This document shows positions 1 to 64,000 of a DNA stretch of 64,000 bases, piece by piece. Position 1 is the stretch's first letter, and each line of letters begins with the position of its first letter. A program made the position numbers and the translations under genes. A model generated the notes under the pieces. That model was not told the DNA's origin. It made no database searches and saw nothing but the letters and a program-made list of their open reading frames with translations. The DNA is from Zygnema cylindricum (taxonomy: Eukaryota; Streptophyta; Zygnematophyceae; Zygnematales; Zygnemataceae): NCBI GenBank assembly GCA_037447655.1, contig JBBHKE010001432.1, forward strand, positions 94,018 to 158,017, written 5' to 3'.

Positions 1-227
1 ATTCAACATCTTTAATCCACAGATCAAATACGCGAAACAATTAAAAACGCATATATATTGAGCCTGTACTAGAGGCATATTGTACGGATTGTTCAAGATT
101 CGGGTATAGTACAGGGTGACATCAAGCAATCCCAATTATTTTCACACATCTAAACTACGCTTCAAATGTCCATGAAGAACAAATAGTCTGAGTTACATGC
201 CAAAAATAGCAGGTCAACTGGTTTTCA

Positions 228-3533
<3,306 letters not shown>

Positions 3534-3866
3534 GGTCAATTTTTTTATAAACCTTCCTCAGGCTTCTGCAATCAGGGCTCCTCCGGACGCCTACAGTCAG
3601 CAGCCACCAGAAACCCTAGAGACCACCATCACCAGTCGTCAAGACCTAAAGTGCACAGATCAGAAGCGCGCGAGCCGATACGTCCAGTAGCCTGCTCTTT
3701 ATAACCGTATTATACGCCGTTTTGGTATAAAATATGCCGATCAGTTGGGCTACCAGCCTACCAGATATAGCGTTCGCACGCGTTTTTGCATCTTTGATTT
3801 ATAGAATAAAAATTGGTATTGTGTATCGGTAGCCTATGCCCCTATGAGACTCATCACAGGGCATAG
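3534..3866. other. 5' flank of the CFIm25 gene
   Basis: This is the upstream region of the minus-strand CFIm25 gene and should hold its 5' UTR and promoter. I see no clear TATA box at a convincing distance and no other gene. The 123-codon plus-strand reading frame at 3333-3704 is the complement of exon 1 and its flank and is not a gene. Confidence 0.4.
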
Positions 3867-4426
3867 CAGAGGTCGCAAACGGTCAACCGAAACCGTGACC
3901 GACCGATAAACGACCGCCCGCGCCGGATCCGGAACGGATTCGGTTGCCAAATTTTGGGGGCCGGGCGGTTGCGGTCAGTCGATTCACCACAAAAAAAATG
4001 GTCGGCTACGGTCGGCTAACCAAAAAACAAAAAAAAAAAATCGTACCTGTCCATACAATCCAACATTATTGTACTTTGTACTCTTTGGTATCGTGAAAGT
4101 ACGTGACATCATGATTAGCGTCGCAAATCTGACACGGTACTAACTCTATTCATTTCACAAATCTTAGGGAACGCGACAAACCTTAATTATTGGCTTATTC
4201 ATACATCGTACATTAAGTAATTATGTACTTTTTCAGTTAAGGGCGGGCACGGTTAGTTGCGAGAAATTGAGTTTCGGTTAATTTTATTTTCCTTAAAGTC
4301 GGTCGGTTAACGGTTAACAATTTTGGAGTGTGACATAACCTGGTCAGGCGTCGATTACTCAGATTTTGAAAAAAAAAAACTGTTGGTTTCGGTTATGTAA
4401 AATTTTGACCTTTGCGACATCTACTG
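3867..4426. mobile_element. Candidate hAT-like non-autonomous inverted-repeat element
   Basis: The left end CAGAGGTCGCAAACGGTC and the reverse complement of the right end (CAGTAGATGTCGCAAAGGTC) match over most of their length. Both arms continue with a CCGAAACC block. The CAG...CTG termini resemble hAT transposons. I found no convincing 8-bp target duplication and no coding sequence. About 560 bp; superfamily assignment is tentative. Confidence 0.45.
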
Positions 4427-5022
4427 TGCAGTAATGTACTGAATCTTGCAACTTTTTGCCCCTACAGGGGTGCCGAAGGCGTCTATGTCGCCCGTAATAT
4501 CCGCGCGACCGCCTGTTTGCGGTATATTTTATTTCTGTTTTTTTTTATATATATAAAAAAAAACAGCCATAAACACAAAACCCTATTTCTCGTACCCGAT
4601 CCCAAGAGGTGACGAAGGTCCGAGCGAGGTGCCAAAGGTCCCACACTTGTGTGGAGGGTTGTTCGATGCCCATACTGTATAGTATTATTATCGGACCGAT
4701 ATAGCAATGAGAAATATCGAGATGGTTGACTTTGACATTTAATATTTTATGTACAGTATAGGTATCTTATAGGTTTACAATACTGTACTGTAGTGTTTAT
4801 AAAGTCAGACCAATTTGGTGATCTGTTGGAAAGTTCGAAGATCGTTTTGTATGAATCTCCGTGTACGGTATGAACCTTAGGGTAACCTTCCATCAGGCGT
4901 TCCCAGTACGCGTACGGTCACGTTTACTAGCAGTAATATTTATAAGTTTGCAACACCTTTCGATCAGGTTGGCCAGTGAAGCAAAAATTGCTTACGTGTT
5001 AGATTGCGATTGGTACCACGTA
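4427..5022. other. Intergenic stretch with an AT hairpin
   Basis: No gene is recognised. A near-perfect hairpin with T-run/A-run arms lies at 4539-4570 (CTGTTTTTTTTT ... AAAAAAAAACAG). A similar poly-T/poly-A hairpin sits at the centre of the inverted-repeat element at 19747-20007, suggesting this stretch contains a related, decayed element. Confidence 0.35.
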
Positions 5023-5234
5023 GGATCTGTTGAAATTTAAGTATTTTCTAGGTCTGTATTGGAAAAATAAATAGAGTGTTGAAAAGAGGTGACTAATAGT
5101 TCACTTCTATATTTTAGTTAGAATGTAAAGAGAGAGAAAGAGAGGACCAAAGGCACGCCACGGTTGCCGCATCATTTAGAAGGAGGCAGAATGAATTAGA
5201 AAGTATTTTACTAGTTTTAGCAAAATACGGCCGC

Positions 5235-5305
5235 CGGCCGGATTTGAACCGGGGTCTGTAGGCTACTATATAGAGCAGCGCCTTATCCATTAGGCTACTA
5301 TCGAA
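5235..5305 (-). other. tRNA-like module in LTR, antisense to the element
   Basis: On the minus strand there is a perfect A-box TAGCCTAATGG (5298-5288) and a perfect B-box GGTTCAAATCC (5251-5241). The D stem GCC...GGC pairs, an anticodon-like stem GCTGCT/AGTAGC pairs with a 6-nt loop, and a T-arm-like CCGG stem is present. The acceptor stem does not pair, so it is not a canonical tRNA gene. The body most resembles tRNA-Arg. Confidence 0.75.
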
Positions 5306-5782
5306 ACGATACATGTGAGACGTTTCACGCATATTTAGCTATTGATTCAAAGGACTAATTCGCAGCAGACTAACGAAAACGCGCATTAATCAATTGATAC
5401 ATGGAAGCGAATCGAAGCCGTATAAATACAATTGATCGGACGGCCACCATTACAGCCGCCACCCGCAATAAGCTTTCGGCGGCCTTTGGGGATAGCGTTA
5501 AGCGGTGCCACGTGGCACCACATTATTTGACACCGGAGAAGATGGGAGGAGGAACCATGGCTCCCGATTTGGCACATGTCACCTTGTAGACCATGTCGTA
5601 CAATGACCGTACAATAAGTACATCGCCCATCGTACCTTCTTGTACTATATAGTGTTCTTATTGGACTAGGGTTTAGTAGTAGGTAGTCATGAGTAGGCAG
5701 ACTAAGACTTAGAGATATTTCGGTACCTCTCTTTAAGAGAGCTTGTAACTATAAAGGTCATTTTTGACCAGCCATAACTTAA

Positions 5783-5854
5783 TGCTCGGGTGAGCAAATT
5801 CAGTGATTCTTTTTGCTGCGGACTCAGGGGAGTCCAAGCTACACAAGGGTGTAG
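5783..5854 (+). other. Three serial NRGG-loop hairpins near LTR 3' end
   Basis: GCTC-GGGT-GAGC (5783-5794), GGACTC-AGGG-GAGTCC (5820-5835) and CTACAC-AAGG-GTGTAG (5839-5854). The same three positions form hairpins in the other LTRs with different stem sequences but the same loop type; see findings. Confidence 0.7.
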
Positions 5855-6127
5855 TCGGTCAAAGTCTTTGCGTGCCAGGGTGACACTTATTCAGTGGGAA
5901 AGTCAATTGGGGAATATTGTCCAAAACACATATTGAAGCTTTGCATTTTGTGGTGGAACTGAGCACACAGAAGGTCTTCTCTTCACAGGGGTGACGGTAT
6001 ATTGGGTTCTTATTGTCAAGGGATCATTTATTTGGGTTTATATCAACTTGGAGTCGGCACTATCTAGATTAGCTTCTTTTGGATCTGCGAATTCTGTGGG
6101 CAATGGAGCCCATAGAATTTCAGGATC

Positions 6128-6775
6128 TTGTTGAGCCACCCGAGAATAATGAAAGTTTTGAAAATGACAAAATCGCAATTGTGTGTCTGTACGGGCGGAC
6201 GCCGATGATAAAATCTAGTAGCGTCACGCTATTGTACAATATGTACGTCTTTGTATTTGTCGTTGTACAAACGGTTATGAAAACGTTACAAAATGAAAAT
6301 TTGTCCAAATGTCCATGAATGTACCACTTGTACGTTCATGTATTATCGCTATACCAGCGGAAGCGTGACAGGATGTCCTACAACCAAGTTTTCGTCGTCG
6401 AATAGGGTGGTTTTGATGTTAGAAGGTACACGCCATTTGCCACATGTAAGTTTATAACTTTACGCCCGTCGTGGATCGACTCTGATTTTTACAAGTGGAC
6501 TAATACACGCGTCCAGTAAGCGCAAAGTGTCCTCTTGAGGACCGTCAGAGGAGACTAGCCAGATACTGGATACAAGGGGCGTTTGCGTCGAAAATTCGAA
6601 ATCGGACAGTGGAAATATTCGCCAAAAAGTATGGAGAATCTTAACGAAGTTATTGTAAACATCTTTTGTAAATAAAAAAAACAAAAACAATACGACTTAG
6701 TACGGAAAGGTACTTTCTTCAGTAAACAACCCCACTTTTTGCCTGATGGAAGGTTACCCTTAGGGTGAACTTCCA
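6128..6775. other. Intergenic, partial fold-back copies
   Basis: No gene is recognised. A fragment at about 6700-6745 (CAGTAAACAACCCCACTTTT) is the outer arm of the fold-back element seen intact at 7646-8036, so this interval holds pieces of older copies of that element. Confidence 0.4.
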
Positions 6776-7060
6776 TTAGAGGAAAAGTGGTATTGTTTAC
6801 TGGATGTCGTACACTTTCGTACATATTTGTACATTTTTTTTTTTTTGTCAGATGAAACATTTCGAAACATGTTTACTGGATCGCTCCAACATTATAGGCG
6901 TAATTATCGACCGTTGGATTTTTAACTTTTCTAGATTCGCAAAGCAATTGCGCACATTGTCCAGTGTGAAGATACTCTCCTCGCCGAGGAGAGTATCTCC
7001 ACACTGGACGATCGCGAACATCGTCCAGTTTGAAGAGAGTCTCTTCAAACTGGACGATGT
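6776..7060. repeat. Damaged fold-back element with two short hairpins
   Basis: The left arm matches the left arm of the hairpin at 7646-8036 (both contain ATAGGCGTAA and GACCGTTGGAT). Its apex is a hairpin at 6959-7009 with one arm mismatch, GTCCAGTGTGAAGATACTC against the arm ending ACACTGGAC. A second, exactly palindromic 41-nt hairpin follows at 7019-7059 (CATCGTCCAGTTTGAAGAGA and its reverse complement around one G). The right arm of the large element is missing here. Confidence 0.65.
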
Positions 7061-7645
7061 GCGCGATGTACACCCTGGACGATGTGCGCGATTTTCAAGT
7101 GAAGAGTAAAAAAAATTGCTAACACGAATAGGCGATGAGAACCGAACACGCCGTACACGCTATCCACTGTCCACATTTGGCCGCGCTTCCGCTCTATTAA
7201 CACACGTAAAAAATGTGACAGATGTCACATAATACGGTAGAGGCTTTCCGTTGGAGGTAGGCGTTCAAGTAAAAGCCATGGCAGTGAAGAAGTTAGGGTT
7301 TGTTACAAACTTTGATGAAGGTACAAATAGTACGTTAGAGCATACTCGTACAATACTTTAAGTACATTACGCTGGTACAAATATTTCGTTCTGACTTTCC
7401 GTTGAAGATATTTTGCAAATTTTCAAATGTTTTAGGTGGTCCACATTTTTCGTTTTGACTTTCCGTTGAAGATATTTGGCAGATTTTCAAAATCTTGACT
7501 CTAACCTACGTGGCGCCAATCATAATTGAGAAACGATGTTAAGTGACATGACATAATGGAAGGCAGTAGCAGTAAACATCGAAAATAGACGTATCCGCAT
7601 GTTTACTGGGACCGCCTAATGGAGAACAAGCATTAGGGTGAACTT

Positions 7646-8036
7646 CCATTGGAAGAAAAGTGGGGTTGTTTTTTGGAAGGAGTACGATTTCGTACAAATT
7701 CGTACCATTTTTTTTTTCGTCAGACGAAACATGACGAAGCATGTTTTCAGGATGGCTCCAATATTATAGGCGTAAGATTTGACCGTTGGATGTCTCATTA
7801 TTTTAGATTCGCGAAGCAATCGCGCACATCGTCCAGTGTGAAGAAACTCTCCTCGCGAGGAGAGTTTCCTCACACTGGACGATGTGCGCGATTGCTTACA
7901 TCCAACGGTCGAATCTTACGCCTATTTTATTGGAATCATCTTGTTAACATGTTTCATCTGACAAAAAAAAATTTTGGTACGAATTTGTACGAAATCGTAC
8001 TGCTTCCAGTAAACAACCCCACTTTTCCTCTAATGG
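7646..8036. repeat. Long fold-back (hairpin) element, ~200-nt arms
   Basis: The two halves are reverse complements from the outer CCATT...TAATGG to the apex CCTCGCGAGG at 7851-7860. Matching blocks include GTGGGGTTGTTT, AGTACGATTTCGTAC, ATAGGCGTAAGATT, GACCGTTGGATGT and GCAATCGCGCACATCGTCC. There is no coding sequence. Such near-perfect fold-backs are typical of MITE-like elements and of loci that give hairpin-derived small RNAs. Confidence 0.8.
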
Positions 8037-8239
8037 AGTAGAGGCCTTAGAATAATTTTGTTAAAATGGACGGTTTACATATCGACACATATCGCAAACC
8101 GATATATTGTCTTTGAAGGACAGATTGTGAACACAACAGAAAGTCACTGTAGCAGAAAAAGCATACACGGAATGCTAACTTAACTGGAACACCATGTATC
8201 GAACATCGAGTTATAGTCCGCGATGTACATCACTTCATA

Positions 8240-9420
8240 TTTACTGGAATGACGGAAACAGGAACCTCCGTTGAGACAAAATCTGATTATTCTTGGAATG
8301 ATTGCTGGTAACGCCGCCCAGGCTGCCGCCCGCCACTTTCGTCAGAGAAAACCAAAGGAAGAATTCCGTACAGATGACGCCGTTTCCGAATTCGTACGTA
8401 AATTTGTTTCCAGTCTTTTTGTCGAAGCCGTCGATCTCAAACACGTGTGCGTAAATCCAAAGGCGGCAACAACTTCTGGCGACTTTGCTCCAGGCCCCAC
8501 TTCACCGCGCCTCCGCCACCGCCGCCACTACAAGAAACTGCCCATCGCTATTTGAGTAAATAACTCTAAATCTAGCCTTGTAATTCAGATCCAAAAACTT
8601 AAACTACTGTAATGCTAGCAGCACTGTTAAATTAAGGGCCAAAAAACAAGACACGTAGTGATATTAATTTATTGTGGCTAACTTTTATAAAGTATTTACA
8701 CGATAATCCACAAATAACTCTATACCCATGGGCGGTCAGTCGTACGGAAACATTTGAACCGTTCACCTCAACCGTCATGTCGCCGGTCAATAGGCGGTCG
8801 ACCTGTACCTCCCAGACCTGTCGCTTCTCTACAAAGTCAGCAGACCGTACGCTGCAACCGTACTTGCTTCAGGGCTTTCCATCCAATTCCCAACCTACTA
8901 AAAGCGTCCCATACCTGCCGCCACATGCCACAACTTGCACCAAACCGCGGCCAAGCTCCTTCCCTCCGTACACCTCACATTTTCCAAACTCCAAACCACT
9001 CCTGACCGTCCAATTCCGTCAGATTCTGCTCAGCGAGGCTGTCCGTATCCCCACGTTTACCATGTGGCATCCCACCACGAGTCGCGCGCTGCCACGAATC
9101 CAAAGTCTCTCCCGTCCACCTTCCCTAGTGGTCCTTTTTGCCTCGGAGCGCCTCTGGATCTGGGCCAGCGACGCCAGCTCGCCCCCTGCCAGTCCCACGC
9201 CCAGGCCCCCACCGGCGCGTGACACGACGCAGCTGCCGGCCGCCGCCCGAGCAAATCGGGCGCGGCGCCGCGCGGCTGCCGAGTGCTGCGGCCGCCGGAA
9301 AAAAAGTTAAAAATAAAATCCGCGCGGGACAGCGTGACTGTACGGAGTGTACGGACGGTTTGCAGGCGGAGTTCACGGGGCGCCCGTACCGCCGGGAACC
9401 AATGCGGACACTGGGGGGAC
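8240..9420. other. Intergenic, no recognised gene
   Basis: Moderately GC-rich from about 8900 on. Reading frames here (for example 8271-8555 plus) have no similarity I can name and are interrupted. It may contain distal promoter sequence of the AP2/ERF gene downstream. Confidence 0.3.
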
Positions 9421-10660
9421 GGAGAGAGAAACGGAGGAGCGAGAGTTAGTCCGAGAGAGTGAGATAGAGAGGGACAGAGAGAGAGAGGGACAGAGAGAGA
9501 GAGGGACAGAGAGAGAGAGAGAGAGCCAGAGCGGTGGCTGAGAGAGAGGCGGCATAGAGAGGACGGATTAAGGATTGAGAATAGGAGCTGGGGAGGGAGA
9601 GGGAGAGAGAGGGATTCGATGGTGAGCATATGGGGAGGAGAGGAGGCCACGTGGCGTGGAGATACGAGTGGAAGGAGAGAACTACCAGGGGGAGTCCAGG
9701 GAGACAGAGAGAGGGATAGGGAGAGGGTGAAAGAGAGGGAGAGAGAGAGGGAAAGGGAGAGGGAGAGGGGGAGAGAGAGGGAGTGGGAGAGAGAAGGCTC
9801 TTTCTCCTTCTCTGGAGTGAATGAGGTGCCTCATGTCGTCTTTTCGGCGAGCGTGCCAGCTGTCAGAGCGGAGAAGAGTGCCACGTGGCAGCATCTGCAC
9901 ATAGGATGGACAGCTGGCGACGCGAGGGGGAGCATGGAAGGGGGAGGGAGGGCAGGTGGGAGAGGGAGTGAGGGAGAGGGCAGGGAGAGGGAAGGGGGAG
10001 TCGAGGAAGGGAGAGAGATGGGGTTATTTTTGGAGTTGGGGAGGAGTGGGGATGCGGGGGGGAAGGGGAGAGGAGAGAGTGGGGGAAAGAAGGAGGAAAG
10101 GGAGGGGAAGAAGGCGTGGGAGGTCGAGAGGTCCGGGGCCGGAAGGGAGGGCGTGGATTGGAAGAGTGAGAGAGGTGAGGCAGAGAGGGAGAAGGAGAGG
10201 GAGGTGAACCGCAGAAGATTGCAGGGAGACATGGGGGGAGAGAGAGAGGTTTTGGATGGTGGGAGGTACGAGACGGTAGGGCTGTCGAGAGAGGGATGGG
10301 AGAGGGAGATGTGAAGGGAGGGAACGAGGTAGAGACGGGGAAGAGAGAGAGAGACAGGGAAGGAGATTCGACTCTTCAAAGGAAGGAATATTTAGTCGAG
10401 GAGAGGGAGAGAGAAGAACAAAAGGTGGGTTTGGAGGTGGTCGAATAGGGAGAGAGAGGGGAGTGGGACGTAATAGGAGGGGAAGGAGGGAGAGAAGGGA
10501 AAGGGAGAGACCAGATCTGCCAGCCTTTCAACTGTAGAAATGAAGTAAAGGAGAGAAGGGGGAGGGGGAGAGGGAGAGGGAGAGGTAGACAGAGCGAAGG
10601 AGAGGGAGAGGGATAGAAAGAGGGAGAGAGAGGGGGCGAGGGAGAGGAAATTGGGCCTGG
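9421..10660 (+). repeat. Polypurine (GA-rich) tract upstream of the AP2/ERF gene
   Basis: About 1.2 kb in which the plus strand is almost all A and G, starting with GAGAGA runs (9421-9535) and continuing as irregular GGGAGAGG. Two G-box palindromes GCCACGTGGC occur at about 9645 and 9880. An open plus frame (9619-10314, ATG at 9619) has an Arg/Glu/Gly composition that the tract alone explains. This is probably promoter or 5' UTR, but a first coding exon of the AP2/ERF gene ending at a donor here (for example AAAAG|GTGGGT near 10420) cannot be excluded. Confidence 0.6.
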
Positions 10661-10938
10661 GTAAAACAATGTAGTTAGATGTTTTTGGAATTCATTTAAA
10701 ACGTCTTATTTCCATTTTGTTTTTTGTGTTTTTAATATTTTGCCAACTTAGTGTTCAAATCGCTAGTTAGAATGTCTTAAAGTGAAAAAGTATCATTAAA
10801 AAAATACGAAAAGTTTGAAAGTTGAATGCTTACAATTTTGAAAACGTTTTTGCCGACGACTTGCATATTTGTCGATTTTTCTACTTTTTATTTTATTTTT
10901 TTCTTTTAAATATGGAACAGTTTTTTTGAATTTTACAG

Positions 10939-13900
10939 GAAACCGGAGGAATTGGGAAAGAAAAGGTCTTTCCGATCCATAATAAAACAACGATCCCTCT
11001 CTCTACCCCCTTCTTGACATATTCCTCTCCCTCTCCTACTAACATGACACCTGTCGCATCGTGTAAGACGAATTTTGCCTCTCCTTTCCTTGGACTTCCC
11101 TCGTTGGATTCGCCACAAATTTTGCCTTTTCCTCCACCTGGCCTGTTGCTGGCGTCAGCAACCCCTACCCTCCGTACCACCCCAGCTTCGCTTACATCAG
11201 CGAGGACTGTGAGAGTGCGACCTGCCAATCCAGCTAAAGGACAGGGAACGAAGAGAGGGAGAGAGGATACTGAGAACGTATTGCCTTCGAAGAAACTATA
11301 CAAAGGTGTCCGACAGGTAAATTGAAATGCGTCGATATTTGTTCGCTTGTTTGTTTGTTTCTGTTTTTTTTTGCAAAATCAATTTTGAAATCGCGTGTTA
11401 GTAACCGTTCTTCTCGTTACGTTGCGGGTTTGTCGATTTGCAGTTGTGCACATCGAAGAGGGAATTGTGTTTTGTTCGTTTCTTTTTGTTTTCACTAGTG
11501 TTTTGCCTGTTTTTCGAAAAAGAAAAGAAAATACTGCCTCTGTGCCTCTGAGTCTCTGTTTCTCTTCTCCTCTGTTCTCAATTCTCCTATTCCCTGATTC
11601 TTGGATTCTCTGGTTCTCTTCTCTGTTCTCTAATTTCCTTCTTCTCCTCCTCGCCCTCCTCACACACACCGCAATCTGCACAGTTTAAGCGCCTCATCTC
11701 AGTCTCTTTTTCATTTCTTTCCCTTTCCTTTCCTTTTCCTTTCTTTTTCCGTTTCCTTTCTCTGTTTTGACAAATAGACTGGGGCCGATGTTCCGTTGAA
11801 GTGATAATCCGTAGATGTGCATGGCCCCATGTTTTTTTTTCTTTTCCTTGCGTTCTTCTTTTCTTTTCTTTATTCTCACAGAGGCTCTGATGCTAATCGG
11901 CCGAAGTGCACAATTCGCAAACCCGCAAGTGCCATCATCTCATTCTCTAATTTCCTTCTTTTCTATTCCTTTGCATTTTCCCTTCTCCTTTTCCTCTTCT
12001 TTCGCCTTCCCTTTGTTTGTCCCGACAGCGTCTCTGATGCTTACTGTCCCCCCGAAGTGTGTGACTCTCACAATGGCAGGCTCCTCATTTTATCCTCCAA
12101 TTCTCTTCTTTTCCTTTTCCTCTCTCTTTGTTTGCCCATAAGTGACTCTGGGCCCGTTGGTTCGCCGAAGTTCATGACCCTCACGGCTGGCCCTGCCTCG
12201 CCCCATCTCTGATCCACTTCTTTTCTCTTCCTTTTCCTTTCCCTTTGTATGTCCCTTACAGGCTCTGATGCCGATTGTCCGCCGAAATACGCGTCTCTCA
12301 CAGTCACAAGTGCCTCATCCCGTCCTCTATTTTCCTTCTTTTCCTTTCTTTTCTCTGTCCCTTGGAGGCTCTGATGGCGATTGAAGTGCCTGACCCTCAC
12401 AGCCAGTGCTTCTTCATCTCATTCTCTTATTCCTTTTCCTTTCTTTGTCCTGTGACCGATTCTCGGGCTGATGGTCTGCCGATGTGCGCGACGTATCCCG
12501 TCCTCTAATACCTGTCTTTTCTCTCCATGTTTCTTTTTTTCTGTTTGCTGACAGAGAATCCTGGGCCGATGCTTAACTGAAATTCACAACAGTCACAAGC
12601 GCCTCATTTCATCCTCTGATTCCCTTCTTTTCTCGTCCTTTTCCTTCTCCTTTCTTTGTCCTGACAACGACTCTGGGGCCGATGGTCTGCCGAAATGCGC
12701 AACTTATCCCATCCTCTAACCCGTCTTTTCTCTTCCTCTTCCTTCTTTTTCGTTTGCTCTGACAGAGGCTCTGGGGCCGATGGGCGGCCGAGGTTCGCGA
12801 CCCTCACAGTCGGCGGCGGCTCTGGCTCGGGTCCTTCGGCAGCGCGGAGGCGGCGGCGCGAGCCTACGACACCGCGCTGAGGCGACTCAGAGGACCCACG
12901 GCCAGGACCAACTTTCCGCTGGAGGAGGGGAAGGAGGAGGGAGAGGGAGAGGGAGGGGGGAGAGGGGAGGCAGCGAATGCAGAGGGAGGGGTCGGGCAGA
13001 CTGGAGAGGGAGGAGAGGGAGGAGGAGGAGGACAGGGAGGAGGAGGAGGACAGGGAGGAGGAGGACAGCAAGGGGTGGGGGGTGTGGGAGGAGAAAAGGG
13101 GCAGAGACGAGGAGAAGGAGGACAGCAAGGAGTCGGAGGATTGGGAGGAGAGAGAGGAGAGGGAAGTTACAGAGCCGAAGGAGGAGGACAGGGAGCAGAA
13201 GGAGGGCAGAAAATAGGAGAAGAAGGACAGCGAGGAGTGGGGGAATTGGGAGGAGAGGGAAGTCACAGAGGCGATGGAGGACAAGGAGGACAGGAAAGAG
13301 TGGGAGGAAAAGGAAATTACGGAGAAGAGGGAGAACAAGGCGGCAAGGGTGGACAGGGAGGAGAAAGACGAAAGAGAGGAGTAGGAGGACCGGGAGAAGT
13401 GAGTGGACAGGGTGGAAAAAGCGGAGGACAGGAAGGACAGACAGGACAGGGAGGAGAGGGAGAGGGAGGAGAGAGTGGGGGGGCAATTGATAGAAGAGTT
13501 CGGAGAAGGATGGAGACTGGGTCAGAGGCCAGAAATGGAATGGTCCAAGAGGTAGATGATGAGGGGAAAATGGGGAAAACTGTTGGGGTTTTGGAGAGGG
13601 AGGAGAATAGAGAGAGATGTGGAGAGGGAGAGGAAATGGTAGGTTTCTGTGGAATCCAGTTGAAAGGGGAGAATGTCACGAGCACCTTGAGATTGCAACA
13701 TGGCGTTAATATGGAAAATGGAAATAATTCGGAGTTGGTTATGGAACACGAGAGTCTCGGAGAAATCGAGGAGAGGGAGATGACAAAAAGCGGCGTTTTT
13801 CTTAATGTATGTTTTACTCTTGCCAATTTGCCGACACAAAATTTGCCATTTTTCAGTTTCAACTTCTGTGTGTTTACAAGGAGATTGTCTGAAAAGAAAC

Positions 13901-16900
13901 TGAACAAAAAAATTCAGTTAAAACTTTGTTGGATTTAACACCATAGTTATTGTTTGTTTTTTTTTTTTTTTCATAAAGGTTGTTATTGATTGGAGGTACG
14001 AACCAGTTGTTGAAATTATATTCTGATTTTACATGTTGCATTTTTCTGCAGAAGGATTCGAAAACTAAAAAAAAAAGTATGGTGAAAGCCATTCTTCCTC
14101 GCAGGAAAAATTCGGCAGCCATGGATTTGGGGTCTGTGGATATGGGAGCCATGGATTTGCTGGTCACAGCATCTCTCTCAATCGCAGAGGAGAGTGAGGG
14201 AAATAAGTGTAGGAAAGGAGAAGCCATGGCAGAAGGAGAGAGCCATTTCGTAGAGAGAGAAGAATGTTCTAAAATGGAGGAAGGAGAAAAGAGCGAAAAA
14301 AAGTGTCAAAGAGGTGAAGAGATCACAGGGAGGAGTGAGAGTGAGAGAGTGTCTGAAATTGACCAGAGGAGAGAGAGGATTGTGAATGGGAGACAAGGGG
14401 AGAGGAGGGGAGAGGGAGGGGAGTGGGTGGAGAGAGTGGAACGGAAGGGAAAGGTGGAAGATTTCCCATCAACAGTTGATGCTCCGTCCCTAATCAGAGA
14501 CTCCTCTATATCTGTGTCCCACAGTGAAAATATTAAACCCTCTGAAATTTGTGAAAATCGTGCGAGTTTACCGATTCTTGGAAAAGGGTTGTCAATCGTT
14601 ATTCCACCATTTTCTACGATTAGAGAATCTCAAATTCAAGACTGTTTTGGGACAAATTTGCACAAAGACACAAATTCAAACAAAAACACAAATTCATGTA
14701 AAGAACCGAATTCCGACGCAAACTCACACGAGAAAAATAATTCCATGAGAGGGAGAAATGGAAACAGTCCCTCGAGCAGCGGATGTTGTAGTGAAGGAGC
14801 CAATTCCAAGGAGCCAGGAATCTTTGGCGTACGTCTTTACCGAGGAGTGCGACAGGTGAATTCATTTTTACACTTAAGAATTTGCACAGTAATTAACGTG
14901 AATTGATCGATGATGGGGAAAGTCGTATGGTCTATACCAGTGTATGCACGCAAAAAACAAAAAAAAAAGACTTGGTGGACGTTTTGACTTTGCTTTTAAT
15001 TGTTTCCTCTGATCCACACTAATCCATGTAGGTTTTAAAAGCGAGGTCGGGCTCTTAAAACAAGGTTGTCCTACACTAGGTGGCGAGAAATGTAGTTTGC
15101 AATGGCGTTAGTTATTCTCATTGTTCTTATTCATGAATCTATTTGTCTAATGTGGTGTGCAGAGACCTTCCGGAAGATGGGCAGCCGAAGCTCGGAATCC
15201 TGAAACAAAAAGGAGAGAGTGGCTTGGAAGTTTCGATACTGCCGAAAAAGCGGCACGAGCATATGACGCAGCCGCCGTTCAGTTCCGTGGAAAGGAAGCA
15301 CAACTGAATTTTCCTGCAGAAAGAGAGGCGATTTTAAAGGGAAGGCTTTCAGAGGAAGGGCAGGAAAATGGACGGATTAGGAAGGGAGGGGCGGAGAACG
15401 AGGGAGGAAGTGTATGGAAAGCTATCCAGGGAGGGAGTGAAAATGGGCGGATTATGAAGAGAGAGGCTGAGACCGGGGGAGGAAATATATGGAACACTGT
15501 CATTTCGGATGTTTCGAAAAAGAGCGTGGTAGATGAAGGGAAAAGAAAAGGAGGCTCAAGGCGAACTAAAGAATGGAGTGAGATAGTGAATAAGTGTGGG
15601 AAGGGAAGGGAAGGGGCGATGATACCGGGAGTGAAGAGACTTCTACCGAAAGTGGAGGGAGGAAACATTAGGGCATTGACAAACGGAGTCCAGGATTTGC
15701 TCGCACAAAGTCCTCGAAGTGGAATTTCGAGTTCGGCAAATTCGGATGTATGTCTTTCAGAGAAAACTGGCTTTCAAGAATCGGGGGAGATAGGATATGT
15801 AGGAGGGATGGATAAGTGTCGAGACAACTATTTTGCGAGATTTTTTGGTCTTGAGAAAAGTGAAGTTGCATCTACAAGTTATGCTCCTTCTTCTTGTCCC
15901 TCTCCTTCTTCTCTCTCAACTTTCGAAAACACTTTAAAATGTGCTGCGACCGCGTGGGTTGCGAATCACGTTAATTTATTAACTTCAAATGTTTCTGAAC
16001 AAGTTCCTGCAAATGTTTCTGAAAAAGTTTTTGAAAACGTCTCCAGAAACAATTCAGCGAAAGTTTTAGAAAGAGGAACGCAAGATTCCAGTAATGGAAG
16101 TTGTTTAAAATCAGTCTGGAAAAGTGATTTCAGCAACATATTTCAGGCTCATGAGAACAGAAAAAACCTTTTGGTTCCCAAAGTGACCCAGTCTCCCTCG
16201 CCTTCCTCTCCACTTGCGAGTTTCTTGTTACAACGGTCGACAGTTTCTCGAGGCTTATCGATGGGAAACCTCTCCCTCTCAGCCTCTTCTTCGTCTTCTC
16301 CTCGTGAAGGATTCCCTCAGGAAGGAAATCCTTTCTCTCTCTCTCAAGCTCTCCAAGCTTATGTCATGAAAGCCATGGTTGCCATGCAGGCGACTTGCGG
16401 CCCTCCAAGAGAGGACGAAAATGGAAACGATTCTTTTTATATTTCTGAAAAAGGATTCGTGGGAGACAAAAAAGATTCTCCTCCTGGGGGAGGAGGAGGA
16501 GGAAGTGTAGTGGGAGGGGATGAAGAAGTAGGGGAAGGAAAAGGTGGAGGGGTCGGGGGATGCTGGCTCTTCGGCACTCCTTTGAAACCGAGTGTGGGAG
16601 GGGAGGGTGAGGGTGAGGTGGAGGCGAAGGAGATGGAGAGGGAGAGGGAGAAGGTTAGGGAGAATGAGAGGGAGAAGGAGAGAGAGAGGGAGAAGGAGAG
16701 GGAGAAGGAGAGGGAGAAGGAAAGGGAGAGGGAGAGGGACAGAGAGGAGAGGGAGAGGGATAGAGAGGAGAGGGAGAGGGAGAGGGAGAAGCAGTGGGAG
16801 GGGGAGTTGGAGAGGGAGAGGGAGGAGGAGGAGCGGAAGAAAAAGAGGGAGAGGGAGAGAGAGAGAGACAAGGGTAGTCCCGTGACGACAAAACGGCAGC

Positions 16901-17559
16901 CTTTGAAGAGGAAATTGAGCGAATCGATGAAAAAGGAAACTGGAAACAAGAAGGAGACCGGGAATACATTCCGAGGCATAAGAAAAGTGAGTGGTTCTGA
17001 AAGCAAGGTGGAAGGGGTGGGGGATGAGGAGGGGGAGAGGGAGATGGAGAAGGAGAGCAGGAGGGGAACGGGGAGGCTTTCTGCTGTTAGGCAAATAATT
17101 GGGTCTATTATATATCTGTGTTTATATTTATGTCCACCTCCATCTCTCTCTCCCTCCCCCCCTCCCTACCTACCTCCATCCGTTTTTTTTCATTCCACTT
17201 TTTTTCCTCCTCCCCTCTCCTCCATCCTCTCTCCTCCATTCTTTCTCTCTGTTTTTTCTTTCTCCTTCTATATTTTTATTAAAAAAAATCTTTTTTTTGT
17301 TTGGTTCCAGAGACCTTCAGGCCGGTGGGCTGCAGAAGTTCGCGATCCTCACACTAAAAGACGAAAGTGGCTAGGCAGTTTCGATACTGCCGAAGAGGCC
17401 GCCCGAGCCTATGATGCCGCGGCTCGGGAATTCCGAGGCGCGGAAGCGACCACGAACTTTCCCGAGGAGATGGAGGAGAAGGTGATGGGACAGAAAGAGA
17501 GATGTGTCTCTCTTAGGGGGGTGGGGAACTGGGGGTGTCACCTTTTGAGGGAGGGGTAA
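10939..17559 (+). CDS. Transcription factor with three AP2/ERF DNA-binding domains (5' start uncertain)
   Basis: Exons: 10939-11316, 12766-13806, 14052-14855, 15163-16986, 17311-17559; all junctions are phase 0 with GT/AG, total 4296 nt, stop TAA at 17557-17559. Domain 1 is LYKGVRQ | [15 protein letters not shown] ... [12 protein letters not shown] ... TNFP; domain 2 is LYRGVRQ | [13 protein letters not shown] ... [12 protein letters not shown] ... LNFP; domain 3 is TFRGIRK | [13 protein letters not shown] ... [12 protein letters not shown] ... TNFP. The bar marks an intron at the same codon in all three. WLGSF and RAYD mark ERF-type DNA-binding domains, so this is predicted to be a nuclear regulator. 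Linkers are low complexity: Gly/Gln/Glu repeats after domain 1 (12920-13480) and a Glu/Arg/Lys repeat before domain 3 (16620-16880), likely a charged helix. The exon at 10939 opens in phase 0 after TTTTACAG; an upstream exon is possible, otherwise the first ATG is at 11051. Known ERF proteins usually have one domain. Confidence 0.88.
11766..12765 (+). repeat. Tandem array of decayed splice-acceptor plus AP2-exon-start copies
   Basis: Inside the first intron, about nine degenerate ~100-120-bp units precede the functional exon at 12766. Each has a CT-rich tract, a GACAG-like acceptor and about 50 bp resembling the start of the AP2 exon (AGGCTCTGGGGCCGATGG ... GCCGAAGT ... GACCCTCACAG). Unit starts are near 11766, 11873, 12021, 12129, 12251, 12351, 12443, 12541 and 12653; the tenth is the real exon start. 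Several keep an intact AG (for example at 11880, 12028, 12261, 12553) but none keeps an open AP2 frame. Confidence 0.8.
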
Positions 17560-18813
17560 CGGCTCAAAAGGGTAGGGACGTTTCGCTAAAATTGTTAACA
17601 ATGATAGTTGGAGAGGCGAGTGAGGGAAGCGGAGGTGGAGGGAAGGGGAGAAAGAGAGAGAGGGAGACATAGATGGAGGAGATGTATGTGGAGGGGAGTG
17701 GGAGTGAGTGAAGGAAGTGGGAGTGGAACTGGAGCTGGATGAAGGGGGAGAGGAGAGGGTGGAGGAGGGAGGAGAAAGCAGGTGGAGTGGATGGGTCATG
17801 GGGGACGGAGAGGAGGCAGAGAGGAGATATGTCTGTATGAGGGAGCAAATTACTTTTTCAGTTAGAGTTTTGCGTGGAATTTTGTATTGTAAAGAGGTAT
17901 TTCTTTTTTCGAGAGTACTTTTCCATGTGTTTTGTTTTTCAGTTCTTAAATGTTGAGACTATTTTAGGGCAAGAAGTGTTTGTAGTTTCATTAGAGGTTA
18001 ATATAACGGAGAGAGCATTTCTTTTGAAATAGTGTTATACTCTTAAATACATATTTTGTGCTCACGACTCTTAATATTTGTAACATATAGCTACTCTTTG
18101 GTTCAAAATGTAGAGGAAACATCTTGAAGGAAAAATAAAGGAAATTCGTTTGGCATGTCATGCCGAACGTATCTTAGTGTACATCTGAAAATTGCTTCTA
18201 CCTTGTATTAAACTCGTAAGTCTCAAAGGATATTTTGGAAGAGTTTTCCAGATTGGATTATGAAATATTTGACAGTTTTGACTGGCGAAACGCCTTGTAC
18301 TCTCCTGTGTTGTTCCTCATGCATGGATATGGTTGTTGTTAATGGCTTTTAGGAGCTACTGAAGGCATTACCCTGCTCCCCTTAGCATGCAAAATTAACT
18401 GAAATAACAGTAATCTGTGGGTGGTCGGGGCCTTGTAGGATGTTTGTGTACTATTTCTGTTTGTTTGCTATTGCATGTTGCGTTTATTAGGGTTTGGGAG
18501 GAAAGACGATTGCACAAGAATAGCTAAAGCCTGTGCAAGATTGCACGAGTATTTTAATTTTCTAACCCCTTTGAACCCCATATGGCTTTTTCATCGCAAG
18601 TTTCACAATAAAGATGCATATTTGTACACAGTTGAGGACAATTTAAGCATGATTGTGCATTCTTGGGATGTACAGATTAGACTGTCTTCCAATCGTGCGG
18701 CCGATCACAAACGTGAAAGCTGAAGGTTGAAAGAGTTCTACGGGGCGATTCCAATGTGACGGTGCATCACTAAGTACTTTTCGTTTCCTAATGGTTGACT
18801 TCACAGCGCACTA
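17560..18813. other. 3' flank of the AP2/ERF gene, no other gene seen
   Basis: GA-rich to about 17810, then AT-rich. A possible polyadenylation signal AATAAA-like AAAAATAAAGG lies near 18130. No protein or RNA gene is recognised up to the transposon at 18814. Confidence 0.4.
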
Positions 18814-19632
18814 CACCGCGGATCGTCATTAGAGTTAAGAAATAATTAGAGTAAAAAAACGAAAAAAAAAACAATTAGAGTTATTAACTCTATTTTGGGT
18901 AATCAACCCTTTTCAAAAAAAAAAAATACTCTGATTTATCAATAACTCTAATTTGGGCGTAAATTTGGGCGCTAAATATATCTACTGTAAATTAGGTACA
19001 AGTGCAGAATCTGACAAAACGTACATTTTCACGTCATTATGACTTTTGCACTACGCTGTTTCCTAAAACGCAGGTACATGATAACGGCCTGTATTAAATC
19101 ATTATTTGTATTTTTTTACTTAATAAAGTACAATTTTGCACGGTCAGACACCGACCGTACGCCACACTATCTAAAACTGCACTGTATTAGAGTTATTAAC
19201 GCTCATTCAAAAAGTACCTTAAATACTGTAAAGAATAATTTAGAATAGTAGTGTTGGGTATCGAGGACCCATTGCCGATATTCGATATATATCGAATTTC
19301 AGGTACCCGATATTCGATATATCGCTTCGATATATCGAATTTCAAATTATCGCGATATATCGCCGATATATCGCGCACAAATATTACTAAAGTCATAATG
19401 ACGTCAAAACTATGCGGACTGACAGATTTTGTACGTCTACGCAATTAATTGTTCGTAACTTCAGCGCGGATAATTATTGCCGACAAAACCCAATATAGAG
19501 TACTTAAATAAATTAGAGTAAACTTCCTCTGTGAAAAAGTTCTATCACATAAATTAGAGTTCATTACTCTAATTGTTTTTTTTTTGTTTTTTTACTCTAA
19601 TTTTTTCATTACTCTAATTACGATTCGCGGTG
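18814..19632. mobile_element. TA-flanked inverted-repeat transposon (T1), non-autonomous
   Basis: Termini CACCGCGGATCGTCATTAG and the complementary right end ...CTAATTACGATTCGCGGTG are flanked by TA on both sides (18812-18813 and 19633-19634), as for Tc1/mariner-type elements. TTAGAGT repeats continue inward from both ends. It has no transposase. A second copy with the same termini is at 38718-39386. The interior holds the CGATAT palindrome cluster. Confidence 0.65.
19259..19375. repeat. Cluster of CGATAT/ATATCG palindromes
   Basis: Overlapping palindromes of the type CGATATATATCG, CGATATTCGATATATCG and GCGATATATCGC fill about 115 bp, with GAATTTCA spacers. The whole segment can fold on itself in several registers. 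It lies inside transposon T1. Confidence 0.7.
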
Positions 19633-19746
19633 TACCATGTGTAATGCGATAGTACTGTACCTATTATGTACGAATATTTTAAGTGACGCTATCACTGGAA
19701 TTATGGTTCTGCACGGAACCGAGCAATTTTCGCGCTACGGACAAAC

Positions 19747-20007
19747 GGTGAGAGCGGTGAGAGGATGCGGCGCACGCGTCCACGTCGCCCCCCTTTCATT
19801 CCGTTTTACGACGCGCCGCGACGCGCGGGACGTCGTGTGTATAAATATGTTCAGGGTTTTATACTCATTCGTGTTTTTTTTTATTAAAAAAAAAACACCA
19901 CCACCCAAAAACCCTAAGGTTAAATGTAAGGTACCCGGGCGGTATCTTGCGATCGGTGAGAATAACGCCTTTTTTGGGTGTAAAATACGACTCTCACCAC
20001 TCTCACC
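19747..20007. mobile_element. Small inverted-repeat element (M1) flanked by AAC
   Basis: The left end GGTGAGAGCGGTGAGAG is answered by CTCTCACCACTCTCACC at the right end. AAC directly flanks both sides (19744-19746, 20008-20010), suggesting a 3-bp target duplication as in PIF/Harbinger MITEs. The centre is a T-run/A-run hairpin (about 19871-19899). Confidence 0.55.
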
Positions 20008-20117
20008 AACCGGGCCAACTCGTAAGAAACCTAGTCTGTACAATACTGTGTAGGTTATGAGAACACGACAACATGGCATGGTGTGACGCGATAGCACAAT
20101 CCGCTCCGACAGTTGCG

Positions 20118-21187
20118 TGTAGAAATTGATGGTTCCTTTTTTTAAGTATTTTCTAGGTCTAAATTATAATGCAGAAAGAAGCCGAGGCAGTCTATCACAA
20201 ACTTCTCTCTACAACTCCCACACTTGTCGCAGTCACTGGGAAGTTGGAGTGGAAGCTAGAGCCATGGCTGCCTAGTCTATCCAGAGGTTTACGGGGAATA
20301 GATTAGTTTATATTTACCGATAAGTTTATTTACTAAAAGGTTAGATGCCGGATCCAGGATTTGATCCTGGTACCTGCGGAATGTTAGATAGCCGGTAGCT
20401 GGTAGTCCTAACCGTTAAGTCTAAGACTAATGTTATATGATATAGGGTTTGATATTTATTTAAATATTATTAGGTAGGATAATTCATTTAACTGCAACTG
20501 TTTACGGGATAGATAGACCCAGTTATGTAAAAGTACGGATTACGGTATGTATAAGAAACTAGTACCGCGCATTTATTTCTTTAACGAAACAAATACCGCG
20601 CATGTATTTATGACGGCTAGGATTGAAATTTGCATTCAATCGGACGGCCGGGAAGAAAGCCGAGATCGCGGAAGAGAATCTCGCCGGTTTGAGGTCATTG
20701 CCACATCGGATGACACGTGGCAAAATTACGTTGGATCGCGGCATCCCCTGGGATTACGGTACCGAATCCGGATATGACATGTGTCAATTTTTAGGCCATG
20801 TCGTACAGTTTCCGTACAGAAAGTAAACCGGCAACTTTACGTTTGTGTACGGAAGTGTAATATGATTGGTTCCGTACATCAGTAGAAAGAGTTTGTGAGA
20901 GAGATAGGACTTAGAAAAAAATGGTAGATAGGACCCTCTCTCACAGAGAGCTTATGTACAAAAGGTCAACTTTGACCCTCCATGACTTACTGCTCAAGGG
21001 AGCAAATTCAGAGATTCTTTTTGCTATTGACGTAAGGGAGTCTTGCCTTCACAGGGGGAAGGTGGTCAGAGTTTTTTGTTTGCCAGGGTGGCAATTATTC
21101 TTGCTGAAACACAAATGGGTAAGGGTTATCCTAGAGGCTTCTTGGAAGCTGTCCACTTTGAGTACTTATGGAGGTCTCTGAGTTTCA
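20118..21187 (+). repeat. 5' LTR of element A
   Basis: 1070 bp, TG...CA. Contains the antisense tRNA-like module (20348-20430), a GACACGTGGC G-box-like site near 20714, hairpins at 20992-21003 and 21029-21062 (the latter two weakened by mutation) and the gag ATG at 21168, 20 nt before the end. Confidence 0.95.
20348..20430 (-). other. tRNA-like module in LTR (antisense)
   Basis: Minus strand: A-box-like TAGACTTAACGG (20423-20412) and B-box-like GGATCAAATCC (20368-20358) in a CCAGGATCAAATCCTGG arm. Confidence 0.6.
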
Positions 21188-22109
21188 GGTTTTGGGCCCA
21201 CCCTCTAAGGTACCCATCTTTAATGGAATTGGCTTCATTGACTGGGAAAGTATGATGATAGGAGCTCTATGCGAGAAAAGGTTTTGGGGGATAGTGAGTG
21301 GACGAGTGGGGCGTCCATCAAGTCTTGGAGTCCCTCCAGGGTTTGGAGGAAGCAGATTCACAAGGAAAGCAGATCCATCTTCAACGGAGGAGATAATAGA
21401 AGGAGAGGTGGTGGACAAAGCAGCGGAGAAGGAGACGACCTCACCAACAGCAAATGGTTCAGCATTCTTGTCACCTTTTTCGAGGAACGAGGAGAATGAT
21501 AATGATACATGGGACTTCAACAATATGGCGACAAAACACTTCATCCTCCGCTATCTTACTCAAGGGCTTGCATGTTCTCATTTGCAGGTAGAAAGGGCAT
21601 CCGATCTTTGGATGGCTCTCATAGAGATGTACCGAAGTGGTAAGATTCATCAACAACAGTTCGCTAATCAGAAAATTAAGGAGTATGTATACAAAGGGGG
21701 GAAGATGTTGGATTTTTGCAACGAGCTTGCTAAACTTTTCATGGAGCTAGAGAGTGTTGGAAAAGATTTTAGTGACAAAGAAAAGGTTGACTGTTTACTG
21801 ATGAAGTTACCTGAAGAGTTCGAGTACATAGTCAGCCGTGTGCAAGACTCGTGGGACTCAAGGTGGATATGGAACTCAGTGGTAGGGATGATTCTCGTTC
21901 GGGAGAATACGATTGAGATCCGAAGGGGAGGAAAGAGTGGGCAAGCCTTGGCAGCTGCGACCGATTGGAGGAACAAGGATTCCCGGAAACCGGTCGGAAA
22001 TATGGGGGGAGGGAGCAAAAATATCAGACCGACGAGTTCGGTCCAAGTGCTCCCAAAGGTTTATGTCATTTTTGTAAGAAACCGAGCACTATATGGCATA
22101 GTGCACTAA
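21168..22109 (+). pseudogene. Copia gag of element A, frame broken near the zinc knuckle
   Basis: The ATG at 21168 is inside the LTR. The open frame of 313 codons reads across the LTR end and the primer-binding site, then into the copia gag N-terminus (VPIFNGIGFIDWESM ... KRFWGIVSG) and the UBN2-type body (LTQGLACSHLQVERASDLW). The zinc knuckle begins LCHFCKKP in another frame at about 22060 but has lost the following GH and last Cys, so a frameshift and point changes break it. In intact relatives Gag forms the particle and binds the RNA. Confidence 0.88.
21189..21202 (+). other. Primer-binding site (initiator tRNA-Met anticodon arm)
   Basis: GTTTTGGGCCCACC differs by one base from GTTATGGGCCCACC, the complement of the plant initiator tRNA-Met anticodon stem-loop. 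It starts 2 nt after the LTR. Confidence 0.7.
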
Positions 22110-22299
22110 GCTAACCGAGCTTTGGTTAAAGGAGGGGCAGACAGGTGGAACCCCGTGAGGAAAGAAAAAGGCCCTTGTGAGACAGGTACATGAGGTGGAA
22201 TCCGAGGACGAGGACGATGAGGTCCTATTGGATGAGGAGTTGGAGGCGAAAATCGAGGTCGAAATTCCACGAAGGCAGAAATGTGCTTACGGTGGATAA

Positions 22300-25200
22300 A
22301 AAGGTGAAGCAAGTTGGATTGTAGATTCATGTGCCTCCATGCACATGTGTAAGGATAAGCACCAGTTCACTAAGATAAGAAAGATTCTCACCATAGAGAT
22401 AGAGTACGGGGATGGGAGGATAGTCACTACTACTCTTGTAGGATCGGTAGATCTGAAAGTGTTAGTAGAAGGAAACACATCTATAGTAACATTCTCCGAT
22501 GTATTGTTTATTCCGGAGCTGAACAAAAACCTCATCTCTACATCTGTATTAGATGATAAGGGTTTTTTTACTAGCACTAGGGAAGGAGTCTTTACTGCTA
22601 GTTTTGAGGAAGAGGTCTATTTCATTGTTGAGAAAAGTAGCTTTGGGATGTTTGGGCTGATTTTAAGTAATGAAACAAAAAAACTTTATTATGCTAGTGT
22701 TCATGATATTATGATGTGGCATAAGAGGCTTGGGCATGTGAATCTAGATAAGTTAAGAGAGATGAAAAAGATGGGAGTGGTAGAAGGGATTTAGTTCAGT
22801 GAGAGTGATAATATAAGTGATTGTAGTGGATGTGCTCAAGGTAAAGCACACAGATTACCCTTTCCCAAAACAACCACTTACAAGGGAGAAAAATTTATAG
22901 ATTTAGTACACACGGATATTTGGGGACCGGCTAAAGTGCCCTCACCGGGGGGGAAGAGATTTATGATGACTATCACTGATGATTGGTCTCGGTATTCCAG
23001 GGTGTATTTTTTGAATAACAAGTCCGAAGCTCAAGATTTTTTTAGACAATATACAGCATTGAGCAAAAAACTCCATGAAACTCCAATCAAGAGAGTAAGG
23101 AGTGACAATGGTGGAGAGTATACTTCTAACCAGTTTGAGGATTTTTTGAGGGAAGATGGAGTCCAACACCGAAAGACAGTTCTAAAAAACCCAAAACAGA
23201 ATAGGGTTGCTGAAAGATTAAATAGGACACTAAGTGATAGTGCTAGAAGTATGTTGTTGGACAAGAAGATAGGAAAAAAGTTTTGGGCAGAAGCAATGAA
23301 CTGTGTTAATTACCTCAAAAATAGAGTTCTTACTTCAGCTATAAAAAAGATCAAACACCTTATGAGAGATAGACAGGCCGGAAACCAGACATATCTCACT
23401 TAAAGGTTTTCGGCAGTCAAGTATTCAGTCTAGATACAGATCGGTCTAATTGGAAGCTAGATCTTAAAGGAAAACTGGGATACTTATTAGAATATGATGG
23501 GGATGTTAAAGGATATACAATTTATGATCTAAAAAGGGAAGATATAATCTTAGTAAAGCATCTAGTAGTTATGGATGAAGGAAAGTCTGTGGATCCCTTC
23601 AAGTATACAAAGTCAGTAAAAATCATATTTGAGTCAGAAAATTCCGATGACTTTTAACTTCCTTACTATCTAGGTTTTAGAGAAGATGACATTCTTGCAG
23701 GTACAAATCAGATCGAAAAGAACTCGGTTGCGGAAACTCCAGTGACAACTCTACCCGAAGCGGAAGACGTGGTGGAAACTGAATCGGAATCAAGGGATAG
23801 GGGAGAAGCCGAGATAGTTCGAAAGAACCCCCGAGAACCATCTATTCCGACCTCAGATTTTGAGGGGGGAAAGAGAAGTAGCAAAAGATTGCAGGAAAAA
23901 CATGTTAATAACAAGGTAACAATACTATCTCATCAAGATGAACCTCAGACTTATAGAGAGGCGATGACTTGCCCAGAAAGAAACTGGTGGAAGACAGCCA
24001 TCAATGAGGAGATGGCCTCAATTATGGCAGCCGATACTTGGGAGTTGGTGGATTGTCCACCTAACTGAAAACCAATCGGTTGTAAGTGGATTTTCAAATT
24101 AAAACTGAACCCAGATAACACAATTGAGCGTTGTAAAGCCCGATTAGTGGCAAATGGATTTACACAAAAGGAGGGAATTGACTACGAGGAAACCTTTGCC
24201 CCGGTCGTCAGATTTCCCTCCGTCCGCATACTTTTCAGTCTGGCAGCAGCGGAAGACATTGACGTGCAACAAATGGACATCAAGACAACCTTTTTGCATG
24301 GAGAATTGGAAGAGGAGATCTTCATGTGACAACCCAAAGGATTTGTGGAGGAAGGAGAGGAGAGTAAGGTATGCCGGCTGATTAAATCTCTTTATGGTTT
24401 GAAATCAACAGTGGAATAAAGTGCTTGATGAGTTTCTTACCGGTGAGGGGTATATCCGGATCAGCTCAGGTCACGCAATCTATGTTTTTGAAGATGAGGA
24501 AGGTATTATATTTATTGCAATTTATGTTGATGATTTGCTTGTTTAAAGTAAATCAATGGAAAAAATTAATAAACTGAAAACCAATCTTAAGGTGAGATTT
24601 GAAATGAAGGATATGGGGGAAGCAAAATATATTTTGGGAATTCAAGTAGAAAGAGACCGAAAAAGAAAGATTATAAGATTGACTAAAAAGGAAGCAATAG
24701 GGAACATGCTTGAAAAATTTCAGATGGATAAAGCAAATAGTTGTACAACTCCAATTGAGTTAAAGAAGGGAAGTGAGGGGAGTGAGGAAGAAGGAATCAT
24801 AGTCTTAGACGAGAAATTATCTCTTGAAGAACAGAAGTTCATGCAGACTATTCTTTACAGGCAAGTAGTGGGAAGTCTAATCTATTTTATGAATTGTACC
24901 TGACCGGATTTAGCTGCAGCTGTAGGAGTGCTGAGTAGAAGTCTAAATGCTCCTACTAAGAGGGATTGGGAGGCAGCTAAGAGAGTTCTTAGATATTTGA
25001 TAGGACCTAAGGATCTATGGTTGCATTTGGGTGGGGAGAATACTGACATCACCACTTGAGTGATACCAGTTATGGTGATGCTCCGATGAGGAGATGTACT
25101 TCTGGATATGTATTATATGTGGGTGATGGGGCTTGCTGTTGGAGTAGCAAACAACAAAAGTTTATTGCTCAGTCCACCATGGAGGTTGAGTATATGGCCT

Positions 25201-25517
25201 CTTGCTCTGCTGTAAAAGAATTGATGTGGGTCAAGTCTTTGCTTGGTGAGCTTGGTCACCTTAAGAGTGGTGTGCAATTTTTTTTTTGTGATAATCAGAC
25301 AACATTTGCTATTTTTGCCAATTTTAAACATCATTTTAAAGCCAAACATATGGACATTAGACTCAGCTTTGTTAGAGAGAAAGTAGAAAACAAAATAATC
25401 AGTTCAAAGTACCGACCAGATAGCGAGATGGTAGCATATATGATGACCAAACCTGTGCCTTCCCCTAAGCTAATTTTCTGTAGGGAGAAGTGTGGTCTAA
25501 AATTAAAGATTGACTAG
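22300..25517 (+). pseudogene. Copia pol of element A, multiple stops
   Basis: In order: protease with the active site changed to DSCAS (about 22320); pre-integrase MWHKRLGHV and CSGCAQGKAHRLPF (22717-22860); integrase core with DIWGP, SDNGGEY and NRVAERLNRT (22914-23230); reverse transcriptase QMDIKTTFLHGELEEE (24270-24315) and YVDDLL (24524-24541); RNase H with SKQQKFIAQST to KHMDIRLSFVREK (25147-25380). In-frame stops occur near 22792, 24066, 24327 and 24543, plus frameshifts between blocks. Confidence 0.93.
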
Positions 25518-25765
25518 AAAATAAGGGGAGTGTAGAAATTGATTGTTCCTTTTTTAATTATTTTCTAGGTCTAAATAAAAATGCAGAAAAAAGCCGAGGC
25601 AGTCTATCTCTAACTTCTCTCTCCAACTCCCACACTTGTCGCAGTGACTGGGAAGTTGGAGTGGAAGCTAGAGCCATGGCTGCCTAGGCTCTCCAAAGGT
25701 TAACGGGAAATAGATGAGTTTATATTTACCAATAAGTTTATTTACTAAATGGTTAGATGTCGTAA

Positions 25766-25848
25766 CCAGGATTTGATCCTGGTACCTGCGGAATGTTAGA
25801 TAGCCGGTAGCCGGTAGTCCTAACCGTTAAGTCTAAGACTAATGTTAT
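25766..25848 (-). other. tRNA-like module in LTR (antisense)
   Basis: Same A-box-like TAGACTTAACGG and B-box-like GATCAAATCC arrangement as in the 5' LTR of element A. Confidence 0.6.
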
Positions 25849-26401
25849 ATGATATAGGGTTTGATATTTATTTAAATATTATATCGTAGGATAATTCATT
25901 TAACTGCAACTGTTTACGGGATAGATAGACCCAGTTATGTAAAAGTACGGATTACGGTATGTATAAGAAACTAGTACCGCGCATTTATTTCTTTAACGAA
26001 ACAAATACCGCGCATGTATTTATGACGGCTAGGATTGAAATTTGCATTCAATCGGACGGCCGGGAAGAAAGCCTAGATTGCGAAAGAGAATCTTGCCGGT
26101 TTGTGGTCATCCCCGCATTGGATGATACGTGGCAAAATTACGTTGGATCGCGGCATCATTGGGGATTACGGTACCGAATCCGGATATGACATGTGTCAAT
26201 TTTTAGGCCATATCGTACAGTTTCCGTACAGAAAGTAAACCGGCAACTGTACTTTTGTGTACGGAAGTGTAATATGATTGGTTTCGTACATCAATAGATA
26301 GTTTGTGAGAGAGATAGGACTTAGAAAAAATTGGTAGATAGGACCCTCTCTCCCAACGAGCTTTTATACAAAAGGTCAACCTTGACCCTCCATAACTTAC
26401 T

Positions 26402-26473
26402 GCTCAGGGGAGCAAATTCAGAGATTCTTTTTGCTATCGACTCAGGGGAGTCTTGCCTTCACAAGGGTGAAGG
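26402..26473 (+). other. Three serial NRGG-loop hairpins
   Basis: GCTC-AGGG-GAGC, GACTC-AGGG-GAGTC and CCTTCAC-AAGG-GTGAAGG. The last stem has one more pair and a different sequence from CTACAC/GTGTAG in the solo LTR at 5028, with pairing kept. Confidence 0.7.
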
Positions 26474-26603
26474 TGGTCAGAGTTTTTTGTTTGCCAGGGT
26501 AGCAGTTATTCTTGCTGAAACACAAATGGGTAAGGGTTATCCTAGAGGCTTCTTGGAAGCTGTCCACTCTGAGGACTTATAGAGGTTTCAGAGTTTCATT
26601 GCG

Positions 26604-29127
26604 TTTTGGAATCTAAACTTCAAATTTAAATGAAAAGTAAGATACTGTACGTTAGAGGGCCAACATTTGTATCTCGACAGTTTGGCGTGACGTGATCTAA
26701 CATCGACGACACTTTTTGCGGTTTACAAAAGGTACATTTTGTTGGCGGTACGGCAAAATGTATCGTTAAGGGTGTACGGCGGAAGTTACGCGACCGGTTT
26801 CGAAACGTTATATTGTGCCAGCGGCGCGGAAATGTTTTAGTAACGTCCTACTTTGGAAGTTTGACGTCTACAATTGTCGGTTCGTAGATTCTCTTTCGTT
26901 CCTGTCCTTCTCCTGTCTTGGTAAAAGTATTCTTCTTCGACAACTTAGACTCGTTTCTTCACCGTTGCTAATTTCCCCTCCATTTTTTCCGTAAATTTCT
27001 TCTCCATTTCCGTCTTCAGCAACGTTATTTCTCTTTCCCTATTTTCATCGCAATCAAACTTATCTCGTTTTTGAAATCCTTTCCCTCTCCTTCTCTCACT
27101 CCCTCCTCTCTCTTTTCTCACTTTTCCCTCTCCAACCTCTCCCTCAAATTTCCCTCTCCCTCTCCCTCTCTTCCAATTTAACGAGGTCCTTTTGGGTGTA
27201 TTGCCACCGTACAATGTGAAGAGCTTGTACCAAAAAAATTAGAGGAATTTCTTCAGTCGAGGTAAGGTATATGCTCTTTGTAACCTCTCCAGGAAATGTT
27301 TATATTGCCACTTTGAGCTCATAATGTCTTTTTCCATGTTTTTATTGTATTTTTTATGTTTTTTGTTCCATAATGAAAACTAATAAAAGATTTTGAGAAG
27401 TAGTGATGTCTTATGATGCGATGCATATGTTGTACTTTTCTTATTCACAAGGTATTGCATATATTTATGTGGAACGGTGAATTTTATCACGAAGGATCAA
27501 TTTTTATTAGTTTGTAATAACGAAAACATTCTCGAGCGAATCATTTTGATTTTTGTAAAAATGCAAAGAAATGTCAGAGAGGGCCATGTCTCTGTTTGAC
27601 AAATAGTTGATAGTTGCAGCAGGAAATCTCATCGAATTTGTGTTTTTTTTCCCACAAGTTATTTTGGAATGTAGCACCTTGACTTGCTATTTATGCCTGG
27701 ATTTATCGGTGACACTTTGTCACCGAGGCCAGTTTTCTGCTTTAGTACCCTGCTTGTTGCTTTTAGAATTAGTGAGTTATCGGTGTTAACGCTCGATCAT
27801 AATCATCTATATTTTTTATTTATTTATCGCGATGCGGTTCATTGTGGGTGATTGAATAAAGAGTGCTACTAACACTAATTTGTGGCTATGGGTCGGAAAA
27901 TAAACGCACTCAAATTGGAGTGGATTAACTCTCATAGCAATGGGCATTGTATTCTCTACTTATCGACCGATACTTTGATTTTATGGGATGATGGTTCCTA
28001 GAGAAACTAAAAAGAGGCAATGATTCTCACATCTGATAATAAAAGCCGAGAAACTAAAATTGTGGTGAGAGATGTAGACGTGCGTTTACCACCTCTTGTT
28101 AATTGGGGAAGACATACTGTTAATATTTGGTGGTTTTCTGATTTTTTTGGGTCGTGAGTTTGACTTTCATGTTGTTGTTGAAAAGTCTCCAGTGGTTTGG
28201 AATCAAATGATGACGAGATCAGAATGACCAAAGCAAGGTAGGTTTGCAAACATGAATAAAGTACATTATTATTATTGTTGTTGTTATTGTGTTTTTTGTT
28301 TTTGTTATTGTTGTTGTTATGGTTGTTGTTATTGTTATTGTCATTGTCATGTCACGTCACGTTACGTTACGTTGCGTGACATCATGTGTATATTTGAAGT
28401 TGTTGTGAGGGCGCAATGGATAGTTAAGATTCAAATAGTGTATGCCACAGTCCCCCACAAACAGCAAATTATATATATATATACAAAGAAAAAAAAAGGT
28501 GAGAACCTTGCCTCATACTAATTGTTTATTAATACTAAAACAATCCTCATACTAATTTTTTATTAATACTAAAACAATTCTAATACTAATAGTTTATTAA
28601 CACTAATAAGTTTATGAAGTTACAATAATTTTTGGGAAAAAGAATATATGTAAATATCTACTTAGGCATGTTTTTGTGTATATGATGCTCGATTGAATCT
28701 ATTAGAGAAAAACATTTGTTATCGTGGGATTTATTTCTCATTTTTAATCCTAATTTAGTTTCGTATAGCGTGTTAGTTTTGAACTTTTAAAAGATTACCG
28801 TTAAGAAAAAAAATAGTATTATTAACTCTATTTTGTGGTTAGTACACAAAATAAAATGACATTGAATTATTGTTATAAAGACTAATTGCGACTCATGGTG
28901 TAGGGTTGTCCAGGTAACTTTTAACTCTTTCTTGGAAGAGAGATTCTTTTCTTAGAAGAGAGGGAAGAATGGCTCATTGTTTTTTTTTTCCATTTTTTTG
29001 CAGGTTCATTTCGATTGTGTTCACAAATCTATGCCAATGGTTTCCAGGAGAGAGTCAAAACTCCTTGGAGAGAATCGGGTCATTGCTCAGGTTATCATAT
29101 ATGAGTCTCTCTTTTGTTTGTCTTTTT
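26604..29127. other. No recognised gene; possible isolated exon
   Basis: Mostly AT-rich with a CT-rich patch (27040-27180) and TTG/TTATTG repeats (28262-28345). A splice-bounded open stretch at 29004-29089 (after TTTTTTTGCAG, before GTTATC) could be an exon, perhaps of the RhoGDI-like gene whose other piece is at 35336, but its peptide is not convincing in any frame and the donor is weak. Confidence 0.3.
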
Positions 29128-29330
29128 CTAAAGTGACCGATGATGAGGATGATGATAATGATGATGATGATGATGATGACGTTGTTGATGATGATGTAAT
29201 GATGATGATGATGATGTAATGATGATGATGGTGATGATGATGACGAGATGATGATGATGATGATGATGAAGAGATGATGATGATGATGACGATGATGATG
29301 ATGATATGATGACGATGATGATGATGACGG
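29128..29330 (+). repeat. GAT/GATGATG microsatellite, block 1
   Basis: About 200 bp of (GAT)n with GAC, GTAAT and GTTGTT interruptions, ending directly at the broken 5' edge of the LTR of element B. Reading frames through it (poly-Asp, or poly-His/Ser on the other strand) are repeat artefacts. Confidence 0.9.
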
Positions 29331-29786
29331 GTTTCAAAGATATATAAACATTAACGCAACAACTAATCAACAGCAGACTAACCAAAAGGAGCAATTCATG
29401 CATGTACGCGAATCTGAACCGTGTAAAATATGTTTTGATCGGACGGCCGGCATTGTAGCCGCCACACAAAGTGAGCTTTCAGCGTCATTTGGAGATAGCG
29501 TCACGCGGTGCCACGTGGCGCCACATTATTTGATACCAGAGAAGATGGGAGGAGGAACCATGGCTTCCGATTTAACAGGTGTCTTCTTGTAAACCTTGTC
29601 GTACAACGGTCTTACAATAAGTACATCTCTTATTGTACCTTTTTGTACTATATAGTGTTCCTATTGGACTAGGGTTTAGTAGTAGGTAGTCGTGAGTAGG
29701 AAGACCAACACTTAATGATTTTTAGGTACCTCTCTCTTAGAGAGCTTGTAACTATAAATGTCATCTTTGACCAGCCATAACTTACT

Positions 29787-29895
29787 GCTCAGGGGAGCAA
29801 ATTCATTGATTCTTTTTGCGTTTGACTCCCCTGAGCAAATTTAGTGATTCTTTTTGCGTTTGACTCAAGGGAGTCTTATCCTCACAGGGGTGAGG
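29787..29895 (+). other. Serial NRGG-loop hairpins with local duplication
   Basis: GCTC-AGGG-GAGC (29787-29798), GACTC-AAGG-GAGTC (29862-29875) and CCTCAC-AGGG-GTGAGG (29880-29895). A ~38-bp duplication of the AAATTNA(G/T)TGATTC block sits between the first and second. Confidence 0.65.
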
Positions 29896-30000
29896 GTGGT
29901 TAGAATATTTGTGTGCCTGGGCAGCACTTATTTAGTGGGAAAGTGGAAAGGGCAATTATTATCCTAGAGGCTTTACATAGGCTGCTCATTCTGTGGGTCA

Positions 30001-31076
30001 ATGGAGACCACAAAATTTCAGGTTTTGGGCCAACCCTCTAGGGTGCCAATTTTTGATGGATCAGACTTTTTTTTATTGGGAAATGATGATGGAGGGAAAA
30101 CTATTTGAGAAGCATCTATGGGGCATAGTGTCTGGACAAATTCAATGCTCACCTCCACCTAGGTTTGGAAGGACACGTTTTTCTGGCACCTCCGCCTCTA
30201 CAGCTGGTAGAACAACTGCCAACAACTGCCACCATCACCGAGGATGAAGATGTGGAAGGAGAGGATATTTTCATGAAAGGAGAAAAGGGAGCAGTTGCAA
30301 CTCAAGTGACACCATTGCTGAAGGCAATATCGGCAACAGCACCACCAGCAACAGCAACAAGGGTTCAGACTGAAAGATCAGAGTATGAAAAGTGGAACTA
30401 CAAAGACAGGGTTGCTAAGCTCTTAAAAGTGTAGCAAAGGGCATTGCCATTCCCCTTATGCATGTCAAATCTTCATCTCAGATTTGGATATCACTAGTTA
30501 ACAAATATAACAGTGGATCATTGCAGAAACAACAGTTGGCCGAAAATAAGATTGCAGCTTATACTTATAAAGGAGGAAGTATGAATAACTATTGCAATGA
30601 TTTAGAAGCATTATTTGGAGAGTTAGAGAGTGCAGGTAACTCATGGTCTGAGAGACAATGAGTATGAAACTACCTGAAGAGTATGAGAATATCATTAACC
30701 GATTGCAGGACATAGGAGATAGCAATTGGAATTGGGATGACAAAGTGGGAAGGATTTTAGTGAAAGAAAGCACCATAGAGCTTAAGAGAGGGAGTCCAAG
30801 TGTTCAAGCATTCTCTGCAGGATCTGATTGGCGGAAGCATGATGAGGAGAGAGGAAAAGATCCCTATCGAAACTTTGGATGAAGAGGACAAGGAGGTGGC
30901 ACATTTTGTAGACAGGGGAGAGGAACTTCTCGAGGAGGATTATGTCACTTCTGCAAGAAACCGGGACACTATATGGCAGATTGTGTCAAACTTGCAGATC
31001 TTCGATTGAAAGATGGTCAAGGAACCTCAAGGATTGGAGGAAAGAAAAAGGCTTTCCTGGCTCAAGTTCATGATTA
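30001..31076 (+). pseudogene. Copia gag of element B, frameshifted
   Basis: ATG at 30001 lies 20 nt before the LTR end (30020). The frame reads METTKFQVLGQPSRVPIFDG, then shifts at the T-run near 30066 into FYWEMMMEGKLFEKHLWGIV. Later blocks SSQIWISLVNKYNSG (30466-30512) and the intact zinc knuckle CHFCKKPGHYMADC (about 30944-30985) follow in other frames with stops between. Confidence 0.88.
30022..30035 (+). other. Primer-binding site of element B
   Basis: GTTTTGGGCCAACC, two differences from the initiator tRNA-Met anticodon-arm complement. Same offset from the LTR end as in the other copies. Confidence 0.6.
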
Positions 31077-31199
31077 GAAAGTGGAAGAAAAAACTGAACC
31101 AGAAGAGGAGCTTGAGGAGCTTCTTCTAATCCGAAAAATACTGAAAAGAATGTCGACATTCCACAGAGACAAAAATGTGCTTTCGGAGGTAAGAAGGAT

Positions 31200-34100
31200 C
31201 CACCCGAGGATGGGTGGATCATAGACTCAGGGGCTTTAATGCATATGTGCAAAGAAAACTGGTGGTTCCCTAAACTGAGAAAGATCACGACAGTTGAGAT
31301 AGAGTACGGAGATGGTAGAGTAAAAATCACAAGTCTTGTTGGAACTGTTGACTTGGAGGTTCTAGTTGATGGAAAGGCCTCAATTGTAACACTCTCAGAC
31401 GCTCTTTACATTCCAGAGCTTAGCAAAAACCTAGTCTCAACAGCTGTCCTAGATGAAAATGAGTTTGAAAACAGTTTTAGGAAAGGAATCTTCACAGCAA
31501 ACATTGATAATGAGGTTTATTTCATAGCTGAGAAGGGCAGTCAAGGAATGTTCAGAATTGTTATTTGCAATGAAATGAGTGTTCTCTACTCGTGTGCAAG
31601 TGAGATGATGCTTTGGCACTAAAGGTTGGGGCATGTGCATCTCGATAGACTAAAGAAAATGAAGAAAAAGGGAATAGTGGAGGGTATTACTTTTAAGGAT
31701 GATGAGACCTTTGATGATTGTAGTGGATGTGCCCAAGGAAAGATTCATAGACTTCCATTTCCAAAGGCAACCACATTTAGGAGAGAGAAAGTACTAGATC
31801 TAGTTCACACTGATGTTTGGGGACTTGTTAGGTATGCTTCACATGGGAGGAAGAGATGGATGTTAACTGTCATAGATGATTGGTTTAGATATACGAAGGT
31901 ATACTTTCTCAGACATAAGTCAGAGGTATTAAGATGTTTCAAATAGTATAAAGTATGGAGTGAAAAACTACATGAAACCTGAATAAAAGAGATAAGAAGT
32001 GATAATGGGAAAGAATCCACCTCAAGGGAATTTGAAGAATATCTTAAAGAAGAAGGAATTTATCATGAGAAAAATGTTTCCTATAATCCGAAACATAATG
32101 GAGTAGCAGAAAGAGTGAATACAACTTTAGGAGATATGTCCAAAAGTATGTTAACTGATAAGAGGATAGGGTTGCAATTTTGGGCGGAGTCTATGAACTA
32201 TGCTAATTTCATTAAAACTAGAGTTCTAACTTCAACAAATAAGGAGGAAACTCCTTATAAGAGGTGGACACGAAGAAAGCCTGATTTGTCTAGTTTGAGA
32301 GTGTTCGGAAGTGAAGTCTACAGTTTCGATTTCGATAAGACTAAATGGAAGTTAGAGGGGAGAGGGAAGCCAGGATATCTTGTAGGATATGATGAGAGCA
32401 CAAAAGGATACCGAGTGTATGACTTGAAAAAGAGAGATATGATTTTGGTAAAACACATAGTGGTGTTGAACGAAGAGAAGTCCTTTGATCCATTCAAATA
32501 TAATATGGAAGTAAAAATCAGATTTGAAACGGATCAGTTTTCTGACTTTGACTTTGAAAATGAAGAGAAGGAAGAGGGAGAAAAGGAAAAATCTACAGAT
32601 CTTCCAAAGGAGAAGGAGGAAAGGACAACATCCGAGGCGATACCACAATACGAAATGGAAACCAATGAGGAACTTGATTAGACACCGGAATTGGAAGATA
32701 GGGGAGCTGAAAACATCCCTAAACGAAACCTAAGGATGCCTTCCATACTGGCTTCCGATTTTGAAGGGGGAAGAAGAAGTAGTAAACGACTTCAAGAAAG
32801 AAAAGTAAATAACCAACTCATAAAGATGTCTCACCCAAATGAACCTCAGGCATACTTAGAGGCCATAAACACCCTAGAAAGTAGCCGGTGGATCACAACT
32901 ATAAATGAAGAAATGGCCTCTATCATGGAAGCCAATACATGGGAGTTGGTAGATTGTTCACCAGACCGAAAACCGATCGGATGTAAGTGGGTTTTTAAGT
33001 TTAAATTAAACCCCGAAAATACCATTGAGAGGTACAAAGCTAGGTTAGTTGCAAAAGGTTATACTCAGAAAGAGGGGATTAACTGCGAAGAAACCTTTGA
33101 ACCTGTAGTCAGATTTTCTTTTGTTAGAATCCTTTTAAGTATAGCCATAGCGGAGGATATAGAAATACACCAGATGGATATTAAAACGGCCTTTTTGCAC
33201 GAAGAGTTGGAAAAAGAAGTTTGCATGAGGCAACCGGAAGGATTCATGGAAAGTGGGGAAGAAAGCAAGGTTTGTAAAATGATAAAATCACTCTATGGGC
33301 TTAAGCAAGCCCAACGACAATGGAATATAAAGCTAGACAAATTTCTGACCGGTTTGGGCTAAATCAAAATTAGTTCAGATCACTATATATATTTATTTGA
33401 GGATGTGAATGGAGTGATATTTATTGCTATTTATGTGGATGATTTGTTGGTCTTAAGCAAGTCCTTAGATATAATTAACAAACTAAAACTGGATTTTAGA
33501 AGCAGTTTTGAAATGAAAGATCTCAGCGAAGCAAAGTACATTTTGGAAATTTAGATGGAGAGAGATAGAGGGAATAGAATTATAAGACTCAGTTAAAAAG
33601 AAGCAATCGGTAATATGCTAGAAAAACTTCAGATGAAAAAAGCAAACGGATGTACTACTTCTATGGATTTGAAGAAAGTGTGTGAGGGGAGTGAAGAGAG
33701 AGGATTGTTGATCATTAATGATGAGATGGATGAGATAGAAAGAAAATTAATGGAAAATATCCCTTATCGGTAGATTGTAGGCAGTTTAATTTATTTTATG
33801 AACTGTACTCGTCCAGATATAGCTGCAGCTGTAGATGTCATTAGTAGAAGTCTAAATGAACCAAGAAAGAGAGACTAGGAGGCTGCCAAAAGGGTGATGA
33901 GTTATCTGGTCGGACCAAGGGAATTATAGTTGCATTTAGGAGGGGAGCACACTGACATCACCATATGGAGTGATGCCAGTTATGGAGATGTGCCTTTAAG
34001 GAGGTGTACGACTGGATATGTGTTGCAAATTGGATTTGGTGCATGTTGTTGGAGTAGCAAGCAACAAAAAGTAGTTGCTCGGTCCACAAGGGAGGCTGAA

Positions 34101-34427
34101 TACATGGCTTCCTGTGCTGCCACCAAAGAATTAATGTGGGTTGAATCTCATCTTGAAGAACTTGGGTTCATGAAGTCTAGAACTCAAAATGTTTTTTGTG
34201 ATAATCAAGCTGCTATCTCTATTGCAGCTAATCCGAAACATCACTTCAAAGCTAAGCATATGGATATTAGACTAAGATTTGTCAAAGAGAAGGTAGAAAA
34301 TAAAATTATTAAACTGGTTCATAAAACTGATAGAGAAATGATTGCAAACATGATGACAAAACCAGTACCTTCCCCTAAGTTGATTTATTCTAGAGAAAAC
34401 TGTGGATTAAAATTAAAAAGTGACTAG
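31200..34427 (+). pseudogene. Copia pol of element B, multiple stops
   Basis: Protease IIDSGALMHMC (about 31218-31250); integrase zinc finger LGHVHLDRL ... CSGCAQGKIHRLPF (31628-31760) and core VHTDVWG, SDNGKE and NGVAERVN (31803-32130); reverse transcriptase QMDIKTAFLHEELEKEV (about 33170-33225), YGLKQAQRQW (33295-33324) and YVDDLLV (about 33433-33450); RNase H WSSKQQKVVARST to KHMDIRLRFVKEK (34050-34290). Stops occur for example near 31620, 32680, 33361 and 33555. The longest open block is 32691-33362. Confidence 0.92.
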
Positions 34428-34441
34428 AAATTATGGAAGAA

Positions 34442-35335
34442 TGTTGAAAAAAGGTAATTAATAACTCACTTCTCTATTTAAGTTTTACTTTAAAGAAAGA
34501 GAGTGAGGATCAAAGGCACGCCATGGTTGCCGCCATGTTTAGAAAATGGCAGATTTTGAAGTAGAGTATATTCTACTAAAATGTTGCCTAAGTCTAGATT
34601 TGAACCTGGGTCTTTAAACTAGTATGTAGATGTAAAACTTATCCACTAGGGAGTTAGCGAAAGGATACACGTGATAGGTTTCAAAGATATATAAACATTA
34701 ACGCAACAGCTAATTAACAGCAGACTAACCAAAAGAAGCAATTCATGCATGTACGCATTTACGTGAATCTGAACCGTGTAAAATATGTTTTGATCGGACG
34801 GTCGGCATTGTAGCCGCCACGCGAAGTGAGATTTTGGCGTCATTTGGAAATAGCGTCACGCGGTGCCACGTGGCGACACGTTATTTGATATCGGAGAAGA
34901 TGGGAAGAGGAACCATGGCTCCCGATTTGACAGGTGTCACCTTGTTGACCATGTCATACAATTGCCGTACAATAAGTACATCTCCTATTGTACCTACTTG
35001 TACTATATAGTGTTCCTATTGGACTAGGGTTTAGTCGTAGGTAGTCATGAGTAGGTAGACCAAGATTAGTGATATTTAGGTACCTCTCTCTAAGAGAGCT
35101 TGTAACTATATAGGTCATATTTGACCAGCCATAACTTACGCTCAGGGGAGCAAATTCAATGATTCTTGTTGCGTTTGACTCAAGGGAGTCTTGTCCTCAC
35201 AACGGTGAGGGTGGTCAGAATATTTTTGTGCCTTGGAGGCACTTATTCAGTGGGAAAGTGGAAGGGGCAAATATTATCCTAGAGGCTTTACATAGACTGA
35301 TCATTCTGTGGGTCAATCGAGACCACACAATTTCA
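34442..35335 (+). repeat. 3' LTR of element B
   Basis: 894 bp, starting TGTTGAAAAAAGG. Holds the antisense tRNA-like module (34584-34665), CCACGTGGC near 34865, and hairpins at 35177-35190 and 35195-35210. The gag ATG position reads ATC in this copy. Confidence 0.93.
34584..34665 (-). other. tRNA-like module in LTR (antisense)
   Basis: B-box GGTTCAAATCT at 34606-34596 on the minus strand with a CCCAGGTTCAAATCTAG arm; the A-box region is more decayed. Confidence 0.55.
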
Positions 35336-35436
35336 GAGTCCATGCCCCTCAAAAAGAGCCGTACAAGTTTGTGACGGAGGAGGATACGGCCCCTTTTGGA
35401 ATGATGGCCAAGGGACATTATACACCGAAGACATTG
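35336..35436 (+). CDS. RhoGDI-like exon (Rho GDP-dissociation inhibitor, C-terminal domain), interrupted by element B
   Basis: Directly after the 3' LTR of element B, 33 codons read VHAPQKEPYKF ... TEEDTAPFGMMAKGHY then TPKTL, ending at a good donor (TTG|GTAAGA, 35437). The pattern APQ-x-EPY, acidic pair, P-x-G-x-x-A-x-G-x-Y matches the Ig-like C-terminal domain of RhoGDI, which extracts prenylated Rho/ROP GTPases from membranes into the cytosol. The upstream part of the exon or gene is separated from it by element B, and no following exon (normally FVDDD...) is recognised. It is either a gene broken by the insertion or a fragment; I cannot tell if it is expressed. Confidence 0.65.
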
Positions 35437-35551
35437 GTAAGAAATTTTAGTTCTATTTTATTTTTACGCTACGTTTATAAAAAAAAGTTTATTAGCCTCT
35501 GGTAAGAAGTTGTAGTGATAATTTACTTTAAGCGATATCTATTAAATAAAA

Positions 35552-35659
35552 TGTATGAAGATGATGATGATGATGAAGAAGATGATGATGATGATGATGA
35601 TGAAGATGATGATGATGATGATGATGTTCAGGATGATGATGTTGAGGATGATGATTATG
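35552..35659 (+). repeat. GAT microsatellite, block 2a
   Basis: (GAT)n with GAA interruptions. It is cut by the solo LTR at 35660-36841 and continues at 36842. Confidence 0.9.
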
Positions 35660-36841
35660 TGAAACTCTGAGACCTCCATTGGCCCTCAGAGTATGCAGAT
35701 CCAAAAGAAGTTAATCTAGATAGTGCCGACTCAAAGTTGATATAAACCCAAGTGACTGACCCCTTGACAGTCAAAACCCCAATATAGATTCAACCCTGTG
35801 AAATAACACTTTCTGTGTGCTCAGTTCCACCACAGAATGCAAAGTTAGAATATGAGATTTGGACACATTCACCCACTTTGACTTTCCCTTAGAAATTCAG
35901 CCACCCTGGCAGACAAAAACTCTGACCGACTACACCCCTGTGTAGTCTGGACTCCCTTGAGTACGCAGCAAAAAAGAATCACTGAAAATGGTCAAGTAAA
36001 TTGATAGTTATGACTGGCCAAAGTTTGCCATTTATACAAGGTGCTCTCTGGAAGAGGCAGCTACTTACCCAAAAATTTCTAAGTCCTATTTCCCCTCTAA
36101 AACTCTATCTACTCAAGTACGCCACCAATCAAATTACTGTGTCGTACAGAAAAGTACAGGTGCCGGTGTACTTTCTGTACGGCCATTGTACAACATGGCC
36201 AAATTGTCGACACGTGTCATAGCCGGATTTGTTACCGCAATCTCCGGAGTCGCCGCAATCCAACATTGTCGCGCCACGTGTAACATGAAGTGGCGATGGT
36301 TGAAAATCACCAAAAGTACATTTTCTGTGATCGCGGCACCTATCGCGGCCGTCCGATCAAAACCGGCTATAATCTTAGTTGCTGAAATTCGACGCGCGGT
36401 ATTTGTTTCGCTATCGAAACAAATGCGCGGTATCCGTTTCGTACCCGTACTGTACTCCGTACTATATTAAACGGTATCTATGTACTAAGAATCTATTTCC
36501 CGTTAAACGATTTAATCTACGTGTAACAATTTATATTGTAATCAAACCTGATGTAATGTAACACTAGTTCTAGACTTAACGGTTAAAGGTAACGGCTACG
36601 TCGACTTGGCGGACGGCAGGTTCCAGGTTCAATACCTGGGTCCGTCAAGTACATTTTGTTAAATCTACCTAATTCACTTCCTGTCTTCTCTAGAGAGTTT
36701 AGGTAGCCATGGCTCTAGCTCCCTTTCCAGCCTTCAGTGACTATACCAAGTGTGGGGGCTTCGAGAAGGGGAGTTAAAGGCAGACCGCCTCATCTCTTTT
36801 CCTATCCTAATACAGACCAAGAAAATACTCAAATATTAACA
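35660..36841 (-). mobile_element. Solo LTR of the copia family inside the GAT array (TSD TTATG)
   Basis: On the minus strand it runs from TGTTAATATTTGAG to CAGAGTTTCA. TTATG flanks it at 35655-35659 and 36842-36846. Hairpins at 35930-35945 (CTACAC/GTGTAG) and 35951-35962. tRNA-like module on the plus strand at 36564-36650. It shares the ~170-bp extra segment with the solo LTR at 5028-6122. Confidence 0.93.
36564..36650 (+). other. tRNA-like module in LTR (antisense to the LTR)
   Basis: A-box-like TAGACTTAACGG (36570-36581) and B-box GGTTCAATACC (36626-36636) in a well-paired CCAGGTTCAATACCTGG arm. Confidence 0.7.
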
Positions 36842-37159
36842 TTATGATGATGATGACGATGATGATGATGATGATGATGATTTTGTTGGTGATGATGAAG
36901 ATGATGATGATGATGGTGTAATGATGATGATGTTGTTGACGATGGTGATGTAATGATGATGATGATGTAATGATAATAATGATGATGATGATGACGACTT
37001 TGATGATGATGATGATGACGATGATGAGGATGATGATGATGATGATGATGACGACGATGTTGACGATGATGATGTTGACAATGATGATATTGATGATTAT
37101 GGTGACAATGATGATGATGATGATGATGATGTAATGATGATGATGATGATGTTGTAACA

Positions 37160-37190
<31 letters not shown>

Positions 37191-37510
37191 GTGTAATTAA
37201 AGTATCACCAAAACAAAGTATTCATAGTATTTGTATTGTATTTAAAAAAAAATAAAACCATGATGAAATGATGATGATGATGAAATGATGATGATGATGT
37301 AATGATGATGATGATGATGATGATGATGATGTAATGATGATGATGATGTTGATGGCGATGATAAAATGATGATGATGATGATGTTGACGATGATGAGGTT
37401 GACGATGATGAGGTTGACGATGATGATGATGATGATGATGATGTAATGATGATGATGATGATGATGTAATGATGATGATGATGATGATAATGATGTTGAT
37501 GATAATGTAA
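36842..37510 (+). repeat. GAT microsatellite, block 2b
   Basis: Continuation of the GAT array, with GTAATGATG higher-order units, interrupted at 37192-37260 by a unit resembling the following 150-bp repeats (AAAGTATCACCAAAACAAAG). Confidence 0.9.
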
Positions 37511-38215
37511 TCAAAGTATCACAAAAACAAAGTATTCCAAGTATTTGTATTGTATTTCAAAATAAAAAACAAAAAACCAATATCTGTAATGTTGGTCATA
37601 TAAAAAAAACAAAGTAATCAAGTTTCACCGAAACTAAGTAGTCAGGTATTTGTGTTGTATTTAAAAAAAAATGTTTGTAGTGTTGGTCAGCCTTTGAGTT
37701 GATAATGATGTTCAACAACTTTCTTGGTCTTTAGACTTAGTTGGTTGATCAAAAAAACAAAAAAACAAAATTATTCAAAGTAACAATGTAATCTAACAAA
37801 CAAATATAATAAATGAAAACAAGTGTTTGTAATGTTGGTCAGCCTCCGAGCTGATAGTGATTTTTATGCAACCTTCTAAGTCTTAGGACTAAGTTGGTTG
37901 ATCACCAAAAAAGAAAAAGAAAAACAAAGTACTCAAAGCAATCAATTTACTATAATAAACAACGCAAATTAATAAATAATAAGTGATTGTACTGTTAGTC
38001 AGCCTTTGAGCTGATGATGTTTATGCAACCATCTGGGTCTTCGACTAAGGTGCTTGATCGAAAACAAAAAAAAGTACTTAAAGTAATCAAAATATTCTAA
38101 CAATAAAAAAATATAAAAGAAAATACGTGTTTGTAGTGTTAGTCAGCCATCGAGATGATAATGATGTTGTTCCAACCTTCAAGGTCTTTGGACTAAGTTA
38201 TCCTAGTTAAGTCTG
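37511..38215. repeat. ~150-bp tandem repeats
   Basis: The motif TGTT(G/A)GTCAGCC followed by GAGCTGATNATG recurs at 37681, 37833, 37993 and 38137 (spacing 152, 160, 144). Each unit also carries a GACTAAGTTGGTTGATC block and an A-rich tract. No coding sequence. Confidence 0.75.
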
Positions 38216-38717
38216 ATGTTTTTTTTTTCTTATTATTATCTTTGTTATGTTTACATTTGTTTCTTGCGTTTTTGTTATGTGATCAAGGTTGTATTGTGGT
38301 TATTTATTTTGTTTGTCTTTTTTTTTGTTTTTTTTTGTGATTTTATGTAATGAAAAAACAAATGTAAAAAATATACATGCAACACCTTAGTATAAAATAA
38401 ACAAAAACCATTACTATTCTGTTTAAACGAATAATGGTTGAATAATGCTAATGGTTTAATGTATATTCTAGATTTAACATTAAAATATTTAATACTACAT
38501 GATATATTCAGTTCATTCATTCATATCGTTCAGTAGATTGAGATCGAATGCTCAAACTTATATGAATCTTTTAGGCTTAAACAAACCCCCTATATAAACG
38601 AAACGCGAATTAAACCATCCACTTGGCCTCCTCATGGTCTTTACCATGTACAATGCGATAGTACAGCGCGTACTATACACGAACATCATACGTGACGCCA
38701 ACACTGAAATTTCGGTA
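38216..38717. other. AT-rich spacer; right part shared with the flank of T1
   Basis: No gene. The segment 38645-38715 (ACCATGTACAATGCGATAGTAC...) matches the sequence right of transposon T1 at 19634-19715 (ACCATGTGTAATGCGATAGTAC...), so both belong to a larger dispersed repeat. Confidence 0.45.
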
Positions 38718-39386
38718 CACCGCGAATCGTAATTAGAGTAAAGAAAAAACAAGAGTGAAAAAACAAAAAAAAAATAGTTATAAACGCTAATTATTGTGAT
38801 ATAACCTTTTAACAGAGGAAGTTTACTCTAATATATTTAAATACTCTATATTAGGTTATGTTGGCAATAATAATCCGTGTTGTAATTATGAACACTAAAT
38901 TATATAGACATACAAAAACTGTTAGTCCGTATATTTTGACGTCATTATGACGTTAGTACTATTTGTCTCATATATATATACTATTTTTCTATACTCATAC
39001 TGTTGTCGTTTAACTATAAACTTTTCACATGTAAACTCATGTTAATGTTCAAACGGACGATAATGTTATCGACATACGAAGCTATGCGAACGGGATTTTT
39101 TTATTAGATTTAATTTTTTTATTTAGTGCAATTTCACATGCGAGTGAGATTTTAATAAATCATTACTTATACCTTTTTACTTATAAAAGTAGAATTTTGC
39201 ACAGTCAAACGTTGTCCGTACGCCACACTATTTAAAACAAACCTATATTGTATTTTTTTACGCTAATTAAACTTTACCTTAAATAGTATAATGAAAAATT
39301 CGAATCATTTACTCTATTTAACGTGATAGAGTCGAAATTTAGGGCAACCGAATTAGCGTTATCTACTCTAGTTACGATTTGTTGTG
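38718..39386. mobile_element. TA-flanked inverted-repeat transposon (T2), copy of T1
   Basis: Left end CACCGCGAATCGTAATTAG; right end complementary to CACAACAAATCGTAACTAG. TA flanks both sides (38716-38717, 39387-39388). No transposase. 669 bp against 819 bp for T1. Confidence 0.6.
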
Positions 39387-39518
39387 TAGTGTATGGATAT
39401 TTACTGGTCTCTAATGTACCAAAGAATGAGCAGCCTATGCAAAGCCTCTAGGATAATATTTGCCCCTTCATCTTTCTCACTGAATAGGTGTCGCCCGGGC
39501 ACACAAAAACTTTGACCA

Positions 39519-39590
39519 CCCTCACCCATGTGAGGACAAGACTCCCTTGAGTCAAACGCAAAAAAAATCAGTGAATTTGCTCCCCTGAGC
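39519..39590 (-). other. Three serial NRGG-loop hairpins (element H)
   Basis: Minus strand: GCTC-AGGG-GAGC, GACTC-AAGG-GAGTC, CCTCAC-ATGG-GTGAGG; all three stems are perfect. Confidence 0.7.
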
Positions 39591-40085
39591 AGTAAGTTAT
39601 GCTTGGCCAAAGATGGCCTATAAATACAAAAGGTCATCTGAAGAGAGGCGCCTCAAACAAGCTAAGTCCCTTAAATCCTACTCACAACTACCTACTACTC
39701 TACCCTAGGCCAATCAAAAGAGTGTATAGTACAATTTGGTATAGTGGCCAATTGTACTTCTTGTACGACCATTGTACAACATGGCCTTCTAGTTGACACT
39801 TGTCAACTTGGGAGCCATCGTTCCACCTCCCATCCTTTCCGACGTCCAATGATGTGGCCCCACGTGGCACAACGCACAGCTATGTCTGAAAGCCGCTTCA
39901 TATTCATTTGGGTTGGGCGGGGACGACGACGTCCGTCCGATAATGTATTTTACACGGTTAGATTCGCGTCCACGAGCGTCGTTTGATTATAGATGACGTT
40001 TCGTCAATTTTGGTATGTTTAAGTGAAAGTGACGTTTCCTGTAACACTTTAATAAACTACCAAACCACATACGTGTATCTTTTCG

Positions 40086-40160
40086 TTAACGCCTTAATGG
40101 ATAATGCGTATGACTACATAGTACTCTGCAGACCAAGGTTCAACTCTTGTTTAGGGCAAC
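40086..40160 (+). other. tRNA-like module in LTR H (antisense to the LTR)
   Basis: A-box-like TAACGCCTTAATGG (40087-40100) and B-box GGTTCAACTC (40138-40147). Confidence 0.55.
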
Positions 40161-40645
40161 ATTTTGGTAATCTATCAATCTGTCTGCCTATCTGCCTGTC
40201 TGTCTGTTTCTTTCTGACTATGGCGGCAGCTATGGTGACTCTCTCTCTCTCTCTTCACTCTAGATTCTAAATTAAAAAGTGAATAATAATTACTTTTTTT
40301 CAACACTCCCCTTAATTCTTAGTCAAATTTTAATTAAAGTCCACAATTTTCTCTGCAAAATTTTAATTTAGGAGAAGGCACCGGTTTTGTCATCATGTCT
40401 GCAACCATCTCATTATCACCTTTATGAACCAGTTTATTTATTTTATTCTCAACCTTCTCTCTGATAAAGCTTAGTCTTATATCCATATGTTTAGCTGCGA
40501 TAGAGATAGTAGCTTGATTATCACAAAAGACATTAAGAGTCCCAGTTTTCATGAGCCCAAGTTCTCCGAGTAGAGATTTTACCCACATTAATTCTTTAGT
40601 GGCAGCACATGAAGCCATGTATTCAGCCTCAAGCCTTTTTTTCAA

Positions 40646-41100
40646 GCCTTCTTTTAAGGGGAACCATTCAAAATTCGGCCGAAACCGAGTGAATTAATAT
40701 GTAAGGCTTACAAGAAAAGTATAATGGAGGAAAGAGAAAGATTAGGCGCTTAACAAACTAAAGAAGAAAAAACATTGCAAAAAAACACTGACAATTTGAC
40801 TAAGGAAAAATACAAGGGAAAAGACAGCAAAATCTAAGTCCTCTTCGACCAATTCTTGTACTCTAAAATTATGAGAGTACAAACCTAACCAAAATAGCCT
40901 AAGTACTAACTTCTGACACTTGCTAACTAACCAATAGCGGACAAGTATTCTACGTATGATTCGCCTACTTTGGATCCTAGCCAATAAACGGCCAAAACCA
41001 TATGCATACGTTACAAAATTCACAATCCCGCATTAAAACCCTTCCTAACTACATAGAAATGCGTGAACCTCTAAAGGTTCACGACTTAAAGTCCAGCTAA
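40646..41100. other. AT-rich spacer, nothing recognised
   Basis: No gene, repeat unit or element end recognised between the break of element H and the retroelement remnant that follows. Confidence 0.3.
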
Positions 41101-41521
41101 TCACATTCCAGCGCCAACAATCCAAAATCGTACGTCCGATTTTATAACGTTCACCTGCCGCGTGAAGTCAAAATCTTCGACAAATATTGAAGTATGGACG
41201 TAGTCACTCACGCGAATATGAATATCCGTTTCACCCGCGGAAATTTTGGCGTCACTTCCATCAAAGTACACCATAATACCTACGTCTACATAGGATTTGT
41301 ACCCCAAACGATATTAGTGTAGCCGCAACCTATGATATTCATATACATATGTGTTCTTCTGCCGTGAGGCCAAGCTTCAACGCGAATCTATATCCGAGGA
41401 TCACGGGTTTGACTCCGATATCCATGTGAGGGAGAGAAGGGGCAACACCATTGACTATAAACGAGTCTTGACTGTTATTGAGAAAGTTAATGAGAGGATC
41501 TAACGTGTTACGTTCATCCAC
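41101..41521 (-). pseudogene. Retropepsin-like protease remnant
   Basis: Minus-strand frame 41521-41339 includes HMDIGVKPVILGYRFALKLG followed by LTAEEH. This resembles the aspartic-protease motif D-T/S-G-A-x-P-V-x-I-G of Ty3-like elements, with the catalytic DTG changed to DIG. A further open stretch (41307-41101) may be its continuation. It lies downstream of the gag remnant in the same orientation. Confidence 0.5.
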
Positions 41522-42176
41522 TAAAATTGGCTAGACTATGGACAAAAGACTGCGATTTAACTACAACGCGCGTAAAGCAGCGGCTGCAGCGACCTCACCC
41601 AAAATAGGAGAGGCTTTGGACACGTCATAGCCGATAGGATGCTCAACCATTCCTTCACATGATAAGTATCTTGGATTGTACTATCCAGGATTGTAAGTGC
41701 CTAACCAACGATTGTCGAAGCCATTTCCAAAATAGGAGAGAGAGGTTATTTCTCAAAAGATAGAGGGATTCAAGAATTTGTTTATTTTTTGACTCAATTA
41801 CGATCTATAGAGCCTTTGTCAAAAGTGGCTGCTCGTTGTTGGACGGTAGAATCCCGAAGGGTTTAAGCGACCAACATTGGCATATGAACGACTGTTTGGG
41901 CCATTCCAATAAAAAACGGGTTTATTTCCGCCATGAAGGCTCTAAACTATTCCTTCATCATATCAGCCATAGTAGCTTGCAGCTCTATCTTTTCTCTCTC
42001 TCTACAAGAAATCTTAGGAGGAGTAGATTCTTTTTCGGTCTCCTTAGGTGGGGCGATCGGATTGGCGGAACGGGCGAAAATATCCCCATTTTTTATTTGA
42101 TTTCGCTACAAGAACTTGGGGTTCTTTATATAGCATCGATGGACGAAATGTCCAATCTGCTATCAGTGAGTGCATG

Positions 42177-43238
42177 TCACCATTTATCTGGACACATGCG
42201 GGCTTCATGCCCTGGTTCCCCGCAACAGAAACACAACCTGTTCGCGGGGTTTAATGGTGGAGCCCCCATGGCAAGCACTTTCGGAGGCCTATTATTAGGC
42301 CATGGGTGTCTTGGTGGGGAAAATGGGGAAGCGACTTCCGCAGAATCGTGAGCTTCCCACCAACACGTTTCCATCTCATATTCAACCGAATATTGAGCAA
42401 CTTTATCAAAGGTGAATTTCAATCCGTATGTCTAAGTGAGATGACTTTGTATAAATCGTTATAAGTGATCAAGAAACTGTCCAACAATTTTTGGAACAGC
42501 TTCTGCATCGGACATTTGGTTCGGTAAGGCTTCCCGTAAAGTCTCTATGCGAGCACGTAAAGCGGGGGCGGCTTCACCTAGTTTATTCGTGAAATTCATC
42601 AATTCTTCCACTTGATCTAGATTTTGCATAAGATACTGTGCTTCTAAGAGATCGAACATGATGGAAAGTGGATCCTGCAACGGAATTCTCATCCCTGGTC
42701 GTGATTGGACAAAAACACTTGCGTCTACGCCATTTTTCCGAGGAATTTCTAGGACAGCGTGGAGAAGGACATTACCTTGGGCATGTAGGACATTAGGAAT
42801 AGTAGCCTGATATGGAATCTCTACCTGTCCTATGACCTCAGGTGTACCAACAAAAGCAAGAAAATATTTTGTCATTGCGAGTATTATATCATACTTGTGC
42901 GAATATAGTGTAACGGCCGAACCTTTGAGGTACCGATGAAGGAAAAAGAATGCTAATCGAAGATCAAATCGATCTCGGTAGCAAAATGCCAAATCACGCA
43001 TTTCGCTATCATAGAGTATACGGAAATGGGATAAAGACATGGTATCCTTCATCGCCGAAAAGCAAAATTGCATTTTGTTCCTGGTGCCCTCTGAGTACGA
43101 AGCCATATCACAGACCGAAGTGTAAGAAGATGGAACCAAAATGAGACCAGTAGAAGACCAAAAGGAATCAGAAGAGGATTTCTGAAGACTTTTGTCGTCA
43201 GTTTTCTCTACTGATAACGTAGAGGAGACAGAGGACAA
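42177..43238 (-). pseudogene. Gag of a non-copia retroelement (zinc knuckle), broken
   Basis: A 259-codon frame (43238-42459) ending TLREALPNQMSDAEAVPKIV is followed after a stop, in another frame, by CFCCGEPGHEARMCP (about 42218-42175), a CX2CX4HX4C zinc knuckle. Order gag body, knuckle, protease (41521-41339) on one strand fits a retroelement gag-pro polyprotein unlike the copia family around it. No reverse transcriptase is present. Family (Ty3-like or other) is not certain. Confidence 0.6.
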
Positions 43239-43341
43239 AGAAGAGACAGATGTAAGTCCTGATCAGACAAAAGATGTTCTCGATACCGAAACTAATATTA
43301 TAGGAAATTAGGTTTACTCGCTAGATCCGTTAAGTCTACAG

Positions 43342-44409
43342 TTTAAAATTGATGTTCTTTTAGTATTTTCTAGATGTATAATAAAATGCAGAAAAGAAGC
43401 CAAGGCAGTTTGCCTCTAACTTCTCTCTTAAACTCCCACACTTGTTGCATTCACTGAAAGTCGGAGAGGATGCTAGAGCCATAGCTGCCTATGCTATCCA
43501 AAGATTTACGGGTAGTAGATTAGTTGATTTACGGTAATAAATTAGTTGATTTACTAAAAGTAGAGCTGTCGCATCCAGGATTTGATCCTGGTATCTACCG
43601 GCTCTCTAAGCCCCCGGTAGCCGGTAGCTCTATCCATTTAGTCTATGACTAGTGTTAGATTACGTAGTGTTTGATAATTAAATAAACATTACTACGCTGA
43701 AAAATTCATTTAACGGAAACTATTTACAGGATACATAGGTTCGATTGTGTAAAAGTACGGATTAAGGTACGGACAAGAAACAAGTACCGCGCATTTGTTT
43801 CGATAGCGAAATGAATACCACGCAGGTATTTATTACAGGTACGATTAAATCTACATTTAATCGGACGGCCGTAATGAATGCCGAGATTGTAGAAGAGGAT
43901 TATGGCGGCTTTTGGTCATCGCCACATCGGATGACACGTGGCAGAATGACATTGGATCGCGGCATCTCCGGAGATTAAGGAAGCGAATCCGGATATAACA
44001 CGTGTCAACATTTAGGCCATGTCGTAAAATATTCGTACATAAAGTACACCGACAGCTGTACTTTTGTGTACGAAAATGCGATATGATTGGTGCCTTACAT
44101 CAGTAGATAGAGTTTTACACAGAGATAGGACTTAGAAAAATTTGTTAGATAGGACCATCTCTCCTAGAGAGCTTCTGAATAAAAAGGTCAACTTTGACTC
44201 TCCATAACTAACTACTCAAGGAAGCAAATTCAGAGATTCTTCTTTCTATCCACTCAAGGGAGTCTTTCCTTCACATGGGTGGAGGTGGTCAAAGTTTTTG
44301 ACTGCCAGGGTGGTAGTTATTCTTTCTGAAACACAAAGGGGTCAGGGTTCTCTTAGAGGCTTCTTGCAAGCTATCCATTCTGAGGACCTATGAAGGTCTC
44401 AAAGTTGCA
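43342..44409 (+). repeat. 5' LTR of element C
   Basis: Antisense tRNA-like module 43571-43650, GACACGTGGC near 43934, hairpins 44252-44263 and 44268-44285, gag ATG at 44390 (20 nt before the end). Confidence 0.92.
43571..43650 (-). other. tRNA-like module in LTR (antisense)
   Basis: B-box-like GGATCAAATCC in a CCAGGATCAAATCCTGG arm at 43574-43591; A-box-like TAGACTAAATGG at about 43644-43633. Confidence 0.6.
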
Positions 44410-45528
44410 AGTTATGGTCCAACCCTCTTGGGTACCCATCTTTAATGAAGCTGGCTTCAAATACCTAGAAATTTTAATGACAGGAGCTCTATGCGAGAAA
44501 AGGTTTTGGGGGATATTGAGAGGACGAGTGGGGCATCCATCAAGTCTTGGAATCCCTCCAGGGTTAGGAGGAAGCAAATTCACAAGGAAGCAGATCCATC
44601 ATCAACAAAGGAGACAAAAGAAGGGAAGGTGGTGGACAAAGGAACGGAGAAGAAGACGACCACACCAATAGCAACTAGTTCGGCATTCATGTCACCTATT
44701 CCAAAGAATGAGGAAAATGATACTGATCCCTGGGACTTCAACAATATGGCGGCAAAGCACTTCATTCTCCGCCATCTTACTCAAGGGCTAGCATATCCTC
44801 ATTTGCAGGTAGAAATGGCATCCGTTCTTTCGATGGCTCTCATAGAGATGTACCAAAGTGGTACGATTCAGCAACAACAATTGGCTGATTAAAAAGTTAA
44901 GAAGTATGTATACAAAGGGGGGAAAATGTTGGATTTTTGCAATGAGCTTGCTACACTTTTCATGGAGCTAAAGAGTGCTGGAAAAGAATTTAGTGAAAAG
45001 GAAAAGGTTAACTGTTTACTAATGAAGTTACCTGATGAGTTCGGGAGCATCGTCAACCGTGTGCAGGACTTGTCGGACTCAAGGTGGATATGGAACTCAG
45101 TGGTAGGAATGATTCTCGTTCAGGAGAATACGATTGAGATCCGAAAGGGAGGAAAGAGTGGGCAAGCCATGGCAGATGGGACTGATTGGAGGAACAAGGA
45201 TTCTTGCAGACGGGTCAGAAATTACGGAGGTGGGGAGCAAAAAAATCAGACCAACGAGTTCGGACTAAGGGCTCCCAAAGGATTATGTCATTTCTGTAAG
45301 AAACCAGGGCACTATATGGCGGAGTGCACTAAGTTAACCGAGCTTCGGTTAAAGGAGGGGAAGACCAGTGGAACCCCGAGAGGAAAGAAAAAGGTCGTTG
45401 TGACACTGGTTCATGAGGTGGAATCAGAAGACGAGGCAATGAGCTCTTATTGGATGAGAAGTTGGAAGCGACAACGAGGTAGAAATTCCACGAAAGCAGA
45501 AATGTGCTTTCGGTGGATTGAAAGGTGA
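44390..45528 (+). pseudogene. Copia gag of element C, frameshift and stop
   Basis: ATG at 44390 in the LTR; MKVSKLQVMVQPSWVPIFNE reads over the LTR end and primer site. The frame shifts near 44590 into the run with WDFNNMAAKHFILRHLTQGL, meets a stop at 44890, then resumes 44926-45528 with LLMKLPDEF and an intact zinc knuckle CHFCKKPGHYMAEC (about 45286-45327). Confidence 0.9.
44411..44424 (+). other. Primer-binding site of element C
   Basis: GTTATGGTCCAACC; two differences from the initiator tRNA-Met anticodon-arm complement. Confidence 0.6.
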
Positions 45529-45529
45529 A

Positions 45530-48485
45530 GCAGGTTGGATTGTAGATTCAAGTGCCTCCATGCACATGTGTAAGGATAAAACACTGTTCACTATGATAAG
45601 AAAGATTCCCACCGTAGAGATAGAGTACGGGGATGGGAGGATAGTCACTACTACTCTTGTAGGATCGGTAGATCTGAAAGTGTTACTAGAAAGAAAGACA
45701 TCCATAGTTACACTCTCTGATGTATTGTTTATTCTAGAGCTGAACAAAAACCTCATCTCTACGTCTGTATTAGATGATAAGGGTTTTGATACCAGTAGTA
45801 CGAAAGGAGTCTTTACTGCTAGTTTTGAGGAGGAAGCTTATTTTACTGCTGAAAAAGGTAGCCAATGGATGTTTAGGCTGATTTTAAGCAATGAAAAGAA
45901 GAAACTTTACTATGCTGGTGTTCATGATAGAATGATGTGGCATAAGAGGCTTGGGCATGTGAATCGAGATAAGTTAAGATAGATGAAAAAGATGGGAGCG
46001 GTAGAAGGGATTAAGTTCGGTGAGAGTGAGAATCTAAGTAATTGTAGTGGATGTGCTCAAGGTAAAGTACACAGATTACCCTTTCCCAAAACAACCACCT
46101 ATAAGGGAGAAAAATTTCTAGATTTAGTACACAGTGATATTTGGGGACCGGCCAAAGTGCCCCCACGCGGGGGGAAGAGATTTATGATGACTATTACTGA
46201 TGATTGGTCTTGGTATTTCAGAGTGTATTTTTTGAAAAACAAGTCAAGATTTTTTCAGAAGCTCAGGATTGTTTTAGACAATATAAAGCATGGAGCGAAA
46301 GACTCTATGAAACTCCCATCAAGAGAGTAAGGAGTGACAATGGTGGAGAATATACTTCTAACCAGTTTGAGAATTTTTTTAGGGAAGATGGAGTCCAACA
46401 CTAAAAGACAGTTCCAGAAAACACGGAACAGAATGGGGTTGCTGAAAGATAAAATAGGACACTAAGTGATAGTGTTAGAAGTATGTTGTCTGATAAGAAG
46501 ATAGGAAAAAGGTTTTGGGCAGAAGCAATGTACTCAGCTAATTACCTCAAAAATAGAGTTTTTACTTCAGCTATAAAAGGTAAAACACCTTATGAGAGAT
46601 GGACCGGCCGGAAACCAGACATATCTCACTTAAAGATTTTCAGGAGTCAAGTATTCAGTCTAGATACACATCGGTCTAATTGGAAGCTATATCCTAAAGG
46701 AAAATCGGGATACTTATTAGGATATGATGAGGATGTTAAAGGATATAGAGTTTGTGATCTAAAAAGGGAAGATATAATCTTAGTAAAGCATCTAGTAGTT
46801 ATGGATGAAGGAAAGTCTGTGGATCCCTTCAAGTATACAAAGTCAGTAAAAATCATATTTGCGTTAGAAAATTCCGATGACTTTCAGCTTCCTAACTATC
46901 CAGGTTTTAGAGAAGATGACATATTGTAGATAAAAATCAGACCAAAAAGGCCTCGGCTGCGGAAACTCCAGTGACAACTCCACTTGAAGTGGAAGACGTT
47001 GTGGAAATTGATTCAGAATCAATGGACACCCGAAGTGGAAGACGTGGTGGAAATTGATTCAAAATCAATGGACAGGGGAGAAGCCGAGAGTGTTCGAAAG
47101 AACCCACGAGAACCATCTATTTTGGCCACAGATTTTGAAGGGGGAAGGAGAAGTAGCAAGAAAAACAGGTTAATAACAAGGTATCTAAACTATCTCATCA
47201 AGATGAACCTCAAACTTATGGAGAGGCGATGACTTGTCTAGAAAGAAACTGGTGGAAGACAGCCATCAATAAGGAGATGGCCTCAATTATGGCAGCCGAT
47301 ACTTCGGAGCTGGTTGATTGTCCACCTAACCGAAAACCAATCGGTTGTAAGTGGGTTTTCAAATTAAAACTTAACCCGAAAAACACCATTGAGCGTTACA
47401 AAGCCCGATTAGTGGCACAAATATTTAAGGAATCGACTACGAGGAAACCTTTGCCCCTGTCGTCAGATTTCCCTCCATCCACATACTTCTCAATTTGATA
47501 GCAGCAAAAAACATGGAGGTGCACCAGATGGACATCAATACAACCTTTTTGCATGGAGAATTGGAAGAGGAGATCTTCATGCGACAGCCCGAAGGATTTG
47601 TGGAGGAAGGAGAGGAGAGTAAGGTATGTTGGCTGATCGAATCCCTTTATGGTTTGAAACGTGCGCCACGACAGTGGAATAAGAAGCTTCATGAGTTTCT
47701 TACCGGCTTGGGATACATCTGGATCACCTCAGATCACTTAATCTACGCTTTTGAAGATGAGGAAGGTGTTATATTTATTCAATTTATTTTGATGACTTGC
47801 TTGTTTTAAGTAAATCAATGGAAAAAATTTAAAAACTGAAAACCGATCTTAAAAGGAGATTTGAAATGAAGGATATGGGGGAGGCAAAATATATTTTGGG
47901 AATTCAAGTAGAAAGAGACCGAGAAAGAAAGATTATAAGATTGACTCAAAAGGAAGCAATAATGAACATGTTGGAAAAATTTCAGATAGATAAAGCTGAT
48001 AGCTGTACAAGTCCAACGGAGTTAAATAACGGAAGTGACGCGAGTGAGGAAGAAGGAGTCATAGTCTTAGACGAGGAATTATCTCTTGAAGAACAGAAGT
48101 TCATGTAGACTATTTCTTAAAGGCAAGTAGTGGGAAGTCTAATCTATTTTATGAAATTGTACCCGGCCAGATTTAGCTGCAGCTATAGGATTGCTGAGTA
48201 GAAGTATAAATGCTCCCACTAAGAGGGATAGGGAGGCAGCTAAGAGAGTTCTTAGATTTGATAGGAATTAGGGATATATGGTTGCATTTGGGTGGGGAGA
48301 ATATTGACATCACTACTTCGAGTGATGCCATTTATGGTGATTCTCTGATGAGGAGATGTACTTCTGGATATGTAATATATGTGGGTGATGGGGCTTGTTG
48401 TTGGAGTAGCAAACAACAAAAGGTTATTGCTCTGTCCACCATGGAGGCTAAGTATATGGTGTCTTGCTCTACTTTAAAAGAGCGT
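45530..48485 (+). pseudogene. Copia pol of element C, multiple stops, RNase H cut short
   Basis: Protease site DSSAS (about 45546); MWHKRLGHV (45936-45962); CSGCAQGKVHRLPF (46044-46085); integrase SDNGGEY (46333-46353) and SDKKIGKRFWAEAM; reverse transcriptase HQMDINTTFLHGELEEE and YGLKRAPRQWNKKL (47502-47690); RNase H DGACCWSSKQQKVIALST until about 48485, where homology stops. Stops occur for example near 45980, 46402, 46449 and 48106. Confidence 0.92.
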
Positions 48486-48852
48486 GTTTTACTCTAGCAA
48501 TTCCTTCTTTGTTCCTACTAATTAGCAGCAAATCATCAACATACACAGCAATGAATATCACCTCATCAGGATTATCACCACACATCACATATACTGAATG
48601 ATCTGAACTAATTCTAGTAAATCCTAATCCTGTCAAGAACTCATCTAACTTTCGGTTCCATTGCCTAGGGGCTAGTTTAGGCCATACAATGATTTTAATA
48701 GTCTGCACACAAGATTTTCTTTTCCTGCTTCCTCATAACCCTTTGGCTGCTTCATATAAATGACCTCATCTAAATCACCATGCAAAAATGCAGTTTTGAC
48801 ATCCATTTGGTGGATGTCAAAATCCTCTATGGCTGCTTATGTAAGTAAGATG
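48486..48852 (-). mobile_element. Inverted reverse-transcriptase fragment of a different copia lineage
   Basis: Minus strand reads [38 protein letters not shown] and AVYVDDLLLISRNKEGIA, the central part of a copia reverse transcriptase. Wording differs from the surrounding family ([19 protein letters not shown]), so it comes from another lineage. It fills the space between the cut RNase H of element C and its 3' LTR. Confidence 0.85.
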
Positions 48853-49910
48853 TGTAAAAATTGATGATTTGTTTAGTATTTTCTAGGTCTAAAATAAAAT
48901 ACAGAAAAGAAGCCAAGGCAGTCTGCCTCTAACTTCTCTCTTGAACTCCCACACTTGTAGCAGTCACTGAAAGTCGGAGATAAAGCTAGAGCCATGGTTG
49001 CATATGCTATCCTGAGATTTACGGGTAATAAATTAGTTGATTTACTAATTTACTAAAAGTAGAGCTGTTGGAAGCACGATTTGGTCTTGGTACCTACCGG
49101 CCGCCAGAGCTGCCGGTAGCCGGTAGCTCTATCCATTTAGTCTATGACGAGTGTTAGATTATATATGGTTTGATATTTATATAAACATTTATTCCCTGAC
49201 AAATTCATTTAACGGTAACTATTTGCAGGATAAATAGATTGGGTTATGTAAAAGTACGGATTAATGTACGGACAGGAAACAAGTACCGTGCATTTGTTTC
49301 GATAGTGAAACGAATACCGCGCAAGTATTTATTACGGCTACGATTAAAATCTGCATTTAAATCGGACGGTCGGAATGAATGTCGAGATCGCGGAAGAGGA
49401 TTTCGGCGGTTTTTGGTCATCGCCACATCGGATGACACGTGGCAGAATGACATTGGATCGCGGCATCTCCAGAGATTAAGGAAGCGAATCCGGATATAAC
49501 ACGTGTCAAGATTTAGGCCATGTCGTAAAATATCCATACATAGAGTACACCGACAACTCTACTTTTGTGTACGCAAATGCGATATGATTGGTGTCGTACA
49601 TCAGTAGATAGAGTTTTAGAGAGAGATAGGACTTAGAAAAATTCCTTAGATAGGACCCTCTCTCCCAGAGAGCTTCTGTATAAAAAGGATAACTTTGACT
49701 CTCCATAACTAATTGCTCAAGGGAGAAAATTCATAGATTCTTTTTTCCATCAACTCAAAGGAGTCTTGCCTTCACAAGGGTGGAGGTGGTCAACGTTTTT
49801 GTCTACTAGGGTGGTAGTTATTCTTGGTGAAACACAAAGGGATCAGGGTTATCCTAGAGGCTCGTTGAAAGCTGTCCATTTTGAGGACCTATGGAGGTTT
49901 TAGAGTTGCA
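48853..49910 (+). repeat. 3' LTR of element C
   Basis: 1058 bp; antisense tRNA-like module 49066-49150, GACACGTGGC near 49434, hairpins 49753-49764 and 49769-49786. It is not preceded by the usual polypurine tract. Confidence 0.92.
49066..49150 (-). other. tRNA-like module in LTR (antisense)
   Basis: A-box-like TAGACTAAATGG is kept on the minus strand; the B-box arm is damaged here (GGTACCAAGACCAAATCG). Confidence 0.5.
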
Positions 49911-49915
49911 TACAG

Positions 49916-50475
49916 GTGATGGACGAATAGAGACACCACTACGGGTAGACACGGAATGAATATTCAAATTGTTCTAATCGGTGGGCATAGAAGGAAAATG
50001 GAAACAATGACAATGGAGTAATGAAAACAATCTATCCGAAATGCAACAAGTAAGAACTAAGCCACGCGTATCAAACAAACCGTTAAGTTGCTATTAAGTC
50101 CTCGATGAGCAGATCTACCTAACAGTTGCGTTACCAAAACCTTTCACCTTGCAAACAAGTGGGCAAGGCTGAAACACTAGATCTATAAAGGTAGAAAAAT
50201 TGTTTTCTAAGCACACAGAGGTGATGATCTACGACAAAACAAACAAAAAGACAACTATCTAGAGCCTCCAATGGGCAGATCTAAGCAATAAAATCCACTC
50301 CAAGCAATTACAAAAAGCGCAATGCCACTCACGACCAGATTACAAACAAAGAAACTTGGGAAATGCAGGTGCTCAATACAATTCGGTCTAATGAAACCAA
50401 ATCCACGCACCAACCCTCTTAACAGTCAACTAGCTATCCTAACACTCTTCTACCCCCACAATGCATTGTAATACT
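49916..50475. other. Spacer between element C and E2, nothing recognised
   Basis: About 560 bp, A-rich, no gene or repeat recognised. It may continue the host sequence (or older retroelement) into which element C inserted. Confidence 0.3.
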
Positions 50476-50990
50476 TGTTGTTTTGAAAAGTTAGTTTCGT
50501 GCGCATGCAACGTTCGCGTGCGTAATTAATTACCGAAAGTAATGTGGTGATTCGAATGGAAGTTCGAATGAAGTTGCGGATTGGGGGAGTAAATGTACAA
50601 ATAAAATTAAAGGGACATGAGGGACAAAGTGAGTGGCGCGGAGGGCGTTGAGAAATAGAAGGCGGATTGCCAAGCCATCCGGCTCGAATATTTGAAATGT
50701 TGAAAAAGTATGTTGCCTGTACGATACATAATGTGACGCATTTATGACATAAGATGTGGTCACGGTACGGAAAATATTTGATGATACGACGTCATTTCGT
50801 CAAGTGGACTTTGAGAGCAAGCGGGGCACTACCGACGGTGCCAAATAAGAGTGACGGGCATCCGACAAAGGCCGTCGTTATTTTTCAAGTAGGAGGGACG
50901 CAAAATCGCTTCAATCATACGATGATAATTTTTGGACGTCTTGGATTCTTTGACGAAATTTGAGGAGTTTTGATGAGTGACCTAACATGA

Positions 50991-51991
50991 TGCAATTTTG
51001 TGTCCTCTAATGAACTACAAAATTCGGGAGCCTCTAGATAGTTTTTAACTAGCCCACTTTCAGCCAGAATCACTACTGCCCTAGCAAAAACATTTATAGT
51101 CTAACTACACTCCTATGCAGCTTCGACTCCCTTGAATCCGTAGAAAAAAAAATCACTGAAAACGGCCAACCAACCGATAAGTTATGAGGCAGTAAAGATG
51201 ACAATCTTTTATACAAGCTCTCTAGGAGAGAGGTACTACCTACCCAAATTTCCTAAGTCCTAAAAGCCCTCTCACAACCCCTATCTACTGAAGTACACTC
51301 TAATCAGGAGACTGTAAAGTACAGAAAAGTACAGTGGCCGATGTACTCTCTGTACGTCCTGTGTAAGACAAGACCATGGAGTGGACGCCTGTCGCCTTCG
51401 GACTCGTCCTCCTGTCGTCTGGGATTCGCGCTGCTCATTTCTATTGTGCCACGTATCACCAGGTCACGTCATGTCCATAAACCGCCAAAGTAACCATTCT
51501 TCGACCTCGGCGATGATTTGCGTCGTCCAATGAAGATCGACTTTTTATATACGCCGTCGAAATAAATGTCTGATACATTTGTTTTTCGTGCGGCGGATTT
51601 GATGCCCGCACTGAATCTAACATGTTTCTATGTTCACTCCCTCGTAGTTTAGTTAATTGGACTAATGTTCATATGAATGTTTAAATAAAAATCGTTTGTA
51701 CTGCTTCTACGACAGACCGGTAAGAGCTGACGGCTACGTCTCGCTTTGCTGGTTGGAGGTTCAAGTCTTGTTGGACTCAACCTTTTGTTGAGAGTGACTT
51801 ATGTCATTCTTTAGTCTTACTTGTGGATCTAAGGCAGCCATGGCTCGATCACCCTCTCTAGCCTTCAGTGACTAGAACAAATATGGGGGCTAGAGAGAGG
51901 AGGTGGAGGCAAGCTGTTCGCCCTTTTTTTTTCCTATTTTGCTAATCTATTTAGACCTAGAAAATACCCTATAAATCTAATGTTTTCAACA
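50991..51991 (-). repeat. 3' LTR of element D
   Basis: Hairpin positions 51105-51120 and 51125-51138 (weakened by mutation), tRNA-like module on the plus strand at 51712-51785. gag ATG position reads ATT here. Confidence 0.92.
51712..51785 (+). other. tRNA-like module in LTR D (antisense to the LTR)
   Basis: B-box GGTTCAAGTC at 51758-51767; A-box-like region around GACCGGTAAGAGC (51715-51727). Confidence 0.55.
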
Positions 51992-53124
51992 CTCCCCTTA
52001 TTTTCTGAGCTTATTTTAACTTCAGTTTTAGTCCACACTTTTCTCTACAATATTTTAGCTTGGGAGAAGGCACTGGTTTTGTCATCATATCAGCCACCAT
52101 CTCCTCCTCAGATTTATATACAAGATTCACAATCTTATTCTCAACTTTTTCTCTCACAAAACTCAATCTAATGTCCATATGCTTAGCATTGAAATGATGT
52201 TTTGGATAAGTTGCAATTGCAATTGCACCTTGATTATCACAAAACACTTCATGAACTCCCTCCTTCATATACCCCAGTTCTTGCAACAATGACTTGACCC
52301 ACATCAACTCTTTCACAGCAGAACAAGAGGCCATGTACTTAGCCTCCATAGTAGACTGAGCAACCACCTTTTGTTGTTTGTTGCTTCAACAGCAAGCACA
52401 TTCCCCCACATACAAAACATAACCAGAAGTGAATCTTCTCATAAGTGCATCCCCATAACTGGCATCACTCCAAGTAGTGATGTCAGTGTGCTCCCCTCCC
52501 AAATTCAACCATAACTCTGTGGCTCCCACCACATATCTAAAAACTCTCATGGCTGCCTCCCAGTCTCTTTTCCTAGGATCATTAAGACTCCAACTGAGTA
52601 CTCCAACTGCTGCTGCTATGTCTAGTTTGGTACAGTTCATAAAGTAGATTAAACTTCCTAGAGCCTACCTGTAAAGAAGAGACTTCATAAATTCTCTCTC
52701 TTTTAGGCTCATCTGATCATCTAAGATTATCACTCCTCCTTCTACACTCCCATCACTTACTTTCTTCAAGTCCATGGGAGTGGTACAACTCTTTGCCTTT
52801 TCCATCTGGAATTTCTCAAGCATATTTCTTATTGTTTCTTTCTGAGTAAGGCTGATGATATTTTTCTTCCTATCTCTTTCCATTTGAATACCTAAAATAT
52901 ATCTTGCCTCCCCTAAATCCTTCATGTCCAACCTGATCTAAGATCTTTCTTTAACTCATTGATCTTATCCAAAGACTTACTTATCACCAATAAATCATCC
53001 ACATAAACTGCATTAAAAATGACGCCATTCTCACCCTTAAACATATAGATAGAATGATCAAAGCTGATCTAGATATATCTTAGACTGGTGAGAAACTCAT
53101 CTAGTTTCTTTTTCCACTGTCGGG

Positions 53125-54410
53125 TGTTGTCCATAGCCTATTTCAGCCATGGATTGCTCACGGAAAACACCCACGGAATACCCCAAAACAGTTCTATTTC
53201 AGACAACATAGATTACTCTACAATTAACAGAATCACCTTTAACTGCACCAGTATGCATTATAGAATAGACAATATTACCTCCCAAAATTACAGCCAAATC
53301 CACAAAGGTTTCCAAAAGATATGAGCTCTAGAGTTTCCCAAAAACACCTAAAAGCTTATCAAACTAACCAGGTAAACTTATCACAAAATTCTACAAAGAT
53401 AGCAGAATATCTTGAAACTACACTCACATGTAGTTTCTAGATAATAAAGTATCTTCACAAAGTTTCATGTAAAAAAATCCATCAGAGTGATCACACCATC
53501 AGGTCAAAGTTGCAAAAAAACAGTCTGCCATTACTTTGATAAATTCAACTTTGATATTCAAAATAATCAAAGTCCTAAACTTTATACACTATCTACTCCT
53601 CATTGTCCAATCAGATGTCTGCATCTGAAATAGTAGTATTGTACTGTAGTACGACAGTGTAGCTAAACTGTACGTCACTATACCTAAGGTAATTTCAAAA
53701 CCCTAATTGCTACTTGCCATTAAATGAATAGTGAAACACTAATTACTAATGCCTAAACTAAAAATGTTTGTTTTTTAAATATTTACAGATATCATCCGTA
53801 TAGTTAACGTTGCCATAGCTTTGTCAGCATTGGTCATAAAAGGTTAGCTGAATGTTTGTCAAGTAGTACGAAACACCTGAGTGTGTACGGTTAACTTAGT
53901 CACTTATGGTCCCCGCTCGTATCGCGCTCGTCAACCCACTTTTCATCAACGGTTCGCATTTGGTCTCGTATAGGACATTTCCCGGATGTCCGGTCAAGAG
54001 TTTGCCCGTCCGATTCTGCAAGATCTACCGTTAGATGCATGACCTATGAATATAGTTGTCGGTGCCCTTCCAAAATATTCGCACAGTCCTTATATGACGA
54101 CACGTATCCCCTTAGTCACTTGCCGATATGTCCACATGGCAAACCGACATCATACACATACGGTCCTATCGATATCACGCCCTCAAAACATTGTCGTACC
54201 AAAATCGCGTCTTTTGAAATAAATGCGCTGACTTATTTAACGTCCACTTTATTAGTCCCTTAGGTCACTTTAATTTTTTCAGTACGTTCGCTCTCCCAAT
54301 TCGTGAATCTATTTAAACTCCAACATTAAATCCGATTAATATTTTACTTATGAAATGATGCGTGCGCACAAAATGTCGCGTACGCACGAAACTAACTTTT
54401 CAAAACAACA
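53125..54410 (-). mobile_element. Solo LTR of family E (E1) nested in reverse transcriptase of D
   Basis: Minus strand from TGTTGTTTTGAAAAGTTAG (54410) to GGCTATGGACAACA (53125). It splits the motif KQAPR|QW. Flanks TCGGG (53120-53124) and TCGAG (54411-54415) form a 5-bp duplication with one change. 1286 bp with TGTTGT/ACAACA ends. Confidence 0.87.
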
Positions 54411-57400
54411 TCGAGGAGCCTGCTTTAGTCCATATAAGGATATTATGACCTTGCAGACCTTGCTCTCCTCTCCTTCCTCCACAAATCCCTCTGGTTACCG
54501 CATGAAGATTTATTCCTCTAGCTCACCATTGAGGAAGGCGGTCTTAATGTCCATTTGATGTATTTCCATGTTTTCCGCTGCCGCTAGACTGAGAAGAATC
54601 CTTACTGATGGGAACCGAACAACTGGATTAAAAGTCTCTTTATAGTCAATCCCCTCCTTTTAGGTAAACCCCTTTGCTACTAAGCGAGCCTTATATCTTT
54701 TAATGGTATTATTTGGGTTCAGTTTCAGCATAAACACCCACTTGCAACAATAGGTTTCCTATCTTGGGGACAGTCCACTAGTTCCCAAGTATTTGCTTCC
54801 ATGATGGAAGCCATTTCATCAATTATGGCTCTATCCCACCTGTCTCTCTCTGAACTGTTTACTGCCTTCGAGTATGGCTGAGGCTCATCAGGGTGAGATA
54901 GCTTAGTTACCTTGTGAGTGGCCTATTTTTCCTGTATCCTTTTGCTGCTTCTTCGCCCTCTTTCAAAATCCGAAGCTGGAGTGGCGGGAAGTCTCGGATT
55001 TCTCTTCACTGTCTCATCTGCTCCCTTATCAATGGAAGCTGGTTCCGGTTCCTCCTCTTCTGTCTCCTCGAAGTACGTAGGAGGTTCGGGTATATCTCTT
55101 CCATTTTGAATCTCCTATGAATCTATAATCATCGTTTCACTTATGACCCTTCCAAGAGGAACCGAGTCCTCCTCACTCTCGGACTCAAAACTGATTCTTA
55201 TCTTCTTGGTATATTTGAAAGGATCATATTACTTCCCTTCATTCATGACAACTAGGTGTTTTTTCAGAATGATATATTGCTTTGCTAAGTCATAAACTCC
55301 ATATCCGTTCAAATCCTCATTATATCCCACAAAATATCCCGGTTTTTCCTTAGCATCTAGTTTTCAGTTTTTCCTATCCGTATCAAGACTGTAAACTTGA
55401 CTAACAAATACTTTCAGGTGAGATATATCTTGCTTCCTTCCAACCCATCTATCATAAGGTGTCATTCCTTTCATGGCTGAGGTAAGGACACTATTCTTAA
55501 TTTAGTTAGCACAGTTCATGGCTTCTGCTCAAAATCTCTTTCCTATCTTCTTGTCGGCCAGCATACTGCATACACTATCTCATAGAGTTCTGTTCAACCT
55601 CTCAGCTACTTCATTTTGTTTTGGATTATAACGCACAGTTTTCTAGTGCTGAACTCCCTCATCCCTCAAGTATTCCTCAAATTGATTAGAAGTATACTCT
55701 CCGCCATTATCACTCCTTATTCTCTTAATTGGGGTTCCATGACACTTCTCACTCTAAGCATTATATTCTTTAAAGTAAGTTGGTGTTTTAGACTCTGTTT
55801 TGAGGAAGTAGACTTTAGAGTATTTGGACCAATCATCAGTTATTGTCAGCATAAACCTTTTCTTTCCAACCGAGGGTACTTTTGCCGGTCCCCAAATATC
55901 TTTGTGGATTAGATCTAGGACTCTCTCACCTCTATATGTGGCGGCTTTTGGAAAGGGAAGTCTATGAGCCTTACCTTGGGCACAACCATTACAATCGTCC
56001 ACACTTTCATTATCCCCAAACTGAATGCCTTCTACTACACCAAGCTTCTTCATTTCCCCCAACCTATCAAAATGCACATGTCCCAACCGCTTATGCCAAG
56101 TCATCAACTTTGGAACACCAACATAGTAAGTATTTTTTCTTTTCATTACTCAGGTTAAGCCTAAACACTCCTTGGCTACCCTTTTCTGTTGTGAAGTAGA
56201 CCTCATCCCCAAACTTAGCAGTAAAGACTCCCTTTCTAGTGAAGGTATCAAACTCTTTGTCATCTAATATTGACGTGGAGACAAGATTTTTACTCAGCCA
56301 AAGAATGTAAAGCACATCTAAAAAAGTATGTATAGAAGTCTTACCCTCCACTAAGACTTTCAAATCTACCAAACCCACTAGATCTGTAGTGACTACTCTA
56401 CCATCTTCATACTCAATCTCTACTATGGGAATCTTTCTAAGCTTGGTGAAAAGATGCTTGTCACGACACATATGCATGGATGCACCTGAGTCGATGATCC
56501 CTCCTTCCTGTGGGGCTTCCCAAATGGCTCCGAGAGCAGACTTTTATTTCTGAGGAATCTCCTTCTCCTCCAAATTCTCGTCAAGAAGAAGCTCCCTATC
56601 TTCTTCCTCAAATGACTCGTCTTATGTTTCCCTTTTCACTTTTGTGACAACAAGTGCCTTCTTCTTCCCTTTCAAAAGAATCCCCTCCACGGTTCTCTTG
56701 GAGACTCAACTTTGACTGCTTGACACAATCTGCAATGAAGTGTCCCGATTTTTTGCAAAATTGACAAAGACCCTTTGGAGGCCTTGGTCCTCCAAACTGA
56801 TCTCTTTCCTCTTTGTACGGTTTCTTCGAGTCCTTCCCCCATCGGTCCGCTCGTGCAGCTAGAGCTTGAATGCTCTTTCCTCCTCTCCTAATCTCCATTG
56901 TGTTTTTTTGCACAAGTATCATCCAAACCACTGTGTTCCATTTCCATGAACTATCAGTCATTTCTTGTACTCGATACACTATGTTCTCGTACTCGTCTAG
57001 TCTTCATGATGAGAGTGTTAACTTTCATCATCATTGTACCTGTCCACCTGGCACTCTCTATCTCCATAAACAAGCAAAAGGGATCATTACACTCATCTAA
57101 CATCTTTCCTCATTTGTAAGTGTAATTCACTAGCTTTTGCTCAGCCAACTAGAGCTCCGAATAGTACCAGCTCTATAGATCTCCACCAAACTCACCCACA
57201 ACTCCTCGGCCTTGTAAATACGAAGGTAAGGGGTGGCCAAAGCTTGAGTGGGGTGCCTTAAAATGAAGTTCTTGGCAGCAATGTTTATGTCTTCCCACAT
57301 TTGAGTGTCGTTCTCCGTGGTCTTCACGACCGCCGCTCCAGGTACCGTGGCTATAAGAGCGAGGGGTTTCTCCTTCACTTTCCCCTTTTCGGACACACTG

Positions 57401-57601
57401 CTGTCCCCATCATATGCCTCCTCTGCTGAAGCAGTCATTGCTGCAGAAAACCTTACTCATCTAAATCCTGGTGGAGTTCCCAAAGGTGGACGTTTCACTT
57501 GTCCACTAACGATACCCCATTATCATTTTTCGCACAAAGCCCGCATCATCATAGCTTCCAAATAGATGAACCTATATCCATTGAAGGTGGGCACCTAAGA
57601 G

Positions 57602-57615
57602 GGTGGGCCCATAAC
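57602..57615 (-). other. Primer-binding site of element D, exact match
   Basis: Minus strand GTTATGGGCCCACC, identical over 14 nt to the complement of the plant initiator tRNA-Met anticodon stem-loop as I know it. It begins 2 nt after the LTR. Confidence 0.75.
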
Positions 57616-57731
57616 TTGCAATTCTATGTCCTCCATTGAACTACAGAATTCAAGAAGCCTCTAGTTAGTTTTTAACTAGCTCACTTTTAGCCAAAATCAG
57701 TGTTGCCCTTGCAGACAAATTGATAATCTGA

Positions 57732-57766
57732 CTGCACCCTTGTGCAGCGTGGACTTCCCTTAGTCC
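57732..57766 (-). other. Two NRGG-loop hairpins (element D)
   Basis: GGACT-AAGGGA-AGTCC and CTGCAC-AAGG-GTGCAG on the minus strand. CTGCAC/GTGCAG is a third compensatory variant of the last stem. Confidence 0.7.
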
Positions 57767-58348
57767 ATAGAAAAAGGAATCACTAAAAAAGGCCAACCAG
57801 CCGATAAGTTATGAGGTAGTAAAGATGCCATTCTTTTATACAAGCTCTTTGGGAGAGAGGTGCTACCTGCCTAAATTCCCTAAGTCTTAAAACCCCTCTC
57901 ACAACCCCTATTTACTAAAGTACTCTCCAATCAAGAGATTGTAAAGTACAAAAAAGTACAGTGGTCGGTGTACTTTGTGTACAGCCTGTGTACGACAAGA
58001 CCATGGAGTGGACAGGTGTCGCCTTTGGACTCGTCAACATGTCCTCCGGGATTATTGCTGCTCATTTCTATCGTGCCATGTATCACCAGGTCACGCCACG
58101 TCCGTAAACAGCCAAAGTGATAATTCCAGGACCTCGGCGAAGAAAAGCGCCGTCGGATGAAAATCGACTTTTTATACACGTCATCGAAATAAATGTCTGA
58201 AACATTTGTTTCGTGCGGCGGATTTGATGCACGCACTGAATCTTACATGTCTCTATGATCACTCCCTCGTAGTTTCGTTAATCGGAATAATGTTCATATT
58301 AATGTTTAAATAAATATCCTATCCCATGTACTGTAAAGAACTTCCATG

Positions 58349-58425
58349 ACAGATCGGTTAGAGCTGACGGCTACACCTCATTTTGCCGGTCGGAGGTTTG
58401 AGTCTTGTTGGACTCAACCTTTTGT
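58349..58425 (+). other. tRNA-like module in LTR D (antisense to the LTR)
   Basis: A-box-like GATCGGTTAGAGC and B-box-like GGTTTGAGTC, same positions as in the 3' LTR. Confidence 0.5.
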
Positions 58426-58890
58426 TGAGAGTGACTTATGTCACTCTTTAGTCTTGCCTGTGGAGCTAAGGCAGCCATGGCTCAACCACCCTTTGTAATC
58501 TTTAGTGACTACAATAAGTAAGGAGGCTAGAGAGAGGAGGTGGAGGCAAGCTGTCCGCCCTTTTCTTTTCCTATTTTGCTAATCTTTTTAGACCTAGAAA
58601 ATACCCTATAAACCTAGTATTTTCAACAACATGACACATCATACGATTTTGTGAGATTGTGTGTCCTTGTACATATTTAGAGCAACAATGGTTTCTCTTA
58701 AGTATATTAATAATTTTGTGTTGATTATGACGATTCTATTTAGGTGATCAATTAGGGTTTTGACAATTTAGTTTATGTGTGTGCAATATCGTACTTGTAG
58801 ACAAGTGTACGCCTACCATTGCTTGACTCTCAAGTGTACGCCTACGATTAGTTTTCTTTTACTAGGAGGTTATTATGCTTAAATATGACT

Positions 58891-59139
58891 TAGTAATTTT
58901 TTGGTCTTGGATTTGTCGAGAGGAGAGGGCCCATGTGGCAGATCTGTGTGGGTAGAGACGGAAGGGAGAGGGAGACGGTGAGGAGGAGGAGGGCGGAGAA
59001 GAGGGAGAGGAAGGAGGAAGCCATGGCTGCCTTTTTGCCTTTTGAGAGCTTTGAGGTGGAAGAGAGAGAAAAAAGAGTCACGAAAAGGGGAGGGAGGGGA
59101 AGGGGAGGGTAAGATTTCAAATGAAAATGAGGAGGAGAC
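58891..59139. other. GA-rich insert between E2 and element G
   Basis: About 240 bp, purine-rich on the plus strand. On the minus strand an ATG at about 59024 opens a short Ser/Leu-rich frame ([20 protein letters not shown]) that looks like a signal peptide, but CT-rich DNA gives such peptides by chance and the frame runs into E2 and stops. Confidence 0.3.
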
Positions 59140-61447
59140 GTAACATTGTGGTCTCCATTAGCACACAGTGTTTGCAGCTTACTACTAGCCTCAAAGATAT
59201 TTTTTTCCCTTTTCTCTTCCTTGCTGAATAAGTGCCACCTTGGCACACAAATATTTTTACCACCCTTACCTCTATAAGGGCTCTACTCACCTGAGCCGAA
59301 CGCAAAAAGAATTATTGAATTTGCTCCCCTGAGCAATAAGTTATGTTTGGTCAAATATTACCTTTATAGTTACAAGTTCTCTCAGAGAGAGGTGCTTAAA
59401 TATCACTAACTACTCACAACTACCTACAACTAAACCCTAGACCAATAAAAACATTGTACAATACAAGAAAGTACAGTGGTTGATGTACTTCTTGTATGGC
59501 CATTGTACGACATGGCCTTGCAGGTGACGCCTGTCAGATCGCGAGCCATGGTTCCTCCTCCAATCTTCTCTGTTGTCCAATAATGTGGCTCCATGTGGCG
59601 ACTCGTGACGCCGTATCCAAAAATCGCCAAAAGTTCATTCTCGGTTGGCGACTGCAACGATGACCATCCGATCAATATATTTTACATGGTTTGAATCGGG
59701 TCCATATTCCATCAGTTTATATGCCCCTTTTCATCAATTTGTTTAGTTAAATAAGTTAGGCGCCATGTCACTGTTTAGTTTCTTTAGTTAAATGAGTTAG
59801 GCGCCACGTCACTGTTTAAATACATATCACACCCTGCGTTTGTAATGATTCTTCAACAACTAGTAGGATAAGGCGAACGTAATGATTCTTCTACGACTAG
59901 ACGAATAAGGGGGATGGCTGGTTGGAAGGCAATAAATTTGTAGGACCAGGATCAAATCTTGGTCAAGTCTGATATTTTTTGGTAGACGCTAAACTTCCTT
60001 CTCCCTCAGTCTGTCTCTTCGGCATCTAAGGGCAACCATGGCCGTCTAAGTCTTATTGACTGCAACAAGTATATATACTTAGAGTACCATCTAAAATAGA
60101 CAACTAAAACATGCTTTTCAACACTCCTTTTATTTTATAGTCTATCTTTTTTTTTAAACAACTCTTTTCTCTGCAAAATTATAACTTTGGAGATTGAACA
60201 GGTTTTGTCATGATATTTGCTACCATTTCCCCATATGGTCTATATTCCAATTTTTAGTCACTCAGATTTTCACTTTTTCCAAACTGAATTCCTTCCACTA
60301 CTCCCATTTTTTTCATTTCTTTTAATTCATCTAAATGCACATGTCCAAGCCTCATATACCATAACAGAATATCATGAACACCAGCATAATAAAAATTGTT
60401 TTTTTCATTGCTTAAAATAAACCTAAATATCCCTTGGCTACCTTTTTCAGCAGTGAAATTAACTTCCTCCTCAAAACTACCAGTAGAGACTCCTTTCTTA
60501 GTGCTAGTTTCAAAACATAAATCATCTAACACAGATGTGGAGATGAGGTTTTTATTCAACTCAAGAATAAACAATGCATCAGAAAATGTAACTATAGATG
60601 TTTTTCCTTCCACTAACACTTTCACATCTACCGATCCTACTAAAGTAGTAGTGACTACCCTCCCATCCACGTACTCTATCGCTACGATGGGAATCTATCT
60701 CATTTTGTGAACATGTGTTTATCCTTACACATGTGCATAGAAGCACCTGAATCCACAATCTAACCAGCTTCACCATTCTACGACTGTAACTGCTTTCAGA
60801 CAAAACGAGAGACTTAAAAGGTGTTAAAAAGTTATCATTGGCCTATTTAATGGTACTTTAGGACCTGCTTAGAATTAAGTAGTTGCAATGATACCCGTCA
60901 CGGAGCACCGGACATTCTTAGTATGGGATTGTCTGAATTTCCCATGGAATTTCGACCCCGATCTTCACCTCCTTTTCCCATCCAAAAAGTTCATCGTCCT
61001 CGGATTCCTCCTCATGTATTTGCATCACAAGGGCCTTCTTCTTTCTTTTCGGAGGTCCAATCTGCCCCTCTTTCAACAAGAGTTTAGCTAGTTTAGAACA
61101 CTCTGCCATAGAATGCCCCGGTTTATTAGAAAAGTTACACAATCCTTTTGATTCCCTCGGTCCAAAATCATCGGACTGATTTTTCTGTTCTCCTCCTCCA
61201 TAGTTTCCAACCAATTTTCTAGGATCTTTATTCCTCTAATTAGTCCCGGTTCACAAAGCTTGTCCACTCATTCCTCCCTTCTGGATCTCTATGTTATTCT
61301 CTCGTACAAGAATCATCCCTACCACAGACTTCCAAGTCCACTAAGAGTCCGGCAAGTCTTCCACACAGTTAACTATGTTTTTGTAGTCATCGGGTAACTT
61401 AATGAGTTGGGAGTTAACCTTCATCTTTTCAGTTTCTAGCTGTCCAA
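59140..61447 (-). mobile_element. Copia element G, internally deleted, cut by element F
   Basis: Minus strand: gag (61447-60918, QLIKLPDDYKNIV; knuckle with second Cys changed: CNFSNKPGHSMAEC), protease/pre-integrase (60670-60254, LRLGHVHLDELKEMKK), then a deletion that joins the integrase start to the RNase H end (MVANIMTKPVQSPKL, about 60235-60190), polypurine tract and LTR 60123-59140. The upstream gag is interrupted by the insertion of F at 61447/61448. LTR hairpins at 59263-59280, 59286-59295, 59322-59333. Confidence 0.9.
59895..59970 (+). other. tRNA-like module in LTR G (antisense to the LTR)
   Basis: B-box-like GGATCAAATCT at 59949-59959 in an ACCAGGATCAAATCTTGGT arm; the A-box part is decayed (ACTAGACGAATAAGG). 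Confidence 0.5.
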
Positions 61448-61661
61448 TGTAGAAATTAATGGTTCCTTTAGTATTTTCTAGGTCTAAACATGTATTATTA
61501 AATGCAGAAATGAAGTAGAAACACACTGCCTCTAACTCCTCTCTCTAACTTTCACACTTGTCGCAGTCGCTGAAGGTTAGAGAAAAGCTAGAGCCATGGC
61601 TGCTTGTACTGACCATAGAGAGACAAGTAGTAGTTTCTGGTAGGTTTACCAAAAGTTACTT

Positions 61662-61745
61662 GCCGGACCTAGGATTTGATCCTGGCTCCTACCATCCGTC
61701 AAAGTCCACCGTAGTAATTAGCTTTATCCTATTGACTAGGACCAA
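61662..61745 (-). other. tRNA-like module in LTR F (antisense)
   Basis: Minus strand B-box-like GGATCAAATCC in CCAGGATCAAATCCTAGG (about 61686-61669); A-box-like TAGTCAATAGG at about 61738-61728. Confidence 0.6.
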
Positions 61746-62333
61746 TGTTGATTTATATAGGGTTCGATAAATACGTAAAGATTTACAAATAGGAGAATTC
61801 ATTTAATGGAACAAACAAACTCTTAGCATATAGATACAGTACCGTTTACAGTTTTTCTTGGAACAAGTACCAAGCATTTGTTTTGACGGCGAAACAAATA
61901 CCGCGCATCTATTTTCGACGGCAATAGTTAAAAGTCGGACTAGATCTAACGGCCATGGTAGGTACCGAGATCGCGGAATGGGCGTTTTGGCATTTTTGGT
62001 CACTGCAAAGTCAAAAGACACGTGGCATAACCTCAATGGCTTGTGGCATCTACGGAGAATATGGGAACGAATCCGGATATGGTAGGCGTCGTCGTTTTGG
62101 GCATCCTATACAATGGCCGTACAAAAAGTACTTCAACACTTTTACCTTTCTATATGACACTGACTTTTGATTGGTGTTGTACTTTAGTATTAGAGGGTTA
62201 AGGGAGGGATTTAGGACTTAGAAAAATTGGAAGGTAGCCACCTCTCTTAAGAGAACTCCTTCACAAAAGGTCAACTTTGACCCTTCATAACTTACTACTA
62301 AAGGGAGCAACTTTTGAGATTCTTTTTGCTATC

Positions 62334-63809
62334 TGTTGTTCTTTGGTCTAAAATAGACCGCAGAAGCCACCCAAACTATCATGCAAAAAGCTAAGCGAAG
62401 CTAAGCCAATGAACAATCATTTGAAAGGCATCTTCCATTTAACATACATGCATACACAGATGCAATCATTCATCCGTACACAGATAAAGCAAGCATTCAT
62501 CCGTACACAGACGGAGCAAGCATACGTACACATACGCATGAAATCATCTAGGGTTTCATGGAATAGAAGCTTAATATATCTCCATCATCGTAACAAACCC
62601 TAAGACAATGTATGACATAACAAACACAACTAAGGTTTGATAGAGTAATCAACATAAACAAACCCTAGGACAAATGCATACATAATGCATATCAAACAAA
62701 CATAAAATTAACACATATAAATAATAATAAATGAATGCATCACACATAAACAAATGTATAATCAAATAATCAATGTATCATTTAAATGCATGACCTAATC
62801 GGCAACCCTAAAAGTCTACATCTTCGGTCCCTACTTTTCATGCTAATCATTGATTATTTTTCCTAACAAAGCTCACTCCTATATATACACTTATGAGCTG
62901 TCAACGAATCACTAAGTGTCAAAATAACCAACTTAAATTACGTAACTGTCATTAGGTACTATTTAACCATAATAGCCCATTACTAAGAATAAACTAATCG
63001 TAAGCGTACACCTAAAAGTCAAGCAATCGTAAGCGTACACTTGTCTGCAAATACAACATATGAACACACACAAATTGAACTGTCGAAACCCTGATTGATC
63101 ACGTAAAACATACCTATTTTAATCAACACTAAATCATTATCTCTAATAAGACAAAACATTGATGTTTCAAACATTTACACCGACGTATCTACAAATCCAC
63201 GTCATAAGTGATAACTCGCTTAGTCACTTGCCGATAAGTCCACGCAGCAAGTCGTCATCACATATGTACAATTCAATTTGGTTTCATGTCCTCAAAATAG
63301 TGTGAATCATCAAAAACCGGCGGACGCCTCAAAGTACAACACAATCCACTGTCGAAACGATACGGTACCATCCAAATATTGTCCGTACCGAAACCGCGTA
63401 CTTCGTCATAAATGCGCCTTGTCGCATATAAGGTACACGTCATTTTCGATAAATGCGTCGCAAATAAAGTACACTTAATAGTACACCTGTCCAAAATAGA
63501 TTATATGTACCATCGCGTACTTTCCATAATTGTCGCCCGTAACATTAGGTTCCGTACGGCCGGCGTCCAATTTAAATATGTCAAACATTTCATGTCGGAT
63601 CGCTTCGCGATTCGCCGTTCATTTCCCAGCGCATTCCGCACCATTCAATTTTTTTCCTTACGTCATATTAATTTCACTTGTACACTAGCTCCCCCGAACC
63701 GCAAATATGTTCAAAACTCCACAATACATCGGGTAAAATATATACGCACGAAACATCGCGTGCGCACCAAATTTCACGTATGCACGAAACTAAATCTTCA
63801 AAAAAAACA
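62334..63809 (-). mobile_element. Solo LTR of family E (E3) nested in LTR of F (TSD CTATC)
   Basis: Minus strand from TGTTTTTTTTGAAG (63809) to GACCAAAGAACAACA (62334). CTATC flanks both sides (62329-62333, 63810-63814). 1476 bp. Shares GTGTACGCTTACGATT repeats with E2 and the CGTGCGCAC/CGTACGCAC region with E1. Confidence 0.9.
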
Positions 63810-63952
63810 CTATCTTCTCAGGGGAGCCTTCTCTTCACAGGGGTGAAGATGGTCAAGGAATTTTTTGCCAAAGTGGCAGTAATTCTTGTTGAAGCTCGAA
63901 GGGGTTAGTGTTTTCCAAGGGCCTTCGTGTAAGTTACCCACTCTGAGGACCT

Positions 63953-64000
63953 ATGGAGGTCTCAGAGCTACAAGTTATGGTCCCACCCTCTAGGGTGCCC
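63953..64000 (+). CDS. Start of copia gag of element F (partial)
   Basis: ATG at 63953 inside the LTR; reads MEVSELQVMVPPSRVP to the window edge with no stop. It matches the starts of gag in A, B, C and D. Confidence 0.8.
   Translation, partial: MEVSELQVMVPPSRVP
63974..63987 (+). other. Primer-binding site of element F
   Basis: GTTATGGTCCCACC, one difference from the complement of the initiator tRNA-Met anticodon arm. Confidence 0.7.

What the first reader, a model, noticed from the sequence alone, without database searches (positions are those of the whole stretch)
5235..61745. Every copia LTR with an intact first third carries an antisense tRNA-like module
At the same place in each LTR (roughly 200-310 bp from its start), on the strand opposite to the element, there is an A-box-like and a B-box-like motif about 50-60 bp apart, with a T-arm-like palindrome around the B-box. 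Copies: 5235-5305, 20348-20430, 25766-25848, 34584-34665, 36564-36650, 40086-40160, 43571-43650, 49066-49150, 51712-51785, 58349-58425, 59895-59970, 61662-61745. The only LTR lacking it is the 5' LTR of B, which is truncated there. A- and B-boxes are the internal RNA polymerase III promoter of tRNA genes (established). Plant Cassandra elements carry a 5S rRNA gene in their LTRs (established); an antisense tRNA-like module in autonomous-type copia LTRs would be an analogous but distinct case. Inference: it may drive antisense Pol III transcripts against the LTR, act as a boundary, or derive from an ancestral tRNA/SINE capture.
Basis: partly seen in the sequence, partly recalled or inferred. Interest (0 to 1): 0.87.

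Follow-up and report, generated by a model that had tools for sequence, protein, structure and literature searches.

The report
Backwards tRNA-derived promoter in copia LTRs
In the genome of what is probably a desmid-like green alga, copia jumping genes carry, backwards inside their end repeats, the remains of a tRNA-Arg gene whose promoter letters and stop signal have been kept while the surrounding DNA diverged, so these elements may make a small RNA against themselves or use the tRNA machinery for another purpose.

Summary
All 12 modules are at the stated places, and the LTR said to lack one is truncated. Of 61 LTRs recognised by their other half, 57 carry the module antisense to the element; the other four are truncated, overwritten or deleted there. 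The modules span 17 LTR clusters, median pairwise identity 0.56. Against externally defined motifs, A-box + B-box + T4 occurs antisense in 15 of 17 representatives, sense in 0 of 17, and in 1.5% of shuffles. A T4 run, the Pol III stop signal, follows the module in 15 of 17. Seven of the 11 slowest module columns are universal tRNA invariants. The donor is probably host tRNA-Arg(ACG): two LTR modules match it at 28 of 32 bases. No cloverleaf or acceptor stem survives. Best reading: a selectively kept Pol III transcription unit of about 100 nt, antisense in U3 of protein-coding copia elements. Closest known: Helenus and Cassandra, which are coding-free TRIMs. Transcription and function are untested. 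I saw no sign that the module is an insertion target. The A-box is less clearly conserved than the B-box.

The parts
5222..5313 (-). Most tRNA-like module of the window (LTR L5k): A-box 5287-5297, B-box 5240-5250, T4 terminator 5222-5225
   Evidence: best Rfam family of a 151-nt scan is tRNA, 18.4 bits, below the gathering score of 29; 24 of 27 nt to host tRNA-Arg(UCG); 26 of 32 to tRNA-Arg(ACG) nt 7-38, shuffle maximum 17
20335..20437 (-). Module in 5' LTR of element A: A-box 20412-20422, B-box 20357-20367, T4 20335-20338
25757..25849 (-). Module in 3' LTR of element A: A-box 25824-25834, B-box 25769-25779; no T4
34578..34669 (-). Module in 3' LTR of element B: B-box 34596-34606, T4 34578-34581
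36557..36657 (+). Module in minus-strand LTR R36: A-box 36572-36582, B-box 36626-36636, T4 36654-36657
40074..40165 (+). Module in minus-strand LTR R40: A-box 40090-40100, B-box 40137-40147, T4 40162-40165
43556..43659 (-). Module in 5' LTR of element C: A-box 43634-43645, B-box 43578-43588, T4 43556-43559
49055..49158 (-). Module in 3' LTR of element C; B-box decayed (7 of 10), T4 49055-49058
51695..51786 (+). Module in minus-strand LTR R51: B-box 51758-51768, T4 51783-51786
58332..58423 (+). Module in minus-strand LTR R58: B-box 58395-58405, T4 58420-58423
59878..59980 (+). Module in minus-strand LTR R60: B-box 59949-59959, T6 59975-59980; a second A-box-like stretch lies about 37 nt further upstream
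61651..61752 (-). Module in LTR F61: A-box 61728-61738, B-box 61672-61682, T4 61651-61654
20118..26598 (+). Element A, a protein-coding copia element with modules in both LTRs (LTRs 20118-21187 and 25531-26598; 5-bp TSD TTGCG)
   Evidence: LTR pair about 93-94% identical; ends and TSD read; gag PF14223 in 21162-22109 and integrase PF00665 in 22795-23403
29325..35335 (+). Element B; 5' LTR truncated at about 29325 by (GAT)n so its module is missing; 3' LTR carries it
   Evidence: RVT_2 in 32682-33362 and SH3 domain in 31983-32681; truncation
43342..49910 (+). Element C, copia with modules in both LTRs; 5-bp TSD TACAG
   Evidence: (LTR pair 86-89% identical), gag PF14223 in 44893-45528

Best explanation
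An ancestor of this copia lineage acquired a tRNA-Arg(ACG) gene, or its transcribed part, antisense in the U3 part of its LTR. Since then the element families have diverged to about 56% LTR identity, but a Pol III transcription unit has been kept: an AT-rich upstream stretch, A-box, B-box and a T4 terminator just after the former tRNA end. It most likely gives a short (about 100 nt) antisense RNA that begins and ends inside U3, so that it is complementary to the 3' end of the element's own mRNA. Shown: position, strand, tRNA origin, slow evolution of tRNA-invariant letters, terminator at near-constant place. Inferred: that Pol III transcribes it, and why it is kept. My preferred reason is cis-acting: TFIIIC/Pol III occupancy keeps U3 open or insulated. 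An antisense regulatory RNA is a close second. The middle of the predicted RNA is not conserved in sequence or fold, which favours selection on the transcription unit over selection on the RNA.
For: 57 of 61 LTRs. A + B + T4 antisense 15 of 17, sense 0 of 17, shuffles 1.5%; with B 10/10: 12 of 17, 0 of 17, 0.06%. T4 within 30 nt after the module: 15 of 17 representatives and 50 of 56 copies, against 0.24 and 0.20 of other windows of the same LTRs, and A4 in the same window in 4 of 17 and 9 of 56. Twelve strict tRNA invariants evolve at mean rate 0.64 against 1.30 for the other 74 module columns, none of 100000 permutations as low; the six outside the T-arm alone give p 0.001. Best Rfam family of the L5k module is tRNA on the antisense strand. 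Donor tRNA-Arg(ACG) exists in the host; modules L084 and L093 match 28 of 32 nt, L5k 26 of 32. Ungapped match to that tRNA piece beats the sense strand in 11 of 17 representatives, ties in 5, loses in 1, and has shuffle p below 0.05 in 6 of 17. A profile of 33 host tRNAs scores 5 of 17 representatives on the antisense strand (16.0, 12.0, 11.3, 5.7, 3.2 bits), 0 of 17 on the sense strand; best of 1700 shuffles 5.0. AT content peaks (0.80-0.87) 33-48 nt upstream of the A-box in 16 modules; host tRNA genes are AT-rich there too. The tRNA-Arg(UCG) D-arm has its best antisense match at the module's A-box place in 11 of 17. A family with 98-100% identical LTR blocks carries it (L098).
Against: No expression data. 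A-box not slow in the whole-LTR alignment (189th of 349). The module as a whole evolves faster (mean 1.21) than the LTR 3' half (0.95). 12 of 17 representatives score nothing with the host tRNA profile; combined empirical p over all 17 is 0.08. 11 of 17 have p above 0.05 against the tRNA-Arg(ACG) piece. No tRNA match in the whole-window Rfam scan up to E 10. No acceptor stem; the only consensus pairs are three of the T-arm; folding z-scores of 8 window modules run from -3.2 to +0.4. TATA-like strings upstream in 7 of 16 modules, control 0.18, host tRNA genes 22 of 30. The near-identical pair in L098 has a changed B-box letter (GGTTGAAATCC). U8 and U54 columns are not slow. The D-arm match scores are mostly within the shuffle range. 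24 of 65 consensus units in 264 kb lie outside known modules.
Confidence: 0.6

Rival explanations
1. TFIIIC-only site: the module is a binding platform (insulator or barrier, like extra-TFIIIC sites) and is not transcribed.
For: The B-box is the best kept part; the RNA itself is not conserved in fold.
Against: The T4 stop signal is kept 2-6 nt after the module in 15 of 17 lineages, and the invariants outside the T-arm are slow as a set (p 0.001); neither is needed for B-box binding alone.
Confidence: 0.2
2. Decaying relic: a tRNA gene or tRNA-derived SINE inserted into an ancestral LTR and is carried along by descent without function.
For: The tRNA fold and acceptor stem are gone; most modules are not recognised by tRNA profiles; the module mean rate exceeds that of the LTR 3' half.
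Against: tRNA-invariant letters evolve at half the rate of the other module columns; boxes and terminator persist in lineages with 56% LTR identity.
Confidence: 0.12
3. Landing pad: Pol III factors at the module attract the copia integrase, as Pol III genes attract Ty1 or Ty3, so that elements nest in each other.
For: Pol III targeting is known for copia elements of yeast (PMC5911963, passages seen); nesting is common here.
Against: Of 65 LTR 3' ends examined 41 are not followed by PBS or internal sequence; by my reading 15 of these lie in family sequence, 3 of them in LTRs and 2 within or about 50 bp from the module: no enrichment. Small sample.
Confidence: 0.05
4. The palindrome is a sense-strand element (RNA hairpin or Pol II factor site) that resembles a B-box by accident.
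For: The T-arm is palindromic; another LTR motif (CCATGGCTGCC) is as conserved without any tRNA link.
Against: Letters match tRNA invariants, including loop positions; at the second stem pair 9 of 19 are G-U and 1 A-C on the antisense strand, i.e. mismatched on the sense strand; two modules match tRNA-Arg(ACG) at 28 of 32 nt.
Confidence: 0.03

Closest known systems
Helenus (TRIMp3; Kojima 2024, PMC10886601; parts 1-4 of 6 read, plus found passages)
   Same: tRNA-derived sequence with conserved boxes A and B inside LTRs; mostly not a functional tRNA; fungal members are mobilised by copia and most use the anticodon loop of a tRNA, often iMet, as primer, which the PBS here also resembles (iMet sequence recalled, not checked in the host).
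   Different: Helenus are coding-free TRIMs of 311-1263 bp; here LTRs of about 0.9-1.07 kb flank gag, integrase or RT domains. The module is antisense and has its stop signal inside U3. The held main text has no 'antisense', I saw no statement on orientation of the tRNA part, and the author expects autonomous partners not to share long LTR stretches with TRIMp3.
Cassandra (PMC10853983, abstract start and passages seen; described in PMC10886601)
   Same: Pol III promoter from a small RNA gene inside LTRs of a plant-lineage element.
   Different: 5S rRNA and not tRNA; drives the element's own RNA; non-autonomous.
tRNA-derived SINEs (SINE2; recalled)
   Same: tRNA-derived head with A and B boxes.
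   Different: The module sits at one place in LTRs and carries a T4 just after the tRNA part; I saw no SINE body, but ran no dedicated SINE search.
Ty1/Ty3-type Pol III-targeting elements (PMC5911963, passages seen)
   Same: Copia/gypsy elements linked to Pol III.
   Different: They insert beside Pol III genes; here the Pol III signals are inside the LTR and no insertion bias was seen.

Membership tests
Helenus / TRIMp3 | tRNA-derived sequence with boxes A and B in the LTR | tested here: met
Helenus / TRIMp3 | TRIM: short, no coding sequence | tested here: not met
   Element A has gag and integrase, B has SH3 domain and RVT_2; even the 3.1-kb-spaced family L098 has gag and zinc-knuckle matches below Pfam's cut-off
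Helenus / TRIMp3 | tRNA-like part drives the element's own (sense) RNA | tested here: not met
   Module antisense in 57 of 61 LTRs; the two best hits on the sense strand are modules of inverted neighbours. That Helenus is sense-oriented is my inference; not stated in what I read
Cassandra | 5S rRNA-derived sequence in the LTR | tested here: not met
   No Rfam family at gathering score in the window
Functional tRNA gene | Cloverleaf recognised by tRNA finders | tested here: not met
   ARAGORN 0 in the window and in 20 further 10-kb loci and in the module loci L061-L075 and L084-L099
Type 2 Pol III transcription unit | A-box, B-box at tRNA-like spacing, T4 terminator | tested here: met
   15 of 17 representatives; 11 of 12 window modules have T4
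Type 2 Pol III transcription unit | Transcribed by Pol III | not testable with these tools
   No RNA or ChIP data
Ty1-copia LTR retrotransposon | copia gag, integrase, RT; LTR ends TG..CA; 5-bp TSD | tested here: met
   Pfam PF14223, PF00665, PF07727, spread over elements A, B and C; element A ends TGTAG..TTTCA with TSD TTGCG

The most novel reading that the evidence does not exclude
Coding copia elements have domesticated a tRNA-Arg(ACG) gene as an antisense Pol III unit in U3 and kept it by selection through a deep radiation. Each integrated LTR, including solo LTRs, then works as a small antisense-RNA gene against the element family, or as a Pol III barrier for its own promoter: self-control or self-protection by Pol III, which to my knowledge is not described for any autonomous LTR element.
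Probability: 0.45. Interest if true: 0.82.

Novelty: new variant of a known kind. Interest (0 to 1): 0.64.

Why it matters
Pol III promoters in LTRs are known from short elements that use them to copy themselves (Cassandra shown; Helenus and Ajax inferred by their author). Here the promoter points the other way, in elements that code for proteins, and its stop signal keeps the transcript inside U3. That separates Pol III in LTRs from self-transcription and gives a direct test of whether a transposon can use Pol III to restrain or shield itself. It also warns that tRNA-like hits in such genomes may be LTR parts.

Tried and rejected
Loose A/B-box scanning without terminator: not discriminating. 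Gappy local-alignment coverage as a conservation measure: no peak at the module. RNA fold conservation: only three T-arm pairs. Whole-tRNA alignment of each representative to host tRNAs: L5k is clear (42 against shuffle maximum 29); rep 40 (34 against 30) and rep 28 (32 against 28) modest; reps 20, 52 and 60 only 1-3 points above their shuffle maximum; the remaining 11 not above. D-arm 19-mer matching: scores mostly within the shuffle range. Semi-global gapped 32-nt identity: poor statistic (antisense 17.3, sense 15.2, p 0.20), replaced by an ungapped count, which lowers L085 from 28 to 26. Landing-pad idea: no enrichment in a small sample. Primer idea: the PBS resembles the complement of tRNA-iMet, not of the module (iMet recalled). 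SINE origin: 6 module hits outside the LTR list in 264 kb; one is an LTR, the other five were not followed. Genome-wide copy number: the pattern GGATCAAATCCTGG did not complete. Host identity: a protein search on the AP2 ORF gave 14 hits; Closterium sp. Yama58-4 has the highest identity (73% over 26% of the query), while six hits with better E-values, five of them named grass proteins, have 42-58%.


Full report
Setting. The window lies in a 352.8-Mb assembly of 2689 contigs. An AP2-domain ORF at 15151-17559 has its highest-identity named hits in Closterium sp. Yama58-4, 73% over 26% of the query; six hits with better E-values, five of them named grass proteins, have 42-58%. A desmid-like streptophyte alga is likely; this is inference. 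The window holds 13 copia LTRs, eight on the plus and five on the minus strand. Elements A, B and C have LTR pairs around internal regions, in which Pfam finds copia gag (A, C), integrase (A), SH3 domain and RT (B) in the ORFs that I gave it (9 ORFs). Element A shows complete ends and a 5-bp target duplication.

Observation. All 12 modules are real, antisense, and have boxes 42-57 bp apart. To sample independently of the module I built a profile of the LTR 3' half and searched the window plus 20 stretches of 10 kb fetched around copies of family A (264 kb, enriched for family A). 61 hits had 620 nt of upstream sequence. 56 gave their best module hit on the antisense strand and one more was found on inspection: 57 of 61. 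The four without are truncated (B's 5' LTR), overwritten by a neighbouring LTR (two) or deleted on the B-box side (one). At 80% identity the 56 form 17 clusters, 35 of the copies in one of them; median pairwise identity of representatives is 0.56.

Is it more than chance? Loose box matching is not informative. With externally defined consensus (recalled) and a T4 run required within 35 nt, 15 of 17 representatives pass on the antisense strand, none on the sense strand, and 1.5% of shuffles do; demanding a perfect B-box gives 12, 0 and 0.06%. Of all 56 copies 41 pass antisense and 0 sense. Over all 264 kb, 65 such units were found, 41 of them inside known modules and 24 outside. By my count about 11 of the 24 are one recurrent place of family A LTRs and three coincide with extra module hits; the rest are stray matches.

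Terminator. The sense strand reads AAAA just upstream of the module in otherwise poorly alignable sequence. On the antisense strand T4+ begins 2-6 nt after the module in 15 of 17 representatives and 50 of 56 copies. Other 30-nt windows of the same LTRs hold T4 in 24% and 20%, and the opposite-strand run (A4) occurs in 4 of 17 and 9 of 56. Among 29 further modules found by pattern, 27 have T4 within 35 nt of the B-box. Host tRNA genes in the sample have T4 within 25 nt in 18 of 31, and none in the up to 50 nt examined in 9 of 31, so T4 is common but not universal behind host tRNA genes.

Conservation. In the whole-LTR alignment (23 sequences) windows at the B-box and at a CCATGGCTGCC motif are the slowest of 349 windows of the 5' part; the A-box is 189th. 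In a module alignment scored on a tree from the LTR 3' half (18 sequences; c20 dropped, its A-box is gone), 11 of 86 columns have rates below 0.6. Seven of these are strict tRNA invariants (A21, U33, G53, U55, C56, A58, C61); the other four are next to them (20a, C32, A34, G52). A14 (0.73), G19 (0.78) and G18 (0.98) are below the module mean of 1.21; U8 and U54 are not slow; the LTR 3' half averages 0.95, so the module as a whole is not slow. Twelve strict invariants average 0.64 against 1.30 elsewhere (none of 100000 permutations as low), and the six outside the T-arm alone give p 0.001. The tRNA numbering is recalled knowledge. In most families the D-arm has one extra base, so the U8/G10 register is ambiguous. 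The C32-U33-A34 triplet, at the spacing that it has in tRNA and present as C in 53, T in 56 and A in 55 of 57 copies, is not a promoter element known to me; I cannot explain its retention.

Origin. Rfam's best family for the L5k module, scanned alone, is tRNA on the antisense strand, D- and T-arm only, below the gathering score; the whole-window scan at E up to 10 lists no tRNA. RF00005 scored 63 tRNA genes in the host out of 24620 first-look candidates; I cut out 32 and ARAGORN recognised 31. L5k matches tRNA-Arg(UCG) at 24 of 27 nt. A pattern from recalled plant tRNA-Arg(ACG) found 41 places with up to 2 mismatches and 0 backwards controls. Of the fetched ones, six are tRNA-Arg(ACG) genes by ARAGORN; the others are not called tRNA, and nearly all have the L5k-type flank and terminator of LTR modules. 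The best (L084, L093) match host tRNA-Arg(ACG) nt 7-38 at 28 of 32 without gaps, L061 27, L5k 26; apart from L5k these were found by tRNA-like patterns, so they are selected for similarity. Among the 17 unbiased representatives the same piece matches with shuffle p below 0.05 in 6. A profile of 33 host tRNAs scores 5 of 17 on the antisense strand (three clearly, two near the best shuffle), none on the sense strand; combined over all 17, p is 0.08. So the donor is tRNA-Arg, most likely ACG; most families have drifted to where mainly the boxes, the anticodon-loop triplet and the terminator remain.

Carriers. Besides A, B and C, the L5k family has modules about 3.0-3.1 kb apart in several contigs. 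L098 has two LTR copies with blocks 98-100% identical around gag and sub-threshold zinc-knuckle matches only, in the three ORFs tested, so a recently active, apparently gag-only family carries the module too.

Mechanism. The predicted unit reads from about LTR position 310 to 200. A TATA-like TATAAA stretch of the element's own promoter lies about 500 bp further into the LTR (by eye). The antisense RNA would therefore lie in U3 and be complementary to the 3' end of element mRNA. A relic, a B-box-only site and a landing pad each fail to account for at least one of: invariant-site rates, terminator, insertion map. Whether the gain is open chromatin, insulation or an antisense brake cannot be decided from sequence.

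Known work. Searches of the held open-access library returned Helenus and Cassandra as the closest; none of the listed titles and abstract starts describes an antisense tRNA-derived Pol III unit in coding copia LTRs. Subscription journals are mostly absent from that library and Repbase was not searched; the Helenus paper says that 'not a few' LTRs in Repbase contain a sequence similar to a part of tRNA, so relatives may exist there. In a paper on Closterium genomes (PMC10407611) a search of the main text found no 'LTR', 'Copia' or 'retrotransposon'.

Noticed in passing
window 20262-20272 (A5 LTR; homologous place in other LTRs): CCATGGCTGCC, with the B-box the slowest 11-bp motif of the LTR 5' part, nearly palindromic AGCCATGGCT; role unknown.
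   Followed up: partly
module alignment A2 columns 42-44 (tRNA C32-U33-A34): CTA triplet kept (C 53, T 56, A 55 of 57 copies) at tRNA spacing from the D-arm although it is not a Pol III box known to me.
   Followed up: partly
L098 (G000:C205:60300-64300); matches at C205:60790, 63890, 66990: Three modules exactly 3100 bp apart, which looks like a tandem LTR-internal-LTR-internal-LTR array of a young, apparently gag-only copia derivative.
   Followed up: partly
window 21188-21206 and after the other 5' LTRs: PBS reads like the complement of the tRNA-iMet anticodon arm, i.e. half-tRNA priming as in Drosophila copia (tRNA recalled).
   Followed up: no
window about 59840-59920 (R60): A-box-like stretch present twice, about 37 nt apart, on the antisense strand of this LTR.
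   Followed up: no
window 20713-20722 (A5 LTR): ACACGTGGCA, a G-box-like motif (name recalled), conserved across families.
   Followed up: no
window 9400-17600: GA-rich stretch with an AP2-domain ORF (15151-17559) and long purine repeats.
   Followed up: no
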